The translations under genes were made by a program, and so were the position numbers. This document shows, piece after piece, positions 1 to 64,000 of a stretch of DNA of 64,000 nt. How positions within the stretch are numbered: position 1 is the stretch's first letter; each line of letters starts with the position of its first letter. Source of the DNA: Cryomorphaceae bacterium (GTDB lineage: Bacteria > Bacteroidota > Bacteroidia > Flavobacteriales_D > Cryomorphaceae); the NCBI GenBank assembly GCA_003565555.1, contig PXBH01000145.1, positions 73,334-137,333 on the forward strand, written 5' to 3'. Under the pieces are notes generated by a model that was not told where the DNA came from, made no database searches, and saw only the letters and a program-made list of their open reading frames with translations.

Positions 1-82
1 CATGGGATATTTCCGGGAAGGTAGAAAATCTAAAAATTTTCTCGGTGTGCCGCGTCTTGTCCCCGCGTATTCGGTGGGATGC

Positions 83-1474
83 TCATACGGAAAAGACCTC
101 CTTGTGTTTGGGAATTTCAATTCTGTGAAATCCCTTCTTGCTTAGGTGATCACGGTAATTTTCCATCACTTTTTCATTTCCGTGCACCAGAAAGATGTGC
201 TTGATCAGGTGGGCTTGTTGGCACATGAGGTATTCCGTCATTTCGTCCCGATCACCGTGTGCACTGTACGAATCTATCGAGTCAATTTTGGCTTTAACTT
301 GCAGTTCTCTCCCGAAAAGTTTGACGGATTTTGCTCCTCCGCGTATGCGCCCTCCCAGTGAGCCCGGCTCGCAATACCCCACAAAGAGAATGGTATTTCT
401 CGGGTCTTCGATATTGTTGTTGATGTGGTGAAGTATCCTCCCTGCCTCGGCCATACCCGAAGCGGAGATGATGATGCAAGGCTCTTGCAAATGATTAAGC
501 TGCTTGGAATATTTCGCATCGCGAATGTAGTGGAGGTTGGCAAAGCCGAAAGGATTGCTGTCGAGCCTCATGTACCGCTTCATATCCTTGTTGAAGTGCT
601 CCGGAAAGGATTTGAAAATATCTGTGGCATTGGTACTGAGCGGGCTGTCTACGAAAACTTTGATGGGAGGCAGTTTTCCCTCGGTCTCAAGTTTGTCCAA
701 TGCGAATACGATTTCCTGCGTACGGCCTATGCTGAAAGCGGGGATGATCAGCTTTCCTTTGTTTTCTACACAAGTCTCGTGTACGGTCTTCAGCAGGTGT
801 TTTGCCGTATCATCGGCCGATTCGTGCAAGCGGTCCCCGTAAGTGCTCTCTGTGATGATGATTTCTGCTTGGGGAAAGGGTTCTCGGCCTCGGATGATTT
901 GCTGGTTTTGTCGCCCGATATCGGAAGTGTAGGCCAGTGCATGGGTTTTGCGCCCTTCTTTCAGCCGCAGGTTCACACATGCACTTCCCAGGATGTGGCC
1001 TACGTAGGTAAACATGAGGGTCACCTTTTCATGCACCTGAATCCACTCATTGTAGGGAAGGGGTTCGAAGAGGTTCATGGTTGCTGCCACGTCGTCAAAG
1101 TCGTAGAGCGGTTCATCTTCTTCCCCGAGTATGCCGTGCTTTTTGCGAAAGTTGAAATCGCTCTGTTGAATGAAGGCCGAATCTGCAAGCATGATTTCAC
1201 AGAGGGCTTTGGTGGGCTCCGTGGCGTAAATCGGTCCCCGAAAGCCTTCTTTTACCAAGCGCGGCAGGAGTCCCGAATGGTCGATGTGGGCGTGAGAGAG
1301 GATTGCCATATCCAATTTCTTCGGGTCAAAACCGAGATGCCTGTTGCGCTTGCCTCGGTCATCGCGCCCTTGGTACATGCCGCAATCGAGCAAAACGGAG
1401 GGCATATCTTTGCCTTCAATGAAGAACTTTGACCCTGTCACCGTACGGGCCGCTCCGATAAAATGAATTTTCAC
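83..1474 (-). CDS. MBL-fold beta-CASP RNA-metabolising metallo-hydrolase
   Basis: A 463-residue protein with the zinc-binding motif HAHIDHSG at residues 61-68, the signature of metallo-beta-lactamase hydrolases. The middle part (about 200-330) fits a beta-CASP cap and the C-terminus (about 380-450, with VGYCEPGSLGGRIRGG and the late histidines SAHGD and VHGNE) fits the RMMBL domain. This layout is that of YsxA/CPSF-type RNA exonucleases or endonucleases, so cytoplasmic RNA processing is the likely job; the exact substrate cannot be told. It is divergent from ridA with a 68-base gap. The ATG at 1474 starts directly with the first beta strand of the fold, which supports it. Family confidence is high, function moderate. 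Confidence 0.9.
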   Translation of the reverse strand: MKIHFIGAARTVTGSKFFIEGKDMPSVLLDCGMYQGRDDRGKRNRHLGFDPKKLDMAILSHAHIDHSGLLPRLVKEGFRGPIYATEPTKALCEIMLADSAFIQQSDFNFRKKHGILGEEDEPLYDFDDVAATMNLFEPLPYNEWIQVHEKVTLMFTYVGHILGSACVNLRLKEGRKTHALAYTSDIGRQNQQIIRGREPFPQAEIIITESTYGDRLHESADDTAKHLLKTVHETCVENKGKLIIPAFSIGRTQEIVFALDKLETEGKLPPIKVFVDSPLSTNATDIFKSFPEHFNKDMKRYMRLDSNPFGFANLHYIRDAKYSKQLNHLQEPCIIISASGMAEAGRILHHINNNIEDPRNTILFVGYCEPGSLGGRIRGGAKSVKLFGRELQVKAKIDSIDSYSAHGDRDEMTEYLMCQQAHLIKHIFLVHGNEKVMENYRDHLSKKGFHRIEIPKHKEVFSV

Positions 1475-1542
1475 AGATTGAGGTTTCCCGTAAAGGTATA
1501 ATATGATTTGCGACCTTTGGTGCTGTTAAAGCAAACATCCCT

Positions 1543-1917
1543 ATGGAAGCATTCAACACAAAGGAAGCCCCGCAGGCTATCGGCCCCTACAGCCAGGCGA
1601 TGAGGCACGGAAATACCCTGTACATCAGCGGACAGATCGGCCTTGACCCCCTTACGGGAAAATTCGTGTCGGAATCGCTTGATGCCCAAACCGAGCAGGT
1701 CATGAAAAACTTGGGCGCCGTGCTCCGCGCCGCCGGAGCAGATTACGGAAATGTGGTGAAATGCTCGGTCTTTCTGCTCGATATGAAGCGTTTTCCTGAG
1801 GTCAATGCGGTGTACGGCAAGTATTTCGAAGCGTCCTTTCCCGCGCGTGAAACGGTGCAGGTCAGTGCCTTGCCCGCAGGTGCCCTCGTAGAGGTATCGG
1901 CCGTGGCCGCACTTTAA
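1543..1917 (+). CDS. ridA: RidA family enamine/imine deaminase
   Basis: A 124-residue protein of standard RidA length. It contains the family features GPYSQA near residue 14, SGQIGLDP near 30, NVVKCSVFLLDM near 70 and the end block FPARETVQVSALPAGALVEV, including the conserved arginine (R105 region) that binds the carboxylate of the substrate. RidA hydrolyses reactive 2-aminoacrylate and related imines released by PLP enzymes such as threonine/serine dehydratase. It is a single gene, divergent from the beta-CASP hydrolase and convergent with the next gene; the two stop codons overlap by four bases. Confidence 0.95.
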   Translation: MEAFNTKEAPQAIGPYSQAMRHGNTLYISGQIGLDPLTGKFVSESLDAQTEQVMKNLGAVLRAAGADYGNVVKCSVFLLDMKRFPEVNAVYGKYFEASFPARETVQVSALPAGALVEVSAVAAL

Positions 1918-2432
1918 TCCATGTGTTTACGGTTTACCGCATAGAGGATAATGAAGAGTGCACTCACCAAGGCAGACAGTGCGTAAATAAAACCTGTGAC
2001 GATATTGATGCCGAGAATAACCAGAGGCAAGATGATGCCGAAAATTTTTGCGGCCACGTAGACCGTAAATCCCTTTCGGTTGAGGTTGAGCATAAGATAG
2101 GCGCCCAGAGCGGAAAGCAGAGCCACGGCAATGGTTATGATGCCCAGGGTGGTAGATTTATTGATCCCGCGTGATACCGTAACGGAAACATCATCGAGCA
2201 CGCGCTCTAAAAACTTAGAGGTTTGCGGATCTGCCTGGCTGAGCCCTTCTTCCAGTTGCGTTGCAATTTCTTTCCACTGGCCCTCGTCAAAACTCTTTGA
2301 GGAAAAGATCGTTGTGACTCCTTCAAAAAAGTAGTAAGCCGATGCGGCAAACGTAAGGATGCAGAGTACAGTGAGAAAAGTCGGGCGTCTCTTAGAGACA
2401 GACGGAGTTTCGTCGACGAGTTCGTGATTCAT
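1914..2432 (-). CDS. Hypothetical four-helix membrane protein
   Basis: I do not recognise this 172-residue protein. Hydrophobic segments lie near residues 18-38, 93-113, 122-143 and 145-165, with a charged, probably extracytoplasmic stretch of about 50 residues between the first two helices. No catalytic or metal motif is visible. The last helix ends with NRKHMD. It is convergent with ridA and sits 62 bases downstream of the M61 peptidase gene on the same strand, so it may be cotranscribed with it. A real gene is likely because length, start and hydrophobic pattern are coherent, but no function can be given. Confidence 0.75.
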   Translation of the reverse strand: MNHELVDETPSVSKRRPTFLTVLCILTFAASAYYFFEGVTTIFSSKSFDEGQWKEIATQLEEGLSQADPQTSKFLERVLDDVSVTVSRGINKSTTLGIITIAVALLSALGAYLMLNLNRKGFTVYVAAKIFGIILPLVILGINIVTGFIYALSALVSALFIILYAVNRKHMD

Positions 2433-2494
2433 GGCAGCGGTTATTGAGGGTCAAATATGCAAAGATTTCATCGGCAGGCTGTAATAATCAGGGT

Positions 2495-4228
2495 TCATTT
2501 TTTTTTAAATGTGTTTTTCCAAGCCCGAAATATATCGGCTTTTCCGGAGGGATTGGCCTCAATTTTATAACTGACCAAGTGGGCCTTACCGTCGGGCTGC
2601 AGCTCACAGGTGCGGGTTTTGTATCCTTTTCTTACTTCAAGCATAACAGAGGAATGTCGCATTACGGATTCTGTGGTGTTGGCCCGAAACTCGGCTGAGG
2701 GGACGCCGTTTACCGTTTCGATCACGTCGCCCTCCCGCAGGCCGCATTTTTCTGCGGGAGATTCCCGAGCCACGTAGTTGACGAGTAATCCCCGAGGCGT
2801 TTTGACCGACGCGGTGCCCCACCAAGTTTCTTTCTCCTTCGTTTGCTCGGAAACATGCAGTTTAAGCCCCGCCAAAGTCAGGGCTTCGGTGAAGAAGTGC
2901 TCAAGGGCTCCTCTGCCGTCTGCCACCGCATTGTACAAGGCATCCCAGGGCTTATCGGCAGCGGCTTTCAGGGCATTCCAATATTCCTCTTCGGTGTAGC
3001 CCTTATCGGGGTCGCAAGATTCATAGAGTTCGCGCATCACATCGGAGAGGCCCCGCTCTCCTTCACTGTAATCGAGGATCATGGCGTCGCACACGAAGGC
3101 CAGCATGGCGCCCTCGGTGTATATGCTCTGCCTGCGTCCGGGAGCAGTGCGTTCGTACCCGTCGATCCAAGTGTCCACGGAAGAGTCCGCCAGGGAAAGG
3201 TTGTTTCTGCCTTCGTTTTCCATGTGCCGCTGCAGGTGTCCGCTGAGTGCACCGAGAAATTCATCATCAGAGAAGACCCCGGATTGCCATAGCATCAAGT
3301 CGCCCATATAGGTGGTCACACCCTCTGCTACATAGCCCAGCCGCGAAGGTGATGGCCCGGTAAAGTCGTAGGGGGTCCAATCTGCCGGGCGCAGGTATTT
3401 TACATTCCAGGTATGGTAGAGTTCGTGGGAGGCGATGCTCAAAAAAGAGTTGTACATGTCTTTCGACTCCAGATGTGCCGAAGGCCCCATTACAATCACG
3501 GTGCTTTTTTCGTGTTCCACCCCGTGGCGTGCCTTCGCCTCGAGAAACAGAAGCAAAAAGCGGTATTCCTCTGCGGGAAAACCCCCGAAAGCCTGAAGCT
3601 GTACCTCTGTGAAGGCTTTGAAGTCGGCGATGATACCCCCTGAATCTTCGGGAAAGTAGCCCGAAACGTGAATGTGAAAAGGAATGCCGCCTGCGTGGTA
3701 GGAATAGCTGTGAAGATCGGGTGCGGCGAGGATGGGAGTATCCAGCAGCTCCTGAAGATTTTTGGCTTGAAAGCGAAACATTTGTGCATCGACGGCGGGC
3801 TGCCTGTTCTGAAATGTAGTGGCGCAATCCCATTCTTCGGGGAGCTCCAGGTCCAAGTCGAAAGGGTCTTCTTCCCTGCCTTCGGGCCACATCAGGCTGT
3901 TGACGGGGTTGAGCAGCAAAACTTCCTCGTCGCAATAGGTATTTCCGGCCGTGAGCTCAGCAGCATAAAGGGTGTACTCCGCGGTGATTTCCGAACCTTT
4001 CGGTGTTTCGACCCGGTAGGTATATCCGTCATGTTTTCGGGATGCGACCTGCATACCTTCCGCAGTTGCGGTAAGCCCGATGTAGTTCTTCGGAAATTTG
4101 CCCTCCTCGTACCTGCCGGGCCTCCAATAGGGTATGCGAAGAAAGGTAATCTCAGAGCTTGCCGTGAAGGTGAATTTCACCCTGAGCAGGTTTTTTTTTG
4201 TTGACAAAATGCGGATGGAGAACTTCAT
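2495..4228 (-). CDS. M61 family glycyl-aminopeptidase-like metallopeptidase with PDZ domain
   Basis: A 577-residue protein when started at the ATG at 4228. An in-frame extension of 21 residues is possible but the sequence MKFSIRILSTKKN is where the M61 N-terminal beta domain starts. The zinc motif HELYHTWN is at residues 268-275, with the third ligand probably in VAEGVTTYMGD around 300. A PDZ domain follows at about 480-560 (RGLLVNYVARESPAEKCGLREGDVIETVNG). M61 enzymes trim N-terminal residues of peptides; the PDZ domain should bind substrate C-termini or hydrophobic patches. No signal peptide is obvious, so it looks cytoplasmic. It is divergent from lpdA with a 170-base gap. Confidence 0.9.
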   Translation of the reverse strand: MKFSIRILSTKKNLLRVKFTFTASSEITFLRIPYWRPGRYEEGKFPKNYIGLTATAEGMQVASRKHDGYTYRVETPKGSEITAEYTLYAAELTAGNTYCDEEVLLLNPVNSLMWPEGREEDPFDLDLELPEEWDCATTFQNRQPAVDAQMFRFQAKNLQELLDTPILAAPDLHSYSYHAGGIPFHIHVSGYFPEDSGGIIADFKAFTEVQLQAFGGFPAEEYRFLLLFLEAKARHGVEHEKSTVIVMGPSAHLESKDMYNSFLSIASHELYHTWNVKYLRPADWTPYDFTGPSPSRLGYVAEGVTTYMGDLMLWQSGVFSDDEFLGALSGHLQRHMENEGRNNLSLADSSVDTWIDGYERTAPGRRQSIYTEGAMLAFVCDAMILDYSEGERGLSDVMRELYESCDPDKGYTEEEYWNALKAAADKPWDALYNAVADGRGALEHFFTEALTLAGLKLHVSEQTKEKETWWGTASVKTPRGLLVNYVARESPAEKCGLREGDVIETVNGVPSAEFRANTTESVMRHSSVMLEVRKGYKTRTCELQPDGKAHLVSYKIEANPSGKADIFRAWKNTFKKK

Positions 4229-4357
4229 AACTGCGTTTTGCCAAAGATATAAAACCGAGGTTATCTGCGCTTTACTTTTTGCGTCGGGCATGTTTGTTCC
4301 TTACTGCGCAATGCCTTTGCTCGGAGAGCACAGGTCCGCAGGTCGACCAAATATTCT

Positions 4358-4365
4358 TACCTTCG
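4358..4365 (+). promoter_or_regulatory. Candidate -7 element for lpdA
   Basis: TACCTTCG lies 34 bases upstream of the lpdA ATG and differs from the Bacteroidota -7 consensus TAnnTTTG by one base. The same octamer precedes the DUF389 gene. No good TTTG -33 element is seen at the usual distance, so support is modest. Confidence 0.3.
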
Positions 4366-4398
4366 CTGCCGAATTTTTGACCCGAAAAATAAGGCCTT

Positions 4399-5787
4399 AT
4401 GAAATACGACATCATTGTTCTCGGCAGCGGTCCGGGCGGTTACGTTACCGCCATTCGCGCATCTCAACTCGGATTTAAGACCGCTGTGGTTGAACGTGAA
4501 GCTCTGGGCGGAATCTGCCTGAACTGGGGCTGCATTCCCACAAAAGCACTGCTGAAAAGCGCAAATGTGTACGATTACATCAACCACGCCGGCGACTACG
4601 GAATTAAGCTGGAGAAGCCTGCCGTGGATTTCGGAGGCATGATCAAGCGCAGCCGCGATACCGCCGACGGCATGAGCAAAGGTGTGACTTTCCTCATGAA
4701 AAAGAACAAGATCGATGTGCTGATGGGTGACGGAAAGTTGAAACCCGGGAAAAAAGTGGAGGTGACAGATAAAGACGGAAAGTCCGTCGAATACGGCGCC
4801 GACCATGTGATTATAGCTACAGGGGCACGTGCCAAGGAGCTACCCAATGTGAAAATTGACGGGAAGAAAATCATCGAGTACCGCAAGGCCATGAGCATGG
4901 AAAAGCAGCCGAAAAAAATGGTGGTTATGGGCAGCGGGGCCATCGGCTGTGAGTTTGCCTACTTTTACAACGCTATCGGTACGGAGGTCACCATTGTGGA
5001 ATACCTCGACAATATTGTGCCGCGCGAAGATGAAGAAGTGAGTAAACAGCTCGCACGGACCTTTAAAAAGAACGGAATCAAGATCATGACAGGCTCCGCG
5101 GTAGAAAAGGTCGATACTTCCGGCAGCGGATGCAAGGTGCACGTAAAGACCAAAAAAGGCGAGGAAGTGATCGAGTGTGACGTAGTACTCAGCGCTGTGG
5201 GCGTCACTGCCAATATCGAGAACATCGGCCTCGAAGAAGTCGGTATTGTGACTGACAAGGGTCAGGTGAAGGTGGACGAATTTTACAAAACCAACATTCC
5301 GGGATATTACGCCATCGGCGATTGCGTGCCCGGTCCTGCATTGGCCCATATGGCGAGTGCAGAAGGGATCACCTGTGTAGAAGGCATCAAGGGCATGGAT
5401 CCCGAGCCCATTGATTACGGCAACATTCCGAGCTGTACCTACTGCTCACCGGAAGTGGCTTCTGTGGGCATGACCGAAACAGATGCCAAAGAGGCGGGGC
5501 ATGAAATTAAAGTCGGAAAATTTCCTTTTTCCGCTTCCGGAAAGGCGAAAGCAGCCGGACACAGTGACGGGTTTGTAAAACTCATCTTCGATGCCAAGTA
5601 CGGAGAGCTTTTGGGCGGTCATATGATCGGAGCAAATGTGACCGAAATGATCGCTGAAATTGTCAGCATCCGAAAGCTCGAGACGACGGGCCACGAAATC
5701 ATCAAAACGGTACACCCTCACCCCACCATGAGTGAGGCTGTGATGGAGGCCGCCGCTGCGGCTTACGATGAGGTCATCCACCTTTAA
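4399..5787 (+). CDS. lpdA: Dihydrolipoyl dehydrogenase (E3)
   Basis: A 462-residue flavoprotein disulfide reductase. The FAD-binding GSGPGG motif is at residues 9-14 and the redox-active disulfide is in GGICLNWGCIPTK (C40 and C45). The NAD-binding motif GSGAIGCEFA sits near 178, and the C-terminal HPHPTMSE block provides the catalytic His-Glu pair of the dimer partner. Lpd reoxidises dihydrolipoamide in the pyruvate and 2-oxoglutarate dehydrogenase and glycine cleavage complexes. The tryptophan in the active-site motif (NWGC rather than NVGC) is common in Bacteroidota E3 proteins. It stands alone and is followed by an intrinsic terminator. Confidence 0.96.
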   Translation: MKYDIIVLGSGPGGYVTAIRASQLGFKTAVVEREALGGICLNWGCIPTKALLKSANVYDYINHAGDYGIKLEKPAVDFGGMIKRSRDTADGMSKGVTFLMKKNKIDVLMGDGKLKPGKKVEVTDKDGKSVEYGADHVIIATGARAKELPNVKIDGKKIIEYRKAMSMEKQPKKMVVMGSGAIGCEFAYFYNAIGTEVTIVEYLDNIVPREDEEVSKQLARTFKKNGIKIMTGSAVEKVDTSGSGCKVHVKTKKGEEVIECDVVLSAVGVTANIENIGLEEVGIVTDKGQVKVDEFYKTNIPGYYAIGDCVPGPALAHMASAEGITCVEGIKGMDPEPIDYGNIPSCTYCSPEVASVGMTETDAKEAGHEIKVGKFPFSASGKAKAAGHSDGFVKLIFDAKYGELLGGHMIGANVTEMIAEIVSIRKLETTGHEIIKTVHPHPTMSEAVMEAAAAAYDEVIHL

Positions 5788-5805
5788 GAATAAAATTTTC
5801 AGACC

Positions 5806-5834
5806 AAAAAAAGCCCCGATTTCGGGGCTTTTTG
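5806..5834 (+). terminator. Rho-independent terminator after lpdA
   Basis: An inverted repeat AGCCCCGA / TCGGGGCT (5812-5819 and 5822-5829) is flanked by A and T runs and begins about 20 bases after the lpdA stop. The T tract on the plus strand fits termination of lpdA; the A tract may also serve the minus-strand gene that ends at 5927. Confidence 0.85.
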
Positions 5835-5926
5835 TTTTTGAAGGTTCGAACGTCTTTTTTGCTGCTGCCTTTGATTTGCCTTGCAGGACGGGCATACGGT
5901 CTTTTCTCGCTCCGTCGGGAATTTTC

Positions 5927-6295
5927 TCATCCCAAAAAGGCAGTGGTCAATACACCTGATGAGGCCAGGTGTCGGGCGCTGCGGGCCGCGCTCCTTTCCA
6001 TTCGTTCATTGCATTCGGGCAACCTTCCGTGCGTGCTCTGAAATTTTCTGACCAGCTGTGCATAGCGCTTGTCAGGATTGTGTGTAGTCTCAAACGTAAA
6101 ATACTGTACGCTTTTCAGACATTCACTTTCCGGTGAGGTGTGTTGCATCAGGCGCTCGGCAATGGTCTGCCTTCCCGCCTTGCCGAAGTAAATCACCTCT
6201 TTTTTTTCATTGTACAATGAGTACACCCCTCGTGAACAGCTTGCATTTTCTGCTATAGCCGCTCGGGTAAACGGAAATAAAATTTCAGTTCGCAT
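5927..6295 (-). CDS. Small GIY-YIG nuclease-like protein
   Basis: A 122-residue protein whose first 60 residues look like a GIY-YIG fold: GVYSLYNEKKEVIYFGKAG (residues about 23-41), followed by a conserved arginine in AERLMQH. The canonical GIY and YIG triplets appear here as GVY and YFG. Behind them is a charged segment (LVRKFQSTHGRLPECNERM) without clear identity. GIY-YIG domains cut DNA as stand-alone endonucleases or as parts of repair enzymes, but some small members are likely non-catalytic; the general-base tyrosine and arginine seem present, while the usual late glutamate is not obvious. It is preceded by two inverted repeats (6311-6349). Confidence 0.7.
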   Translation of the reverse strand: MRTEILFPFTRAAIAENASCSRGVYSLYNEKKEVIYFGKAGRQTIAERLMQHTSPESECLKSVQYFTFETTHNPDKRYAQLVRKFQSTHGRLPECNERMERSAARSARHLASSGVLTTAFLG

Positions 6296-6310
6296 CGCGG
6301 TAATCGGTTA

Positions 6311-6349
6311 ATTTGTTTGACAAATCGTCTCGGGCGGTTATTCCGAGAC
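6311..6349. repeat. Two adjacent inverted repeats between the GIY-YIG gene and hemN
   Basis: ATTTGT-TTG-ACAAAT at 6311-6325 is a perfect six-base inverted repeat 16 bases upstream of the GIY-YIG start. GTCTCGG / CCGAGAC at 6327-6333 and 6343-6349 is a seven-base inverted repeat with a nine-base loop. The second could be the weak terminator of the cco-hemN transcript (no T run is seen); the first could be an operator. Confidence 0.45.
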
Positions 6350-6411
6350 AACGACCGAAGGGGTTAATTTTCGATCAATTCAAAGTTAAGCCAATTTTAG
6401 CCCGAATGCAA

Positions 6412-7779
6412 CTAAATAGCGGAGGCAAACTGATTTTTTTCTTCGACGGGCCGCCTGTATTTGTCGATTACCTCTGCTATGTTTCTCACAAAAATCCGTC
6501 CTTTTTCTGTGATTTTCAGTGTGCGGCCGTTCTTCCCGGTGAGCACGGCCAGACCGTCTCGAACGAAGCAAGAAAAATTTTCCGCCGCTGCATCCATGAA
6601 CGCCCTCACTTCGGGGGGGTCGGATTCCCAATCGGTTTCATGTCGGCACATGAGGTTGAGGATATGTTTTCCGAGAATGATGTCCGTCGCATCGGAGAGA
6701 TGTCCTTTTACTACGGGACATTTTCCGCCGTTTATCTTCTCAAGGTAGCCTTCTACACTTTTCGCATTTTGGCCGTAGGCGGTGCCCAGGTCTGAAATGG
6801 CCGATACGCCCAGGCCTATCAGGAGATCTGTCTTGAGGTCTGTGTACCCCATGAAGTTTCGGTGTACTTTTCCCTTTCCGTAAGCCTCCGTCAGGCTGTC
6901 GGCGGGCAGGGAGAAATGGTCCAGACCGATGCTTACATAGCCCGCTTTTCTGAAAGCGTCACGGCCTGCAGTGAAGAGCGCAAGCTTAGCATCGGCGTCG
7001 GGAAGGTCGTTTTCGCTGTATGCGCGTTGCCCGGGATGCTTCCAAGGTACATGCGCGTAGCTGTAGAGGGCGATTCGGTCGGGTCGCATGCGCATCACTT
7101 CTTCCACGGTTTGGCGAAAGCCTGTCGCGCTTTGAAAGGGCAGGCCGTAGACCAGATCAAAGTTTACGGAGCGGAAGCCCAGGCTGCGCGCTTCCTCGGT
7201 CACCCGGTGCACATCTTCGGGCGTCTGCCAGCGATTGATGGCCTTCTGTACCTTTTCGTCAAAGTCTTGTACACCCAAACTCAGCCGATCGAATCCTGCT
7301 TTGCGCAGCGCGAGCAGGTGCGCCCGCGTGGTATTTGCAGGGTGTGCCTCAAAACTGAAAGATGCCGCCTCACTTACCTCGCAGTCATCGGTGACATTGC
7401 TGATCAGGCGCGTCAGTTGCTCAGGCGAGAAGAAGGTGGGCGTACCTCCCCCGAGGTGGATTTCGCGGATCAGCGGTTTTTCACCGAGACGCTCGAGGTA
7501 CATGCGCCATTCTGCTGTTACCGCGTCGATGTAAGGGCCTTCCACTTTGTGGTTGACCGTGATCCGCGTGTTGCATCCGCAGTAAGTGCAGAGACTCTCG
7601 CAGTAGGGCAGGTGGATGTAAACGGCAATGCCCCGACGCCCCGCCCCGGAAGCGGCGGCTTCATCGAGTCTGTCGAGGTACTTCGACGTTTCGAAGGATT
7701 CAAGATCCCAGTTCGGTACGGTGGGATAGCTGGTATACCGCGGTACGGGCTTGTTGTATTTTTTCACCAAATCTTTCAC
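6412..7779 (-). CDS. hemN: Oxygen-independent coproporphyrinogen III oxidase (radical SAM)
   Basis: HemN decarboxylates coproporphyrinogen III to protoporphyrinogen IX without oxygen. The radical SAM cluster motif CESLCTYC (C60, C64, C67) is followed by GCN as in true HemN, and the N-terminus carries KYNKPVPRYTSYPT, typical of the family. Two starts are possible: TTG at 7788 or GTG at 7779. I chose the GTG because it overlaps the stop of the upstream gene as GTGA, which suits translational coupling, and the protein then starts MKDLVKKYN. It closes the cbb3 oxidase operon; anaerobic haem synthesis next to a low-oxygen oxidase makes sense and suggests FNR-type control. Confidence 0.95.
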   Translation of the reverse strand: MKDLVKKYNKPVPRYTSYPTVPNWDLESFETSKYLDRLDEAAASGAGRRGIAVYIHLPYCESLCTYCGCNTRITVNHKVEGPYIDAVTAEWRMYLERLGEKPLIREIHLGGGTPTFFSPEQLTRLISNVTDDCEVSEAASFSFEAHPANTTRAHLLALRKAGFDRLSLGVQDFDEKVQKAINRWQTPEDVHRVTEEARSLGFRSVNFDLVYGLPFQSATGFRQTVEEVMRMRPDRIALYSYAHVPWKHPGQRAYSENDLPDADAKLALFTAGRDAFRKAGYVSIGLDHFSLPADSLTEAYGKGKVHRNFMGYTDLKTDLLIGLGVSAISDLGTAYGQNAKSVEGYLEKINGGKCPVVKGHLSDATDIILGKHILNLMCRHETDWESDPPEVRAFMDAAAENFSCFVRDGLAVLTGKNGRTLKITEKGRIFVRNIAEVIDKYRRPVEEKNQFASAI

Positions 7780-8474
7780 GGTGCACAATCATTTTCGGGT
7801 GATACGATGAAGCCGAGCTCGGGACTCAGAAAGGGAATGCCCAGACCCAGTCCGCGGATGATAAAGAGTATAGCGATCAGACTTGCGAGATAGGGGGCGA
7901 GGCGCAGGAGAGATAAACGCATTTTTGACGAAAGTGCGGAAGCCCCGAAGGCGGTGAGCAATAAGGCCGGCACGGTACCCAGACCGAAAAGGGCCATAAA
8001 GGCTGCACCCTGCGCCGGGTGTGTAGTCACTACGGCACCGGCCAGCGCGATGTAAATCATGCCGCAGGGCAGGAATCCGTTGAAAAAACCGATGCCCAGC
8101 AGTGCAGAATATCTGTGGTCGCGCAGGCGCTTGGCCATAAAGCGTTGCGCCTTCGCCTGCAGCTTGTAGAGGGGCGTTTCCGCTTTTCCCATCAGGGCCG
8201 TTTTGGGAAGCCAAACGGCCGCAAGCATAATCACGCCCGCGCCGAGGGAAAGCCCCTGTTGGAAATCGGCCACAGCCAGGCCGAAACCCAAGGTGCCGAA
8301 GAGGAAGCCCAAGAGCGCATAAGCCCCTGTGCGCCCGAAATGGTAGAGGCCTGCGGCAGTAGCCTTTTTGCCGAAGCCGGAACCCCCCGAGGGGAGCGCC
8401 GCGGCAATAGGGCCGCACATGCCCACGCAGTGCAGGCTGCCCGCAAAACCGAGTATGAGGGCTGCCCAGTACAT
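7776..8474 (-). CDS. TauE/SafE (UreH-like) membrane protein of the cbb3 locus
   Basis: A 232-residue membrane protein with about six hydrophobic segments. It begins with ALILGFAGSLHCVGMCGPI, the motif of the sulfite-exporter TauE/SafE, UreH-type proteins that are very often found after ccoH in cbb3 loci of Bacteroidota and proteobacteria. The cysteine and histidine in the first helix suggest metal (probably copper) handling for oxidase assembly; that role is inferred from context. The ATG at 8474 overlaps the stop of ccoH as TGATG, so I prefer it to a TTG one codon upstream. A second half (about 120-225) repeats the pattern GFFNGFLPCGMIY. Confidence 0.88.
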   Translation of the reverse strand: MYWAALILGFAGSLHCVGMCGPIAAALPSGGSGFGKKATAAGLYHFGRTGAYALLGFLFGTLGFGLAVADFQQGLSLGAGVIMLAAVWLPKTALMGKAETPLYKLQAKAQRFMAKRLRDHRYSALLGIGFFNGFLPCGMIYIALAGAVVTTHPAQGAAFMALFGLGTVPALLLTAFGASALSSKMRLSLLRLAPYLASLIAILFIIRGLGLGIPFLSPELGFIVSPENDCAP

Positions 8475-8908
8475 CAATACAAGAGGTCGCGCTTGAGGTA
8501 ATAATCTGTGCCGCCCGCCTTGAAGCGCGCCTCCGCTTTGTAACGGCCGCGTCCGCGGGGTACGATGGTCATCCCTGCTTCGCTGTCGAGCATTATTTCA
8601 TGAAGCTCATCGTAATCGGCACCGTCCGGCTTGTAGAGGCTGAGTGTGCCCACGGGGCGCACGTCGCTCGGCAGGTTTTTAAATACGAGTCGGATGTCCT
8701 CGTCGGTGCGCACGATTTCTGCTTGGAATTCGGCTGCACTCAGGTTGTCAAAGGCGTCTTTCTTGCCCTGATAGTTGAGCTCGTTTTCGTAGTAATCATC
8801 GGTCACCAGCTCGTGGTCGTACTGCATGCTCATGATCAGGATGCTCAGCATGGAGACGGCAAAAACCGTGTAAACGATGGCAATTTTGTGTCCGAAGTTT
8901 AATTTCAT
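8474..8908 (-). CDS. ccoH: FixH/CcoH family cbb3 oxidase assembly protein
   Basis: A 144-residue protein with one N-terminal membrane helix (about residues 8-28) and a periplasmic domain. The block YDHELVTDDYYENELNYQ, right after the helix, is typical of FixH. CcoH is a stable partner of the oxidase needed for its assembly, and it works with the copper ATPase CcoI. It starts 11 bases after ccoG and overlaps the next gene. The C-terminal part (GTLSLYKPDGADYDELHEI) is a beta-rich, Ig-like domain of the family. Confidence 0.9.
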   Translation of the reverse strand: MKLNFGHKIAIVYTVFAVSMLSILIMSMQYDHELVTDDYYENELNYQGKKDAFDNLSAAEFQAEIVRTDEDIRLVFKNLPSDVRPVGTLSLYKPDGADYDELHEIMLDSEAGMTIVPRGRGRYKAEARFKAGGTDYYLKRDLLY

Positions 8909-8919
8909 GGCAGTGTTTT

Positions 8920-10335
8920 TTAAAGCGGTCCCGTGATTCTGATTTTCACTTTGTCCAGTAAGCGGTCATCCTCGTCGAAAACCCCGAGTGTTGTTTCCGA
9001 TTTTCCCAGGTCGAAAGCTTCCGGCGGTGCGGAAAGGAAAAATGCGCCTTCTGCGATTTGGCCTTTGGGCGCTTTGGGCTGTCCTCCCACCATTTGAAGC
9101 TCGTAGTTGTCCTCCAAGGGTCGGATTTCCAAGACGAGGTCCCGACCGCCTTTATTGATGATCTTGTAGTTGTACAGGTTGCTGATTTCCCCCGCTTCTC
9201 CCACCTGATAGAGCATGCCCGGCGTACGCAGGAAGTTGGCTTCCACTTCGCCGCGCAGCAGCAAGAGTGCTGTGACCACGCCGATCAGGGCCACCAAGAG
9301 TACGCTGTATGCCTTGGCGCGAAAACTGAGCTTAAAGGGTTCGCGGGTTTCAATTTGCTCCTCGCTCGTGTAGCGTATCAGGCCTTTCGGCAAATTCACG
9401 GCTTCCATCATACTGTCGCATGCATCGATGCAGGCCGTGCAATTCACGCATTCAAGCTGGGTGCCGTTGCGGATATCGATCCCCGTCGGGCACACATGCA
9501 CGCAGTGACCGCATTCAATGCAGTCTCCCTTTCCCGCTTCGCTTCGGTCTTCATTTTTTCTGAATTTACCTTTCGGCTCGCCCCGCACACGGTCGTACGC
9601 CACCACCACGGACTGCTTGTCGAGCAGGACGCCCTGAAGCCGTCCGTAGGGACATACATTGGTGCAGACCTGCTCGCGAAAAAATGCGAAAACACCGTAG
9701 AATACAGATGAGAAAATGGTAAGCGCTGCGAGTCCCGCCAAGTGTTCGGATGGCGGTGCGGTGATAATGTTGATCAGCTCATCGCTGCCGATGATGTAGG
9801 CCAAAAATGTGTTTGCAATCAGGAAGGATACCGAGAAGAATATGGCGTGCTTGGCCGCTTTTTTTCCGAATTTCTTCGGGTTCATCTTCTCTTTGTTCAG
9901 CTTCATCTGCTGCTTCCAGTCGCCCTCGATCCAATACTCGATTTTCCGGAAAACGCCCTCCATGAAGATGGTCTGCGGGCAGATCCACCCGCAGAAAATC
10001 CTGCCGTAGGCCACAGTGAACAAAATGATGAACACCAAGGCCGACAGGACAATGAGCACGAAAATATAGAAGTCTTGCGGCCAGAAAGTATTGCCGAAAA
10101 GTACGAACCTCCGCTCGATGACATTGATCATCAAAAGCGGTTCTCCGCCGATTCTGATAAAGGGCCCGCTGAAGAGAAAAGTCAGCAGTATGACATTGAC
10201 GACATTTCGCCACTTCGTGAACTTACCCGAAGGTTTCTTCGGGTAGATCCACTTTCGCTTGCCGTCCTCGTCTAATGTACTGAGGGAGTCACGAAAGCTT
10301 TTTTCTTCGAGTTGTTTTTCTACGATTTTGCTCAT
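8920..10335 (-). CDS. ccoG: CcoG, polyferredoxin-like cbb3 oxidase accessory protein
   Basis: A 471-residue membrane protein. It has helices near 42-62, 90-110, 163-185 and 200-220, then two 4Fe-4S motifs: C272, C275, C278, C282 and C296, C299, C302, C306. Two more cysteine pairs, CGWICP (C115, C119) and CTNVCP (C224, C228), are conserved in CcoG. A C-terminal helix (about 333-352) and a periplasmic Ig-like domain finish the protein. CcoG reduces Cu(II) to Cu(I) for insertion into the oxidase. Its ATG overlaps the ccoP stop (ATGA). Confidence 0.95.
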   Translation of the reverse strand: MSKIVEKQLEEKSFRDSLSTLDEDGKRKWIYPKKPSGKFTKWRNVVNVILLTFLFSGPFIRIGGEPLLMINVIERRFVLFGNTFWPQDFYIFVLIVLSALVFIILFTVAYGRIFCGWICPQTIFMEGVFRKIEYWIEGDWKQQMKLNKEKMNPKKFGKKAAKHAIFFSVSFLIANTFLAYIIGSDELINIITAPPSEHLAGLAALTIFSSVFYGVFAFFREQVCTNVCPYGRLQGVLLDKQSVVVAYDRVRGEPKGKFRKNEDRSEAGKGDCIECGHCVHVCPTGIDIRNGTQLECVNCTACIDACDSMMEAVNLPKGLIRYTSEEQIETREPFKLSFRAKAYSVLLVALIGVVTALLLLRGEVEANFLRTPGMLYQVGEAGEISNLYNYKIINKGGRDLVLEIRPLEDNYELQMVGGQPKAPKGQIAEGAFFLSAPPEAFDLGKSETTLGVFDEDDRLLDKVKIRITGPL

Positions 10336-11525
10336 TGCAGCAGTGCTGCGGCGGCCGTTTCGGTTCCTTCAATTTCAGGTTCTTCAGTGTCGCCGGGTTT
10401 ATCGTTCTCTTCTTGCTCCTTTTCGTCGGCGGGGGCAGCGTCGTCTTCCGGAACCCAAAGCTCACCTTGCGGCTCTTTCGGAGTAGCGGGCTCGGTGCCT
10501 ACAAGGGTTTTGATGAAGCTGGATACCTGTGCTATTTCCTTCGGGCGCAGTTGATTTTGCCAAGCGATCATCCCTTTTGTGGGCACGCCGTATTTCACCA
10601 CTCCGAATATGTCTTTGATCGATCCGCCGTGGATCCAGTAGTCATCGGTCAGGTTCGGACCTACTCCGCCTCCGCCGTCTTTGGCGTGGCAGGCTTGGCA
10701 GTGTTCGTTGAATATGGCGCGTCCCGCTTTGAGATCGGCGGCATCTGCCAGGAATTCAACATTGGTTTCATCCACCATCTCACCACGCTTGGCGATGTAA
10801 GCCGCTTTTTCCTCTTCGGCCTGCATCAGTTCGGCAGCGTACTGCTCGTGCTGGTCTTGGCCGAAAGGCAGTACATGGTACCAAATCATATAGGCAAAGG
10901 CAAAGAAAATGGTCGCGTAAAACATCCACAGCCACCAAGGCGGCAGGTTGTTGTCAAGTTCGCGAATTCCGTCGTATTCATGGTCCATCATCACCTCGTG
11001 CTCCCGCTCCACGGGAACCGCGTCTGTGAGTGCGTGCATCACGGTATTTTCTTCCTTCTCGGCTGCTTCCGCGATGGCTTTTTCCGCCTCCGGAAGCGGG
11101 GGCATCAGCAGCGCAATGGTGCTCCTGATCAGCGAAACGAGGTATATAAATACGCCGAGCAGCACAAGGTTGAGTACCGCCAGCATAATGAAGTTTTCGT
11201 CGCGCAGCAGTTCGGGGTATTGGCGCGCCTCGGATTGGGCAAAAACCCCGGAGGTGCTGCCAAGCATGAAGAGCAGGAGTAAGCCCGCCTTTCCGCTGTT
11301 CTCATTGACCATCTTCCTGAATTTGGCAAAATACGCAGTGTTCGAAGTCAACGTGCGCAAAATGCCCACACAGGCCACAATGGCGATAATCTGAACAATC
11401 GCCGCCAGAGCAAGGGCGAAGTTGGGACCTTGCATCAGTGCGGAAAAATCTCCGGAATCTTGAGCAGATGCCGAGAGCGTTCCGAAAATCAAGGTTAGTG
11501 CGAGTAAGGACTTGAGGTGTCTCAT
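10332..11525 (-). CDS. ccoP: cbb3 oxidase subunit CcoP with a single haem c site
   Basis: A 397-residue cytochrome subunit. After a signal-like first segment there are hydrophobic stretches near 36-58, 80-97, 112-135 and 196-216, then one cytochrome c domain with CQACH at residues 276-280 and a late methionine ligand in the KGMIAWQNQL region. Proteobacterial CcoP has two CxxCH sites; only one is present here. The N-terminal helices before PPWWLWMFYATI, the normal CcoP anchor, and the acidic tail (residues 350-397) are extra. It carries electrons from cytochrome c to CcoO. Both ends overlap neighbours by ATGA. Confidence 0.93.
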   Translation of the reverse strand: MRHLKSLLALTLIFGTLSASAQDSGDFSALMQGPNFALALAAIVQIIAIVACVGILRTLTSNTAYFAKFRKMVNENSGKAGLLLLFMLGSTSGVFAQSEARQYPELLRDENFIMLAVLNLVLLGVFIYLVSLIRSTIALLMPPLPEAEKAIAEAAEKEENTVMHALTDAVPVEREHEVMMDHEYDGIRELDNNLPPWWLWMFYATIFFAFAYMIWYHVLPFGQDQHEQYAAELMQAEEEKAAYIAKRGEMVDETNVEFLADAADLKAGRAIFNEHCQACHAKDGGGGVGPNLTDDYWIHGGSIKDIFGVVKYGVPTKGMIAWQNQLRPKEIAQVSSFIKTLVGTEPATPKEPQGELWVPEDDAAPADEKEQEENDKPGDTEEPEIEGTETAAAALLQ

Positions 11526-11734
11526 GACAAGGTCTTTTGATTGTTGTTGGAACGTTCTGTGGTTACGCTGTCTTCGAGGGGCATATTCCCCATATTCTCC
11601 ACGTGGCTTACACTCATCTTTTTGACAAAAACGAGGAGGCCTATGAAAAATCCGAAGAAGATGATGAAGGCGATCAGGGGGAAGATTTCAATCCCTATGA
11701 TGCTCTCCATATTGTGTTTGATGAATTTCAACAT
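11522..11734 (-). CDS. ccoQ: CcoQ-type small cbb3 oxidase subunit
   Basis: A 70-residue protein with one hydrophobic helix (about residues 15-38) followed by a short charged tail, KKMSVSHVENMGNMP. Position between the catalytic subunit and ccoP, the size and the single helix fit CcoQ/FixQ, which stabilises the complex. Sequence in this family is poorly conserved, so the call leans on context. It begins five bases after ccoNO and its stop overlaps the ccoP start (ATGA). Confidence 0.85.
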   Translation of the reverse strand: MLKFIKHNMESIIGIEIFPLIAFIIFFGFFIGLLVFVKKMSVSHVENMGNMPLEDSVTTERSNNNQKTLS

Positions 11735-11739
11735 GGCTA

Positions 11740-13872
11740 TCAGTCTTTATCAGCGGTTTTACCTTCCATCGCTATGTCTGTTCCCAAGCGCTGCAGGTAA
11801 GCGATGAGTGCTACAAGCTCGGTATTGGGCTCGGCGGTGATGCCGTCCTCAGCCAGACTTTTTACAATGCGGTCTTGCTGGGCCCTTACGTCGGCGTTGG
11901 CTTCGTGTTCGTAGCCTTCATCGTAAGGCACACCCAAGGTGCGCATGGCATTGATTTTTGCTTTGGTGGTGGCGGTGTCAATGGGAGTTTTTGCCATCCA
12001 CGCATAGGCGGGCATAATCGACCCCGCCGACATGCGTTCCGGCTCGATCATGTGGTTATAATGCCAAGAATCGGGATACTTGCCGCCTACACGGTGCAGG
12101 TCGGGCCCCGTCCGTTTGGATCCCCAAAGGAAAGGGTGGTCATACACGAATTCTCCTGATTTGGAGTACTCCCCGTAACGCTCGGTTTCGTGGCGGAACG
12201 GGCGAATCATCTGACTGTGGCAGTTATAGCAGCCTTCGGCAATGTATACATCCCTGCCGTGCAGTTCAAGCGGCGTATAAGGTTGTACACTGCTGATGGT
12301 GGGCACATTCGATTTCACCAAGAAAGTAGGCATCATTTCTACAATACCCCCTATGAGGATAACGACGAGCGAGAGTACCAAAAGCATGACGGGCTTGCGC
12401 TCGATGGGGCGGTGCCAGTGCTCGCCTTTGTGCTCCTTCACCGCAGGCTCCAATGCGGGCGCTTCCGCAGCTTCGTTTTCGATAAAGCTTCCGGCCTTCA
12501 CCGTCTTCACGATGTTGTATACCATCACGAAAACGCCGATGAGGTAGAGCGTACCGCCGATGGCGCGCAAGCCGTACATGGGCAGAATCTGGGTGACCGT
12601 CTCCAAGAAGTTGGGGTAAACCAAGAATCCGTCGGGGCTGAATTGACGCCACATGGCCCACTGCGTAATGGCCGCCCAATACAGGGGTACGGCGTAAAAG
12701 AGAATACCCAGGGTGCCCAGCCAAAAATGTACATTGGCGAGTTTAATGGAGTGCAGTTTGATGTTGAAAAGTTTGGGGATCAGGAAGTACAGCATTCCGA
12801 AGGTCAGAAAGCCGTTCCAGCCCAAGGCGCCGATGTGCACGTGTGCAATGGTCCAGTCGGTGTAGTGGCTGATGGCGTTCAGGCTCTTGATGGAGAGCAT
12901 CGGTCCTTCAAAGGTCGACATACCGTAGGCTGTCACGGCCACTACCATAAATTTCAGTGTGGGATCTTCCCGCACCTTGTCCCACGCCCCGCGAAGGGTG
13001 AGCAATCCGTTCAGCATACCGCCCCAGCTCGGTGCAATGAGCATGATAGAAAACACGGTACCCAAACTTTGGGCCCAGCCCGGAAGTGAAGTGTATAGCA
13101 AGTGGTGCGGCCCCGCCCAAATGTAAAGGAAGATCAGGGCCCAGAAGTGAACGATCGAAAGGCGGTAGGAATAAACAGGTCGGTTCGCCGCTTTGGGAAT
13201 GAAGTAGTACATCAGTCCCAGGTATGGTGTGGTCAGGAAGAAGGCCACCGCATTGTGACCGTACCACCACTGCACCAAGGCGTCTTGCACGCCTGCGTAC
13301 CAGCTGTATGATTTCATAAAGCCGATCGGGAGGGCAAAGGAATTCACGATGTGAAGCACCGCGACGGTAACGAAGGTGGCGATGTAAAACCAAATGGCAA
13401 CATAGAGGTGTCGCTCCCGTCGTTTGATGATGGTCATCATCATATTGAGTCCGAAGACCACCCAGATGATGGCAATGGCAATATCAATGGGCCATTCGAG
13501 CTCGGCGTATTCTTTACTCTGGGTATAACCCAATGGCAGCGTGATGGCTGCCGAAACGATAATCAACTGCCATCCCCAGAAGTTAATCCTCGAGAGGGTG
13601 TCGCTCCACATCCGTGTCTTCAGCAAGCGCTGAAGGGAGTAGTAGACCCCCATAAAAATTCCGTTCCCGACAAATGCGAAAATTACCGCATTGGTGTGCA
13701 GGGGTCGAATACGTCCGAAAGTCGTGTACGGATTTCCGAAGTTGAGGGAAGGGAAAATAAATTGTAATGCCACCAAAAGGCCCACGAGCATACCCACAAT
13801 CCCCCAAAGGGTGGTGGCGTAAGCAAAGTACTTTACGATCTTATTGTCGTAATAAAACTTTTCAATCTTCAT
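11740..13872 (-). CDS. ccoNO: Fused cbb3 oxidase subunit CcoN-CcoO
   Basis: A 710-residue fusion of the two core subunits. Residues 1 to about 470 are the CcoN haem-copper oxidase core with twelve or more helices; visible family blocks include RPLHTNAVIFAF (low-spin haem ligand), WYGHNAVAFFLT (CuB ligand histidine), AGPHHLLYTSLP and YTDWTIAHVHIGALGWNG. A linker with one helix leads into the CcoO part, with haem c motif EGCYNCH (C548, C551, H552) and late methionine in GSIMPAYAWM. It reduces oxygen to water at low oxygen with proton pumping. Separate genes are the rule in proteobacteria; fused ones are known in Bacteroidota. Its start overlaps ccoS by 11 bases. Confidence 0.96.
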   Translation of the reverse strand: MKIEKFYYDNKIVKYFAYATTLWGIVGMLVGLLVALQFIFPSLNFGNPYTTFGRIRPLHTNAVIFAFVGNGIFMGVYYSLQRLLKTRMWSDTLSRINFWGWQLIIVSAAITLPLGYTQSKEYAELEWPIDIAIAIIWVVFGLNMMMTIIKRRERHLYVAIWFYIATFVTVAVLHIVNSFALPIGFMKSYSWYAGVQDALVQWWYGHNAVAFFLTTPYLGLMYYFIPKAANRPVYSYRLSIVHFWALIFLYIWAGPHHLLYTSLPGWAQSLGTVFSIMLIAPSWGGMLNGLLTLRGAWDKVREDPTLKFMVVAVTAYGMSTFEGPMLSIKSLNAISHYTDWTIAHVHIGALGWNGFLTFGMLYFLIPKLFNIKLHSIKLANVHFWLGTLGILFYAVPLYWAAITQWAMWRQFSPDGFLVYPNFLETVTQILPMYGLRAIGGTLYLIGVFVMVYNIVKTVKAGSFIENEAAEAPALEPAVKEHKGEHWHRPIERKPVMLLVLSLVVILIGGIVEMMPTFLVKSNVPTISSVQPYTPLELHGRDVYIAEGCYNCHSQMIRPFRHETERYGEYSKSGEFVYDHPFLWGSKRTGPDLHRVGGKYPDSWHYNHMIEPERMSAGSIMPAYAWMAKTPIDTATTKAKINAMRTLGVPYDEGYEHEANADVRAQQDRIVKSLAEDGITAEPNTELVALIAYLQRLGTDIAMEGKTADKD

Positions 13873-14059
13873 TTACTTGATGTTTGGCTGAGGGTTCTGA
13901 ATCTTTGTTGTTTCCGGCGGGTGCGTCGTCAAAAAGCATGCGCACCGCGGGGGTAAAATCGTCGTCGTACTGTTTGGACCGCACCGCCCACAGAAAAGCC
14001 CCCAAGAAACCGAGGGCAGTCAGTAAGCTGATCGCGATCAAAAGAAATAATGCTTCCAT
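13862..14059 (-). CDS. ccoS: CcoS, cbb3 oxidase maturation protein
   Basis: A 65-residue protein with one N-terminal helix (about 4-26) followed by AVRSKQYDD, the usual CcoS pattern of a short helix and an AxxxGQFDD-like block. CcoS is needed for cofactor insertion into CcoN. It overlaps ccoNO by 11 bases and lies 66 bases after ccoI. The gap upstream holds an FNR-like palindrome (14117-14128), which may mean a second promoter here. Confidence 0.9.
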   Translation of the reverse strand: MEALFLLIAISLLTALGFLGAFLWAVRSKQYDDDFTPAVRMLFDDAPAGNNKDSEPSAKHQVNED

Positions 14060-14116
14060 ACTGCTCCAGTCATCAAATCAGGTGACAAATTTCGTTCGCA
14101 CTCCCGCAGATTAATA

Positions 14117-14128
14117 TGATGCCTGTCA
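14117..14128. promoter_or_regulatory. Candidate FNR/CRP-type operator upstream of ccoS
   Basis: TGAT-GCCT-GTCA matches the form TGAY-N4-RTCA seen twice before usp. It lies about 58-69 bases upstream of the ccoS ATG and touches the ccoI stop codon. The form is close to the FNR box (TTGAT-N4-ATCAA) core. Confidence 0.4.
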
Positions 14129-16618
14129 TTTAAAAACATGATTTTTATCAGTTTTTTCAGGTGGGTGTGTTTCAAGATGTTTTCTGTTCAGGAAGTAGGC
14201 GCCGGCGCTCACAAATACGACCACCGTGACGGAGCTGATCGGCATGAGAATGGCCGCGATGACAGGTTTCAGCAAGCCTTGTACGGCAAACCACAAGCCG
14301 ATACCGTTGTACAGGAAAGAGAGCACAAAACTCGCCCGCACCACATTCAGGATGCCTTTTGCGTAGCGAAACCTGCTGTCCAGGGCGGAGAAGCCCTGTG
14401 CATCGGCAATGGCATCCGAGGCCGGCGTAAACCGGAATACGTCGTCCGCCACGGAAATACCGAAATCGCTTTCCTCCAGGGCTCCGGCATCATTGAGACC
14501 GTCGCCTACCATAGCACTTACCCGTCCTTCTTTTCTGAGGCCGGCCAAAAAGTTTTTCTTGTCGTGCGGGCTCTGAAAGAAATGCAACCCGTCTTTCTGC
14601 CCGAAAAGTGCTTCCATCTCACTTCTCGAAGCGTCATTGTCACCACTCAGCAGGGACAGGCTATACTCCGATTTGAGCCGTGGAATCAGCTCTTTTGTGC
14701 CGGGGCGGAGTGTCTTTTTGATGATAAATCTGCCCATATAGGTGCCGTTTGCGGACAAGTGTACTTCCGAAGCTGCATTCATTTCGGCAGGTGCGTCGTC
14801 GGGATCGGAGGTTTCGGTAACAAAGTTGAATTTGCCAAGCGCATAAAGGCTGCCGCCGATTTCGGCGCGGATACCCATGCCTGTGTATTCGCGGTATGAA
14901 TAGGGCGGGGCGATTGCGAGCGGTTCGGAGAGGTTTTTTTCCAGATAGGCCTGCAATTGCCTGCTCAGCGGGTGTCCCGAATTAGAGACTGCAGTGCGCA
15001 CGGCGGCCAGCTCATTTTCCGAAAGGGGTTTGCCCTCGTAGCTCACCTCGGCCGACTTGCCGTGGGTCAGGGTGCCGGTCTTGTCGAAAATGATGTCAGT
15101 CACCTCAGCCATTTTACCGAGGGCATGTCCGTTTTTGAGGTAGAATCCGCAACGGCCCAGGTAGCGCACCGCTCCCCCGAAAGCAAAGGGGAAACTCAGC
15201 GCCAGCGCACACGGGCAGGCGATGATCAATACGGCGCTCAGGGCATTCCAAGCTGTGGGCGGGTGGTGAAAAAACCAGTACACTGCCGTGGCTGCGGCAA
15301 TCAGGAGCACAACATAGGTGAATTTTCGCCCCACGCGGTCGGCGAAGGCTTCAAGACGGTGTACTTCACGTTCCCCGGTTTCGTCATTCCAAAGTTGTGT
15401 CAGGTAGCTTTGGTTCACCGGTTTGAGCGCTTCCAAAATGAGGGAGGCCCCTTTCTGCCGCCCTCCGGCAAAGACTTTCTCGCCGCAGCTCACTGCAACG
15501 GGATCAGATTCACCCGTTACAAAACTGTAGTCGATGGCACCCGTACCTTCTGTGATCACGGCGTCTGCGGGAATCAATTCTCCGCTTCTCACACGGAAAA
15601 GATCACCCTTCTTGAGCTCTTCAATTCCGCAGGCTTCCTCCGTGCCGGCCTCAATCCGCTGCACGGAGATGGGGAAATATGATTTGTAATCGCGCTCAAA
15701 GCTCAGGCTGTCATAGGTTTTTTGCTGAAACCACTTCCCGACGAGCAAGAAAAAGACCAGCGCGGCCAAGCTGTCCATGTAGCCGCCCCCGCCCAAGGCT
15801 GTTATTTCGTATGCACTCCTTATCCAAAGCGCCGCGATTCCCAAGCTGATCGGTACATCGAGGTTGATTTGACGCCGGCGCACTGCGGTGTAAGCCGACT
15901 TGAGGTAGTCTTTTGCGCTGAAGATCAAGACGGGCAAGCTCAGCACCAGATTGACCATGCCGAAGAAGAAACGGTACCGTTCATCGGGCGTCCCTGTTTT
16001 ATCCAGATATTCCGGCAGGCTGAGCAGCATAATATTTCCGAAGCAAAACCCGGCGACACCGATTTGATAAATCAGCTTTCGCGCTTCTTTGGATGCCGGT
16101 TTTTCTCCTTGATCAGCCCTTTGCAGTTCGGGTTCGTAGCCTATGGCAACGAGTTGTTCGGCAAGCCCTCTCAGGCTCAGTGCGCGCGGATCGTAGCTGA
16201 ACCTCGCCTCGCGCTTCACAAAATTCACCCGTGAGGTCAAAACCCCCGGTACGAGCTTTTGAAAGTTCTCAATCAGCCAGATACAGGATGCGCAATGCAT
16301 GGCCGGTATCCTGAAGCTTACTTTGCAAAGGTCATCGCTTTTGTAATCGAGAATTTTCTCGGCGGCACGTGCTGCATCAAGCCAGGCATAGGCTTCTCTT
16401 TCGGGGGCTTTTAGCTGTTTGATGCCCGGATTTTCTGCGTAGGAATAGTAGTTGTCCATGCCGCAGGAACTGAGCAATTCGTACACGCTTTTGCAACCGG
16501 TGCAACAGAAGGAATGTGTGCTCGAAGTAATTTCTCCGGGCGTGCACCGGTCACCGCAGTGGAAGCATTTCTCGCTGTCGGTTACGGTTTGTTTGCGGTC
16601 GGTGGCAGGGGTGCTCAT
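14126..16618 (-). CDS. ccoI: CcoI/FixI heavy-metal (copper) P1B-type ATPase
   Basis: Started at the ATG at 16618 the protein has 830 residues; a long upstream in-frame extension of 87 residues is arginine-rich and overlaps the usp gene, so I reject it. The N-terminus has a cysteine-rich, zinc-ribbon-like part (C18, C21, C25, C38, C39, C42), then a heavy-metal domain with MHCASC (C109, C112). Further on come TGES (about 369-372), the transport motif CPC (C468-C470), phosphorylation motif DKTGT (D512), SGHP and GDGLNDAGA. This architecture is that of CcoI, which exports copper to the periplasm for oxidase assembly. ATGA overlap with usp. Confidence 0.96.
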   Translation of the reverse strand: MSTPATDRKQTVTDSEKCFHCGDRCTPGEITSSTHSFCCTGCKSVYELLSSCGMDNYYSYAENPGIKQLKAPEREAYAWLDAARAAEKILDYKSDDLCKVSFRIPAMHCASCIWLIENFQKLVPGVLTSRVNFVKREARFSYDPRALSLRGLAEQLVAIGYEPELQRADQGEKPASKEARKLIYQIGVAGFCFGNIMLLSLPEYLDKTGTPDERYRFFFGMVNLVLSLPVLIFSAKDYLKSAYTAVRRRQINLDVPISLGIAALWIRSAYEITALGGGGYMDSLAALVFFLLVGKWFQQKTYDSLSFERDYKSYFPISVQRIEAGTEEACGIEELKKGDLFRVRSGELIPADAVITEGTGAIDYSFVTGESDPVAVSCGEKVFAGGRQKGASLILEALKPVNQSYLTQLWNDETGEREVHRLEAFADRVGRKFTYVVLLIAAATAVYWFFHHPPTAWNALSAVLIIACPCALALSFPFAFGGAVRYLGRCGFYLKNGHALGKMAEVTDIIFDKTGTLTHGKSAEVSYEGKPLSENELAAVRTAVSNSGHPLSRQLQAYLEKNLSEPLAIAPPYSYREYTGMGIRAEIGGSLYALGKFNFVTETSDPDDAPAEMNAASEVHLSANGTYMGRFIIKKTLRPGTKELIPRLKSEYSLSLLSGDNDASRSEMEALFGQKDGLHFFQSPHDKKNFLAGLRKEGRVSAMVGDGLNDAGALEESDFGISVADDVFRFTPASDAIADAQGFSALDSRFRYAKGILNVVRASFVLSFLYNGIGLWFAVQGLLKPVIAAILMPISSVTVVVFVSAGAYFLNRKHLETHPPEKTDKNHVFK

Positions 16619-17355
16619 CTGTTGGCAGAGGGGATGAAGAGGGTGGCGGTGTCGTCGTAAAACGGCTTGAAGCCGATGGCGCTTCCGCGGAGCCCGATGA
16701 GGTATTCCAGATCGCCCGTGACTACGGGGGCTGCTTTGTGTGACACTGCCCGTAAGTGGCGATCGGTGAGGGGAGGAGCCACCTTGAGCACACCTACTTC
16801 GGTACTGTGCCGCCGAATGTACTCCACGAGCTGCATCTCCTCTTCTTTTCGGAATGCGTAAGTATCGGATTCGATACAAAGCAAGGTGACTTCCATCTTG
16901 TTGGTATGTCGGGCGAATACCTGAAAAAACTCCTTGATGCCCCGAAGCCCCGAGGCTGTTCCGTCAAAGAGCAGGATGACATTGGTGATTTCGGAAAACC
17001 GGGAAGGCAGGGCCAGAATGGCTCCCGACTCTCGGGGGAGCTCATCGCGGAGCGCGAGTTTTCGAAGCACTTCCTTCTCGACCACCACCAGATCGGCAAA
17101 AGGGGCACGACTGCGCATCGCCGTGGCCGCATCTGCATGAATTTCGGCAACCTTGAGCGGAATGGATTTTTTGGTACAGGTTGTGGTGACCCGCCCCGAA
17201 AGATGCTCTCCCTCACAGGCGGGGGAGGAATCATCCTTGACACAGCACAGGGTCATGTCGATATTGGTGCCTGCGCCGAAGTGGGTAATGAATGAATTAA
17301 GCACGCTGTCATCACTTTCGGTGGTGAGTACAGCGAGTATTTTTTTGTCTTGCAT
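16615..17355 (-). CDS. Universal stress protein-like protein of the cbb3 operon
   Basis: A 246-residue protein made of two UspA-like halves: the first strand (KKILAVLTT) and the second half start (NVILLFDGTASG) each resemble the beginning of a Usp domain, and the end (GDLEYLIGLRG, DTATLFIP) resembles the Usp C-terminus. The classical ATP-binding pattern G-2x-G-9x-G(S/T) is not clear. Such proteins are often encoded beside cbb3 oxidase genes under FNR control. It is the first gene of the cco transcript and overlaps ccoI by ATGA. Two FNR-like palindromes lie in the gap upstream. Confidence 0.8.
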   Translation of the reverse strand: MQDKKILAVLTTESDDSVLNSFITHFGAGTNIDMTLCCVKDDSSPACEGEHLSGRVTTTCTKKSIPLKVAEIHADAATAMRSRAPFADLVVVEKEVLRKLALRDELPRESGAILALPSRFSEITNVILLFDGTASGLRGIKEFFQVFARHTNKMEVTLLCIESDTYAFRKEEEMQLVEYIRRHSTEVGVLKVAPPLTDRHLRAVSHKAAPVVTGDLEYLIGLRGSAIGFKPFYDDTATLFIPSANR

Positions 17356-17407
17356 GAACAGAGCAGTTTCGAACCGCTAAGGTCACTACAAGATTACATG
17401 GCCGGAA

Positions 17408-17441
17408 TGACGAATGTCAAGTGAAAAACTGATAATTGTCA
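17408..17441. promoter_or_regulatory. Two FNR/CRP-type palindromes in front of the cco operon
   Basis: TGAC-GAAT-GTCA (17408-17419) and TGAT-AATT-GTCA (17430-17441) share the form TGAY-N4-RTCA and have centres 22 bases apart, about two helix turns. They lie 53-86 bases before the usp ATG in the gap after the fnr-like gene. A weak -7 candidate, TAATCTTG on the minus strand (17389-17396), lies between them and the gene. The recognition helix of the neighbouring regulator keeps the Glu and Arg that read TGA in FNR. Confidence 0.5.
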
Positions 17442-17453
17442 GCTTTTCGAAGG

Positions 17454-18176
17454 CTATTTTCGCGAAGCTCCGATCAGGCCTTCCGGGTTGATTACCTTAA
17501 TTTTTCGGCCTTTGGTCTCTATGAATTCTTCTTTCTTGAATTCGTTGAGCAGCCTGATCAGGCTTTCTGTGGCCGTCCCCACGATGTTGGCCAGATCTTC
17601 TCGGGTGAGGTTGATTTCAATTTCACCGTCTGTCCCGCTTTCTATGCCGTAGGTGTCTTTCAACATGATCAGGCTCAAAGCAAGTCGCTGGCGTACACTT
17701 TGCTGCGCCATGCGGGTCATTTTGTCGGCCATATCAGAGTTTTCCTCACAGACTTTCTTCAGCAAGTCCATGTAGAACTGAGAATCGGGACGTAAAAGCG
17801 AAAGGAAATCTTCTTTTGCTACGAAGCACACCACGCAGTCATCTACTGCTTCGGCGGTTTGCTCGTAGTGGTGTTCGCTGAGCAGGGCTTTGTATCCCAG
17901 AAGGTCGCCGGCTGCGGAAATTCGGGTGATTTGTTCCTTCCCGTCCATGCCGACGCGGTACACTTTGATACGTCCGGAGTTTACACAGAAAACGCCCAGC
18001 GGACGGGTACCCTCATGAAAAAGTACTTGACCTTTTTTGTAGCGCGTGCAGGTCTTTCCGCGATCTATTCGGGCAATGTCTTCATCATTTAATGACGCAA
18101 AAAGTGATCTGTGATGAGACCTGCAGAAAGTGCAGCCTGTATTTTGATTGTCCTTCGTTGACGTCCTGTTCATCAT
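17454..18176 (-). CDS. Crp/Fnr family transcriptional regulator
   Basis: A 240-residue regulator with a cyclic-nucleotide-type beta barrel (about 27-130), a long dimer helix and a winged helix-turn-helix (about 180-230: LTREDLANIVGTATESLIRLL). In the recognition helix the Glu and Arg of the FNR pattern (VETISRLL) align with TESLIRLL; the FNR serine is replaced by Ile. The N-terminus has C15-x2-C18, and C114 and C117 occur near the position of FNR C122, but the third N-terminal cysteine of E. coli FNR is missing. An oxygen- or redox-sensing cluster is possible, not proven. Located directly upstream of the cco operon and divergent from ccm, it is the likely controller of both. Confidence 0.9.
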   Translation of the reverse strand: MMNRTSTKDNQNTGCTFCRSHHRSLFASLNDEDIARIDRGKTCTRYKKGQVLFHEGTRPLGVFCVNSGRIKVYRVGMDGKEQITRISAAGDLLGYKALLSEHHYEQTAEAVDDCVVCFVAKEDFLSLLRPDSQFYMDLLKKVCEENSDMADKMTRMAQQSVRQRLALSLIMLKDTYGIESGTDGEIEINLTREDLANIVGTATESLIRLLNEFKKEEFIETKGRKIKVINPEGLIGASRK

Positions 18177-18293
18177 AAAGTATAGGTGGTGCGAATTTAT
18201 GATTTTTTGAAATAACTACAGAGACGATGCCGTCTTTTTTGAAGCGAAAACCCACCTTGGCTTATTCCTTATCTTCGCCGATATTTTTTCATT

Positions 18294-18959
18294 GTGTGGG
18301 TTGAAATTAAGGCTGTTTTCCTGAAAGATTTGCGCTCTGAGTGGAGGCAGCGCCACGCTGCGGGCAGTGTTTTTTTATATGTGCTCGCCTCTGTATTTGT
18401 GGCTTACCTCGCCTTTCGCGAAATTGCCGATGTGCCCACCTGGAATGCCCTGTTTTGGATCATTTCCCTGTTTGCCGCCTTCAATGCCGCCGCGCGCAGC
18501 TTTGCCAATGAAAACGGCGGAAGACGGCTCTACCTCTACACCTTGGCGCGCCCCGAAGCCGTGGTCCTGGGCAAAATGATGTACAATGCCCTCCTTCTGC
18601 TCATCATGGTTTTTGCGGGTTTCGCTTTTTTTGCCCTCACCTTGGGTACGGTACCCCTCCGCGGTGCTGACCCCGCAGCACTGGTCGCAGCGCTTGCGCT
18701 CGGATCCTTGGGCCTGGGCTTGATTCTCACCTTGGTGTCCGCCTTGGCATCCCATACAGACAACAATCTCGGGCTGATGGCCATCCTCGGCCTCCCGGTG
18801 ATACTTCCCTTTTTGCTCATTTTAATGCGGTTTTCCAAGAATGCACTGGACGGGCTGCCGTGGTCGGTAAACGGGGTCTATGCCCTGCAGCTCGGCGCGG
18901 TATCCGTGCTCTCGCTGGCCCTGAGCTACATTTTATTTCCGTACCTTTGGCGCGAATAA
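18294..18959 (+). CDS. ccmB: CcmB, haem exporter membrane subunit
   Basis: A 221-residue integral membrane protein with six hydrophobic segments. The start WVEIKAVFLKDLRSEWRQRHA and the block FAAFNAAARSFANENGGRRLYLYTLARPEAVVLGK (given here only as a region, about residues 50-90) match CcmB. It starts with GTG at 18294. CcmB and CcmC with the ATPase CcmA move or release haem for cytochrome c maturation; no ccmA is present in this window. It opens the ccmBCDEF block and is divergent from the fnr-like gene across a 117-base gap. Confidence 0.92.
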   Translation: MWVEIKAVFLKDLRSEWRQRHAAGSVFLYVLASVFVAYLAFREIADVPTWNALFWIISLFAAFNAAARSFANENGGRRLYLYTLARPEAVVLGKMMYNALLLLIMVFAGFAFFALTLGTVPLRGADPAALVAALALGSLGLGLILTLVSALASHTDNNLGLMAILGLPVILPFLLILMRFSKNALDGLPWSVNGVYALQLGAVSVLSLALSYILFPYLWRE

Positions 18960-18971
18960 AATCACCCTGAT

Positions 18972-20021
18972 ATGGCCCGAAATTGGTGGAAAGTCCTTTC
19001 CGCTCTTTTGGTACTCACCACCCTTGTAATAGGTCTCAAAGCGCCGCTCGCTCCGGGGATTGCCGAGGTTTCTCCCGAGAGGCTCGCATACGGGGTGAAT
19101 TCCGTGACGGTCACCGGGTACAATACCCGATTCGCGGAAGGTGAGGAAGACCTGCAGGTGTGGCTTTCAAACGGAACACAGCTCATCTGTCCCTACGAGC
19201 TCTCTGTGGTCAACGACCGTGAACTCAGGGCGACCTTCAGCATTCCCGAAAAGACGGAGGATGCATTTTTTGATCTTTATGTCAACAACAGCAAGGACGG
19301 CACGGTGATGCTTGAAAGCGCGTTCATGCAAAAAGACCTCACCGTGGTGGCTTCCCTTCCGGAAAATGAGCGAAACCCATCCTGCGTGCGGAAGCCGGCA
19401 GTTACTGAAGCCGCGGAATTTAACTTTCCCAATCAAAGCATTCTCAATGAGACCATAAGAAACCTGTTTTTTCATGTGCCCGCATGGTTTACCATGATGT
19501 TGCTCATGGGGTTCTCCTTGGCGTACAGCATTCTGTACCTCCGAAGATCGGATATGGCCTACGACGCGAAGGCCTCTGATGCCGCAACCGTGGGGTTGGT
19601 CTTTGCCGCGGCAGGATTGGCCACCGGATCTGTCTGGGCGCGATTTACATGGGGTGCATGGTGGGTGAGCGATCCGCGCCTCAACGGGGCCGCACTGGGG
19701 GTGCTGGTTTACTTGGCATATTTCGTTTTAAAATCTTCTGTTAACGATTCAGAAAAGGCCGCTGCACTGGGAGCGGTCTACAATATCTTTGCATTTGTGA
19801 TGATGATGCTGTTTATCATGGTGCTGCCCAGAATGACGGATTCTCTCCACCCCGGAGTAGGCGGAAATCCCGCTTTCAGCCAATACGATTTGGACGACAA
19901 TATGCGGATGATTTTTTATCCCGCCGTCATCGGATGGATGGGGATAGGCGTATGGATTATGCAGCTTATGAACAGGACTTCAGCCCTGAAACGCGCGAAA
20001 ATTTTAAGAGAATATGCTTAA
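18972..20021 (+). CDS. ccmC: CcmC with an extra extracytoplasmic Ig/TIG-like domain
   Basis: A 349-residue protein, about 110-120 residues longer than usual CcmC. The C-terminal part (about 155-340) has the remaining helices and the haem-handling WWD motif, here WGAWWVSDPRLNGAAL, with conserved histidines in FFHVPAWF and SLHPG. Between the first helix (about 7-27) and FFHVPAW lies a beta-rich segment (about 30-140: VSPERLAYGVNSVTVTGYN, then VVNDRELRATFSIP) that looks like an IPT/TIG Ig-fold. CcmC loads haem onto CcmE; the insert would face the periplasm beside CcmE. It begins 12 bases after ccmB. Confidence 0.9.
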   Translation: MARNWWKVLSALLVLTTLVIGLKAPLAPGIAEVSPERLAYGVNSVTVTGYNTRFAEGEEDLQVWLSNGTQLICPYELSVVNDRELRATFSIPEKTEDAFFDLYVNNSKDGTVMLESAFMQKDLTVVASLPENERNPSCVRKPAVTEAAEFNFPNQSILNETIRNLFFHVPAWFTMMLLMGFSLAYSILYLRRSDMAYDAKASDAATVGLVFAAAGLATGSVWARFTWGAWWVSDPRLNGAALGVLVYLAYFVLKSSVNDSEKAAALGAVYNIFAFVMMMLFIMVLPRMTDSLHPGVGGNPAFSQYDLDDNMRMIFYPAVIGWMGIGVWIMQLMNRTSALKRAKILREYA

Positions 20022-20241
20022 ACATCTTCGGCAATTTTTTGTCCTCTTTATCGCGTACCTGATGACGGTGTCATCTGCGCTCGGTCAGGACCGAGGCTTT
20101 GAAGATGTGATGATGGACAGCGGCAAACTCAATGTGGTTTTCGCTGTTGTAGTTATGTTGATTGTAGTGATGATAGGATTTTTGGTTTACCTCGATCGCA
20201 GAGTAAGCCGAATGGAACGACAAGAGAAGATCAAAAAATGA
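20014..20241 (+). CDS. ccmD: CcmD-like small membrane protein
   Basis: A 75-residue protein with an N-terminal signal-like helix (about 5-24) and a second helix (about 38-58) followed by VYLDRRVSRMERQ. A short protein with one main helix and a basic, coiled tail between ccmC and ccmE is what CcmD looks like; it helps release holo-CcmE from CcmC. The extra first helix is not part of classical CcmD. It overlaps ccmC by eight bases and ccmE by four (ATGA). Confidence 0.75.
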   Translation: MLKHLRQFFVLFIAYLMTVSSALGQDRGFEDVMMDSGKLNVVFAVVVMLIVVMIGFLVYLDRRVSRMERQEKIKK

Positions 20242-20654
20242 AAAGGTCGCACATTATTTTAATTGTTATGATCGCCGTATCGGGAGCTTTCATGATTGCC
20301 TCGGTAAGCGATTCGAGCAGCTACGCGGATTTTGCGGAAGCATTTGAAAATCCGGAAAAAGAATACCATGTCGTGGGCACACTGGACCGAACGGCAGAGA
20401 TCGTTTACGAACCTGAGAAAAATCCGAATCTGACGGGTTTTACCATGCTGGACAATACCGGTGAGCGCCGCACCGTGTGGCTCAACAAAAGCAAGCCGCA
20501 AGACTTCGAGCGGTCGGAGAGCCTCGTGCTTATCGGCAAGGCGGCGGGCGACGAATTTCACGCCTCGGACATGCTGATGAAATGCCCTTCGAAGTACAAA
20601 GAAGAACAGCGTTTTGAATACTCCGATAACCTGAGTAAACCTACAGGGCAATGA
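20238..20654 (+). CDS. ccmE: CcmE haem chaperone of the CxxxY type
   Basis: A 138-residue protein with one N-terminal helix (about 5-24) and an OB-fold domain (EKEYHVVGTLD, GFTMLDNTGERRTVWLN, LVLIGKAAGDEFHASDMLMK). In classical CcmE a histidine in HxxxY binds haem covalently; here the motif reads CPSKY with C116 and Y120, the cysteine variant described in some bacteria and archaea. The protein receives haem from CcmC and passes it to CcmF. It overlaps both neighbours by ATGA. Confidence 0.92.
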   Translation: MKRSHIILIVMIAVSGAFMIASVSDSSSYADFAEAFENPEKEYHVVGTLDRTAEIVYEPEKNPNLTGFTMLDNTGERRTVWLNKSKPQDFERSESLVLIGKAAGDEFHASDMLMKCPSKYKEEQRFEYSDNLSKPTGQ

Positions 20655-23452
20655 TAGAATACGTCGGAGAGCACACCTTTCCGGGGCAACTCGGCGATGT
20701 GTTACTCGTTACATCGTTCACGGCCGCCCTTATGGCGGCCGTCTCTTACATATGGGCGCACTACTCGGGAAATGACCGGTTGCGGCGCACAGGACGCCTC
20801 TTTTTTCGCATTCACTCCGTTTCTGTATTCGGAGCCGCCGCTACCTTATTCATGATGCTGTTCAATCAGTACTTTGAATACGATTATGTGTGGAAGCACG
20901 CCAACAGTCAAATGCCGATGCGTTACATTTTTTCCTGCTTTTGGGAAGGGCAGGAAGGGAGCTTTCTCTTGTGGAGCTTTTGGCATATGCTGCTCGGTAA
21001 TGTGCTTATTCATACCGCGGGAAAATGGGAAAACCTCACCGTCAGTATCATCGCTGTGATGCAGATGCTGCTGGGCAGTATGCTTTTGGGAATTTTCATT
21101 TTCGACTTTAAACTCGGAAACAGCCCCTTCACCCTCATACGAGAGCTGCCCGAAAATGTCGGGTTGCCGTGGACACAAATGCCCGACTATCTTGAGAAAA
21201 TACCCTCATTTCGCGACGGGCGAGGACTCAACCCGCTCTTGCAAAATTACTGGATGACCATTCACCCGCCCACCCTTTTCCTGGGCTATGCATCGGTGAT
21301 TGTTCCTTTTGCATACGCTCTTGCAGGGCTTTGGAGCGGCAAGCTCAAAGAGTGGATCCGACCCGCTATACCTTGGGCGTTCTTCTCGGTTTCCATACTC
21401 GGTATCGGTATCCTTATGGGCGGTGCCTGGGCCTACGAAGCTCTGAGCTTCGGCGGCTTCTGGGCTTGGGATCCCGTGGAAAATGCCAGCTTGGTGCCGT
21501 GGCTGATGATCGTTGGTGCGGCCCACGTAATGGTGGTCAATATCCGAAAAAACAGGTCTCTGTACACCGCAATTTTCCTGACACTTACGGCCTATATCAC
21601 GGTGATGTATGCTTCCTTCTTGGTGCACAGCGGCGTATTGGGCGATTCATCCGTGCACTCGTTCACCGACAGCGGGTTGATGCGTCAGCACCTCTTTATT
21701 CTGCTCTCGATCATATTCTTCTCAACCTTTTTCATTTTGCGCGATAACAGGTTGAAATTCATTTATGCCGGGGCTGCTTTGGTCCTTTTTCTTTTCGGAT
21801 CCTTTTTTGACGCGCCGGTGGCCGCGCTCGTGACTTTCGCGGCAACGGGCATCGTGATGATGGTGGTGTCTTATCAGAAAGTATTTCCCAAACCGCCGTC
21901 GGAAGAGCCTGTCTGGAGCCGCGAGTTCTGGATATTTCTCGGTTCGCTGGTGTTGTTGCTCGCTGCGGCACAGATTACTCTGGAGACTTCAAAGCCCGTT
22001 TGGAATATCTTGGCGGAACCTTTCCGAGGTCCCCTGACGGATTTGCATCGCATCACGGGGATCGACGGTCTGCGCGCGCTGGCAGACGGTAAATTGGCCC
22101 CGCACAGCGACGTGATCTCCCACTACAATAAATGGCAAATCCCCTTCGCCTTCATCATCATGTTCTTGATTGCGGGCGGGCAATTTTTGCGGTTCGGAAA
22201 GAACCGGTTCAGTGATTTTGCCAAGAAGATCAGCCTCTCGCTTTTCGCGGCAGCCGCCGTGACCGCAGTATCCGCATACCTTATGGAATTCAGAAGCGGA
22301 GAGATACCTTTGCTTATCCTGCTGTTCACGACGATTTTTGCGGTCTTCGCCAATATGGATTACCTGATCCGCGTACTTCGCGGTAAGTTTGATGTTGCCG
22401 GGGCCTCCGTGGCCCACATCGGGTTTGCATTGGTGCTGCTCGGCGCTTTGATTTCGACCGGTCGCAGTGAAAAGATCTCCGAAAACGCGAGCCGTTTTGA
22501 CATCGAACGCCTGAATGAGCAGTTTAAAAATAATGAGGACATCTTGCTCTTTAAGGAAGACACCGTGCCGATGGGGAGGTACTTTGTGAGTTACGATGAT
22601 AAATACAAGGAAGGTGTCAACGTGTATTATACGGTCAATTATTTTGATAAAAAGCCACGTACCTTTAAAAAGGGAGATTTGGCCATAGCCCGCGGTGCCG
22701 TATTTGCCGCCAATGAAAACCACAGTCCCGGGCCCGATTTTATTGCCGATCAGAAAAAATGGACGCTTGTGGAAGACCCCCGCGATATCGATATTGACGC
22801 GGTAGCACGGTGGTCACAATACGCCCCGGGAGACTTCCTGTTCAGCCTCAAGCCCAGAATCCAACTCAACCCTGAGTTTGGGAATGTGGCGGAGCCGGCT
22901 ACAAAACGTTACTGGAACCGCGATGTGTACACCCACGTGCGGTGGGCAGAGCTCGAGGCGGACAGCAATGACGCGGGTTTCAGATCTGCCGATACTTTGA
23001 AGCTTGCCGTGGGCGACACTGCCTTCGTGGGCTCCACCATGATTCGACTCAACGGCCTGTCCGTCATTCGCCCCGAACAGCGTGAAGAATACATGACAGG
23101 TGAAAATGATCTGGCAGTGAGGGCTATGGTCGGTATACGCGATGACCGCGGGAATACATTCGAAGTGGAGCCCCTCTACATCCTACGCGACTCCGTGATG
23201 CACATCCCCGATCCCGTGATTCAGGATGAGACGGGCTTGCAGGTGTCCTTCATAAAAATTGATCCGCTTACCGGGCAGCATGAATTCAGTGTAGCGGAAC
23301 ATTACAGCAGGCGTAAAGAGTTTATCGTCATGCAAGCCATCCAATTCCCGATGATCAATATACTGTGGATCGGTTGTATCGTCATGTTCCTCGGAACCAT
23401 GATGGCCGTAAGGCACAGGATCAAACAACGGAAAAAACTTAAAGCAGCATGA
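20651..23452 (+). CDS. ccmF: CcmF, cytochrome c haem lyase subunit
   Basis: A 933-residue membrane protein, larger than the roughly 650 residues of enterobacterial CcmF. The WWD-type motif GGFWAWDPVENASLVPWL lies near residue 265, with NYWMTIHPPTLFLGYAS before it and several histidine-bearing loops (SFLVHSGVLGDSSVHS). More than twelve helices are visible; the stretch from about 590 to 880 is soluble and periplasmic, and a last helix (about 898-920) closes the protein. CcmF attaches haem from CcmE to CxxCH motifs, for instance those of CcoP and CcoNO encoded beside it. No ccmH or ccmG is seen in the window. Confidence 0.94.
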   Translation: MIEYVGEHTFPGQLGDVLLVTSFTAALMAAVSYIWAHYSGNDRLRRTGRLFFRIHSVSVFGAAATLFMMLFNQYFEYDYVWKHANSQMPMRYIFSCFWEGQEGSFLLWSFWHMLLGNVLIHTAGKWENLTVSIIAVMQMLLGSMLLGIFIFDFKLGNSPFTLIRELPENVGLPWTQMPDYLEKIPSFRDGRGLNPLLQNYWMTIHPPTLFLGYASVIVPFAYALAGLWSGKLKEWIRPAIPWAFFSVSILGIGILMGGAWAYEALSFGGFWAWDPVENASLVPWLMIVGAAHVMVVNIRKNRSLYTAIFLTLTAYITVMYASFLVHSGVLGDSSVHSFTDSGLMRQHLFILLSIIFFSTFFILRDNRLKFIYAGAALVLFLFGSFFDAPVAALVTFAATGIVMMVVSYQKVFPKPPSEEPVWSREFWIFLGSLVLLLAAAQITLETSKPVWNILAEPFRGPLTDLHRITGIDGLRALADGKLAPHSDVISHYNKWQIPFAFIIMFLIAGGQFLRFGKNRFSDFAKKISLSLFAAAAVTAVSAYLMEFRSGEIPLLILLFTTIFAVFANMDYLIRVLRGKFDVAGASVAHIGFALVLLGALISTGRSEKISENASRFDIERLNEQFKNNEDILLFKEDTVPMGRYFVSYDDKYKEGVNVYYTVNYFDKKPRTFKKGDLAIARGAVFAANENHSPGPDFIADQKKWTLVEDPRDIDIDAVARWSQYAPGDFLFSLKPRIQLNPEFGNVAEPATKRYWNRDVYTHVRWAELEADSNDAGFRSADTLKLAVGDTAFVGSTMIRLNGLSVIRPEQREEYMTGENDLAVRAMVGIRDDRGNTFEVEPLYILRDSVMHIPDPVIQDETGLQVSFIKIDPLTGQHEFSVAEHYSRRKEFIVMQAIQFPMINILWIGCIVMFLGTMMAVRHRIKQRKKLKAA

Positions 23453-24237
23453 GCACCATCAAACGAATTTCACTCATCGGCGCGGGGCGGGTAGCACACC
23501 ACCTGGGTACCGAACTGCACAAGCACGGAGCGGAGATTGTTTCCGTATACGGACGTGACCCGAAAGAATCTGAAGAACTGGCGCAAAAGCTGGGTACCAA
23601 CCAATCTTTGTCGCTCGATATCAAGATAAATGCCGACCTCATTTTGATTGCGGTCAGCGATGACGCGGTGGCGGAAGTTGCACGCGGTTTGCCGAAAGGC
23701 ACGGATGCACTCGTGGTGCACACCTCGGGTGCCGTGCCCATGACGGATCTTCCGGACCACCTGCGGAGGGGGGTCTTTTACCCCTTGCAGAGCTTTTCTT
23801 ACGACAAGCAGGTACGTTGGGAAAATGTACCTTTCTGTATAGAAGCCGAAAATGATGAAGACGTGAATGCGCTCGGTGAGCTCGCAGAACGCATTTCCCG
23901 AAAGGTACATCTGCTCAGCAGCGAACAGCGCAAGGCACTGCACCTCGCAGCAGTTTTTGCCAACAATTTCTCCAACCTCATGTTCGAGTACGCCGAAGAG
24001 ATTTTGGAAAAAGCGGAAATCGACCGTTCAATTCTGCATCCCCTGATTGTGGAAACATCGAACAAGGTCCTCATGCAGCCCGCGGCAAAAGCACAAACCG
24101 GCCCGGCAAAGCGCGGTGATACCGACACCATTAAAGCACACCGCCTGCTGATGGAAGAAGGGAGCAGTCTGCGGGAGGTATACGACCTCCTGACTGCCGA
24201 AATCTATAAGCGAAGCGATCACGAAGATGAGCTATAA
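23449..24237 (+). CDS. Rossmann-fold DUF2520 protein
   Basis: A 262-residue protein with an N-terminal NAD(P)-binding motif GAGRVAHHLG (residues about 11-20) and a helical C-terminal DUF2520 domain (about 140-255, with HLAAVFANNFSNLMF and PIVETSNKVL-like blocks). It resembles F420-dependent NADP reductase and ketopantoate reductase folds, but its reaction is unknown. It overlaps ccmF by ATGA and the following kdsC gene by 11 bases. The order DUF2520, kdsC, UbiA-type transferase, maf is a familiar one in Flavobacteriia, by my recollection. Confidence 0.88.
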   Translation: MSTIKRISLIGAGRVAHHLGTELHKHGAEIVSVYGRDPKESEELAQKLGTNQSLSLDIKINADLILIAVSDDAVAEVARGLPKGTDALVVHTSGAVPMTDLPDHLRRGVFYPLQSFSYDKQVRWENVPFCIEAENDEDVNALGELAERISRKVHLLSSEQRKALHLAAVFANNFSNLMFEYAEEILEKAEIDRSILHPLIVETSNKVLMQPAAKAQTGPAKRGDTDTIKAHRLLMEEGSSLREVYDLLTAEIYKRSDHEDEL

Positions 24238-24745
24238 ACAGCGTCTGCCCCGGATAACAACCTTAATCTTTGACGTGGACGGCGTTTTCACCGATGGTAC
24301 CGTCACCGTAATGCCCGACGGACAATTGTTGCGTAATCTCAGTGCAAAGGATTGTTACGCATTGCAGTACGCCGTAAAACAAGGTATGCGGGTGGCCATT
24401 ATCACCGGGAGTAATTCTATGTCCGTGGCTGAAAGCCTCCGGCACCTCGGGGTGCGCCACATTTTCTTACAGAGCAGCAATAAGCTCACGGTTTACGAAA
24501 AGTTTACAGCGGCGGAAGGAATATCTGATGAAGAGATTCTTTATATGGGGGACGACATTCCCGACTATGCCGTACTTTCGCGGACAGGTATTTCTTGCTG
24601 TCCCGCCGATGCGGGTGAAGAGGTGAAGCGCATATGCCATTACGTATCCCGCAAAAACGGCGGAAAAGGCTGTGTGCGCGATGTCATAGAACAGACCCTT
24701 CGCGCCCAAAACAAGTGGTTTGGTGAGGATGCCTTGATCTGGTAG
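24227..24745 (+). CDS. kdsC: KdsC-type HAD phosphatase (3-deoxy-D-manno-octulosonate 8-phosphate phosphatase)
   Basis: A 172-residue HAD-IIIA protein of the right length for KdsC. Motif I is DVDGVFTDG with the nucleophile D16 and acid D18; motif II is IITGSNS near 60; the lysine is in SSNKLTVYEK; motif IV is MGDDIPD near 106. KdsC releases phosphate from KDO-8-phosphate on the way to the KDO of lipopolysaccharide. CMP-NeuNAc-type phosphatases are close relatives, so the exact sugar is inferred. It overlaps the DUF2520 gene and is followed by a transferase gene four bases later. Confidence 0.9.
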   Translation: MSYKQRLPRITTLIFDVDGVFTDGTVTVMPDGQLLRNLSAKDCYALQYAVKQGMRVAIITGSNSMSVAESLRHLGVRHIFLQSSNKLTVYEKFTAAEGISDEEILYMGDDIPDYAVLSRTGISCCPADAGEEVKRICHYVSRKNGGKGCVRDVIEQTLRAQNKWFGEDALIW

Positions 24746-24748
24746 CCC

Positions 24749-25744
24749 ATGGAAACGCTTCGCAACATCTTCAGATTATCCCGACCGCTTAATCTGGGCA
24801 TTATTGCGCTCACCATGTGGCTCATGATGCGGTACGTACTCAAACCCTTTGTCGAGGTGAACGGGTATGAACTTCAGCTTTCTGACGGGAAGTTTTTTCT
24901 TTTAATTCTCGCCACCCTGCTGATCGCCGCTGCCGGAAATGTGATCAATGATTACTTCGATCAGCGCACAGACCGCATCAACAAGCCGCGTGATATCATT
25001 GTGGGCGTGCATGTGAAGCGAAGGGTAGCCATGGCTGTGCATCAAATTTTCAATTTGACAGGCCTTTCCCTTGCCTTTTACATCGCTTGGAGTGTGGATA
25101 TCTGGAAGCTGAGCATTGTGCACTTTTTTGCTGCCGGTTCATTGTGGTTTTACAGCGTACAATTTAAGCGTGAGTTGATCATCGGGAATGTCATGGTGGC
25201 CTTGCTCGCCGGACTGGTCCCGGTTTTGGTGGGGATATACGAAATCCCGCTCCTGATCAGAGAATACGGTGCAGATGTGGCAAGGTATTTTAAGATTACC
25301 AGACCCGGTGAGGACCCCGCTGTGTATTTCAAGTACATGTTCTATTTTATTTTCGCTTATGCGGGCTTTGCCTTTGCTTTGAACCTGATCCGGGAAATAC
25401 AGAAAGATATGGCAGATGTGAAGGGCGACAAAAGAATCGGCGCACAGACCATTCCGCTCGTCTACGGCATTAAGAATGCCAAGCGAATCACCGCCGCACT
25501 TATTGTCGCGGTAATCGCGGGATTGGTTTTGATTCAGCAGTTGGTTGTCAATGATATTTGGTCCCTGATATACATGCTTGCAGCCGTGGTTGTTCCGCTG
25601 TGCTTTAGTTTGTATTTCAATCATTTTGCCGTCAGGCGACCCGAATTTATTCGGGCGGGAAATGCCTTGAAGGTTGCCATGCTGGGAGGATTGCTGTACA
25701 GCGTATTACATTATTACGTCTACTACACCACGGTTTTTGATTGA
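24749..25744 (+). CDS. UbiA-family prenyltransferase (geranylgeranylglycerol-phosphate type)
   Basis: A 331-residue integral membrane protein with about nine helices. The first Asp-rich motif is NDYFDQRTDRINKP (near residue 73) and the second is DMADVKGDKRIGAQT (near 225), both required for Mg-prenyl-diphosphate binding in the UbiA family. Annotated homologues in Flavobacteriia are usually called geranylgeranylglycerol-phosphate geranylgeranyltransferase, but whether this one makes ether lipid or prenylates a quinone precursor cannot be read from sequence. It is in a tight run with kdsC before it and maf after it. Confidence 0.85.
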   Translation: METLRNIFRLSRPLNLGIIALTMWLMMRYVLKPFVEVNGYELQLSDGKFFLLILATLLIAAAGNVINDYFDQRTDRINKPRDIIVGVHVKRRVAMAVHQIFNLTGLSLAFYIAWSVDIWKLSIVHFFAAGSLWFYSVQFKRELIIGNVMVALLAGLVPVLVGIYEIPLLIREYGADVARYFKITRPGEDPAVYFKYMFYFIFAYAGFAFALNLIREIQKDMADVKGDKRIGAQTIPLVYGIKNAKRITAALIVAVIAGLVLIQQLVVNDIWSLIYMLAAVVVPLCFSLYFNHFAVRRPEFIRAGNALKVAMLGGLLYSVLHYYVYYTTVFD

Positions 25745-26327
25745 TCCGAGTCCATACCGCATTGTCCTTGCTTCCAAGTCGCCGAGAAGGCATGAGCTTC
25801 TTGCCGGGCTGGAAATACCCTTCGAAATACGCGCCAAGGATACGGACGAGTCCTACCCGGAAAACCTGCGCGGAGCGGAGATCGCCGAGTTTTTGGCCCT
25901 GATCAAGTCGGAGGCCTTCGACGCTGAAATCGCAAAAGATGAAGTGATCGTAACTGCGGATACCATTGTGGTGCTCGGTGACACTGTATTTAATAAGCCT
26001 GCGTCGGAAGATGAAGCGGTGGAGATGATTGCCGCGCTCACGGGAAATACGCACAGCGTAATTACCGGAGTAGCCCTTTCCGATGCTTCGAGACGGCGCG
26101 TATTCAGCGAAACTACCGAGGTAACCTTCGGTGAGGTAAACCCCGAGGAGGTCAGGCATTATGTGCACAAGTACGCCCCCTTCGACAAGGCCGGAGCATA
26201 CGGTATTCAGGAATGGATAGGGTATGTGGGCATCGAAAGTATTCGGGGCTCTTTTTACAACGTGATGGGCTTCCCCACACGACGCTTTTATAATGAACTT
26301 AAGTTGTTTTTAGGTCGTGAAAGTTGA
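25737..26327 (+). CDS. maf: Maf family nucleotide pyrophosphatase
   Basis: A 196-residue protein when started at TTG 25737, which overlaps the end of the prenyltransferase gene; a longer in-frame start at 25674 would add 21 residues not seen in the family. It has the Maf signature IVLASKSPRRHELL, the catalytic loop VTADTIVVLGD, NKPAS, and the C-terminal DKAGAYGIQEW. Maf proteins hydrolyse non-canonical nucleotides such as dTTP, UTP or modified pyrimidine nucleotides to the monophosphates and so keep them out of nucleic acids. It overlaps bshB1 by 11 bases. Confidence 0.93.
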   Translation: MIDPSPYRIVLASKSPRRHELLAGLEIPFEIRAKDTDESYPENLRGAEIAEFLALIKSEAFDAEIAKDEVIVTADTIVVLGDTVFNKPASEDEAVEMIAALTGNTHSVITGVALSDASRRRVFSETTEVTFGEVNPEEVRHYVHKYAPFDKAGAYGIQEWIGYVGIESIRGSFYNVMGFPTRRFYNELKLFLGRES

Positions 26328-27042
26328 TATTCTTGTAATTACTGCGCATCCGGATGACGCGGAGCTCAGCTGCGGAGGGACCATTGTTTCGGCGGTGGTA
26401 CAGGGCAAAAAAGTAGCGGCACTCGATCTTACCCGTGGCGAACTCGGTACCCGGGGCACCCCGCAAACCAGAGCGGAAGAGGCTGCTGCAGCTGCAGAAA
26501 TTCTCGGACTCTCCGCCAGAGAGAATGCGGGCTTACCGGACGGATTTTTGGCCAATGACAAAGCACAACAGATGGCAGTGGTGCCGTACATCAGAAAATA
26601 CCGACCCGACATCGTAATCACCAATGCCGTGCGTGACCGTCACCCCGACCACGGCAAGGGATCAGCCCTGGCAAGTGATGCCTGCTTCTTGAGCGGGCTT
26701 AAGGCTATCACAACCACCGACGAGCAAGGCAGGACTCAGAATGCTTGGCGGCCTTCGGCAGTGTACCATATTATTCAGGACAGGCGCATTGAGCCTGATT
26801 TTATTGTCGATATTTCAGGTAGCTTCGGGCAAAAAATGCGGGCCGTCAAGGCCTACAGGAGTCAGTTTTTTACGGGCGAGGCCCAAGATCCGAAGGACGT
26901 GACCCCCATTTCTACCCCGGCTTTTATGGACCTGCTTGAATTGCGCGCCCGCGAATTCGGCAGACTTATCGGAGCGGAATACGGCGAAGGCTTTACCGTA
27001 GAACGTCCGATCGGGGTATCAGACCTTGCGCATTTACATTAA
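26317..27042 (+). CDS. bshB1: Bacillithiol biosynthesis deacetylase BshB1
   Basis: A 241-residue PIG-L/LmbE-fold zinc hydrolase, started at GTG 26317. The zinc site is ITAHPDDAELSCGG (H11, D13, D14 region) plus RHPDHGKG near 107-114. DLTRGELGTRG and the end SQFFTGEAQDP and VERPIGVSD are typical of BshB1. It deacetylates GlcNAc-malate to GlcN-malate in bacillithiol synthesis; bacillithiol is the main low-molecular thiol in many Bacteroidota. It closes the DUF2520-maf run and is convergent with the LuxR-type gene (38-base gap). Confidence 0.94.
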   Translation: MKVDILVITAHPDDAELSCGGTIVSAVVQGKKVAALDLTRGELGTRGTPQTRAEEAAAAAEILGLSARENAGLPDGFLANDKAQQMAVVPYIRKYRPDIVITNAVRDRHPDHGKGSALASDACFLSGLKAITTTDEQGRTQNAWRPSAVYHIIQDRRIEPDFIVDISGSFGQKMRAVKAYRSQFFTGEAQDPKDVTPISTPAFMDLLELRAREFGRLIGAEYGEGFTVERPIGVSDLAHLH

Positions 27043-27080
27043 TTGCATCTCGCCTTTGTGCGGGTTTTCGGAAGCGTCAT

Positions 27081-27668
27081 CTACTCTGCCAATCCGTTGA
27101 TCGCCGCCCATTGCAGAAAAGCGTGGTATTCAGCCTTCCCGTTACAGGCCAATCTCTTGCGCATCCTTTTTCTGTGATTTTTTACGGTGTTCTCAGCGAT
27201 GCACAGATGGTCTGCGATTTCTGCGGAACTCATGCCCCTGCCTACCAGCACAGCGATTTGCCGCTCGCGGAAAGAGAGTGAAAGGTATTTTTCGGGCATT
27301 TCAGTCTCCTCGTCCGTCACAGGCAGGATCTCCAAAAGACTTTTTATCCCGATTCTCAAATTATGAAGCTCGAAAAAGAACGAAAACAGTTCCGTGCCGT
27401 CCGCTGAGGTCTTGGAAAACTTGAGGGCATCAACAGGCCTTTTCTTACCGCGTACACGAATGGAGACAAGTTCTAATTCTACCCCGCTTTGCTTGCGAAT
27501 ATCAGATTTGTCAACTCCGTTTGCTTTCTGTCTTTTTTTGTTGGCTTCTACGCCTTCCAAGATTTTAGATGCAGCTTTCAGGGTTCCCGACAGGGTGTCT
27601 TCCACTGCGAAAATGGCACCGGCATTTTCCGTGAACTGATCAATATTTCTTAAGTCTGACGGTTCCAT
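27081..27668 (-). CDS. LuxR/GerE-type helix-turn-helix regulator
   Basis: A 195-residue protein. The last 65 residues are a GerE-type DNA-binding domain: LSFRERQIAVLVGRGMSSAEIADHL and IAENTVKNHRKRMRKRL. The first 125 residues have no recognisable receiver or ligand domain; no phospho-acceptor aspartate pattern is seen. PAS-like folding is possible but not supported by a motif. It is transcribed away from the large surface-protein genes' end and lies 166 bases from them. Its promoter region holds an exact -7 consensus and a large palindrome (separate entries), so it may regulate itself. Confidence 0.85.
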   Translation of the reverse strand: MEPSDLRNIDQFTENAGAIFAVEDTLSGTLKAASKILEGVEANKKRQKANGVDKSDIRKQSGVELELVSIRVRGKKRPVDALKFSKTSADGTELFSFFFELHNLRIGIKSLLEILPVTDEETEMPEKYLSLSFRERQIAVLVGRGMSSAEIADHLCIAENTVKNHRKRMRKRLACNGKAEYHAFLQWAAINGLAE

Positions 27669-27693
27669 GATATCTGTAGAGGTTGGTTAACGT

Positions 27694-27701
27694 CAAATGT
27701 A
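27694..27701 (-). promoter_or_regulatory. Candidate -7 element for the LuxR-type gene
   Basis: On the minus strand TACATTTG matches the Bacteroidota -7 consensus TAnnTTTG exactly, 26 bases before the ATG at 27668. A clear -33 TTTG is missing, which would suit activator-dependent use. Confidence 0.45.
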
Positions 27702-27723
27702 GCGGGCTGCGACCGGTTGTACC

Positions 27724-27739
27724 TACTCATAAATGAGTA
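27724..27739. promoter_or_regulatory. Palindromic operator candidate upstream of the LuxR-type gene
   Basis: TACTCAT-AA-ATGAGTA is a perfect seven-base inverted repeat with a two-base spacer. Its centre is 34 bases upstream of the centre of the -7 candidate, close to the -41 position often used by activators. It is also followed by a T run on the plus strand, so it resembles a terminator, but no plus-strand gene ends here. Confidence 0.45.
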
Positions 27740-27776
27740 TTTTTTTCGACCGATGGCTGTTTTCGACAGAAAAAAC

Positions 27777-27806
27777 ACCAAAAAAAGGCGACCGTCGGGT
27801 CGCCTC
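27777..27806 (-). terminator. Rho-independent terminator of the first CotH/T9SS gene
   Basis: AGGCGACC / GGTCGCCT (27786-27793 and 27798-27805) with a four-base loop, followed on the minus strand by a T tract. It lies about 30 bases after the stop at 27835. Confidence 0.85.
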
Positions 27807-27834
27807 TTAAATCTTCAAGTGCTTTTGCTAACCT

Positions 27835-30800
27835 TTACCGTGCGATCATGAATTTTTCAATCACGGTTTCTGACTCAGTGGTGAGCCTGTATAGGTATAC
27901 CCCGTTCGGAAGGTAATTGCCGTCAAATTCGAGTCGATATTCCAGGTCGGGGGTAGTAATTTGGCTGAAAATACGTCGGAGCATGCGCCCGCTGAGGTCA
28001 TACACTTCCAGTGTGGCGTACTCTTCGCGGGGATTAGAGAAGTGTACAAATGACTGACCGGTAGTCGGATTTGGAGATGAAGTGATCACTGCTCCGCAAC
28101 TCACCACAGATACATTTACACCGTTGGAGACGGAAAAGCATCCTTGCAGGTCGGCAGCCGATTGCACCCCGGAGAGGTTTACGCCCTGCGCATACGAGAG
28201 GTGGCGCACTTGGTAAGTGCCCGCACCGTAAGGATTCAGGTTGAAATTCCCCGTACTGTTGCTCGCCAATACGGGGCTGCCCGGTTGAGACAGGTTGACA
28301 AGAAAGAACCGGCTGCCGAACCCGGCAGCTCCTGTCAGCTCCGTAGTAATCACTGTTTGGCTGCCCGATGCCTCACATACCGTGGTGGGAGAGGTGGGGG
28401 TGAGCACTCCCGCTGCGGGCTCTTCACTCAAAAAGACATTGACCGTATTTGATGACGACCAACATCCCGCCACATCTGCAAGTTGCGCGGCATTTGTGAT
28501 CGCGGCCAACTGCGCGGCATCAACATCTGCTTCGAAGCGCAGGTGCCGGATGCGGTACTGCCCGGGCGGGTAAACATCCAGGTTGAAGTTGGCATTGCCT
28601 GCACGAACGTCCAGCACATTGTTGTCACTATCCAGAAGGCCGTAGCGTCCGAATTGCCCCACGGCACCCGTGAGTTGGATGTTTACACCCTGCGGTTCCC
28701 CCGTTTGTGCGCACAGACTTACCGGCGAGAGGGCAGTCAAAGTGCCGCCGTTTGCATTGCACGGCAGGTCGAGGGTAAACGGTACGGTATTGAAATCGCC
28801 GAAAGCGGCACCGTCATCCTCCTTTCGCCAATTGTTCGTGTCATGGATCAGCGGACTGTATTCCGCAAAAGAGTCTGCCCCTTCTCTCGTGTCATTATAT
28901 TCCGCATTCAATGCGTGGAGCACGATGTTTCCGAAAGGAATATTCAGGGCTTCGGGAAGATAGGAGGTAGGGTTGGTCACTTCACCCTCCGTGAGCCATT
29001 CGCTCAGGTATGAGAGACCGTATATCCAGTGCGGCCCTTTCACCCCTCCCTGAATGATAAAAATGTTGTCGCCGTTCTGTGAAAGTCCGCCCATATCGCC
29101 GGCCAAGATCGTGCCGAGGTCGGTTCCTTCTCCGTCTCCGAATTCGGGACCGCCTATTTTGACCACGGTACCCGCCGGAATCGCGGCACCCGTGTTGTTT
29201 TGCCAGATAAGTGCATTTTCATTGTCTTTCAGTGCTGTGCCTGTCCATCCCTTATCGGTAAATATGAGTACAGCCTCGTCGGGAATCGGGACCTGATTGG
29301 TAAAAGCGATGCCGTCATTGGCCACTGATCTGTAACCGATCACGACCACGTCTCCCGCGGCAAGGTTTACGGGATAACCGATTTCCCCGGAAAGGATGAC
29401 GGAAACCGGTGCCGCGTTACCGCCTAAATGCAGCAAGGGAAGCCCGCTGTAAAACCCCGCTTCGCCTTCGGAGCCGAGTCTTACGAAAATTTCTCGGTCC
29501 AAGCTTCCGCCGTTATAAGCTACGGTAATCTGAGAAGAAAACTCCTCACCGTCTGCAGACACCTCAAAAGGTGCCGGGCAAATAACGGAAATCGTCCCGG
29601 CGGCGGGCGTCAAAAAATTTCCGGTGAGCATATACGAATCAGCACCGCTCGGATCCTGACCTTCATTGCGGTAGAAACCGCCCAGCTCTGTAACCGATGC
29701 CAGCAGAATCGGGTTGGCTGCCGAACCGGTTGTGATCAGCACGTCATCCACGGAGATTTCCGGCCTGTTGCCGCTGTCTCCCTCCTCTTGGTAATACACC
29801 CACCGCAGGTGCACCTCTTCTTGCTCGGTCAGGAACTCAGGAAATTCGATCAGGAAACTCTCCGCTGCTCCCTCAGATTTATCAGCTGAAGAGAAAGTGA
29901 CGGGAAGGTCGAAATCACTGAATGCACCCTGCCCTCCGATACGGTATTGCAGCCTTACGGCAAATTGGCGGGCTCCTTCCGTGACGAGGCGGTTTACCCA
30001 GCTCATCTCTGCCTCGGATACGCCTGTGGTATTCAATGTGACGGAAGCAGAGCCGATGTACCTGTCGGGATCGGCGTCTCCGCTGTTGCAATTGTTGTAC
30101 TGCGGATTGCCCGTGGTGATGAAGGAGAATCCGCCTTCTCCGAGCCCGTTGATTCGCGGGCGGTTTGTTTTGTCAAAGGCGCAGTCATACGCTGAAATTC
30201 CGGGGGCGAAGACATCATAAGCGGAATCAGAAGGGTTTTCGCTCCACCAAAAGGACATGAAATCAGGAGAGGAGCCGGGAATTTCGTCGGCCGCCCAAGA
30301 CCCGAATACGAAATCGCCTTCCGCGAGTATATGCGCCGGACCGGGACCGGGGCTCAGCGAAAGTCCGCTGAAGCTGATATTGTCAAAGCGCACATTTCCG
30401 GAGGTGTTCGAGGCGGCCTCGTCGGTAAACAATATTCGTACGGCAAAATCGGGATTGTCATTTGCTTCCGCCACACCATCCAAATCAAAGCTGTACGCGC
30501 TGTATTCCGTGAAAACCGAATCGGTGCCCAGAGGGATCCAAGGCCCGCCGGATGAGGTGCGGAAATACAGCTCTGTAAACGTGGCTCCGTTGTTGGTGCG
30601 CCTTGCGGCATAATCGAGACGGATGTCTGAATAGCCCGTGGTCGGTGCTTCGATGATCAGTTCACGGGTATCTGAGGGATTTCTCACCCGGAGTCCCCGA
30701 CCCGCAGGCTCTCCGAACTGAAGGTTGATGTCAGACCCGTCATTGACATCGTCCATAAAGCCGTCACCCGTGCCCGGATAAGATATGTTGCCCGGATCGC

Positions 30801-32964
30801 CGAGGGCAAAATCAGACGATACTGTGACAAAATCATCGGGCAGCGCATTGAAATGCCAATAAGTGAACACCTCTTCTTCCGGTGTGACAGCTTCACCTTG
30901 AACTTCGAACAAGGCGGTGAACTGCACGCTTCCCGCATCCGTGTTGATTTCGATCGCCGGGCTGTCCGGCAGACTATTGTCTGACCAGCCTGCAAACGAA
31001 TATCCGGGGTTGGGCACCGCTGTGACCTTGAGCGGTACGCCTTTGAAGTACTTTCCCGTCCACGGATAGGGGGAATCCCCGACTCCGGGGGTTCCGGTGC
31101 GGATATCCGTCGAATGCACGCGAATAAAACCGGCTTCTTGGTCTGATACATCGACTTCAAGGTCAAACTGCCCGGCTAAATCGAATGCATTTTCGATGTG
31201 CTGCTTGTGAAAGTCCGGTCTCAGGCTGTTGAAATCAAGCATTTTGCTTATTTCATTGATCCACTCGCTATATGTCTCGGGTCGCTTCCAACGGGCCACG
31301 TGCTCTTCCATGTAAGGGGCCAATTCGGCAGCGTATGCAGTGATTACCGCGTTGGCTTCATCGGCAAGTAATACGGTATTGAGCAGGTCTGCCGTTCGGT
31401 TGATAAAATCATTTCGGAAGCCTTCGTTCAGCATTCCCCACCGCCACCAAGTCGCCAAATCCCCGCCTTTATTGATGGTGTCTGTGAGAATCTCGTGCAT
31501 GAAATCAACGGACGCCGCATTGGTGCCGTTTCGGTTGGCCCAGCCCAAGTCGAGGTCGACCAACCCGATATTCCACCGAAGATCATTGGTTCCGTCGTCC
31601 GTTTTTGACCTGTACGCGATCGTATTGTTGTGCAGCCAGTCGGTATTTCTGCTGTAGATGCCCACAATGAATACATCGCGCAGGCTTTCGTGATTCACCA
31701 GCGTGCGAAATACTTCGAGGTTCTCATCGGTAGGCGGATTGTTTTTCACAAATGCGGTCACAAAATTCAAATGCATCTCGTTGCCGTACTCGATATTGCC
31801 GTCTTTGTACATCTCGAGATTCTCCTCTGCAATGCCTTTCTTGCGTTCAAAATAGTGGTGGTCGTAACGCTCGCGAATAGTGTTTATGCCGTAGTACTCC
31901 CCGTTTACGAAGACCACAGCGGGTTGCGCATCGAGGTAGCACACGTTCAGGGGCTTCAGCAGCCTTTGCACCACGGCATCACGCATATTGGCTTTGCCTT
32001 CATCACCGCCCGAATTGTGAAGCACAATCCGCTTAAAAGCGGCATCGTTTCCGGGGCCGAAAAATGAATGGTTGAAGGTCGATGCACCGTATTCACTGCG
32101 TGCGTAAAGACGGAAACTCTTCCGTGGCCACCTTCTGCTCGAGCTGCCGTGCAGGCGGAGGCCTGTATCGTGGTTCAGCGCCGGGCCGTCCGTTTCCGGA
32201 AGGAATAGTGAAAATGCCGTTTCCCTTTCCCATTCGCGGCCTCTGCGCCACCAGTTGCTGCGCCAATTCGGCAAATAAGTCATATCGGGAAAGTCCGTCC
32301 TGAATTCGTCAAAGGTCACACCGGCATTGGCGATGCCATCGTAATAATCGTACAACCCATCCTCATCGAGTGCTAAAGAGATCACGGGCAGCGCGTAGCG
32401 CGAGCCTCCCTCCGGCGTTACGAAGAAGGTATGGCTTTTCACGGGTCCGCAGCCTTCCGCTGCTCGGCATATTCTGGCCCTGACCACGGTGCCTTTGAAT
32501 GAAGGCTCATCGGGAAAGTAAGGGGTCTCCAAAGTGTAGGTAGAAGACTTTTGGCTGAGGCGATCGGGCAACGGGGACCTGTCAATGATTTCCAAAGGAT
32601 CCGCATAGGTGTAGGTGCGCAGGGTGTCATACAAAAATTCACCGAACGGATCTCCGGGTGATTGCGGATAGCTGTTTTTGTAGGTCCAAACTTTGCCGTT
32701 GAGGTTTTCGGGAAGCGGCTCTGACCCGTCTGTGGTGTAAATGATTACATCATTTTCCTCGGGAGCGGAAAGGGTCAGGGTGAAACCGTCGGTGTAAAAT
32801 CCTCCGACGTGAGAAAAACCCGGAGCAGGTATGGCATCTGAAAATTCGGTTTGGGCGCTCAGAACATGCGAAGCAAAGCAAAAAAACAGCAGTATTGCGG
32901 CGGGGTGTCTCAAGCCCCTCATCGCCGAAGGCAATGGCTTCAATCCGGTTGAATATTTTTTCAT
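27835..32964 (-). CDS. Giant T9SS-exported CotH-kinase-domain protein A (1709 aa)
   Basis: Modules in order: signal peptide (1-38, ending VLSAQ); chitobiase/FN3-like module with IIYTTDGSEP (75-84); CotH-type kinase domain (about 185-590) with LHGSSSRRWPRKSFRLYAR (271-289), IRERYDHHYF (363-372) and VDLDLGW (469-475); an InlB-like GYSFAGW repeat (654-660); an unnamed module with GDGFMDDVNDGSDINL (about 700-870); a second unnamed module with RPRINGLGEGGFSF (about 878-1080); a BIG-like module; an AGDVVVIGYRSVANDGI domain (about 1195-1380); two related cysteine-bearing repeats (about 1390-1610); and a T9SS type A sorting domain (about 1625-1709). CotH domains in spore coat are atypical protein kinases; here a surface role is inferred. 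No own promoter was found in the 51-base gap to gene B. Confidence 0.9.
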   Translation of the reverse strand: MKKYSTGLKPLPSAMRGLRHPAAILLFFCFASHVLSAQTEFSDAIPAPGFSHVGGFYTDGFTLTLSAPEENDVIIYTTDGSEPLPENLNGKVWTYKNSYPQSPGDPFGEFLYDTLRTYTYADPLEIIDRSPLPDRLSQKSSTYTLETPYFPDEPSFKGTVVRARICRAAEGCGPVKSHTFFVTPEGGSRYALPVISLALDEDGLYDYYDGIANAGVTFDEFRTDFPDMTYLPNWRSNWWRRGREWERETAFSLFLPETDGPALNHDTGLRLHGSSSRRWPRKSFRLYARSEYGASTFNHSFFGPGNDAAFKRIVLHNSGGDEGKANMRDAVVQRLLKPLNVCYLDAQPAVVFVNGEYYGINTIRERYDHHYFERKKGIAEENLEMYKDGNIEYGNEMHLNFVTAFVKNNPPTDENLEVFRTLVNHESLRDVFIVGIYSRNTDWLHNNTIAYRSKTDDGTNDLRWNIGLVDLDLGWANRNGTNAASVDFMHEILTDTINKGGDLATWWRWGMLNEGFRNDFINRTADLLNTVLLADEANAVITAYAAELAPYMEEHVARWKRPETYSEWINEISKMLDFNSLRPDFHKQHIENAFDLAGQFDLEVDVSDQEAGFIRVHSTDIRTGTPGVGDSPYPWTGKYFKGVPLKVTAVPNPGYSFAGWSDNSLPDSPAIEINTDAGSVQFTALFEVQGEAVTPEEEVFTYWHFNALPDDFVTVSSDFALGDPGNISYPGTGDGFMDDVNDGSDINLQFGEPAGRGLRVRNPSDTRELIIEAPTTGYSDIRLDYAARRTNNGATFTELYFRTSSGGPWIPLGTDSVFTEYSAYSFDLDGVAEANDNPDFAVRILFTDEAASNTSGNVRFDNISFSGLSLSPGPGPAHILAEGDFVFGSWAADEIPGSSPDFMSFWWSENPSDSAYDVFAPGISAYDCAFDKTNRPRINGLGEGGFSFITTGNPQYNNCNSGDADPDRYIGSASVTLNTTGVSEAEMSWVNRLVTEGARQFAVRLQYRIGGQGAFSDFDLPVTFSSADKSEGAAESFLIEFPEFLTEQEEVHLRWVYYQEEGDSGNRPEISVDDVLITTGSAANPILLASVTELGGFYRNEGQDPSGADSYMLTGNFLTPAAGTISVICPAPFEVSADGEEFSSQITVAYNGGSLDREIFVRLGSEGEAGFYSGLPLLHLGGNAAPVSVILSGEIGYPVNLAAGDVVVIGYRSVANDGIAFTNQVPIPDEAVLIFTDKGWTGTALKDNENALIWQNNTGAAIPAGTVVKIGGPEFGDGEGTDLGTILAGDMGGLSQNGDNIFIIQGGVKGPHWIYGLSYLSEWLTEGEVTNPTSYLPEALNIPFGNIVLHALNAEYNDTREGADSFAEYSPLIHDTNNWRKEDDGAAFGDFNTVPFTLDLPCNANGGTLTALSPVSLCAQTGEPQGVNIQLTGAVGQFGRYGLLDSDNNVLDVRAGNANFNLDVYPPGQYRIRHLRFEADVDAAQLAAITNAAQLADVAGCWSSSNTVNVFLSEEPAAGVLTPTSPTTVCEASGSQTVITTELTGAAGFGSRFFLVNLSQPGSPVLASNSTGNFNLNPYGAGTYQVRHLSYAQGVNLSGVQSAADLQGCFSVSNGVNVSVVSCGAVITSSPNPTTGQSFVHFSNPREEYATLEVYDLSGRMLRRIFSQITTPDLEYRLEFDGNYLPNGVYLYRLTTESETVIEKFMIAR
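27838..28812 (-). repeat. Long direct repeat, copy 1 (C-terminal cassette of gene A)
   Basis: About 975 bases encoding the two cysteine-bearing repeats and the T9SS sorting domain. It aligns colinearly, on the same strand, with 41930-42905 in gene D; long runs are identical, for example the 18 bases GTGAGTTGGATGTTTACA present at about 28670 and 42760. Identity by eye is high throughout, unlike the unrelated N-termini of the two genes. Confidence 0.75.
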
Positions 32965-33015
32965 AGCATCTTTTGGTTGATCCGTAGCCTCAAAAAGGCA
33001 TTTCGGCGCGTTAAA

Positions 33016-36000
33016 TTACCGATTTATGATCAATTTGTCAATCTTCACTTCGCCTTCCGTCATCAGCCGCACGATGTATATCCCGTTGGGGAGGTGGGAG
33101 AAATCAGGCCTGAAGGTGTACTCCGTTTCTGCCGTTGCCCTGCCTTGGAAAATGTGCATCAACAGCCTGCCTTGCATATCAAACAATCCCAAAGAGGCCC
33201 GTGTAGAGCCCCCCTTTACGGAAAATGATACCGTGGAGGATCCCCCCGAGGGATTGGGATACACGTCTAAGACGTCGATGATGCAGTTGACAATGCTGAA
33301 ACCAATAGGGTCCGATAGCGCAAAACACCCTTCCAATGCATTCACGGAGGCTGCGCCCGCCACGGATGCCCCCGTCCCGTAAGCTACGTGGTACAAGTCG
33401 TAGGCGCCGATGCCGAGGGCAAAACCGTTGAACAATCCCGCTGCTGAGGAGCCGATGACAGAAGCATCTCCCGCCGGAGTCACCAGAAAGCGGCTCTGAT
33501 CCCCCGAATTTCCCGAAACATCTGCAAGAATGATATTGCCCGTGCAAAAGGGTCCTGAAGGATCCAGAACCGGGGTGCCCGAATTGGGGGCGGTTCTCAG
33601 AAACAACGGTACGGGCGGGTCGGCCGCTTCGATGCAACCCGGCAATGTGCTCAGGTCGTTGATATTCGATACGGAAAAGACGGGAACGTTGCTTTCGTAA
33701 GCCACGTAGCCGATGTAGTAATTTCCGGAGGGAAGCGGATCCAGGTTGAAATGTGAATTGGCCGTGCGGATATCCAGCACTGTCCCCAATGCATTGTAAA
33801 GTACCCACAGTCCGTTGGGGCCCTCATTGCCCGAAACGGAAACGCTCAAAACTTGTGATTGACCCGTACCCACGCAGATGCTTCCGGAACCCGCGGCGCT
33901 GAGTGCGCCTCCGCTTACCTGACAGGCGCCCTGTACAGTGAAGAAGGTCGTGTTAAATTCCCCGAAAGCCTCGCCTTCGCTTTCCTTTCTCCAGTTATCT
34001 GTGTCATGTATCAGGCTGAAATAGGTATCAAAATCTTCTGCTTCGCTGCGCGTGGCATCATATTCCGCATTCACGGCGAATACCGTATTGTTCCTTTCCG
34101 GAAAATTCAGGATCTCCGGGAGGTAGGAGGTGGGATTGGTCACACTTCCTTCCGTGAGCCAATCGCTCAGGTAGGAGAGACCGTATATCCACACGGGTTG
34201 ACTCAGACTCCCCTGAACAGCAAAGATGTTATCTCCGTTTTGTGAAAGGCCGTCCAGCTTCCCGTACTCCACCCTTCCGATGCTTGTCTCTTCTCCGTCA
34301 CCGAGCTCGGGACCGCCTATTTTCACCACGGTACCCGGAGGCAGGGTATACCCCGCATTGTTGCGCCACACCAGCACGTTTTCATTGGTCAGGAGGGAGG
34401 TGCCGTCATATCCTCGATCGGTAAAAATCAGTACGGTACCGTTGGGAACGGGAACCCTGTTTGTAAACACGATTCCGTCATTGGCCGAGCCCCGATACCC
34501 GATTATTGCGATATCGCCGGCAGATAAATTTACCGAAAAGGCCGCCTCACCGCTCAGCAGTAAAGTCAATGGGGGCGCACCCCCGCCTGTGTGGATGAGC
34601 TGAAGATCCCTTTTTTCTCCCCGCGGCGCATTTGCCCGCAGGCGTACGAAGAGTTCGCGACTCAGTTCGGAATTCTCGTAGTTCACCTGAATTTCGGTGG
34701 AGAAAATTTCCCCGTCTTCCGAGATTTCGAAAGGAAAGGGGGCGAATACTGAAATACTGCCTGACGAGGGCGTGAGGTCGGTGCCCGTAAGCGTGTATGG
34801 GATTGCCTCTCCCGGTGCACCCGGCTCGGAGAATAAACCCTCCAAGGCAGTACTGCTCGCAGTGAGCAGAGGCGGGGCTGCAGTACCCGTAGTGATTTCG
34901 ATCTCATCTATTGCGATGGCGGAGAAACTTCCTGATGAAGCCCCGTCAGCGTAGTACACGAACCTGAGGTGTACCTCCGCCAAACCGAGGAGGAACGCGG
35001 GAAGCTCAAGCTCGAACTGCTCGCTGTCGCCGGTCGATTTGCCCGCTGTGGTAAATTCGGGAGCGCCGGGCACGTCAAAAAAGCGGCCTGTACCGCCCGT
35101 CCGGTATTGCAGCCTCAGGGCAAACGGGCGTTCGCCCGCCGAAGCCACGGAAGCCGTGTAGGTCATTTCCGCCTGAGTCACATGCTCCGTATTTAAACCG
35201 ATCACCGCCGATCCCGTGTAAAACCCGGTTCCGTTTTCGATGCCCGTGCAGTTGTCAAACTGAGGTACGGAATCCGACACTACGGCAAATCCGTCTTCAC
35301 CCAGTCCGTTAAAGCGCGGCAGGGAAATCCTGTTGTACTTGCAGGGGTATTTTTTACCCGTGGCCGCCTTGATGTCAAAATCGGGCGCAGCGGGATCTTC
35401 GGAAGTGAAGAAGGCCATGTAGTCCGGGTAGGTACCTTCTTGTGCATCCGCGGGCCATGCCTCAAACAGGAAGTCGTGTTGCGCAAGCGGAAGCAGCGGG
35501 ATGCCTCCCTCGGCCAGATTTACACCGGTAAGCGCGATATTGTCAAATCGGTTATTCCCCGATGTATTGAAAGATGCGGCACCCGTAAAGCGTATTCTGA
35601 CCTGAAAATCGGGGTTGTCATTGGCTTCGGGAAATCCGGAAAAATCGAAGTGATACGGGACATAGTCCGTAAAAACATCCGCAGAGTCCAAAGAAATCCA
35701 AGACGCTTGTGGAGAAAATTTTACGGAAATCTCCTGACGGTTCGCGCCGTTGTTCGTACGCTTGGCGGCGTATGAAAGCCGAATGTTGGCAAAGCCCTCC
35801 GTACTTGCGGAGATGACCAGCGCACGTTCGGCACTCGGATTCCTCACGCGCAGCGCCCTTCCGGCCGGGTAGCCGAGTTGCAGGTTGATCTCGCTGCCGT
35901 CATTGACATCATCCATGTAGCCGTCCCCATCCCCCGGGTAGGTGATCACAGCGCTGCTGCCGGAGGGTTCGTCAGCGGCTATATTGTCCACTTCACCGGA

Positions 36001-38112
36001 AGTAGGTAAACTGTTGAAATGCCAGTATGAAAACACTTCGCGCGGGGTGTCGGGCACCGTGTCATTCTCAATGAATAAAGCTGTGATAAAAGCAGAGGAG
36101 GCTTCTGTGTCAAAACTCTTCTCCGCAGATGAGCTGTTCAGATCTCCTTCCCAGCCCGCGAAGGTGTAGCCCTCTCGAGGCAAGGCCTTCAGAGTGATCG
36201 GTACACCGTTGAAGTACTTGCCTGTCCAGGGGTAAGCGGCCCCGCCTGTTACGCCCGGAGTGTTATCGTCAATCCGGATTGTATTCACTTGTACCTCGCC
36301 GCCCTCCGGATTGTCCACATCCAGAGTTAGCGCGTAAGTGCCGTCAGCCCCGAGACCTGACGCAATGTGCCCGCGGTGAATCTCAGGCCGCTCCTCGGAA
36401 AATTGACCCATAAAGTTCAGTTCGTTGATCCAGCCTCCCATAGCAGCCGGCAGCTTCCATCGGGCAATCTGCTCGGGCATGTACGGGGCGATTTCCTGGG
36501 CGTAGTTCTCAATCACGGTATTGGCATATTCCGGCACAAAAACAGTATTCATCAGGTCCGCAGATCGGTTGATAAATCCGTTTTTAAACCGCTCATTTTC
36601 CATGGCATTTCTGAACATGTCCGCCACAAAGCCGTGGTAAGAAAAAGAGGGCTGCCCCGGCAGGATATTGCTCACCAATACCTCGTCGATCATGTCGCGG
36701 TTCAGGTCGTTTTGCCCGGCCCAGCCCCAGCCCAGATCCAGGTCAACCGAAGCGAAATACCAGCGTGTGTCGTTTTGCGCATCGGCCTGCTTGGACCGCC
36801 ACATCTCCGTATTGTTCGGGAGCCAATCGCGGTTCGACATGTACATATTGGCAGCGAAAACGGTCCAGAAACTTAAGGTGTCCACCAAGGTGGTAAAGGC
36901 CTCGTAAACTTCCGGATCGGCAAGATCTCGCTCATTCACAAAATCTTTGAGAAAGTCGTTGTTCCAAGGGTCTCCGTAATCGAGTTGATTGTTGCTCAGT
37001 ATTTCGAGGTTTTCCTCCTCGATGCCCTTTCTGCGCAGGAAGTAGTGGTGGTCGTAACGCTCGCGAATGTGATAGAGTCCGTGGTACTCGCCGTTGAGAA
37101 ATAAAACAGCCGGCCTGGAATCTACCGTTTCAACCCCCGTAGGTTGCAGGATGCGCTGAATAACCGGATCGCGCATTTGGGCCTTATTCAAGTCACCGCT
37201 TCCGCTGAAGAGAATCCAGCGCTTGTAGCTTTCGTCCGTTTGCGATTCGAAAATGGGGTAATCAAATGTGGAGGCACCGTAATCGCTCCGCGCGTAGAGC
37301 CGCCAGCTTTTTTTCGGAAATGAACGGCTGCTGAAGCCGTGCACCCGCAGTCCCAATCTGCCGTTGAGAACGGGTGTATTCGAACCCGGAACCCAAAGTG
37401 AAAAAGATGATTCGGATTCCCACATGCGGCCGCGCCTCCAGAAATTGTTGGCAGACCGGGGGGGATTGGTCGATCCGGGATTTTGAACCCGCCAACTGTC
37501 AAAGGTGACCCCGGGTACCGCAATGCCATCTTCGTAATCGAAAAGATCACCTTCGTCCAGAGAAACAGCAATCACCGGAATACCGTAGGTGTTGTTTCCC
37601 TCGGGAGAAATGAAATAGGTTTCGGAAACCACTTCGCTCATGCCGGTGCCGGGGCGCCATACCCTTGCGCGCAAGGCAGTGCCTTTGAAGGAGGGGCTTT
37701 CCGGAAAGTAAGGCGTGTTGAAGGTAGCTGTGGTGGACTTCTGACTGAGTCTGTCCGGGTCTCCTGACCTGTCTTCAATCGCGATCGGTCCGCTGTATTC
37801 CTGCGTGCCGAACGATTCGAAAAGCAAAGGGCCGAAAGGCTGCCCGGGTTCTTCGGGGTAGCTGTTTTTGTAGGAGAATTGGGCACCGTCGAGCAAGCCG
37901 GGCAGCGGTTCGGACCCGTCGGTGGTGTACAAAATCACGTCACCAGGCTCATCGGCGAGCAGGACGAGATCAAAAGGCGCCGTAAAAAATCCGCCCTGCA
38001 CCGAAAATACGGGCGGAGGTATGTCGGGATTTACGGGTTGGGAGTGGGCCGAATTCAGTAAAACACCTTGGAGAAAAAGTGTCGTGAATAGAGCACGTAG
38101 AGCAATGTGCAT
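33016..38112 (-). CDS. Giant T9SS-exported CotH-kinase-domain protein B (1698 aa)
   Basis: The ATG at 38112 is chosen because a clear signal peptide (MHIALRALFTTLFLQG to AHSQ) follows; an in-frame TTG 84 bases upstream is less likely. Layout matches protein A: chitobiase-like module with ILYTTDGSEP, CotH-type domain with VHGFSSRSFPKKSWRLYAR, IRERYDHHYFLRRKG and VDLDLGWGW, InlB-like GYTFAGW repeat, the two unnamed modules (GDGYMDDVNDGSEINL; RFNGLGEDGFAV), a BIG-like module, and the AGDIAIIGYRGSANDGI domain. The end differs: its cysteine-bearing repeats are only distantly similar and its T9SS domain (VYPNPSGGSSTVSF to KIDKLIINR) is of another subtype sequence. It has its own promoter-like site at 38166-38196. 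Confidence 0.9.
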   Translation of the reverse strand: MHIALRALFTTLFLQGVLLNSAHSQPVNPDIPPPVFSVQGGFFTAPFDLVLLADEPGDVILYTTDGSEPLPGLLDGAQFSYKNSYPEEPGQPFGPLLFESFGTQEYSGPIAIEDRSGDPDRLSQKSTTATFNTPYFPESPSFKGTALRARVWRPGTGMSEVVSETYFISPEGNNTYGIPVIAVSLDEGDLFDYEDGIAVPGVTFDSWRVQNPGSTNPPRSANNFWRRGRMWESESSFSLWVPGSNTPVLNGRLGLRVHGFSSRSFPKKSWRLYARSDYGASTFDYPIFESQTDESYKRWILFSGSGDLNKAQMRDPVIQRILQPTGVETVDSRPAVLFLNGEYHGLYHIRERYDHHYFLRRKGIEEENLEILSNNQLDYGDPWNNDFLKDFVNERDLADPEVYEAFTTLVDTLSFWTVFAANMYMSNRDWLPNNTEMWRSKQADAQNDTRWYFASVDLDLGWGWAGQNDLNRDMIDEVLVSNILPGQPSFSYHGFVADMFRNAMENERFKNGFINRSADLMNTVFVPEYANTVIENYAQEIAPYMPEQIARWKLPAAMGGWINELNFMGQFSEERPEIHRGHIASGLGADGTYALTLDVDNPEGGEVQVNTIRIDDNTPGVTGGAAYPWTGKYFNGVPITLKALPREGYTFAGWEGDLNSSSAEKSFDTEASSAFITALFIENDTVPDTPREVFSYWHFNSLPTSGEVDNIAADEPSGSSAVITYPGDGDGYMDDVNDGSEINLQLGYPAGRALRVRNPSAERALVISASTEGFANIRLSYAAKRTNNGANRQEISVKFSPQASWISLDSADVFTDYVPYHFDFSGFPEANDNPDFQVRIRFTGAASFNTSGNNRFDNIALTGVNLAEGGIPLLPLAQHDFLFEAWPADAQEGTYPDYMAFFTSEDPAAPDFDIKAATGKKYPCKYNRISLPRFNGLGEDGFAVVSDSVPQFDNCTGIENGTGFYTGSAVIGLNTEHVTQAEMTYTASVASAGERPFALRLQYRTGGTGRFFDVPGAPEFTTAGKSTGDSEQFELELPAFLLGLAEVHLRFVYYADGASSGSFSAIAIDEIEITTGTAAPPLLTASSTALEGLFSEPGAPGEAIPYTLTGTDLTPSSGSISVFAPFPFEISEDGEIFSTEIQVNYENSELSRELFVRLRANAPRGEKRDLQLIHTGGGAPPLTLLLSGEAAFSVNLSAGDIAIIGYRGSANDGIVFTNRVPVPNGTVLIFTDRGYDGTSLLTNENVLVWRNNAGYTLPPGTVVKIGGPELGDGEETSIGRVEYGKLDGLSQNGDNIFAVQGSLSQPVWIYGLSYLSDWLTEGSVTNPTSYLPEILNFPERNNTVFAVNAEYDATRSEAEDFDTYFSLIHDTDNWRKESEGEAFGEFNTTFFTVQGACQVSGGALSAAGSGSICVGTGQSQVLSVSVSGNEGPNGLWVLYNALGTVLDIRTANSHFNLDPLPSGNYYIGYVAYESNVPVFSVSNINDLSTLPGCIEAADPPVPLFLRTAPNSGTPVLDPSGPFCTGNIILADVSGNSGDQSRFLVTPAGDASVIGSSAAGLFNGFALGIGAYDLYHVAYGTGASVAGAASVNALEGCFALSDPIGFSIVNCIIDVLDVYPNPSGGSSTVSFSVKGGSTRASLGLFDMQGRLLMHIFQGRATAETEYTFRPDFSHLPNGIYIVRLMTEGEVKIDKLIINR

Positions 38113-38165
38113 GGTTGCATTGGGAGTTAAGGGAATACTAAGAATCAGGCGGTACCGGATACAGA

Positions 38166-38196
38166 TAAATGTAGCGATTCTTTTTGGGCTGTGCAA
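38166..38196 (-). promoter_or_regulatory. Candidate promoter of CotH/T9SS gene B
   Basis: On the minus strand TTG (38194-38196), 20 bases, then TACATTTA (38166-38173). This fits the Bacteroidota -33/-7 layout with one mismatch in the -7 box, 54 bases before the ATG at 38112. Confidence 0.45.
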
Positions 38197-38270
38197 GAGG
38201 TAATATTTGCAGGAGATTTGCCGTCTCTTACCCCTGCGAGATGCCTGTTGAGGTTCGGCTTGCGCGAAAA

Positions 38271-41200
38271 TCAGTACTTCACCACTTTTACCGTGGCGGT
38301 TCTGTTTCCGTTTTCCGCCCTGATGAGGTACACTCCCGGTGAAAGGCTGCCTATATGAAGGAAGAAGTCGTGGTTGTCACCGTTCCGCAGCGTCTTTTGC
38401 AAAACCGTTTTTCCGAATAGGTCGGTTACCGAGATGTGCACGGGCAGGTTGAAACCCGTGATCACACCCCTTATTTCATTTTTGGCGGGATTCGGAAAGA
38501 CCTTGAAGAGAGGCCGATCGCGGTTGCTTGTTCCCAGCGGCGGGCAGGCGCATATCTCGATGTCGTCCACCGCGATCTCGGGCCGGTTACCGCTGTCGCC
38601 CGCATCTTGCAGGTAAACCCAACGAAGGTCAAGCTCAGGAATACCGATCAATTCCTGAGGAAGCTGAAGGATATACCGCACAGAGTCGCCTTCGGCTTTG
38701 CCTTGAGAGGAGAAGGTCACCGGCGCGTCGAAATCTTGGTAATCTTGGCCTGATGCGGTGCGGTATTGAAGCCTTACGGCAAATGTGCGGGCCCCTTCAG
38801 ATATCAGCCGTGCGGTCCATGACACCTGTCCGTATTGAATGCCTTGGGTATGGATCCCGATTTGTGCGGATCCCACATAGCGGTGCACTTGTGAAGAATC
38901 GCCCGCACAGAAATCAAACTGGGGATTTCCCGTGGAGATGAATGAAAAGCCGAGGTCACCGCGCCCGTTAATCCGCGGTCGCGTATTCAGGTCGTATCCG
39001 CAGTCGTAGGGATGCATGCCCGGCGCGAAGGGATCGTAATCTTCGCCGGAAGGATCTTCGGACCAGAAGAAGCGCATGTAGGGTGGACTTTCGCCCGGAA
39101 AACGATCGGGATTCCAGCTGTCGAGTGTATAATCTCCGTCCTGCAGTGCAAAGCGGGGTTCTTCCCAATTCTCGATCGGGACGGCTTTGAAGGTCAGGTT
39201 GTCAAATCGGTTGTTGCCGTCGGGCCCGGGAGCAGTCTCACCGGTGAAGATGAACCGCAGGGCAAAGTGCGGGTTGTCATCGGTTTCGGGCAGGTCGGAG
39301 AAATCGTGCTCATAGAGAAACCATGCGGGATACACCGTTTGCGTTTCGATGAGCACCCACGGGTTGTCCGGGTGGGTGCGGTAGAATACCTGCCGTGTAT
39401 CCGAACCGTTGTTGGTTCTTACGGAGGCGTAACTTACGCGCAGGTCGCGGTACCCCGAGGTGGGAGCGTGCACGATGAGTTCGCGCTGCGCGGAGGGATT
39501 GCGCACGCGAAGGGCTTTCCCCGTGCTTTGGCCCGCAGGGAGGTTTACCTCTGTGCCGTCGTTCACGTCGTCCATGATTCCGTCGCCTACGCCGGGGTAG
39601 GAGATGGTGGCCGCATTTCCGGTGCGGGAACTGTCGGCCCGTATGCTGAGCAAGTTTTCCGTCAAGTCATTGAAGTGCCAGTAATGGAGCAGCACCGGCC
39701 ACGGGTCGGGGTCCGGTGCAAAAAGGGCCTTCATATAGACCTCGTCACTCTCGGTGTTGAAAACGAAGTGGTCATCCGTAGCTTCATAGTCGCCTTCCCA
39801 TCCGGTAAAAATATAGCCCGGATAGGCCACAGCCGTTATTTCTGCGGGCACTCCCTTGAAGTATGTGCCCTGCCATGGGTATGGCGCTTCATCCACTCCG
39901 GGGGTCATCGGGTTGATGTCTACCGTATTCACCCGAATATACCCGTGCTCTTGATCGGATACATCAAGGGTGAGCTCGAAAGGTCCCTCGAGATCGAAGA
40001 CATCGACCAAGTGCTGGCGCTGATAGGCGGGACGTTCCAAATTGAAGGATGTGATTTTTTGAATTTCATTCCCCCAGGCGCTCAGAGAGCTTGAATTTCT
40101 CCACCGCAGAAAGTGCTCTGCCATGTGCGGCTGAATTTCGAGGGCATAGTCTTGAACAATGGCATTGCATCGCGCGGGGAGCAGGTGGGTGTTGAGCAGG
40201 TCCGCAAATCGGGAAATGAAAGCGTGTCGGTAGGATTCATTTTTTACGGCAGCCCTGAAGAATTCTGCCGGCGCGCCGGTCTTGTTGAAAACCACGGAAT
40301 CTCCCTGTACTGTTCCGTTGATCACTTCGTCGAGGAGGTTGTTGTCGATGTCCTCGGCACTGCCCAGATTCAGCCACCCCTGATCCAGATCGATCACGGC
40401 AAATTCCCACCGGTGGTCGGGCAAAGGGCCGTCTTCCTTCGACCGAAACATGAGCACATTGTTGCTCAGCCAGTCAATGTTATTGATGAAGAAATTGCCC
40501 GTAAAAATGTCCGTCATGGAGGCGGTATTCACCTTTTCCGAAAAGGCGGCGAAAGCCTCATCGTCTGCCAGGGCGTTATCCCCCGCGATGAGGTTCAATG
40601 TTTGCACGAGAAATGCGGAATCGCCTTCCTGCACGGAGCCGTCTTTGTAGAGGTCCAGATACTCCTCCGGAATCCCGCGTCGCCGCTCGAAATAGTGCTT
40701 ATCGTAGCGTTCGCGGATGTGGTTTACACCGTAAAATTCGCCGTTGACCAGCACTACAACCGGCTGCGCTTCCTGAATTTGCCATCCGAGCTCACCCATA
40801 ATCCTTTGTCCGGCCGCATCGCGGAGGTTGGCCCGCGGTTGGTCACCTCCCGCATTGTGTGCAATGATTCTGTTAAATGAGTCGTCCGCGAGGTTTTCAA
40901 AAAAGGGGTACTCGAATCGGGAGGCACCGTACTCAGATCTGGCGTAAAGCCTCAGGCTTTTTCTCGGCCACCTGCGGCTTGAGCTTCCGTGGAGCCTCAT
41001 CCCGCAGTCGTGCAGAAGGGCGGGCGCAGATTCCCCTTCCGGAAAAAATGCGAAATGCGCACGCGCTTCCCATTCTGCCCCCCGGCGCCAGAAATTGTTG
41101 CGCCAATTCGGCAGGGTCTGCACGTCGGGAAACATGAGCCGGGTCTCGTCAAAAGTGATGCCCGCATTGCCGAAACCATCCTCATAGTCGTAAAATCTGT

Positions 41201-41753
41201 CTTCGTTGAATGCCAGCGAAATCACGGGGAGGGAGTACCGAGCTCTTCCCGATGCAGTCACGATAAATGTTTCGGAGCGAATCTCGCTGAGTTCACTTTC
41301 ATTCCTCCACACCCGCGCCCTGACCACCGTACCCTTGAAGGAAGGCGTTTCGGGGATGTGCAAAGGAATAAACTCATTGGTTGATGATTTTTGGCTGAAG
41401 ATATCAGGCTCGGAACTCCGGTCTTCTATCGAGAGAGGTGAGGTGTAAATCAAGGTAAAATATTCCGCAACCAGTGTATCCCCGAAGGGCTGTCCGGGTT
41501 GCTGCGGATATTGATTCTTGTAGGTGTATGTCTTTCCCTCGATGTTCTCGGGATGCGGTTCGGAACCGTCTAAGGTGTACAGAATCACATCACCCTCTTC
41601 CGAAGCTGAAAGCTCAAGGGTGAAGGCTTCAGCGTAGAATCCGCTCTGATGAGAAAATTCGGGAACGGGTACAGCACCGCCTTGCGCAAAAGACCACCCG
41701 GCCAAACCGAGCTGCAAAAGGAAACTGAAAAGAATCGGGCTGTAGTTTTTCAT
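38271..41753 (-). CDS. T9SS-exported CotH-kinase-domain protein C (1160 aa)
   Basis: Shorter paralogue. Signal peptide (1-23, ending WSFAQ); chitobiase-like module with ILYTLDGSEP; CotH-type domain with LHGSSSRRWPRKSLRLYAR, IRERYDKHYFERRRG and VIDLDQGW; InlB-like GYIFTGW repeat; unnamed modules one (GDGIMDDVNDGTEVNL) and two (RPRINGRGDLGFSF); then directly a T9SS sorting domain (VFPNPAKNEIRGVI to ATVKVVKY). It lacks the BIG-like module, the AGD domain and the cysteine-bearing repeats of A, B and D. The CotH part is closer to A than to B by eye. Two inserted cysteines, CACPP, sit at the domain boundary. Own promoter-like site at 41793-41800. Confidence 0.9.
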   Translation of the reverse strand: MKNYSPILFSFLLQLGLAGWSFAQGGAVPVPEFSHQSGFYAEAFTLELSASEEGDVILYTLDGSEPHPENIEGKTYTYKNQYPQQPGQPFGDTLVAEYFTLIYTSPLSIEDRSSEPDIFSQKSSTNEFIPLHIPETPSFKGTVVRARVWRNESELSEIRSETFIVTASGRARYSLPVISLAFNEDRFYDYEDGFGNAGITFDETRLMFPDVQTLPNWRNNFWRRGAEWEARAHFAFFPEGESAPALLHDCGMRLHGSSSRRWPRKSLRLYARSEYGASRFEYPFFENLADDSFNRIIAHNAGGDQPRANLRDAAGQRIMGELGWQIQEAQPVVVLVNGEFYGVNHIRERYDKHYFERRRGIPEEYLDLYKDGSVQEGDSAFLVQTLNLIAGDNALADDEAFAAFSEKVNTASMTDIFTGNFFINNIDWLSNNVLMFRSKEDGPLPDHRWEFAVIDLDQGWLNLGSAEDIDNNLLDEVINGTVQGDSVVFNKTGAPAEFFRAAVKNESYRHAFISRFADLLNTHLLPARCNAIVQDYALEIQPHMAEHFLRWRNSSSLSAWGNEIQKITSFNLERPAYQRQHLVDVFDLEGPFELTLDVSDQEHGYIRVNTVDINPMTPGVDEAPYPWQGTYFKGVPAEITAVAYPGYIFTGWEGDYEATDDHFVFNTESDEVYMKALFAPDPDPWPVLLHYWHFNDLTENLLSIRADSSRTGNAATISYPGVGDGIMDDVNDGTEVNLPAGQSTGKALRVRNPSAQRELIVHAPTSGYRDLRVSYASVRTNNGSDTRQVFYRTHPDNPWVLIETQTVYPAWFLYEHDFSDLPETDDNPHFALRFIFTGETAPGPDGNNRFDNLTFKAVPIENWEEPRFALQDGDYTLDSWNPDRFPGESPPYMRFFWSEDPSGEDYDPFAPGMHPYDCGYDLNTRPRINGRGDLGFSFISTGNPQFDFCAGDSSQVHRYVGSAQIGIHTQGIQYGQVSWTARLISEGARTFAVRLQYRTASGQDYQDFDAPVTFSSQGKAEGDSVRYILQLPQELIGIPELDLRWVYLQDAGDSGNRPEIAVDDIEICACPPLGTSNRDRPLFKVFPNPAKNEIRGVITGFNLPVHISVTDLFGKTVLQKTLRNGDNHDFFLHIGSLSPGVYLIRAENGNRTATVKVVKY

Positions 41754-41792
41754 TTAATCGTCCGCTGCCTTATTACTCAGGTTGTGTACTTA

Positions 41793-41800
41793 CAAAAGTA
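41793..41800 (-). promoter_or_regulatory. Candidate -7 element of CotH/T9SS gene C
   Basis: TACTTTTG on the minus strand fits TAnnTTTG exactly, 40 bases before the ATG at 41753. It is embedded in an inverted repeat (TACTTAC-TTTT-GTAAGTA), which could be an operator overlapping the promoter. Confidence 0.4.
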
Positions 41801-41866
41801 AGTATTCTCCATACGCCTTTGTACCGATGAAGTTTGCCGAATAAGCAAGCTTTCGAAAACCGAGAA

Positions 41867-41895
41867 CAAAAAAAACGGCCCGAGAGGGCCGTTTT
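41867..41895 (-). terminator. Rho-independent terminator of gene D
   Basis: AAAACGGCCC / GGGCCGTTTT (41872-41881 and 41886-41895) with loop GAGA and a T tract on the minus strand, about 27 bases after the stop at 41922. It separates gene D from gene C. Confidence 0.88.
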
Positions 41896-41921
41896 CAATA
41901 AGCAATCGGAAAACCAATGCC

Positions 41922-44900
41922 TCATCGGGCGATCAACAGTTTTTCCGTTACCGTTTCGCTCTCCGTGGTGAGGCGGCAAATGTACACGCCCACGGGCAGT
42001 TGCGAAGCGTCAAATTCTGTGCGGTATTCCTGTCCGGCAACTGTGGTTTGGCTGAAAAGCCGCTCCAGAAGTCGTCCGCTCGTGTCGTACACCTCCAAAG
42101 TAGCATACTCTTCCCGGGGATTGGTGAAAGTCACAAAGGAATGGGCCGCCGTCGGGTTGGGAGAAGCGGCGATGGCCGCACCGCAATTGACTACCGAGAC
42201 GGTCACACCGTTTGATATCGAAAAGCATCCTTGCAGATCTGCGGCAGAAGCTACGTTCGTGAGGTTCACCCCCTGCGCGTATGACAGGTGGCGCACCTGA
42301 AAGGTGCCGGGACCGTAAGGGTTGAGGTTGAAATCTCCCGAACTGTTGTTAGCGATCACGGGATTTCCGGCAGCCCCCAGATTGACCAGGAAGAAGCGGC
42401 TGCCGAATCCTGTGGCTCCCGTCAGATCGGTGGTGACCACGGTTTGGCTGCCGGAGGCCGCGCACACGGTGGTGGGTGAGGTTGCGGTGAGCGTGCCGCC
42501 TTCGGGTTTGGTGCTGAGGAATACATTTACAGTATTCGAAGAGGCCCAGCACCCCTCCACGTCTGCGAGTTGCGATGCATTGGTCAAAGAAGCCAGTTCG
42601 GCAGCATTTACATCCGCCTCGTAGCGCAGGTGCCTGATGCGGTACTGACCGGGAGGATATACATCCAAGTTGAAATTGGCATTCCCGGCCCGCACATCGA
42701 GCACGTTGTTGTCCGTATCGAGCAGTCCGTAGCGACCGAATTGACCCACGGCTCCCGTGAGTTGGATGTTTACACCTTGCGGTTCGCCCGTGCCCACGCA
42801 CACGCTCACCGGCGAAAGGGCGGTAAGCGTTCCGCCGTTCGCATTGCAAGGCAGGGCGCCCAAGGTAAAGGGGGTCGTATCAAAATCGCCGAATTCCGCT
42901 CCGTCAAATTCTGTCCGCCAATTTTCCGGGTCGTGCACGAGGTCTTGATAGGCGGCAAAGCTCTCTTCACCTTCACGCGCTTCGTCGTACTCGCCGTTGC
43001 GTTCGAGGATGACGATGTTTCCTGCGGGAATATCCAGTTCCTCAGGCAGGTAAGAGGTGGCATTGCCCACGGGCCCCTCGGTCAGCCATTCGCTGAGGTA
43101 GGACAATCCGTGCAGCCATACCGGAACACTGAGGCTGCCCTGTATCGCGAAAATATTGTCACCGGCTTGGGCCAGTCCGTCCAGATTGCCGCTGATCAAT
43201 TCACCGACGGATACTCCTTCACCGTCGCCGAATTCGGGACCGCCGATTTTCACCACGCTACCGGCGGGGATTGCCGCGCCCGAGGTGTTTTTCCATACTG
43301 CGGTGTTTTCGTTTTTTCTCAGCTCCGTGCCCGTAAAGCCGTTGTCAGTGAAAATGATGATGGTCTCATCGGGGATGTCCGTCCATGCGGCGAAGGTAAT
43401 TCCGTCGTTGGCCACAGACCTGAAGCCGATGATGGCGATGTCGGCTGTGGTGAGGTTCACGGGATACCCTACTTCGCCCGAGAGGTTAATGTTCACAGGG
43501 TTTGCAGAGCCGCCCGTGTGGGAGATTGAACCGGTGTATGTGCCTATTTCCAACCCCTCTTTCAACCTTACCGAAATGTCTTCCGAAAGGCTTCCTCCCC
43601 CGTAGCCCAGGGTGAGCAGGGTGTCGTAGTCGGTTCCGTTGATCGAAATTTCAAAATCTCCCGAAACTGCGGCAGTCACCACTCCCGTAGAGGGGTCCAA
43701 GTTTTCACCGGAAAGGGTATAAGTCACGGGCGCACTCGGCCCCTCGCCGTCGGTGTAGTACAAATCGGAGACGGCAGATTCTGTCGCGCCCAGGAAAGGA
43801 GCGGTGAGCGGTGCCGTGGTCACCAGAAGGTCGTCGATGCCGATTTCGGGACGGGCACCTCCGCCGGGGCCGTCTTGGTAGTACACGAGACGAAGGTATA
43901 CCTCGCTCTGCCCCAGTACTGCAGAGGGGAAGATATAATCGGTAACGGAAGAATCACCTTCGGCCAATCCCGTGGATGCGAATCCCGGATTTCCGGGGAA
44001 ATCTGTGTAGTCTCCCGCGTCGCTCAGCCGGTATTGGAGCCGCACTACAAAAGGCCTCTCCCCGTCGGTAAGAATTCGGTTAAGCCAAGAAATTCGCGCG
44101 AAGCTCACGCCTTCTGTGTTCAGTCCGATTACCGCTGAACCCGTAAATCGATCACTGTCGGCAGCGCCGGTCACGCAGTTGTTGAATTGGGCACTTCCCG
44201 TGGCCAAGAAGGAAAAACCGGCGTCGTCGTTGCCGTTGATGCGCGATCTGGAGGGCACATCGTAGCCGCAATCGTAGAGTTTTGTGCCGTCGGCCAGGGG
44301 ATTAAACGCGGGGGATGTGGGGTTGTCGGAAAAGAAAAACCGCATGTTCGGCGGATAGGTGCCCGCCTCGCTTTCGCTGCTCCACTCTTCGAGAAGGTAA
44401 TCCGCGGCAGCGAGGTTAAAAAGTTCGGGATTCGGCGAATCGCCCACCGTTCCGCTCACGGCTACGGCGGTTACTGCCGCGCCTGCTTCACAACTGACGT
44501 TGCCGTCGTATGCACCGACGGCAAGTCCGGCCGATAGTCTGACATAAACGGTGTCGCTGTCGATGATCGCGCCGCCGTCCGTGTAGGCTATGTTCAAGCT
44601 TGTGCTCCAAGTGCCATTGTCTGCGGATACCTCAAATCCCGAGGGGGCAGTCACGGAAATATTGCCCGCGGCCGGATCCAAGGCGGAGGCGGACAGTATA
44701 AAAAACTCATCTGCCGAGGGACCTTGCTCTACGGTGTAGAAGAATTCGGGCAATGCCGCGGGGGAGGCAAAAAGCTGAGGATCTGCAGCACCGAAGTCGG
44801 TCAGGGCAATGTCATCGATGTTCGTACGTCGGTTCAATGTGCCTTCATCACTCACGGTGCGGATTCTGATGCGCGCATCGTTGGCCTCATTGACCTCTGC

Positions 44901-46199
44901 AAAGAAGTTTACCGGAGAAGCAGAACCCGTAAATTCATCACCGATTTGTATCCAGTTTTCACCGCCGTCGGTGCTGTACTCAGCCACATGCGGTACTTGT
45001 TGGTCGCTTCCGTATCGCGCGTACACGAACGAGAGTGTGCCGATCCCGCCCGGCTTGTCCTGGAGCATGGTGATTGACGTGTTTCCGTATCCGCGCAGCC
45101 TTGCAGAGCGTTCACCGTTTTTGAAATCCGCCGGTGCGGTACCGATGAGGGCTTCCGTCATATTCCAGTCGATGCCGGAGAGGTTTACGGTGCCCGAAGC
45201 ATAGGAACCTTTGGTCTCGCCCGGGCCTTCGAAGTCCACGATGTAAGTCCCGGGGGCCGGTGCCGCCGATACGTTTCCGTCCGCAGCTACCTGCGCATCG
45301 GCGCCGCCGCCTTCCAGGGTTACATTGCCCGCGTAAGCGCCGGGGGAGAGGCCCTCGGCAAGACGCAGAAATACGGTGCGCGGTTGAGAGATGATCGTTC
45401 CTCCGGCGTAGGCCAAATCGGCGGAGGCTCCGTAGCTGTCATCGTCATCTGACACTTCGTATCCCGAAGGAGCAGTGACGGTAACATTGCCGGAGCCGGA
45501 GAGGTTTTGGGCGGTTACCAGAAAAGATTGCGATGCTGAAGGCCCTTCTCCTTCGGTGTATTCGAAGCCGGAAAGGGCGGCGGGCGAAGCAAAAATTGCA
45601 GGCTCGGAGGCACTCGTCAGAGCGAAATCGGCGACGCGCCACGTGGCGCAACCCCCGCTGATGTACTCGGCCTTAAAAGCGATGTAGACAGCAGATGTGC
45701 TCGCGGATTGCAAGTCGCTGAAAGGCCCGAATGTTTCGCTTGTGTTTGAGGGAATGCTGTTGTCCTCAAAAAATTGGTTGGTGATGAGGGTGATGCTGCT
45801 CCACGCTGCTGCGTTGGGATCACCGGAGCCGCTGTAGTCCGTGCTGTACAGCACTTCAAGGTCATTATCCCCGGAAAATGCCCGCTGAATATCAAAACTC
45901 AGCGATTCGTCGGTGCTGCCTGTCAGGTCGAAGGCGGGAGTGATCAGCCAGTCTTCGTTGATCTGACAGCCCCCCGAAAAGGGATTCATCGTTACATTGT
46001 TGAAGGAGGCGTTGTACTGCCAGGATTGATCACCCGTTACGCTGACTTCGGTCCAGCCGGCGGCAAAGGGATCAGATGAAAAATCAAAGAGGTAGGGCAG
46101 TTGAGCAAATGCGGAAGCGTGTATCAGCAGTCCGGCAAAAAAAGACAGAGAGGCGCGTATGCCGCTCCTCAAAAAACGGTGGTCAGGTCTGGTTTTCAT
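41922..46199 (-). CDS. Giant T9SS-exported modular protein D without CotH domain (1425 aa)
   Basis: Signal peptide (1-32, ending SAFAQ), then a choice-of-anchor/MAM-like module (LFDFSSDPFAAGWTEV to CATWRVADFAL), several BIG-like modules beginning FASPAALSGFEYTEG, a second anchor-type module (YIVDFEGPGETKGSY), the second unnamed module shared with A-C (SRINGNDDAGFSF), another BIG-like module, the TADIAIIGFRSVANDGI domain, the two cysteine-bearing repeats and a T9SS type A sorting domain. There is no kinase-like region. From the shared module on, it follows the order of protein A, and the last third is nearly the same even at DNA level. Role unknown; an adhesin or surface scaffold is plausible. 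Confidence 0.88.
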   Translation of the reverse strand: MKTRPDHRFLRSGIRASLSFFAGLLIHASAFAQLPYLFDFSSDPFAAGWTEVSVTGDQSWQYNASFNNVTMNPFSGGCQINEDWLITPAFDLTGSTDESLSFDIQRAFSGDNDLEVLYSTDYSGSGDPNAAAWSSITLITNQFFEDNSIPSNTSETFGPFSDLQSASTSAVYIAFKAEYISGGCATWRVADFALTSASEPAIFASPAALSGFEYTEGEGPSASQSFLVTAQNLSGSGNVTVTAPSGYEVSDDDDSYGASADLAYAGGTIISQPRTVFLRLAEGLSPGAYAGNVTLEGGGADAQVAADGNVSAAPAPGTYIVDFEGPGETKGSYASGTVNLSGIDWNMTEALIGTAPADFKNGERSARLRGYGNTSITMLQDKPGGIGTLSFVYARYGSDQQVPHVAEYSTDGGENWIQIGDEFTGSASPVNFFAEVNEANDARIRIRTVSDEGTLNRRTNIDDIALTDFGAADPQLFASPAALPEFFYTVEQGPSADEFFILSASALDPAAGNISVTAPSGFEVSADNGTWSTSLNIAYTDGGAIIDSDTVYVRLSAGLAVGAYDGNVSCEAGAAVTAVAVSGTVGDSPNPELFNLAAADYLLEEWSSESEAGTYPPNMRFFFSDNPTSPAFNPLADGTKLYDCGYDVPSRSRINGNDDAGFSFLATGSAQFNNCVTGAADSDRFTGSAVIGLNTEGVSFARISWLNRILTDGERPFVVRLQYRLSDAGDYTDFPGNPGFASTGLAEGDSSVTDYIFPSAVLGQSEVYLRLVYYQDGPGGGARPEIGIDDLLVTTAPLTAPFLGATESAVSDLYYTDGEGPSAPVTYTLSGENLDPSTGVVTAAVSGDFEISINGTDYDTLLTLGYGGGSLSEDISVRLKEGLEIGTYTGSISHTGGSANPVNINLSGEVGYPVNLTTADIAIIGFRSVANDGITFAAWTDIPDETIIIFTDNGFTGTELRKNENTAVWKNTSGAAIPAGSVVKIGGPEFGDGEGVSVGELISGNLDGLAQAGDNIFAIQGSLSVPVWLHGLSYLSEWLTEGPVGNATSYLPEELDIPAGNIVILERNGEYDEAREGEESFAAYQDLVHDPENWRTEFDGAEFGDFDTTPFTLGALPCNANGGTLTALSPVSVCVGTGEPQGVNIQLTGAVGQFGRYGLLDTDNNVLDVRAGNANFNLDVYPPGQYRIRHLRYEADVNAAELASLTNASQLADVEGCWASSNTVNVFLSTKPEGGTLTATSPTTVCAASGSQTVVTTDLTGATGFGSRFFLVNLGAAGNPVIANNSSGDFNLNPYGPGTFQVRHLSYAQGVNLTNVASAADLQGCFSISNGVTVSVVNCGAAIAASPNPTAAHSFVTFTNPREEYATLEVYDTSGRLLERLFSQTTVAGQEYRTEFDASQLPVGVYICRLTTESETVTEKLLIAR
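41930..42905 (-). repeat. Long direct repeat, copy 2 (C-terminal cassette of gene D)
   Basis: Partner of 27838-28812. Same length within a base or two, same reading frame, same strand; encodes the cysteine-bearing repeats and the T9SS sorting domain of gene D. The two copies are about 14 kb apart with genes B and C in between. Confidence 0.75.
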
Positions 46200-46513
46200 T
46201 GGTCGATTAATTGATAGTTAGGTCTCGGTCTTCGGCAAATCAATAAAGAAATGCCCCGACCGAAAATGTGCCGCAAGATACTTTCCTTTTTCAATTTTTT
46301 CAACGACCGAAGGCTTATCCGCAGGCACCTACCGCTCATGTTAATCGATGAACGGATATGAGTTCTGTTGTTTTGGCCTGTATCTCAAGGGAGAAAAAAT
46401 CCGTTCCGTCGACTTTACGCTTCTGTTAAGCTTTTCGACCAAATCAGCGTCGGACAAAAACGGTATTCGCCATCTGTGTGCAGGTTCGGTGCCGATACTG
46501 CCTTGAAGGCAGC
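46200..46513. other. 314-base intergenic region between gene D and the AstE-like gene
   Basis: The only gap above 300 bases. It holds the promoter-like site of gene D (46273-46303). The rest, 46304-46513, shows no gene, tRNA or strong hairpin to me; it contains short recurring CGACCGAA-like words whose meaning is unclear. Confidence 0.6.
46273..46303 (-). promoter_or_regulatory. Candidate promoter of gene D
   Basis: On the minus strand TTG (46301-46303), 20 bases, TATCTTGC (46273-46280). The spacing equals that of the gene B candidate. The leader to the ATG at 46199 would be about 68 bases. Confidence 0.45.
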
Positions 46514-47455
46514 TCAGCCGGTCGAGGTGCCGATGTGCAGAAGCGCATCCCCCTGGTTCACCACCGGCATATTATTGTGGCCCAGCACAAAGCCTGTGGT
46601 TGTTGATTTGATCTTCACGCTGAATTCCCCGAAAGGGTCTGTTATGCGGCCGATGACATCACCTTTATTCACGGCCATCCCCGATTTGATCAGGCCCTTG
46701 TAAATTCCGGAGCGTTTTGCACGCAACCATGTGGATCCCTTACACGCGACTGCCTTCGCTGCGGAGGGCGGCGCGTAGTCAATCATTTTGTGGTGATGCA
46801 ACAGACGCATGGCTCCGTTTAGACCTTCTCGAATCACCTCTTCATCGATACGCAAACTTTCTCCGCCTTCGTAAACGATGATGGAAGCTCCGCCTTTGAA
46901 TGCTTGTTTTCTCAGGCTCTTTTCGATAAACGGACTTTCAAGCAGCAGCGGTGCGCCGAATGCACGTGCAATTTCAGCCGCATTTTGATCAGAGGCCGCA
47001 TAACGCACCTGGGGAAAGTTAAAACGAGAAGCGCCGCCCGTGTGGAAATCTACCCCGAAATCGACTGCGGGCAAGACCTGCTTCGACATGAAATTGGCCA
47101 CCCTCGATGCAAGGGATCCTCCGGCATTTCCGGGAAAACTCCGGTTGATGTCTTTTCCGTCCGGCACTTCCCTGCTGAAGTTTAAAAATCCGTAGATATT
47201 CATCACCGGCACGGCTACTACGGTTCCTCTGTTCAGCTTTTCAAGCAGGGAATCTTCGATCATGCGCCGTACGATCTCTATGCCGTTGATCTCATCACCG
47301 TGCAGGCCGCCGCTCAAAAGCACCACCGGGCCCGGCCGTTTGCTTCTGAATACGTAAACCGGTAGGTCGATCAGGGTGCCGGATGCCAGCCGTGCTATGT
47401 TCGCTTTTACCCGCGTATTTGACCCCGGAGATACAGAAACACCGTTGATGATCAA
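46514..47455 (-). CDS. Succinylglutamate desuccinylase/aspartoacylase (AstE/AspA) family protein
   Basis: A 313-residue M14-like zinc hydrolase. Zinc ligands are in GGLHGDEINGIE (H52, E55) and VDFHTGG (H138); NRSFPG (R105 region) binds the substrate carboxylate, and a C-terminal beta domain (about 230-310, GIYKGLIKSGMAVNKGDVIG) is typical. Members found beside rimK are thought to act on glutamate tails or N-acyl amino acids; this pairing is the main hint here. It is divergent from the rimB-like and rimK genes across an 89-base gap. Confidence 0.88.
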   Translation of the reverse strand: MIINGVSVSPGSNTRVKANIARLASGTLIDLPVYVFRSKRPGPVVLLSGGLHGDEINGIEIVRRMIEDSLLEKLNRGTVVAVPVMNIYGFLNFSREVPDGKDINRSFPGNAGGSLASRVANFMSKQVLPAVDFGVDFHTGGASRFNFPQVRYAASDQNAAEIARAFGAPLLLESPFIEKSLRKQAFKGGASIIVYEGGESLRIDEEVIREGLNGAMRLLHHHKMIDYAPPSAAKAVACKGSTWLRAKRSGIYKGLIKSGMAVNKGDVIGRITDPFGEFSVKIKSTTTGFVLGHNNMPVVNQGDALLHIGTSTG

Positions 47456-47544
47456 GTCTTTTTTAGCGATGGCGGTATGTTTTAACGTTTCGTGCGAAGG
47501 TAAATGATTTTTATGAGCAGGTACCTTCTTACATTTGTCCTGTT

Positions 47545-47994
47545 GTGGAAAGAAATTACTCGAGCGAAACGGAATTGCCGAAAGGTAAGCTCCTGGTGGG
47601 AAGCAAAGAGAAAGTGGACTTTCCCCAATTCAATCGACGGGGAGTGGTGGCCCGCATAGATAGCGGGGCGCAGAGTTCTTCCGTCCATTGCGATAAAATA
47701 TGGACGGAACGCATGGCGGGAAAACCCGTACTGTGCTGCCATTTCCTCAAGCGATCCAAACGCGTGGTGCGCTTTGAACAGTTTTCCCGCAAACGGGTGA
47801 AAAGTTCAAACGGCACCCTGCAAACGCGTTACACCGTTCGCATGAAAATAAGGTTGGGTGAAGTAGAGAAAGAAACCTTTGTCACCCTCACAGATCGCTC
47901 TACAATGAACTACAGTGTACTGCTGGGCCGCCGATTTTTACGCGGGGATTTCCTCATTGACGTTTCCCGCAGTTATCTCCAAAGCAAAAAGTAA
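47545..47994 (+). CDS. RimB-like retropepsin-fold protein (PF05618-type)
   Basis: A 149-residue protein with the aspartic protease-like strand ARIDSGAQSSSVH (D39) and the late block YSVLLGRRFLRGDFLIDVS, as in the small proteins once labelled ATP-dependent zinc proteases (COG4067). In Pseudomonas the RimA-RimB-RimK set controls glutamylation of ribosomal protein S6, with RimB as protease. The start is GTG at 47545. rimK follows nine bases after its stop, so they are surely cotranscribed. Confidence 0.88.
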   Translation: MERNYSSETELPKGKLLVGSKEKVDFPQFNRRGVVARIDSGAQSSSVHCDKIWTERMAGKPVLCCHFLKRSKRVVRFEQFSRKRVKSSNGTLQTRYTVRMKIRLGEVEKETFVTLTDRSTMNYSVLLGRRFLRGDFLIDVSRSYLQSKK

Positions 47995-48003
47995 TTTATC
48001 GCT

Positions 48004-48909
48004 ATGCGCATTGTTATTCTTTCAAGAAATTCAAAACTGTATTCTACCAAACGACTGAAGGAGGCCGCAGAATCTCGCGGTCATGAGGCACGTGTATTGG
48101 ATCACCTGAAATGTACGGTAATCGGAGAGCACAACAATCCCCGCATTCTGTACGAGGGAGAGGAGCTCAAGGATGTAGACGCCGTAATCCCCCGAATCGG
48201 TGCCTCCGTAACTTTTTACGGAACGGCTGTGGTGCGGCAGTTTGAAATGCAGGGTGTCTTCTCCGTAAACTCTTCCATCAGCATTGTGCGTTCGCGTGAC
48301 AAGCTGCGCAGCCTGCAAATTTTTTCCCGACACGACATCGGGATACCGAAGACCATATTCACCAACCATCCGAAGAATGTGGAAGTCCTGATTCGTGAAA
48401 TCGGCGGAGCTCCCTGCGTGATCAAGCTGCTGGAGGGTACCCAAGGGATCGGTGTGGTCTTGGTGGAGACCAAAAAAGCGGCCAAGTCAGTGGTGGAAGC
48501 CTTCCACGGCCTGAAGGCAAACATGCTCATTCAGGAGTTCATCGCGGAGGCGGGCGGAGCGGATATCCGAGCCTTTGTGGTGAACGGCAAGGTGGTGGGC
48601 GCCATGAAACGGCAGGGTGCGGAAGGTGAGTTCAGGAGCAACCTTCACCGGGGAGGGACCGCGGTAAAAGTACGGCTTACCGCGGCTCAGCGTCAGCTCG
48701 CGCTGCGCGCCGTAAAAGCCATGGGACTTACCATGGCCGGCGTCGATATGCTCGAATCTTCGCGCGGACCTCTGGTGCTCGAGGTAAACTCGTCGCCCGG
48801 TCTCGAGGGTATTGAAAAGGCCACGGGAAAAGACGTGGCCGCTTCGGTGATCGAATTCATCGAAAGCAACGTGGGTAAGAACCGCAGGGGCGACAAAGTG
48901 GGGGCCTGA
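48004..48909 (+). CDS. rimK: RimK, ribosomal protein S6 glutamate ligase-type ATP-grasp enzyme
   Basis: A 301-residue ATP-grasp protein of the length of E. coli RimK. It opens with [18 protein letters not shown], then shows [25 protein letters not shown] (ATP-binding loop), [31 protein letters not shown] and the metal-binding [13 protein letters not shown]. RimK adds glutamates to the C-terminus of ribosomal protein S6 and can make poly-glutamate. With the RimB-like protein directly upstream and the AstE-like deacylase divergent, this is a complete tail-adding and tail-removing set by inference. Confidence 0.95.
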
Positions 48910-48940
48910 CCCTTTGGATACAAACCGGGGAAGAGCGCGA

Positions 48941-49663
48941 TTATTTTGAGGGCGGCACGGAGGGTCGCACCTCAATCTTACTCGGCAAGGTGCGCGGATC
49001 GGTGCGCATCAAGTTGAGCACCATCATCCCCAGGTCTTCGGGTTGAATTTTCCAAGCATCATCCCGATTTGGGGTATGGCCGGCAAAGTGGCTGGTCACC
49101 GAGCCGGGCATGATGGTACTTACGCGTATCCCGTGTTTGCGCAAGTCGAGCATCACGGCTTGGGTGAATCCCGTCAATCCGAATTTGCTCGCATTATATG
49201 CCGCTCCTCCGGCAAAGAAATTGGTTCCCGCCAGGCTGGAGATGGTAACGATCATGCCCATAGACGCCTTCAGGTGAGGAATCGCGGGTTTGATGGTATT
49301 GAACACCCCCGTGAGGTTGGTATCGATGGTTTCGCTCCACTGCTCGGACGTGAGCTCCTCAATACTCCCGAAATGTCCGAGTCCGGCATTGGCTACCACC
49401 AGATCGAGGGTGCCGAAATGGGCTTTGGTCTCGCCCACTGCAGCTTCCATATCGCTCATTTTCCGTACATCGGCTTTCAGCCCTATGGCCCGTCCCGCAG
49501 CGTGCTCGGTAAGTTTCTCGGCGGCTTCCGTTGCGGTTTCCGCATTTCTGCCGGTAACGGCCACCCGCATTCCCGCGTTCAGCAGTACTTCTGCAATTCC
49601 GTAACCGATCCCTTTTGTACCTCCCGTAATGAGGGCGGTCTTTCCTTCTGTTTCGTTGATCAT
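48941..49663 (-). CDS. Short-chain dehydrogenase/reductase (SDR) family oxidoreductase
   Basis: A 240-residue classical SDR. Cofactor motif TGGTKGIG (residues 13-20), NAG (92-94), and catalytic Ser142/143, Tyr156 and Lys160 (YNASK) are all present. The arginine after the second beta strand (TGRN) favours NADP(H). FabG-like enzymes act on acyl carrier protein substrates, but this one sits in no fatty acid cluster, so the substrate stays open. Its start overlaps the stop of the small gene before it as ATGA, implying coupling. Confidence 0.9.
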   Translation of the reverse strand: MINETEGKTALITGGTKGIGYGIAEVLLNAGMRVAVTGRNAETATEAAEKLTEHAAGRAIGLKADVRKMSDMEAAVGETKAHFGTLDLVVANAGLGHFGSIEELTSEQWSETIDTNLTGVFNTIKPAIPHLKASMGMIVTISSLAGTNFFAGGAAYNASKFGLTGFTQAVMLDLRKHGIRVSTIMPGSVTSHFAGHTPNRDDAWKIQPEDLGMMVLNLMRTDPRTLPSKIEVRPSVPPSK

Positions 49664-50007
49664 AGATTTTTGGTTTTAGGGGTCGGGGCATCCACATCGG
49701 CGATAAACCAAGCCCCGAGGTCAGTGGTTACCAACCAAGGCACAGGCCACCAAATGCCCTCCTTTGCCATGACGGCGAAGTCTTGGCTTTCATCTGTTCC
49801 TTCTTCAAAGGAGAGGCCCATCCCTGTGATTTGCTCCAGAATGTTGCGCACCTCCGTTGCGTTTTCCGCACCTACGCTCACAAGGTATTCATCTTCCTGC
49901 AAGTCGGTGCTCCCGAAAGCTTTGTAGATGGTCTTCATGCCACCCACCACGCCGTCCTCAATTTTGAATTTCGGCACGATGACATTGTAGGGTCTGAATT
50001 TGATCAT
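49660..50007 (-). CDS. Hypothetical protein coupled to the SDR gene
   Basis: A 115-residue soluble protein that I do not recognise. It starts MIKFRPYNVIVPKFKIEDG and includes VVGGMKTIYKAFG, an acidic middle (LQEDEYLVSVGAENATEVRNIL) and a tryptophan-rich end GIWWPVPWLVTTDLGAWF. No catalytic motif is seen. The pattern suggests a small alpha-beta fold. Overlap with the SDR start (ATGA) supports it as a real, translated gene. A -7-like TACATTTC on the minus strand lies about 30 bases upstream. Confidence 0.7.
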   Translation of the reverse strand: MIKFRPYNVIVPKFKIEDGVVGGMKTIYKAFGSTDLQEDEYLVSVGAENATEVRNILEQITGMGLSFEEGTDESQDFAVMAKEGIWWPVPWLVTTDLGAWFIADVDAPTPKTKNL

Positions 50008-50233
50008 GGCGCAGGGCTGTGTGCTAATTTCCCGAAATGTAAAAAGAACTTTGCAGTTTCTTCAGGCATGGGTCTCGTTTTAAAAAAAAATGGGTATTCC
50101 TTTCCTCGGGCGGGCCGCCGGGTAACCGAGGTCACAAAAAAATTCTCGCCATGCCCCCACCTTTGCAGTGTAAAATACATCTTCAAGGCGTTGGCTCGCT
50201 GCAATGACAGGCCACACAAAGTGAATGTCTGTC

Positions 50234-50278
50234 AGCCTTCGAAACCCCGAGCAACAGGCGGTGTTTCGGAGGCTTTTT
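50234..50278 (+). terminator. Strong hairpin with T run on the plus strand, next to the trhO stop
   Basis: A stem of about 14 base pairs (arms 50234-50248 and 50260-50274, one mismatch and one G-T pair) followed by TTTTT on the plus strand. It begins three bases after the trhO stop on the minus strand, where no T run follows. Either it ends trhO without a T run, or it ends an unannotated plus-strand transcript from the 269-base gap 50008-50276. Confidence 0.6.
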
Positions 50279-51362
50279 ATACTTCGGTAAATTTGATTTT
50301 TTCCAAGGCTTTTTCGAAGGGGTTGTGCACCGTTTTGTGGGCAAGATGCGGGGCACGGCCCTTTTTGAATACCCGATGTCCCGTGTAGGGCTTGCCCGCA
50401 CGCAGGCGCCTCTGCTCCTCTTCGGGCGCTTCAATCACTTCTTTGCACGCGGCGGAACAGCAGCCATTGTACTCCTCTTTACAAGCCTCACACTGGATGA
50501 ACAGCAGGTGGCAACCGGTATTCACGCAATTCGTGTGGGTATCGCAGGGCGCACCGCATTGGTGGCACTTGGCAATGATCTCCTCCCCGATGCGCTCGCC
50601 GAGTCGCTCGTCAAAAACAAAGTTTTTTCCGATAAACTTGTTTTCCAGCCCTTTGGATTTCACCTGTCTGGCATACTCAATGATTCCCCCGTTGAGCTGG
50701 TGCACATTTTTGAACCCGTTGTGCTTCAGCCATGCCGAGGCTTTTTCACAGCGTATTCCGCCGGTGCAATACATGAGGATATTGCGGTCTTCAAAACCGC
50801 GCAGATTTTCGCGGATGTAGGGCAAGCTGTCGCGAAAAGTATCCACATCCGGGGTAACGGCATTGAGAAAATGCCCTACCTCATGCTCATAATGGTTACG
50901 CATGTCGATCAGGATGGTGTCTTCTTTTTCGGCGAGGGAATTGAATTCTTCCGCATCCAAATGACGTCCGCGGTTGCGCACATCAAAGCTTTCGTCGTTG
51001 AGTCCGTCTGCCAGTATTTTCGGACGCACCTTAATGATCAGTTTGTAAAAGCTCTTCCCGTCATCGTCCACTGCGAGGTTCAGGCGTATGCCTTCTAAGA
51101 AAGTGATGCTGTACAAATGATCGCGGAAGGCTTCAAAATTTTCGCGCGGTACGCTCACCTGCGCATTGATGCCCTCTCTTGCCACGTAGGTTCGGCCCAG
51201 CACACCGAGCGCATTCCAGCGGATGAAGAGATAGTCGCGAAAGAACTGAGGATCGGCCAATTTGGCATATTGATAAAAAGAGATGGTGAGTCTCGCTTCA
51301 TCGCTCTCTTCCATCTTTTTTTTAAGTACGCGCCAATCCTCTTCGTTGTGGAGATGTTTCAT
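50277..51362 (-). CDS. trhO: TrhO, oxygen-dependent tRNA uridine(34) hydroxylase (rhodanese type)
   Basis: A 361-residue protein with an N-terminal acylphosphatase-like domain (about 22-115), a rhodanese domain (about 135-235) with active-site loop CTGGIRCEKAS (C199), and a C-terminal cysteine-rich region (CHQCGAPCDTHTNC, then CEACKEEYNGCCSAAC), as in YceA/TrhO. It hydroxylates uridine 34 of certain tRNAs to 5-hydroxyuridine with oxygen. Length and domain order match the family. It stands alone, divergent from the small T9SS gene. Confidence 0.94.
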   Translation of the reverse strand: MKHLHNEEDWRVLKKKMEESDEARLTISFYQYAKLADPQFFRDYLFIRWNALGVLGRTYVAREGINAQVSVPRENFEAFRDHLYSITFLEGIRLNLAVDDDGKSFYKLIIKVRPKILADGLNDESFDVRNRGRHLDAEEFNSLAEKEDTILIDMRNHYEHEVGHFLNAVTPDVDTFRDSLPYIRENLRGFEDRNILMYCTGGIRCEKASAWLKHNGFKNVHQLNGGIIEYARQVKSKGLENKFIGKNFVFDERLGERIGEEIIAKCHQCGAPCDTHTNCVNTGCHLLFIQCEACKEEYNGCCSAACKEVIEAPEEEQRRLRAGKPYTGHRVFKKGRAPHLAHKTVHNPFEKALEKIKFTEV

Positions 51363-51551
51363 TTTACAATTTCAAGTTATACGATGAAAACCCGCTTTGA
51401 AGAGCGCTGCAAAGATAGGAAATCCCGCCTTGCCGTGCCTTGACGGAATCCGCCTTCCGGGTAAAAAACCGCACCCGCGCTTTCGTGCTTGTGCAGAATG
51501 ATTAAATTTAGGGTGTCGATGCCTCTCACGAAGTCTTTATACCTTGCCGCC

Positions 51552-52442
51552 ATGAAAAAACTATTACGCTCTGCGCTGCTTTCGGCAGTACTTTCTTTTT
51601 CCTGCTTCAGTGCTTCTGCACAATTTCAATCTTTTTTCGGTCAGGAAGATACCCATTGGAAGCTCTTCGGGACTTTCACGTCGCCCGAAACCTCCTCCGT
51701 AGACAGTCTTGCTTTTGACGGGGATACCGTCATTGACGGACATACCTATGCCCGTTACGACTTGTACATGTACACGGTTGATGCCATGTTCGACCCCGAA
51801 TCGGTCTGGAATGCCTTCGAATACACCTTTACTGAGCGAACCCTCTACCTGCGTGAGTCCCCGGGTGCAGACACGCTGTTTCTCGGGGAGTTCGAATTTT
51901 CTGATGATGAATTTACGGTAAAGCCGGTCTGCGTCATGAACATCGATCAGGGCGACACTTTTTTGGGCAATCCCGTGATCAGCAGTTTTATCGACAGCGA
52001 AGGGCGGAAGGTCGTATTGGCGGATATGGGCTTCTACACGCTCCGGATGACAGAGGGGGTAGGGCCTGACCGTTTTTTTCAAAACAATGACCTTTCGCAA
52101 ATTATTTGTCAGTTCAAAGACGGCATGATCAATTATCTCACTTCTGATGCGGAGAAAGCACAGTTTTGTACGGAAAATCCGCTTTCTGCCCCTGACGGTA
52201 TCTCTGCCGCACATGATGTGAAACTCTTCCCCAATCCCGCTCGGTCATTTCTGCGTTTTGAGTCATCCGTTTTCCGCCCGATTTCCTTTGCCGTTTTCGA
52301 CCTTTCGGGGAAGCAGGTCATGGGCGGCGGTCAGGGTAATGCATTCACGGAGATTTATATCGGAGATATTCCGGAAGGGATGTACCTTCTCCGTCTCGAC
52401 GACGGAACACGGGTGGTGAACCTGAAATGGGTAAAGCAGTGA
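51552..52442 (+). CDS. Small T9SS type A sorting-domain protein
   Basis: A 296-residue exported protein. The ATG at 51552 is preferred over an upstream in-frame ATG (51489) because a typical signal peptide follows (MKKLLRSALLSAVLSF to SASAQ). The middle (about 30-200) is beta-rich with no known motif: DGDTVIDGHTYARYDLYM, TLYLRESPGADTLFLGEFEF. The last 75 residues are a T9SS sorting domain (DVKLFPNPARSFLRFES to RVVNLKWVKQ). It should be secreted or placed on the surface; its function is unknown. The rnpB gene follows on the same strand after a 50-base gap. Confidence 0.88.
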   Translation: MKKLLRSALLSAVLSFSCFSASAQFQSFFGQEDTHWKLFGTFTSPETSSVDSLAFDGDTVIDGHTYARYDLYMYTVDAMFDPESVWNAFEYTFTERTLYLRESPGADTLFLGEFEFSDDEFTVKPVCVMNIDQGDTFLGNPVISSFIDSEGRKVVLADMGFYTLRMTEGVGPDRFFQNNDLSQIICQFKDGMINYLTSDAEKAQFCTENPLSAPDGISAAHDVKLFPNPARSFLRFESSVFRPISFAVFDLSGKQVMGGGQGNAFTEIYIGDIPEGMYLLRLDDGTRVVNLKWVKQ

Positions 52443-52481
52443 TGTAATCCGTGCGCTCTCGGGGGTTCGGGATGACCGGCG

Positions 52482-52489
52482 TATCTTTG
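52482..52489 (+). promoter_or_regulatory. -7 promoter element of rnpB
   Basis: TATCTTTG matches the Bacteroidota consensus TAnnTTTG exactly and ends five bases before the predicted 5' end of RNase P RNA (about 52494). A good -33 element is not obvious. Confidence 0.55.
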
Positions 52490-52493
52490 CGGC

Positions 52494-52862
52494 CGAAACC
52501 GTTCCGTCGCTGTTTTGCGCGAGCAAAAGAGAGGAAAGTCCGGACAGTACAGTGCACCGCGCTTCCTAACGGGAAGGACTCCGCGCAATCGGGGTACAGA
52601 AAGTGCCACAGAGACATATACCGCCCCCGACTTGTCGGGGGTAAGGGTGAAAAGAGTGGGGTAAGAGCCCACAGCCGTACTTGGCGACAAGTGCGGGGGG
52701 TAAACCTCGCGGACTGAAAGACCATGTAAACCCGGGCTTGAGGGCTGCACGCCCGATCCGGGAGGGTAGGTCGATAGAGCCCGCCGGCAACGGCGGGCCC
52801 GGATAGATGACGGAAACCGCGCTTCGGCGTGGTACAGAATCCGGCTTACAGGTTTCGTTCTT
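52494..52862 (+). ncRNA. rnpB: RNase P RNA (bacterial type A)
   Basis: The conserved core GAGAGGAAAGTCCGGAC lies near 52528-52544, and the matching 3' element ACAGAATCCGGCTTACAG near 52834-52851. The P1 helix can form between CGAAAC (52494-52499) and GTTTCG (52852-52857). Between them are several stable hairpins, including CCCCCGAC/GTCGGGGG near 52625, and the block AGGGTGAAAAGAGTGGGGTAAGAG typical of this RNA. It is the catalytic RNA that trims tRNA 5' leaders. The exact ends are inferred from P1 and the promoter, good to a few bases. Confidence 0.95.
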
Positions 52863-52866
52863 GCAG

Positions 52867-52892
52867 CCCCCGGCCTCGGTCGGGGGTTTTTA
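52867..52892 (+). terminator. Rho-independent terminator of rnpB
   Basis: CCCCCG / CGGGGG (52867-52872 and 52881-52886) followed by TTTTTAT on the plus strand, directly after the 3' end of RNase P RNA. Confidence 0.88.
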
Positions 52893-52948
52893 TTTCACGT
52901 CAAAGGCCTGTTTCATTTCCGAGAGCCGTCGAGTCAGGTGCGTTCAAC

Positions 52949-54811
52949 TTACCGCTTGATGGCTACGGTAATTTCGAGATCGATTTCTCTGTCGAGACTT
53001 TTTTCAAGTGACTTCTTGAGCTCGTCCAGTTCGTCTTCCGACAGGTTGTGGTCGGCCGTGACGGTAATGCCCACGGTGAGCGGGTTCAGCCTGACAACGC
53101 GGGCCTCTTTTACTTCGTATTCTTCATACTTCAGGGATTCGATTTTTTCCACAATATTGTGCTCCTGCACCATGCGTTGAAAGCTCAGGCCCAACGGCAA
53201 GCTCAAAATCCCCACAAAAACCAGGGACAGTAAGACACCTTTTCGGGCAAGCTTGAAAGGGCTGTAGCCCATCACCAAAAATGTGACCGCCCCCGCGAGG
53301 ACCATTCCGGCGAGGTTTGTCATCAACAAAAGGAAAGCCCCGAGAAAAATCTCTCGGTCCCACCAAGCGAGTCCGATGGCCGATACCGCCAGCGGGGGTA
53401 CGAGTGCCACGGCAATGGCTACACCTGCGAGGGTTTTGGCAATTTCTTCCCGTGCATGGGCGTAGGCACCCGCCACTCCCGAAAGTACCGCGATGCCTAA
53501 ATCAAGCAGGTTCGGTCGAATCCGCGAGAGGATCTCGTTGTTCGGTGAGGTAATCGGTGTAATGAAGGTAAGCAATACAGCGCAAATAAAACCGGCGAGC
53601 AGCCCGGCGAGGATGCTCTTCGCACTGTTGATCGCCAGCTGATTGTCTTGCCTGAGCGTGGCCATGGAGAGCGAGATAATCGGCGCCATAAGCGGAGCCA
53701 AAATCATCGCTCCGATGACCACCGGCGTCGAGTTGGAAAAGATACCGAATGCGGCCAGCGTGGTAGACAGGATCATCAATACGAGATAGCTTGTCTTTAC
53801 CTCGGCATTGTTGCGCAAAACGGTGAAAAGGGCCTGAAATTCCTCCGTAGAGGCATGCTTGATAAAGGGCAGCTTTTTTCCCGCCATCACCTTGGCGCTG
53901 TCCTTCATGGGCAACTGGCTTACCTTGAAGATATCGCTTGCCTCTCCTCCCTCGGATTGCGTTTTGATGTGGCGGCCCGGGATCATCCTTACTTGGGCGG
54001 GGACCACCTTGATCTCGATCTCCTTGGCAGATTGGCTTACGCCGTCTTCTGAAAAATCAAAAGACTCCTGTGCTTTAAATCGGATTTCGTTCGTTTTGAT
54101 ATGCGCAGCGAAAGGGGGGAGGCGCTTTCGAATAAATATGGAGCGCAATGCAAAAAGTACAAGTTGCGACAAGCTTCGGGGACTGATGAGAATGGCGTGG
54201 AAGCGGTTGTCGTTGGCAAAACTGTTTTCCAAAATAAGCCGTGACAACATGCTGCCCTTTCCGTGCTGCACCACAACAATACCGGATACGACGGTATCAA
54301 TTTCCTTGTTTGGGGTTTCTACGCTCACCCGAAAAGGCCGTAAGGTCCAGAACCTGCCGATCACATACCTGAACCGCTTCCACCAAGGTGCCGTAGCCGT
54401 ACGACCTGTAGTGGCCAGTTGGAAGGTATCGCCGATGACCACATTGTTAAAGACCAACCTTTCATTACAAAACATGCTGTCTACCGTCACGGTATCGGGC
54501 GAAGTGTTGAGGTGCATCACCGCTTCATTCAATTTGGCATCCACCCCATAGCCCACGCGAGACTGAAATCCGTCAGGGTGCGGCAGTACGGCCAGCGTGA
54601 TGTCTTTTTCACTCACTTTCGGGATCAAACCCCGCAATTCCTCGTCGTTGAGATAGGTCAGCACCAATGTGCCCGAGTCGTCCGCATCGGTTTTGAAGTC
54701 CGAAAGGGAGATAAAGGAGGGCTCGTGCGATTCTAACAGCGAATCGAGCTGTTCCTTTTCCTCTTTTTTGAGATTGTCCGAATGCAGCAGTACGGTGCGT
54801 TTTGCGCCCAT
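52949..54811 (-). CDS. DUF389 membrane protein with degenerate diacylglycerol-kinase-like N-terminus
   Basis: A 620-residue protein. Residues about 345-530 hold the DUF389 (TIGR00341) membrane domain with about six helices and PVVIGAMILAPLMAPIISLS and GVAIAVALVPPLAVSAIGLA as clear blocks. The first 280 residues follow the order of a DagK/LCB5-type lipid kinase (LNEAVMHL, FNNVVIGD, LRPFRVSVE, FHAILISPRSLSQLVLFAL, KVVPAQVRMIPG) but lack the GGDGT nucleotide motif, so it is probably not an active kinase. A C-terminal ACT-like segment (about 565-620) follows the helices. Function of DUF389 is unknown. A -7-like TACCTTCG (54830-54837) lies 19 bases upstream. Confidence 0.85.
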   Translation of the reverse strand: MGAKRTVLLHSDNLKKEEKEQLDSLLESHEPSFISLSDFKTDADDSGTLVLTYLNDEELRGLIPKVSEKDITLAVLPHPDGFQSRVGYGVDAKLNEAVMHLNTSPDTVTVDSMFCNERLVFNNVVIGDTFQLATTGRTATAPWWKRFRYVIGRFWTLRPFRVSVETPNKEIDTVVSGIVVVQHGKGSMLSRLILENSFANDNRFHAILISPRSLSQLVLFALRSIFIRKRLPPFAAHIKTNEIRFKAQESFDFSEDGVSQSAKEIEIKVVPAQVRMIPGRHIKTQSEGGEASDIFKVSQLPMKDSAKVMAGKKLPFIKHASTEEFQALFTVLRNNAEVKTSYLVLMILSTTLAAFGIFSNSTPVVIGAMILAPLMAPIISLSMATLRQDNQLAINSAKSILAGLLAGFICAVLLTFITPITSPNNEILSRIRPNLLDLGIAVLSGVAGAYAHAREEIAKTLAGVAIAVALVPPLAVSAIGLAWWDREIFLGAFLLLMTNLAGMVLAGAVTFLVMGYSPFKLARKGVLLSLVFVGILSLPLGLSFQRMVQEHNIVEKIESLKYEEYEVKEARVVRLNPLTVGITVTADHNLSEDELDELKKSLEKSLDREIDLEITVAIKR

Positions 54812-55102
54812 TTTTTTGTCTTAGCAGCCCGAAGGTAGTGAATTGCACGGGCAACTCTTCCGCTTTCCGAAAATCTGAATCCTCCCGACACTCCTGCGCG
54901 GAAACCTTGCGCAGTTCGACGTCCGATCCTTGCGGGCTGCCCGTTCGCTCAGGCGGCAGTATTATAATGTCGGACAGAAAAATACGGCTCGCGATACCCG
55001 GTCAAGTCGCAGACATGACCGCAGAATCACCGCAGGCGCGCCGGCATCCCGAACAGCGGAATATATCGGCTCGGAGTCCGGGGCCTGCATTTTCGCGAGT
55101 AA
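54812..55102. other. 291-base gap between the DUF389 and acyltransferase genes
   Basis: Apart from the -7-like TACCTTCG (minus strand, 54830-54837) I see no gene, RNA or strong hairpin. The stretch is G+C-rich and contains no convincing terminator for the acyltransferase gene. Confidence 0.4.
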
Positions 55103-56410
55103 TCAAAGTCTGCGGTAGGCCGTGAGTACCTCGCGCTCTATTTCGGTGAGGTACTTCAGAAGGGCCGGATTTCGTCGCTTGAGCAAGAGGCTGCGCCACA
55201 TGGTAAAGAGGTAGCGGTAAGGCAGACGCAACTCGCGTATAATGAAGACGCTCAGCATGTAGAAAGAAGGGACAAAGGTGAGGGAAAGCAGGGGCCTGCC
55301 CGAAATCAGAATTGCAGCTGCGGTGAGGAGAATGCCGAAAAGGGGAAAAAGCACCAAATACGAGACCAGCTTAATGCTGCTCCAAAACTGACGGTCTGCA
55401 ATATATCTCGTGAGTATATTGCGAATCAGTAAATAAGAAGGTGCCATCATGAGCCATGCGCCTGCAAAAAACGGAAACATCAGCAGAAGCAGCAGGGACT
55501 GTGCGAGCCAATAACCGGCGTCCTTTCGCTTGATGAAAAAAAGCGGGGCACGCAGCTTGAGTCGCTCAGCCTCATGTCTGTACACTTCCATGCGTCGGAA
55601 GTGGGGGTGCCCTTCGGGCAGTGCCCTGAGCGAGGCCTCACGCCGCTTGCCGAAATCCATTTCGTCGTCATCCACCGAAAAACCGCCCGTACGGTGGAGG
55701 AAAAAGGGAATAAAGAACTCCGCCTCTGCTTCAAAGGCATTGTTCGCGTCTTTCCGCTCCAGGTGTATGACCTCCTGAGAGAGGGCAGTCCGCACCTTGT
55801 CGCGCAGTGCAGTCATGGTGCGGTGAGGGTTCGCCTCATAATCTGCTCGATAAGGCAGTACGGAAATGGGTTTGCCGAAATTCACAATAAGCCGAGCGCC
55901 CGCTTTGTGGTAATGGCTGTAGTTGATGCCGAGGGGTACAATGTTGATATCCGTCTCCGGCGCTTCCTCCAAGGTCCCGAAGAGTACCCGCGTAAAGCCT
56001 TTACTCAGGGGGCGCACCCTCCGCTCACCGAGATGCGTGGCTTCGGGAAATATCAGCAGGGTGCCTCCGGATTTGAGGATGTTCCGGCATTTTTTGAAGA
56101 TCTCCTCGTTCTTTGCGAGATTGGACAGGCCGTCGCGCTGTCGGTACACGGGCATCATATTGATGGAGCCCAAAAATGCCGCCATCCGTTTATTTTTGAA
56201 TACATCTGAACGGGCCAAAAAATGGATTGGCTCCCGAATAAATACGGCGGGAATCAATGCGTCCATAAAGGCATTCTGATGGTTCGGAGCCAAAAACACC
56301 GGCCCTGATTTGGGGTATTGATCGGTCCCGTTGAGCTCAATGCGTCTGTAGAAAAGCTTAATGGCCAGCTTTACCCAGAAACGAACGAAGAAATACCAAG
56401 CGTTTTTCAT
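55103..56410 (-). CDS. PlsC-type glycerolipid acyltransferase
   Basis: A 435-residue membrane-associated acyltransferase. The catalytic block is APNHQNAFMDAL (H44, D50) and the second conserved block is FPEATHLGERRVRPLSKG; PLGINYSHYHKAG belongs to block IV. The spacing between His and Asp is five residues, not four as in E. coli PlsC; the same spacing is found in GPT2/SCT1-like acyltransferases. Helices near 305-330 and 345-390 anchor the C-terminal half. It acylates glycerol-3-phosphate or lysophosphatidate; which one is open. It follows pheT by 57 bases and may be cotranscribed. Confidence 0.88.
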   Translation of the reverse strand: MKNAWYFFVRFWVKLAIKLFYRRIELNGTDQYPKSGPVFLAPNHQNAFMDALIPAVFIREPIHFLARSDVFKNKRMAAFLGSINMMPVYRQRDGLSNLAKNEEIFKKCRNILKSGGTLLIFPEATHLGERRVRPLSKGFTRVLFGTLEEAPETDINIVPLGINYSHYHKAGARLIVNFGKPISVLPYRADYEANPHRTMTALRDKVRTALSQEVIHLERKDANNAFEAEAEFFIPFFLHRTGGFSVDDDEMDFGKRREASLRALPEGHPHFRRMEVYRHEAERLKLRAPLFFIKRKDAGYWLAQSLLLLLMFPFFAGAWLMMAPSYLLIRNILTRYIADRQFWSSIKLVSYLVLFPLFGILLTAAAILISGRPLLSLTFVPSFYMLSVFIIRELRLPYRYLFTMWRSLLLKRRNPALLKYLTEIEREVLTAYRRL

Positions 56411-56467
56411 GAGCGAGAGGAATCGTCTAAGTGCCGGGCGAAGCTGTGAGGCGAAGGCAGACCGGAA

Positions 56468-58903
56468 TCAGCGCAGCTCCGCACCGAGCGTTTCTTCGAG
56501 CGCTTTTTGAACGGCGCCCATGGTTTTATCGACAATCTTATCCTTGAGGGTTTTCTCATCGTCTCGCAAAACGAAGCGCACCGCATAGCTCTTTTTGCCT
56601 TCGGGCAGGTTCTTCCCCTCGTACACATCGAAGAGACCTACTTCGCGGAGCAATTTCCCGCCTTTTGCGAAGGCAATTTCCTCTACGCGCGAGAAGGCGA
56701 TATCCGCATTGAGAAGCAATGAGAAATCTCTCCGCACGGCGGGAAATTTCGGGAGCGGGTTCTGCTTCACGGCTGCATGCTTCACTTTTCCGAGAAGGAA
56801 TCCCAGGCTGATTTCGGCCGCGAGCACCGGTTTTTTGAGGCCGTAAGCTTTCATTGCACGCTTTGTCGCAGTACCCGCATGTCCCACGGTGTGTGCACCG
56901 TATTTGATTTCCAGACAGCTGTCCGTGAAAGAGTGCCGCCCGGGTGCAAAACTCAGCCTGCTGCCCGTGCCGAGCACATCGAATACAGCAGTGATGTGGC
57001 CGCGCAAATCTGAAATGTCGAAGAGGCCGTCCGGGTTGTTCCAGTTTTCTGAAAACCGGGGTCCGCACAGTCCGATACAGATTCGGAGGTCTTCGGTATA
57101 GCCTTCCCCGTCACGCTTATACACATTCCCGATTTCGAAGAGCTGCAGCCGCTCAGCTTGGCGGTTGAGGTTGTAAGCTGCAGCTTCGAGCATACTGTTC
57201 ATGAGGTGCGGGCGCAACACGTCCAGCTCGCGGCTCAGCGGGTTGAGCATGGCCACAAGTTCAGCTTCGGAGTCCTCTCCGGATACGGCAATCATCCGAT
57301 CGGAGCGGGTGAGCCCGTTCGCCATCATCTCTGAAAGTCCCCGGCCCGCCAAAGCCGTAGCAAGGGCGGCAATAACTTCACCTCTGTCCGGTTTTTCCGG
57401 CAGGGAAACAGAAAAGCTCATGCGCGCGGGTACGGGTACAGCATTGAATCCGTAGATGCGCAGTACTTCCTCATATACGTCGGCGGGGCGGGTCACATCG
57501 ACGCGGTAGGTGGGAGCGGTGAGTTTGTAAATTCCGTTTTCTCCGGAGATGCCGAAGTCCAGTGCATCCAGAATACGCTCCACCTCTTCCGCTTTCATGT
57601 TTGTGCCGCAAAGGGCATTACATTTTTCAAGAGAAAAGTCGATGACCGACGGTGTCGGGACTTCTTTCAGCTCGTCCGTGATCGGTGCGGACTGCCTGCC
57701 GCCGCAGATTTCGATAATCAGGCTTGCAGACCGCTTCAATGCGTAAAGCGCGCCTTCGGGATCTGCACCGCGCTCGAAGCGGAAAGAGGCGTCCGTATTC
57801 AGGCCGTGGCGCTTCGCGGTTTTTCGCACCCGCACAGGATTAAACCATGCACTTTCCAGAAAAATGTTTTGCGTAGCGTTGCTTACCCCGCTCTCGCTTC
57901 CGCCCAGCACTCCCGCGATGCAAAGGCCGCCTTTCGCATCGCAGATCATCAGGTCTTCTGCGGAGAGCTTGCGTTCTGTGCCGTCAAGGGTGGTAAAAGG
58001 GGAGCCTTCGGGGAGTGTTTTTACGATGATCTCCCGGCCTTCAATTTTATCGGCGTCAAAGGCGTGGAGGGGCTGCCCCGTCTCCAGCATCACAAAATTG
58101 GTGACATCCACCACATTGTTGATCGGATTCAGTCCGGCGGCCCTGAGCCTTTCGGCCAGCCACTCGGGTGAAGGGCCTACCTTCACATCAGCGATTTCCG
58201 TACCGATGTAGCGTCCGCAGCCGTCCTCGTCTTCAATCCTTATGCTGATATGACCCGACTCGGGACCGGAATAGTCGAGGTCGGGTACTTCCGGGAGTTG
58301 AGCGCGCAGTGTTTTGCCCTGCACATGGCTCAGTCGAGCGGCGAGGTCACGCGCTACTCCGAAATGTCCGAAGGCATCGGTGCGGTTGGGGGTCAGTCCT
58401 ATTTCAAATACATGGTCAATCTCTGTCTTCAGGAATTCTCCCATGGGCATGCCTACAGGCGTATCAGCGGGCAGCACCATAATTCCCTCGTGGTTGGTTC
58501 CGATTCCCAGCTCGTCTTCTGCGCAGACCATCCCTTCGGACACTTGTCCTCTGATTTTTGATTTTTTAATTTTCAGCGGCTTGTCGCTGTTCGGCAGGAG
58601 GACGGCACCTATTGTAGCCACCGGGACGATCTGCCCCGCTTCTATGTTCGGCGCACCGCATACGATGGTGAGCGGTTCTGCTCGGCCCACATCTACGGTT
58701 GTCACTTTTAGGCGGTCGGCATCGGGATGCGGCATTACGCTGAGCACATGTCCGGTCACCACATGATCAAGCCCGCCGCCGGAGGGATCTCTGCGCTCGG
58801 TTTTTTCCACTTCCAGCCCGGTATCCGTAAGCACTGCTGCGGCCTCTTCGGGGCTGAGGTCTGTGGGGAAATAAGTCTTTAGCCAGTTGTAAGAAATCTT
58901 CAT
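56468..58903 (-). CDS. pheT: Phenylalanine-tRNA ligase beta subunit
   Basis: An 811-residue protein with the full bacterial PheT layout: N-terminal MKISYNWLKTYF, the EMAP-like tRNA-binding domain (about 40-150, GHVLSVMPHPDADRL and CGAPNIEAGQ), B3/B4 editing domain (about 215-400, with NPINNVVDVTNFVMLETGQPLHAFD as region and ICIAGVLGGSESGVS), B5 domain with the DVTRPADVYEEVLRIYG metal site, the catalytic-like core, and a C-terminal FDX-ACB anticodon-binding domain (FPAVRRDFSLLLN). With the alpha subunit, which is not in this window, it charges tRNA-Phe. The promoter has an exact -7 site. Confidence 0.97.
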   Translation of the reverse strand: MKISYNWLKTYFPTDLSPEEAAAVLTDTGLEVEKTERRDPSGGGLDHVVTGHVLSVMPHPDADRLKVTTVDVGRAEPLTIVCGAPNIEAGQIVPVATIGAVLLPNSDKPLKIKKSKIRGQVSEGMVCAEDELGIGTNHEGIMVLPADTPVGMPMGEFLKTEIDHVFEIGLTPNRTDAFGHFGVARDLAARLSHVQGKTLRAQLPEVPDLDYSGPESGHISIRIEDEDGCGRYIGTEIADVKVGPSPEWLAERLRAAGLNPINNVVDVTNFVMLETGQPLHAFDADKIEGREIIVKTLPEGSPFTTLDGTERKLSAEDLMICDAKGGLCIAGVLGGSESGVSNATQNIFLESAWFNPVRVRKTAKRHGLNTDASFRFERGADPEGALYALKRSASLIIEICGGRQSAPITDELKEVPTPSVIDFSLEKCNALCGTNMKAEEVERILDALDFGISGENGIYKLTAPTYRVDVTRPADVYEEVLRIYGFNAVPVPARMSFSVSLPEKPDRGEVIAALATALAGRGLSEMMANGLTRSDRMIAVSGEDSEAELVAMLNPLSRELDVLRPHLMNSMLEAAAYNLNRQAERLQLFEIGNVYKRDGEGYTEDLRICIGLCGPRFSENWNNPDGLFDISDLRGHITAVFDVLGTGSRLSFAPGRHSFTDSCLEIKYGAHTVGHAGTATKRAMKAYGLKKPVLAAEISLGFLLGKVKHAAVKQNPLPKFPAVRRDFSLLLNADIAFSRVEEIAFAKGGKLLREVGLFDVYEGKNLPEGKKSYAVRFVLRDDEKTLKDKIVDKTMGAVQKALEETLGAELR

Positions 58904-58925
58904 GAAGCGCCTGCGGTTTGAGGCG

Positions 58926-58933
58926 CAAATCTA
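58926..58933 (-). promoter_or_regulatory. -7 promoter element of pheT
   Basis: TAGATTTG on the minus strand matches TAnnTTTG exactly, 23 bases before the ATG at 58903. No T-box or leader peptide is visible upstream. Confidence 0.45.
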
Positions 58934-58986
58934 ATATTTTGAAGCGTAAAGGACTCTTTTCGACCTGCGGAAAAAGACAGGTATTA

Positions 58987-59014
58987 AAAACGCCGGCCCG
59001 AGGGCCGGCGTTTT
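58987..59014 (-). terminator. Strong bidirectional-looking terminator
   Basis: AAAACGCCGGCCC / GGGCCGGCGTTTT (58987-58999 and 59002-59014). With T tracts on both strands it can end the minus-strand transcript from ribD to the peptidase gene. A second, weaker hairpin (TAGCCC/GGGGCTA near 59151-59166) lies just after that stop; the rest of the 271-base gap shows nothing else. Confidence 0.85.
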
Positions 59015-59174
59015 CATTAACGGTTGTTTCATGGAAGGCCTCAGAGAGGTCTTGCGCGGTTTATGGATTCATTTCACAGCACAACGAAAAGTAATGCGCA
59101 GAAACTTACCGCATCAGGTGTAAAGCTACACTGATTATCACCTTGCCGCAATAGCCCTTAGGGGCTAATTTCCT

Positions 59175-60122
59175 TCAAAGGTTTTCCAAGAGCACCCGGT
59201 AGAGTTTGACCATGGCCTCAATATCGGTTTTTGCTACTTTTTCGCCGGGCCGGTGGTAGTTGTCTTCCGGCGGACCTACGAAGCACCAGTCCCACAGATA
59301 GCTACTGTCTTGCAGGGCATTCCCGTCACTGCCCCCTGTTTTTTCTACCTCGAGTTGGAAGGGGATTCCGTGCTGTTCGGCAAGGCCGATGATACGGCGC
59401 ACGTAAGACTGCCTCGGAATACCGCGGTCGCGCATCGATATGGCGACACCCTTTTTATGTCGAATGTGCTTGCTGACCAAGGTGACGTCTGAGATCAGGG
59501 CTTGTTGCACGCCGAAGTTTTCCTGAAGCAGCCTTCCGGCAAATTGGGCACCCCCGCCGCCGTGCTCTTCATAGGTGCTGAACACGAGCGCACCGTTTTC
59601 TAATGTATGGGCCTGCTGAAGGGCGTTCCATACCCCGAGTCGATTGTCCATATAAGCGGACTTCACGAACTGCTTCGTTTCTTTCCAATCGGGAACGTAG
59701 GTGAGGGGAGTGCCGGGATCAAATTTTTCATCTGATTCGTAGGTGAGTACCTCTTCCGGAGTCCCTTTCTTTGATTTGCTTTTCTTTTCGGTAACCCGGA
59801 GTACGGCTTCGACTTTTTCACCTTTGATGTACCCTTCCAGCTCGGTTCCGTCCGGAGCCTTGGGGTTGCCGATTTTCACCAATTCTCTGTCGTAAGCGGT
59901 ACAGTATGCTACGGTATCGGTGTGGGCAAATACGGCGGTACGCGGCTCACCGAAAACGGCAATGACCATATCTTGAAACCCCGCCCCTGAAAGCACTTGC
60001 GGTGTGGTTTTGAATGAATCACTGTTTTCACTGAAGTATTTCAGGATGAAACGGGCCATTTCGCCCTCGTCGCCGGCGGTAGAAGGAGTTGCGCACAGTC
60101 GGCGCAGAAGATCAAAGTTCAT
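59175..60122 (-). CDS. M42-like metallo-aminopeptidase
   Basis: Started at the ATG at 60122 the protein has 315 residues; a longer in-frame start at 60167 overlaps the upstream gene further and is less likely. Metal ligands fit the M42/M20 pattern: AHTDT (H67, D69), MDNRLGVWNAL (bridging Asp), EEHGGGGAQFAG (catalytic Glu pair), and a late histidine in NYHRPGEKV. A basic insert, KKSKSKKGTPEE, lies near 110. M42 enzymes are large cytoplasmic aminopeptidases. It is slightly short for the family and only moderately similar in feel. It overlaps the IMPACT gene by 11 bases. Confidence 0.85.
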   Translation of the reverse strand: MNFDLLRRLCATPSTAGDEGEMARFILKYFSENSDSFKTTPQVLSGAGFQDMVIAVFGEPRTAVFAHTDTVAYCTAYDRELVKIGNPKAPDGTELEGYIKGEKVEAVLRVTEKKSKSKKGTPEEVLTYESDEKFDPGTPLTYVPDWKETKQFVKSAYMDNRLGVWNALQQAHTLENGALVFSTYEEHGGGGAQFAGRLLQENFGVQQALISDVTLVSKHIRHKKGVAISMRDRGIPRQSYVRRIIGLAEQHGIPFQLEVEKTGGSDGNALQDSSYLWDWCFVGPPEDNYHRPGEKVAKTDIEAMVKLYRVLLENL

Positions 60123-60729
60123 ATGCGGTTCCTGACGGTTCGACGCGAATGTCGGGAAAAGCTGCAAAGGCGCGGTGCATTTCCTCTGTTTTTTCGGGGG
60201 GAAGTGAAAGGGTGAGTTTACAAGATTGCCTGAGATCGCGTTCGGTAACTTGCCAATTGTGGGTGCGAATCAACAGCATGACATCGCTCATCATTTGGTA
60301 TTCGAAGCGGAGTACAAACCGCGCTTTAAGCTGCATTCGGATGATTTCGGCATCGGCCAATGCTCCTGCAGCGGCAGTTCGGTAGGCGTCGATAAGACCG
60401 CCTACCCCCAGTTTCGTTCCCCCGAAGTAGCGCACTACGCCCACGACGGTATTCGTCAACCCGTTTTTTTCGATTTGCCCCAAGATGGGCATCCCCGCGC
60501 TGTTCGAAGGTTCTCCGTCATCATTTGCCCGAAAGCGGTCTGCTTCGGGCCCCAAGCGGTATGCGTAGCAAAGGTGGCGAGCGGCGTGGTGGTCCTTGCG
60601 TATGTCGGCCAGCACATGTTCGACCTCAGCTTCGTCGGCGGCATTTGCCGCATATCCGAAGTGCTTGCTCCCCTTTACTTTGTAAAGGCTTGTACCGCGC
60701 TTACCGATTGTTTTGTAAGCGGTGATCAA
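60112..60729 (-). CDS. IMPACT (YigZ) family protein
   Basis: A 205-residue protein with the N-terminal UPF0029/Impact domain (about 5-120): YKVKGSKHFGYA, HHAARHLCYAYRLG, DDGEPSNSAGMPILGQIE and VVRYFGGTKLGVGGLIDAY. The C-terminal DUF1949 domain follows (about 135-195). Its bacterial role is unclear; links to translation are known for the eukaryotic IMPACT. The start is TTG at 60729, which overlaps the stop of the EamA gene as TTGA. Part of a four-gene run from ribD. Confidence 0.93.
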   Translation of the reverse strand: MITAYKTIGKRGTSLYKVKGSKHFGYAANAADEAEVEHVLADIRKDHHAARHLCYAYRLGPEADRFRANDDGEPSNSAGMPILGQIEKNGLTNTVVGVVRYFGGTKLGVGGLIDAYRTAAAGALADAEIIRMQLKARFVLRFEYQMMSDVMLLIRTHNWQVTERDLRQSCKLTLSLPPEKTEEMHRAFAAFPDIRVEPSGTAYEL

Positions 60730-61610
60730 AATCCCATACTTTTGAAAGTGAGCAGGCCGATGGAAACCACTGCGAGTATAACGCCGATCATGTTTTTTGC
60801 CGAAAGGCGCTCTCCGAATGCCGCCGTTCCGATCAGCGCGGAGAGCAGCACGATTCCGATATTATTGGCCGGAATGGCGCTTGAGCGGTCGAGAATTCCG
60901 CTGCCGATCACCCTCAGCACGAAGTAAATGCTTCCGTAATTGATCATGCCCAGAACGAAGCCGGCCGCGAAATTTTTCCATTCCAAGGGTTGCCGCTTTT
61001 TGGATGAGCGAAGGATCAGCATTGCCGTGCCCGCCACAGCTGCCGCCGTAAAAGGAGCGGGAACGAAAAGCTTGTATTGCACGGCGGTTTCGAGGTAATT
61101 TTTTTGGACAAAAGCCAAGAGGAAATCCAATCCGCCGCTGCCCAGAAACAGTACGGCAGGCAGCAAGACTGATGCACCCTCGGTCGTCTGCGATTTGCCG
61201 TCCTTGGCCGATGTGAGCACCACGGCAAGCATCCCGGCAGCTACGCCTGAGGCTTTTAAGGCAGTCAGGCCTTCGTCCGGATCGATCAGAATCAAAATCG
61301 CCACCGGAATCACCATGGACATTTTCGAGGCGACCGATGCTACGGTGACGCCGAATCCCTGACTGGTGAGCGCCATGATGTAGAAGAGGCTGATAAAGAG
61401 CAGGCCGATGATCACCGCCCATAGCAACCACGGTTCATCGAAGGTGCCGCGCACGGCCGTATAATCACCTACGTACCAAAAACCGAAAGCGGCGGCCACG
61501 TAATAATTGACCGTGATGGCTTGGAAGGTGTTGATCCCAAACTTCGAGAAAAGCTTGAAGACTACATAAATGCCCGAGGAGCAAAGAATGCTGAGCAGGA
61601 GAAGGATCAT
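60726..61610 (-). CDS. EamA/DMT-type transporter
   Basis: A 294-residue membrane protein with about ten helices in two repeats of the drug/metabolite transporter fold. The first repeat (1-140) includes NTFQAITVNYYVAAAFGF and LFISLFYIMALTSQG; the second ends NNIGIVLLSALIGTAAFGERL, with the short conserved FGERLSAKNMIGVIL. Substrate unknown. Its start overlaps the ribD stop (ATGA), so a link to riboflavin or its precursors is tempting but not shown by sequence. Confidence 0.88.
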   Translation of the reverse strand: MILLLLSILCSSGIYVVFKLFSKFGINTFQAITVNYYVAAAFGFWYVGDYTAVRGTFDEPWLLWAVIIGLLFISLFYIMALTSQGFGVTVASVASKMSMVIPVAILILIDPDEGLTALKASGVAAGMLAVVLTSAKDGKSQTTEGASVLLPAVLFLGSGGLDFLLAFVQKNYLETAVQYKLFVPAPFTAAAVAGTAMLILRSSKKRQPLEWKNFAAGFVLGMINYGSIYFVLRVIGSGILDRSSAIPANNIGIVLLSALIGTAAFGERLSAKNMIGVILAVVSIGLLTFKSMGF

Positions 61611-62665
61611 TGCTTAAAATAGGTTGACACAGTATCTGTAGCGTACCGCTCCGTAAACGCTGCGGCGGCATTGAGCGCGGGGGCGCGAAGGCCGCTTCCC
61701 GCGGTGCCGGGAGCGGTGATCACCATGGCCTCATCCCAGAGGTCTGCATCGATGAACCGCTGCAGTGTATGCCGTCCTCCCTCCACCATGACCGAAAGGA
61801 TGCCTCGTTTGTAAAGCGATTCAACGGCAGTCAGGGCCAAATCGGCACCCTCCGAGGCTGTGGTCCAAATCAGGGTTCCGTCGGCGCTTAAGAGGGGGGA
61901 CTCGGGTCCGCCCCGCCTTGAAATCACTTCTGTGACATTCCCGTCATTGAAAAGGGCCGCATTGGCCGGTACGAGGCCCCGCTGAGAGATGACCACGCGG
62001 TGCGGATTGCGTCCGGCGTAGCTGCGTACGGTAAGTGAGGGATTATCGTTGGCCGCCGTGGCCGCCCCGATCAGAATGGCTCCTTCCGCGGCTCTGCGCT
62101 TGTGCACCTTTTTTTTAACGGCGGGGTGACTGATCCAATGTATGCCTGTATCACCCGCACTGCGCTCGATGTCCATAAAGCCGTCTGCGGTTTGCGCCCA
62201 CTTGAGCAGGATGTAGGGGCGTTTTAAGCTGTGATAGGTATTGAACCTACGGTTGAGATGTCGGCAATCGGATTCGAGCACCCCCACAGTGACATCGATT
62301 CCCGCTTTGCGCAGCTTGTCGATGCCCTTGCCTGCCGTAAGGGGGTTCGGGTCCTCTTGACCGATGACTACGCGCGGTATGTCGCAAGCCACAATCATGT
62401 CTGCACAGGGGGGTGTTTTGCCGCTGTGGGCGCAGGGTTCAAGATTCACGTAAAGTGTGGAATTTTTCAACAGCGAGCGGTCGCGCACAGCAGCAACGGC
62501 ATTCACTTCCGCATGGGCTTCTCCGAAAGCTCTGTGGAATCCGCTCCCGATTATTTTTCCGTCATGTAAGATCACGGAACCCACCATGGGATTGGGTGCT
62601 GTTCTCAGCGCACCTTTTTCGGCGAGCGCTATGCAGCGTCTCATGAAGGTTTCGTGCGGATTCAT
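61607..62665 (-). CDS. ribD: RibD, bifunctional riboflavin biosynthesis deaminase/reductase
   Basis: A 352-residue protein of usual RibD length. The N-terminal deaminase has the zinc site HAEVNAV (H51, E53) and LEPCAHSGKTPPCADMI (C78, C87). The C-terminal reductase (about 150-350) shows RPYILLKWAQTADGFM and VMVEGGRHTLQRFI. It deaminates and then reduces the pyrimidine intermediate from GTP, the second and third steps of riboflavin synthesis. First gene of a four-gene run (ribD, EamA, IMPACT, peptidase), divergent from prmC with a 166-base gap. Confidence 0.95.
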   Translation of the reverse strand: MNPHETFMRRCIALAEKGALRTAPNPMVGSVILHDGKIIGSGFHRAFGEAHAEVNAVAAVRDRSLLKNSTLYVNLEPCAHSGKTPPCADMIVACDIPRVVIGQEDPNPLTAGKGIDKLRKAGIDVTVGVLESDCRHLNRRFNTYHSLKRPYILLKWAQTADGFMDIERSAGDTGIHWISHPAVKKKVHKRRAAEGAILIGAATAANDNPSLTVRSYAGRNPHRVVISQRGLVPANAALFNDGNVTEVISRRGGPESPLLSADGTLIWTTASEGADLALTAVESLYKRGILSVMVEGGRHTLQRFIDADLWDEAMVITAPGTAGSGLRAPALNAAAAFTERYATDTVSTYFKQ

Positions 62666-62831
62666 TGCGCAAAGTAAACATTCCCGGCCCGATTTTCTCC
62701 CTCCGAAGTGAAGCGAAAAGCGAGGGGCTCGCGTTTCAAACTCCGGGCTCGGGCGGTGATGTGAATAAAAAAAATCTCTGTCATAACATTAATTGAGGCG
62801 ATTGGATTAACTTAGCTACCTATCGAGAGCC

Positions 62832-63695
62832 ATGATTGAAAGCACCCAAACGGTTTCCGGCATCATTTCAGCGTTCAGAGAAGCGCTTCAGGGGCATTAT
62901 CCCGACAGGGAGATTGATCAGTTTTTGGTCATGGCCTTTGAAGAAGTAATGCATTTGGGAAAAGTCCGGGTCTTCACCGTTGCCGATGCGCCGGTGGGGG
63001 AGGTGCAGTACAAGCGCTTCACTTCCATTATTGAGGGCCTCAAGCGGAGGGAGCCTATACAGTATCTGCTCGGCTACACCGTCTTTTACGATATTCCTTT
63101 GAAAGTGACTCCGGATGTATTGATCCCCCGCCCGGAGACGGAGGAGTTGGCAGACCGCATTGTGAAAGATTACCGCGGTAAGCAGCCCCGCATTATTGAT
63201 TTGGGTACGGGTTCGGGCTGCATTGCCATAGCCCTGAAGCAGCACCTGCCCGGTGCGCAGGTGCTCGGAGCGGACAACAGCGTGGCAGCACTCGATTTGG
63301 CCAATGCCAATGCAAAGTCCAATAAACTGGACATCGAATTTTTTCATTTTGATATCCTCAGGCAAGAGAGTCTGGGGTTTATGGATTTTGATGTGATCGT
63401 GAGCAACCCGCCCTATGTCACACCCGCCGAAAAGAGGGAGATGGATGACAATGTCCTCAAGTACGAACCGAGCGAAGCGCTCTTTGTGCCGGAGGACAAT
63501 CCCCTGCTCTTTTACAGAAAAATCACAGACCTCGCAGACGGTCATCTCCTGCGCGGCGGTGCGCTGTATTTCGAGATCAACCGCGCTTACGGCAACGAGA
63601 TCGCAGGTCTGCTCAAAGACCGGGGCTATGCCGAGGTGGAAGTTTTTCCCGACCTGAACGGGAACGACCGCATGATTCGTGCTATAAAGCGTTGA
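62832..63695 (+). CDS. prmC: PrmC, release factor glutamine methyltransferase
   Basis: A 287-residue protein with the helical N-terminal domain (1-85) and an SAM-dependent methyltransferase domain: IPRPETEELADRIV (PrmC hallmark), DLGTGSGCIAIAL (SAM motif I), and the amide-binding VSNPPYVTP. It methylates the glutamine of the GGQ loop in release factors RF1 and RF2. A -7-like TAACTTAG lies about 20 bases upstream. The following gene starts with TTG overlapping its stop (TTGA). Confidence 0.95.
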   Translation: MIESTQTVSGIISAFREALQGHYPDREIDQFLVMAFEEVMHLGKVRVFTVADAPVGEVQYKRFTSIIEGLKRREPIQYLLGYTVFYDIPLKVTPDVLIPRPETEELADRIVKDYRGKQPRIIDLGTGSGCIAIALKQHLPGAQVLGADNSVAALDLANANAKSNKLDIEFFHFDILRQESLGFMDFDVIVSNPPYVTPAEKREMDDNVLKYEPSEALFVPEDNPLLFYRKITDLADGHLLRGGALYFEINRAYGNEIAGLLKDRGYAEVEVFPDLNGNDRMIRAIKR

Positions 63696-64000
63696 GGCTA
63701 AGTTTTTTCATACTGATTCTTTTTTTACCTGTCCTCGCTTCGGCTCAATTCGGTCAGGGCGAGCAAGTCATGCTCATCAACGGAAAGCGCACGCTGGAAG
63801 GCTACCAGAACAAACTCAAATTCGACCTCGGACTCGATGCGCGCCCTACCATTCTGGACGGGGAGCGGGTCACGGTAGGAGGGCTGCGTATCGGCGCGCA
63901 ATACCGACGCGTACACCGTTTCGGCGTGGGGTTTTACTTTTTAAACTCCCGTATTTTCAGTCGGGATTTCGGTTTTCCCATTGAGGAAGAGCTTGTGGAA
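63692..64000 (+). CDS. Partial exported protein, 5' end only
   Basis: An open frame of 103 codons that runs off the window. It starts at TTG 63692, overlapping the prmC stop. The first 20 residues form a signal peptide (LSFFILILFLPVLASAQ). What follows is FGQGEQVMLINGKRTLEG, then alternating, aromatic strands (VGGLRIGAQYRRVHRFGVGFYFL), as in an outer-membrane beta barrel. No family is recognised. The minus-strand frame over the same bases is a shadow. Confidence 0.7.
   Translation, partial: MRLSFFILILFLPVLASAQFGQGEQVMLINGKRTLEGYQNKLKFDLGLDARPTILDGERVTVGGLRIGAQYRRVHRFGVGFYFLNSRIFSRDFGFPIEEELVE

Follow-up and report, generated by a model that had tools for sequence, protein, structure and literature searches.

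What does a row of giant exported proteins, three of which carry a CotH-like kinase domain, do for the bacterium that encodes it? The original prediction for this locus had placed four giant paralogous proteins at positions 27835-46199 of the window (the whole 64,000-nucleotide stretch analysed here, from a Cryomorphaceae bacterium) and proposed that the three CotH proteins could be a system for surface phosphorylation or cohesion. Four minus-strand genes indeed lie side by side at exactly these coordinates and encode proteins A, B, C and D in open reading frames free of internal stops (Table 1). The frame of B was listed as 33016-38196 from a TTG start, which probably lies too far upstream; starting from the in-frame ATG at 38112, behind which comes a signal-peptide-like stretch, B has 1698 aa. 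Strong terminator-like hairpins, called solely by a consensus scan, between D and C and after A suggest that D is a separate unit and that C, B and A are cotranscribed.

Table 1. Positions of genes, protein modules, putative kinase residues and hairpins in the window.
Feature	Position	Strand	Detail
Protein A	27835..32964	-	1709 aa; CHB, CotH, InlB-like, jelly roll M2, M3, Ig-like, module X, GG repeats, T9SS type A sorting domain
Protein B	33016..38112	-	1698 aa from ATG 38112; architecture as in A
Protein C	38271..41753	-	1160 aa; CHB, CotH, InlB-like, M2, M3, T9SS sorting domain
Protein D	41922..46199	-	1425 aa; without CotH; choice-of-anchor J, Ig-like repeats, M3, X, GG, T9SS sorting domain
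A residues 45-184, chitobiase C-terminal/Fn3_assoc-like module	32413..32832	-	PF13290, 23.3 bits (cut-off 22)
A residues 185-600, CotH kinase-fold domain	31165..32412	-	PF08757, E 3e-37, Pfam match 269-584
A residues 601-700, InlB B-repeat-like module	30865..31164	-	PF18998, 25.1 bits
A residues 701-878, module M2	30331..30864	-	jelly roll like CBM4/22/29, MAM and gingipain cleaved-adhesin domain
A residues 879-1082, module M3	29719..30330	-	common to A, B, C and D
A residues 1196-1398, module X, unannotated	28771..29379	-	common to A, B and D
A residues 1399-1625, two GG repeats	28090..28770	-	cassette homogenised among several giants of the host genome
A residues 1626-1709, T9SS type A sorting domain	27838..28089	-	PF18962 and TIGR04183
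B CotH domain, residues 199-621 of listed ORF	36334..37602	-	PF08757, E 3.7e-36
C CotH domain, residues 168-592	39978..41252	-	PF08757, E 2e-32
A K282 codon, lysine of RKS block	32119..32121	-	K in 78/79 CotH domains; aligned with KKS of 5jd9 through L001
A D442 codon, NxDWxxNN block	31639..31641	-	D in 75/79; aligned with NFDGFVHN of 5jd9
A D470 codon, first Asp of DLDLGW	31555..31557	-	D in 78/79; aligned with WDYDATW of 5jd9
Hairpin between D and C	41871..41896	-	terminator-like; 11 pairs, T tail
Hairpin after A	27783..27808	-	terminator-like; 11 pairs, T tail

The predicted pairing of a chitobiase-like module with a CotH module holds in A, B and C, all of which match PF08757 and, barely above its cut-off, CHB_HEX_C_1; a Pfam search places no CotH domain in D. 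The heads of A, B and C are 41-49% identical to each other and the tails of A, B and D 41-61%, whereas C and D have a single module of ~200 aa in common and nothing else. Judged from these alignments, the four proteins are paralogous in a mosaic sense, and the predicted paralogy stands in that sense only. Synonymous sites in the tails are nearly saturated (dS about 1.6), which rules out that gene conversion homogenised them very recently. The AlphaFold2 model of M2 from A (pLDDT 86.3) finds its best Foldseek match among the CBM, MAM and gingipain-adhesin jelly rolls (E 4.5e-06), and module X returned zero matches in a Pfam search.

All four proteins, as predicted, terminate in a Por_Secre_tail domain, scoring above cut-off with both Pfam (34 to 44 bits) and TIGR04183 (40 to 52 bits), and in this C-terminal sorting domain they do not differ from known T9SS type A cargo (TIGR04183/PF18962). 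Judged by eye, their N-termini are typical hydrophobic stretches that end in xAQ or HSQ and may be signal peptides. The host genome encodes 136 T9SS type A sorting domains, 4 of which belong to A-D, and a full PorU sortase at C51 (model score of 1249 bits against a cut-off of 420). A-D are probably anchored to the outer surface via the type A C-terminal domain.

The CotH assignment of A, B and C was borne out by scores of 129, 126 and 113 bits for PF08757 (Pfam cut-off 23.8). For the AlphaFold2 model of the A domain (pLDDT 85.6), the clear best solved fold, by a wide margin, is Bacillus cereus CotH (5jd9/5jda): Foldseek gave 5jd9 at E 2.5e-14 (TM 0.69/0.79, TMt 0.79) and the next fold at E 1.2e-03, and a PDB sequence search returned 5jd9/5jda as the only significant match (E 3e-13). 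The putative active-site residues on which the predicted kinase hinged are present in A as K282, E365, D442, N447, D470 and D472, and by sequence alignment all are kept in B and C. The three sequence blocks named beforehand (RKSxRLYAR, IRERYDxHYF and DLDxGW) recur in each of the three CotH proteins; the one deviation is in B, whose first block is KKSWRLYAR. From the alignment and the literature on B. subtilis CotH, D442 is the predicted equivalent of the catalytic Asp D228, and D470 probably corresponds to D251. Counted over 79 CotH domains from several phyla, mostly 25-50% identical, the kinase residues are nearly invariant; together with a dN of about 0.5 and saturated dS for the A-B and A-C CotH pairs, this favours constraint on catalysis over mere retention of the fold.

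The chromosomal slot of the cluster is kept in both congeners examined (G001 and G002; the slot in the latter was joined across two contig ends), but the number of CotH genes in it is 3 in the host, 1 in G002 and 0 in G001, where the slot protein is without CotH. D has a full-length orthologue in G002 (59%), near a CotH protein of like architecture. The predicted conservation of the cluster therefore applies to the slot and not to its CotH content. Among twenty window genes searched with Pfam, neither phosphotransfer nor polysaccharide-synthesis genes were seen around the cluster, whose neighbours are unrelated enzymes. A mobile origin was also considered and rejected: of plasmid and phage records, the CotH domain matches one and three, respectively, each at <27% identity.

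The CotH family matches, the 5jd9 fold, the invariant residues, the T9SS tails with PorU, the fold of M2 and the Flavobacteriaceae loci described below count for a catalytic CotH at the surface. We give a probability of about 0.5 to the reading that A, B and C are surface-anchored proteins in which a probably catalytic CotH domain, combined with adhesion or carbohydrate-binding modules, transfers phosphate from a nucleotide to surface or matrix targets. A variable chromosomal slot would house giant modular proteins that the T9SS exports and the type A domain anchors outside; three of them, going by the modelled fold, would expose a CotH-type kinase domain that is complete in structure, held at the surface or at matrix material by its flanking modules. 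Most likely the domain would then take phosphate from a nucleotide, such as ATP released when cells lyse, and pass it to proteins or glycans of the surface or matrix, by analogy with the phosphorylation of spore-coat proteins by CotH. In B. subtilis, CotH has been established as a kinase that phosphorylates coat proteins on Ser/Thr (PMC7821199). A, B and C resemble the B. subtilis and B. cereus proteins in HMM match and kinase residues and, from the model of A, in fold. They differ in being T9SS-exported, within modular proteins of 1160-1709 aa, and in having no spore-coat context. The Ser-rich basic proteins found beside cotH in the spore-coat CotH-CotB-CotG system are absent from the cluster, A-D themselves containing no more than 9 Ser in any 40 residues and 0.8-2.1% Lys. 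Activity data for exported Bacteroidota CotH proteins were not found in the literature searched. ATP is scarce outside the cell; this scarcity, the lack of a CotB/CotG-like substrate and of phosphotransfer or polysaccharide neighbours, a branch of CotH domains with a dead active site and the G001 slot speak against this reading.

That branch, G000:C69 and G002:C197, is represented in the host genome and is related to the domains described here. Its loss of the catalytic residues indicates that the fold can persist without catalysis, and it agrees with a reading that we consider possible, if rather unlikely: CotH would be a non-catalytic binding module in large adhesins or matrix scaffolds. Every other module of these proteins is of adhesion type (Ig-like, InlB-like, CBM/MAM-like, choice-of-anchor J), and D and the G001 protein manage without CotH. 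Additionally, exported CotH proteins occur in cellulosomes, e.g. Cthe_0239, composed of LTD, LTD, Fn3 and CotH (PMC6083626), and some Mucorales CotH proteins are host-receptor ligands (PMC9973265). On the other hand, a K, D, N and D kept nearly invariant across the 79 domains are hard to explain by binding.

Exported LTD/Fn3-CotH proteins such as Cthe_0239, and the LTD-CHB-CotH-InlB proteins encoded in loci L021-L049 of Flavobacteriaceae, Bacteroidales, Cloacimonadota and Sumerlaeota, share the CHB/Fn3_assoc-CotH head with A-C. The modules after this head are in most cases InlB-like and M2, a T9SS tail is found in many Bacteroidota and Cloacimonadota members, and the order CHB-CotH-InlB is the same in most named relatives. 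Tandem arrays of such heads recur in Flavobacteriaceae, Flavobacterium caeni and F. luteum being examples, and, independently, in a Sumerlaeota bacterium. The N-terminal LTD that is usual in these arrays, and present in most other host CotH proteins, is absent from A, B and C in Pfam searches, and the tails of A and B are longer, with M3, Ig-like, X and GG modules. A-C belong to a protein type that is widespread and carries annotation already, so that the row is mostly ordinary.

In the Flavobacteriaceae, quick trees with SH-aLRT support indicate that CotH paralogues are co-inherited, usually within a surface-polysaccharide locus; in 9 loci the CotH genes lie among glycosyltransferase, Wzx, Wzy and rml genes. 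Kinase folds with altered chemistry are known elsewhere, in SelO and SidJ. Such contexts bring up other nucleotide-dependent chemistry of the CotH fold on surface glycans (glycan phosphorylation or AMP transfer) in place of protein phosphorylation, and in streptococci and clostridia, too, a cotH gene directly adjoins the pel genes for an exopolysaccharide (PMC7112168), a surface-polysaccharide context like that of the Flavobacteriaceae relatives. The window cluster, however, lies outside any polysaccharide locus and, in the Pfam search of the same twenty genes, has no polyphosphate polymerase, DUF4956 or pel neighbours. A polysaccharide context was rejected for the other host CotH genes as well, which have no glycosyltransferase group 1 gene nearby, bar a weak partial match on C58. 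The Flavobacteriaceae association is largely a single inherited event. Glycan chemistry of this kind appears improbable for A-C.

A dedicated and conserved surface system of several kinases made up of A, B, C and D, which the kept slot and the D orthologue near a CotH protein in G002 might suggest, is very improbable, given the varying CotH copy number at this place, the same head in A, B and C where complementary parts would be expected, and a host with 12 CotH domains besides its many type A sorting domains. Since slot content varies and arrays recur in other lineages, a fixed three-kinase system is unsupported and a recurring, clustered set of exported CotH proteins is supported.

The preferred reading, surface phosphate transfer by a catalytic CotH, can be widened, although we regard the wider form as doubtful: in Bacteroidota and other phyla, clustered T9SS-displayed CotH kinases might phosphorylate proteins or polysaccharide of the surface or matrix with extracellular nucleotide, as an external system co-inherited in Flavobacteriaceae with surface-polysaccharide loci. 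Exported CotH proteins are common and go by the database name 'CotH kinase', and the literature searched yielded no study of one from a T9SS bacterium. The window cluster is a local, variable example of such proteins. That a kinase active site should be conserved on the outer side of the cell, with ATP scarce there, poses a testable question on extracellular phosphorylation in bacteria. It may be addressed in cultivable species, namely those Flavobacteriaceae whose surface-polysaccharide loci contain the co-inherited CotH pairs.

The original prediction of four T9SS-exported paralogues in a row, three of them with CotH domains, is confirmed by four open frames on the minus strand (proteins A, B, C and D) and by Pfam and NCBIfam: A, B and C contain CotH, all four carry a type A T9SS sorting domain, and the N-terminal domain of D is a choice-of-anchor J domain where A-C have CotH heads. 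Module orders were derived by comparing the four proteins with one another. The start codon of B is most likely ATG 38112. C, B and A look like one unit and D like another, since a scan by consensus found strong terminator-like hairpins between D and C and past A. The M2 module of A gave a good model (pLDDT 86.3) that resembles CBM4, 22 and 29, MAM domains and the cleaved-adhesin domain of Lys-gingipain (TM 0.4-0.57), a likeness of fold class in which ligand binding is putative. A 317-aa protein elsewhere in the window coincides with a type A sorting-domain match (C179:125557-125772) and is a fifth T9SS cargo.

Features of the CotH gene row and its surroundings (CHB, chitobiase C-terminal/Fn3_assoc-like module; M2, M3, X and GG, modules of A-D)
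Feature	Position	Strand	Description
Four-gene row	27835-46199	-	A, B, C, D
A	27835-32964	-	CHB - CotH - InlB-like - M2 - M3 - Ig-like - X - GG repeats - T9SS domain
GG repeats of A	28090-28770		
B (listed ORF)	33016-38196	-	Same order as A
C	38271-41753	-	CHB - CotH - InlB-like - M2 - M3 - T9SS domain
D	41922-46199	-	Choice-of-anchor J, Ig-like repeats, M3, Ig-like, X, GG, T9SS domain
LuxR-type regulator	27081-27668	-	Slot edge
317-aa protein	51489-52442	+	T9SS cargo

The assignment of A, B and C to CotH, likewise predicted, is upheld by the Pfam match, by structure and by intact kinase residues in all three. When eight CotH domains were combined into a profile, Bacillus cereus CotH (5jd9/5jda, E 3e-13) was its sole significant sequence match in the PDB, and an AlphaFold2 model of A 185-600 built on a 36-row alignment (pLDDT 85.6, pTM 0.86) matches 5jd9 at E 2.5e-14, the next folds being PI3K-type at 1e-3. 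D442 of A, in the NxDWxxNN block, aligns opposite NFDGFVHN of B. cereus CotH, and D470 faces the leading Asp of WDYDATW; this alignment, together with the spacing of 23 residues seen in B. cereus CotH, leads us to infer that they would correspond to D228 and D251 of B. subtilis CotH, which is inactivated by D228Q and by D251A (PMC7821199). Among 79 CotH domains, K282 is conserved in 78, D442 in 75, N447 in 74 and D470 in 78; at position 365, 74 have E or D. CotH-fold proteins are also predicted in several phages, including records cr52_1 and cr124_1 of a viral structure library. A, B and C belong to an already known type of protein. The host genome encodes the PorU sortase, 12 CotH domains, 15 LTD domains (many inside CotH proteins) and 136 type A sorting-domain matches; with protein C as query, 38 of 40 relatives give a match, but for CotH this figure is a maximum, since some weaker matches rest on the sorting domain only. 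Identity of PheT to that of Flavobacteriales relatives is about 47%, consistent with placing the host in Bacteroidota at phylum rather than family level.

The chromosomal slot of these genes is conserved but its content is variable. In one congener genome (G001), on a single unbroken contig, UbiA, ORF 25674-26327, PIG-L and a LuxR remnant are followed by one 883-aa D-like protein without CotH, then by AspA and RimK. The second (G002) has the same flanks. Its slot, joined by inference across two contig ends (C171 and C206), contains a single CHB-CotH protein, together with an orthologue of D (59% identity), a D-like protein of 913 aa and a giant of 2294 aa that lacks CotH. The triple CotH set thus does not persist, and in these congeners the check on cluster conservation attached to the original prediction comes out positive for the slot but not for the set. 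The slot edge varies too: the LuxR-type regulator has only 30% identity to its G002 counterpart, and G001 shows just a remnant match. Trees place A, B and C with the G002 copy in a single clade (SH-aLRT 99-100), B being outermost, a pattern suggesting that duplication of the CotH genes preceded the species split and that losses came later.

In the tails, the GG repeats of A share 83% identity with the corresponding stretch of D and 71-83% with giants on host contigs C58, C48, C78 and C52, but only 50% with the D orthologue in G002, whereas the modules next to them in A resemble G002 at least as closely as they do D. This points to exchange or homogenisation of tail cassettes among giants within the host genome, which a dS near 1.6 indicates was not recent.

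Elsewhere, co-occurrence of CotH genes does recur: two or three lie in a row in 14 of the 42 named loci fetched by CotH domain, and in 12 of the 15 Flavobacteriaceae-type loci. In the latter arrays the tree groups first genes with first and last with last (3 changes overall; mean 11.3 after position shuffling, with 3 or fewer in 0 of 200), so these paralogues were inherited together; the triple in Sumerlaeota (L041) expanded separately. In nine Flavobacteriaceae loci (L022, L030, L032, L033, L036, L037, L043, L046 and L048) LTD-CHB-CotH genes, for the most part in tandem twos or threes (single in L022), adjoin glycosyltransferases, Wzx/Wzy-type proteins, NDP-sugar epimerases or rml genes, which places them inside surface-polysaccharide clusters. 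No paper describing such an association in Flavobacteriaceae turned up in a literature search; cotH beside pel genes in Gram-positives has been published (PMC7112168).

Export and surface anchoring are established for type A T9SS cargo, and through their sorting domains A-D would be exported and probably anchored on the surface. Near-invariant catalytic residues favour CotH activity there, and speak against a scaffold role. Such a role draws on the CotH paralogues of host contig C69 (L074) and G002 contig C197 (L080), in which GDSHYAPEYV replaces the catalytic block: this branch, probably inactive pseudokinases, shows that the fold can be kept when catalysis is lost. To our knowledge there is no ATP supply outside the cell here, which counts as a problem for catalysis, as do the substrate and the inactive branch; because of these three problems we put catalysis at about 0.5 and regard a scaffold as the rather unlikely alternative. 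The surface phosphorylation or cohesion system originally proposed is partly supported: a fixed triple set is not, but the CotH fold and intact kinase residues are present, and tandem recurrence speaks for a wider theme of clustered exported CotH proteins, which may be catalytic.
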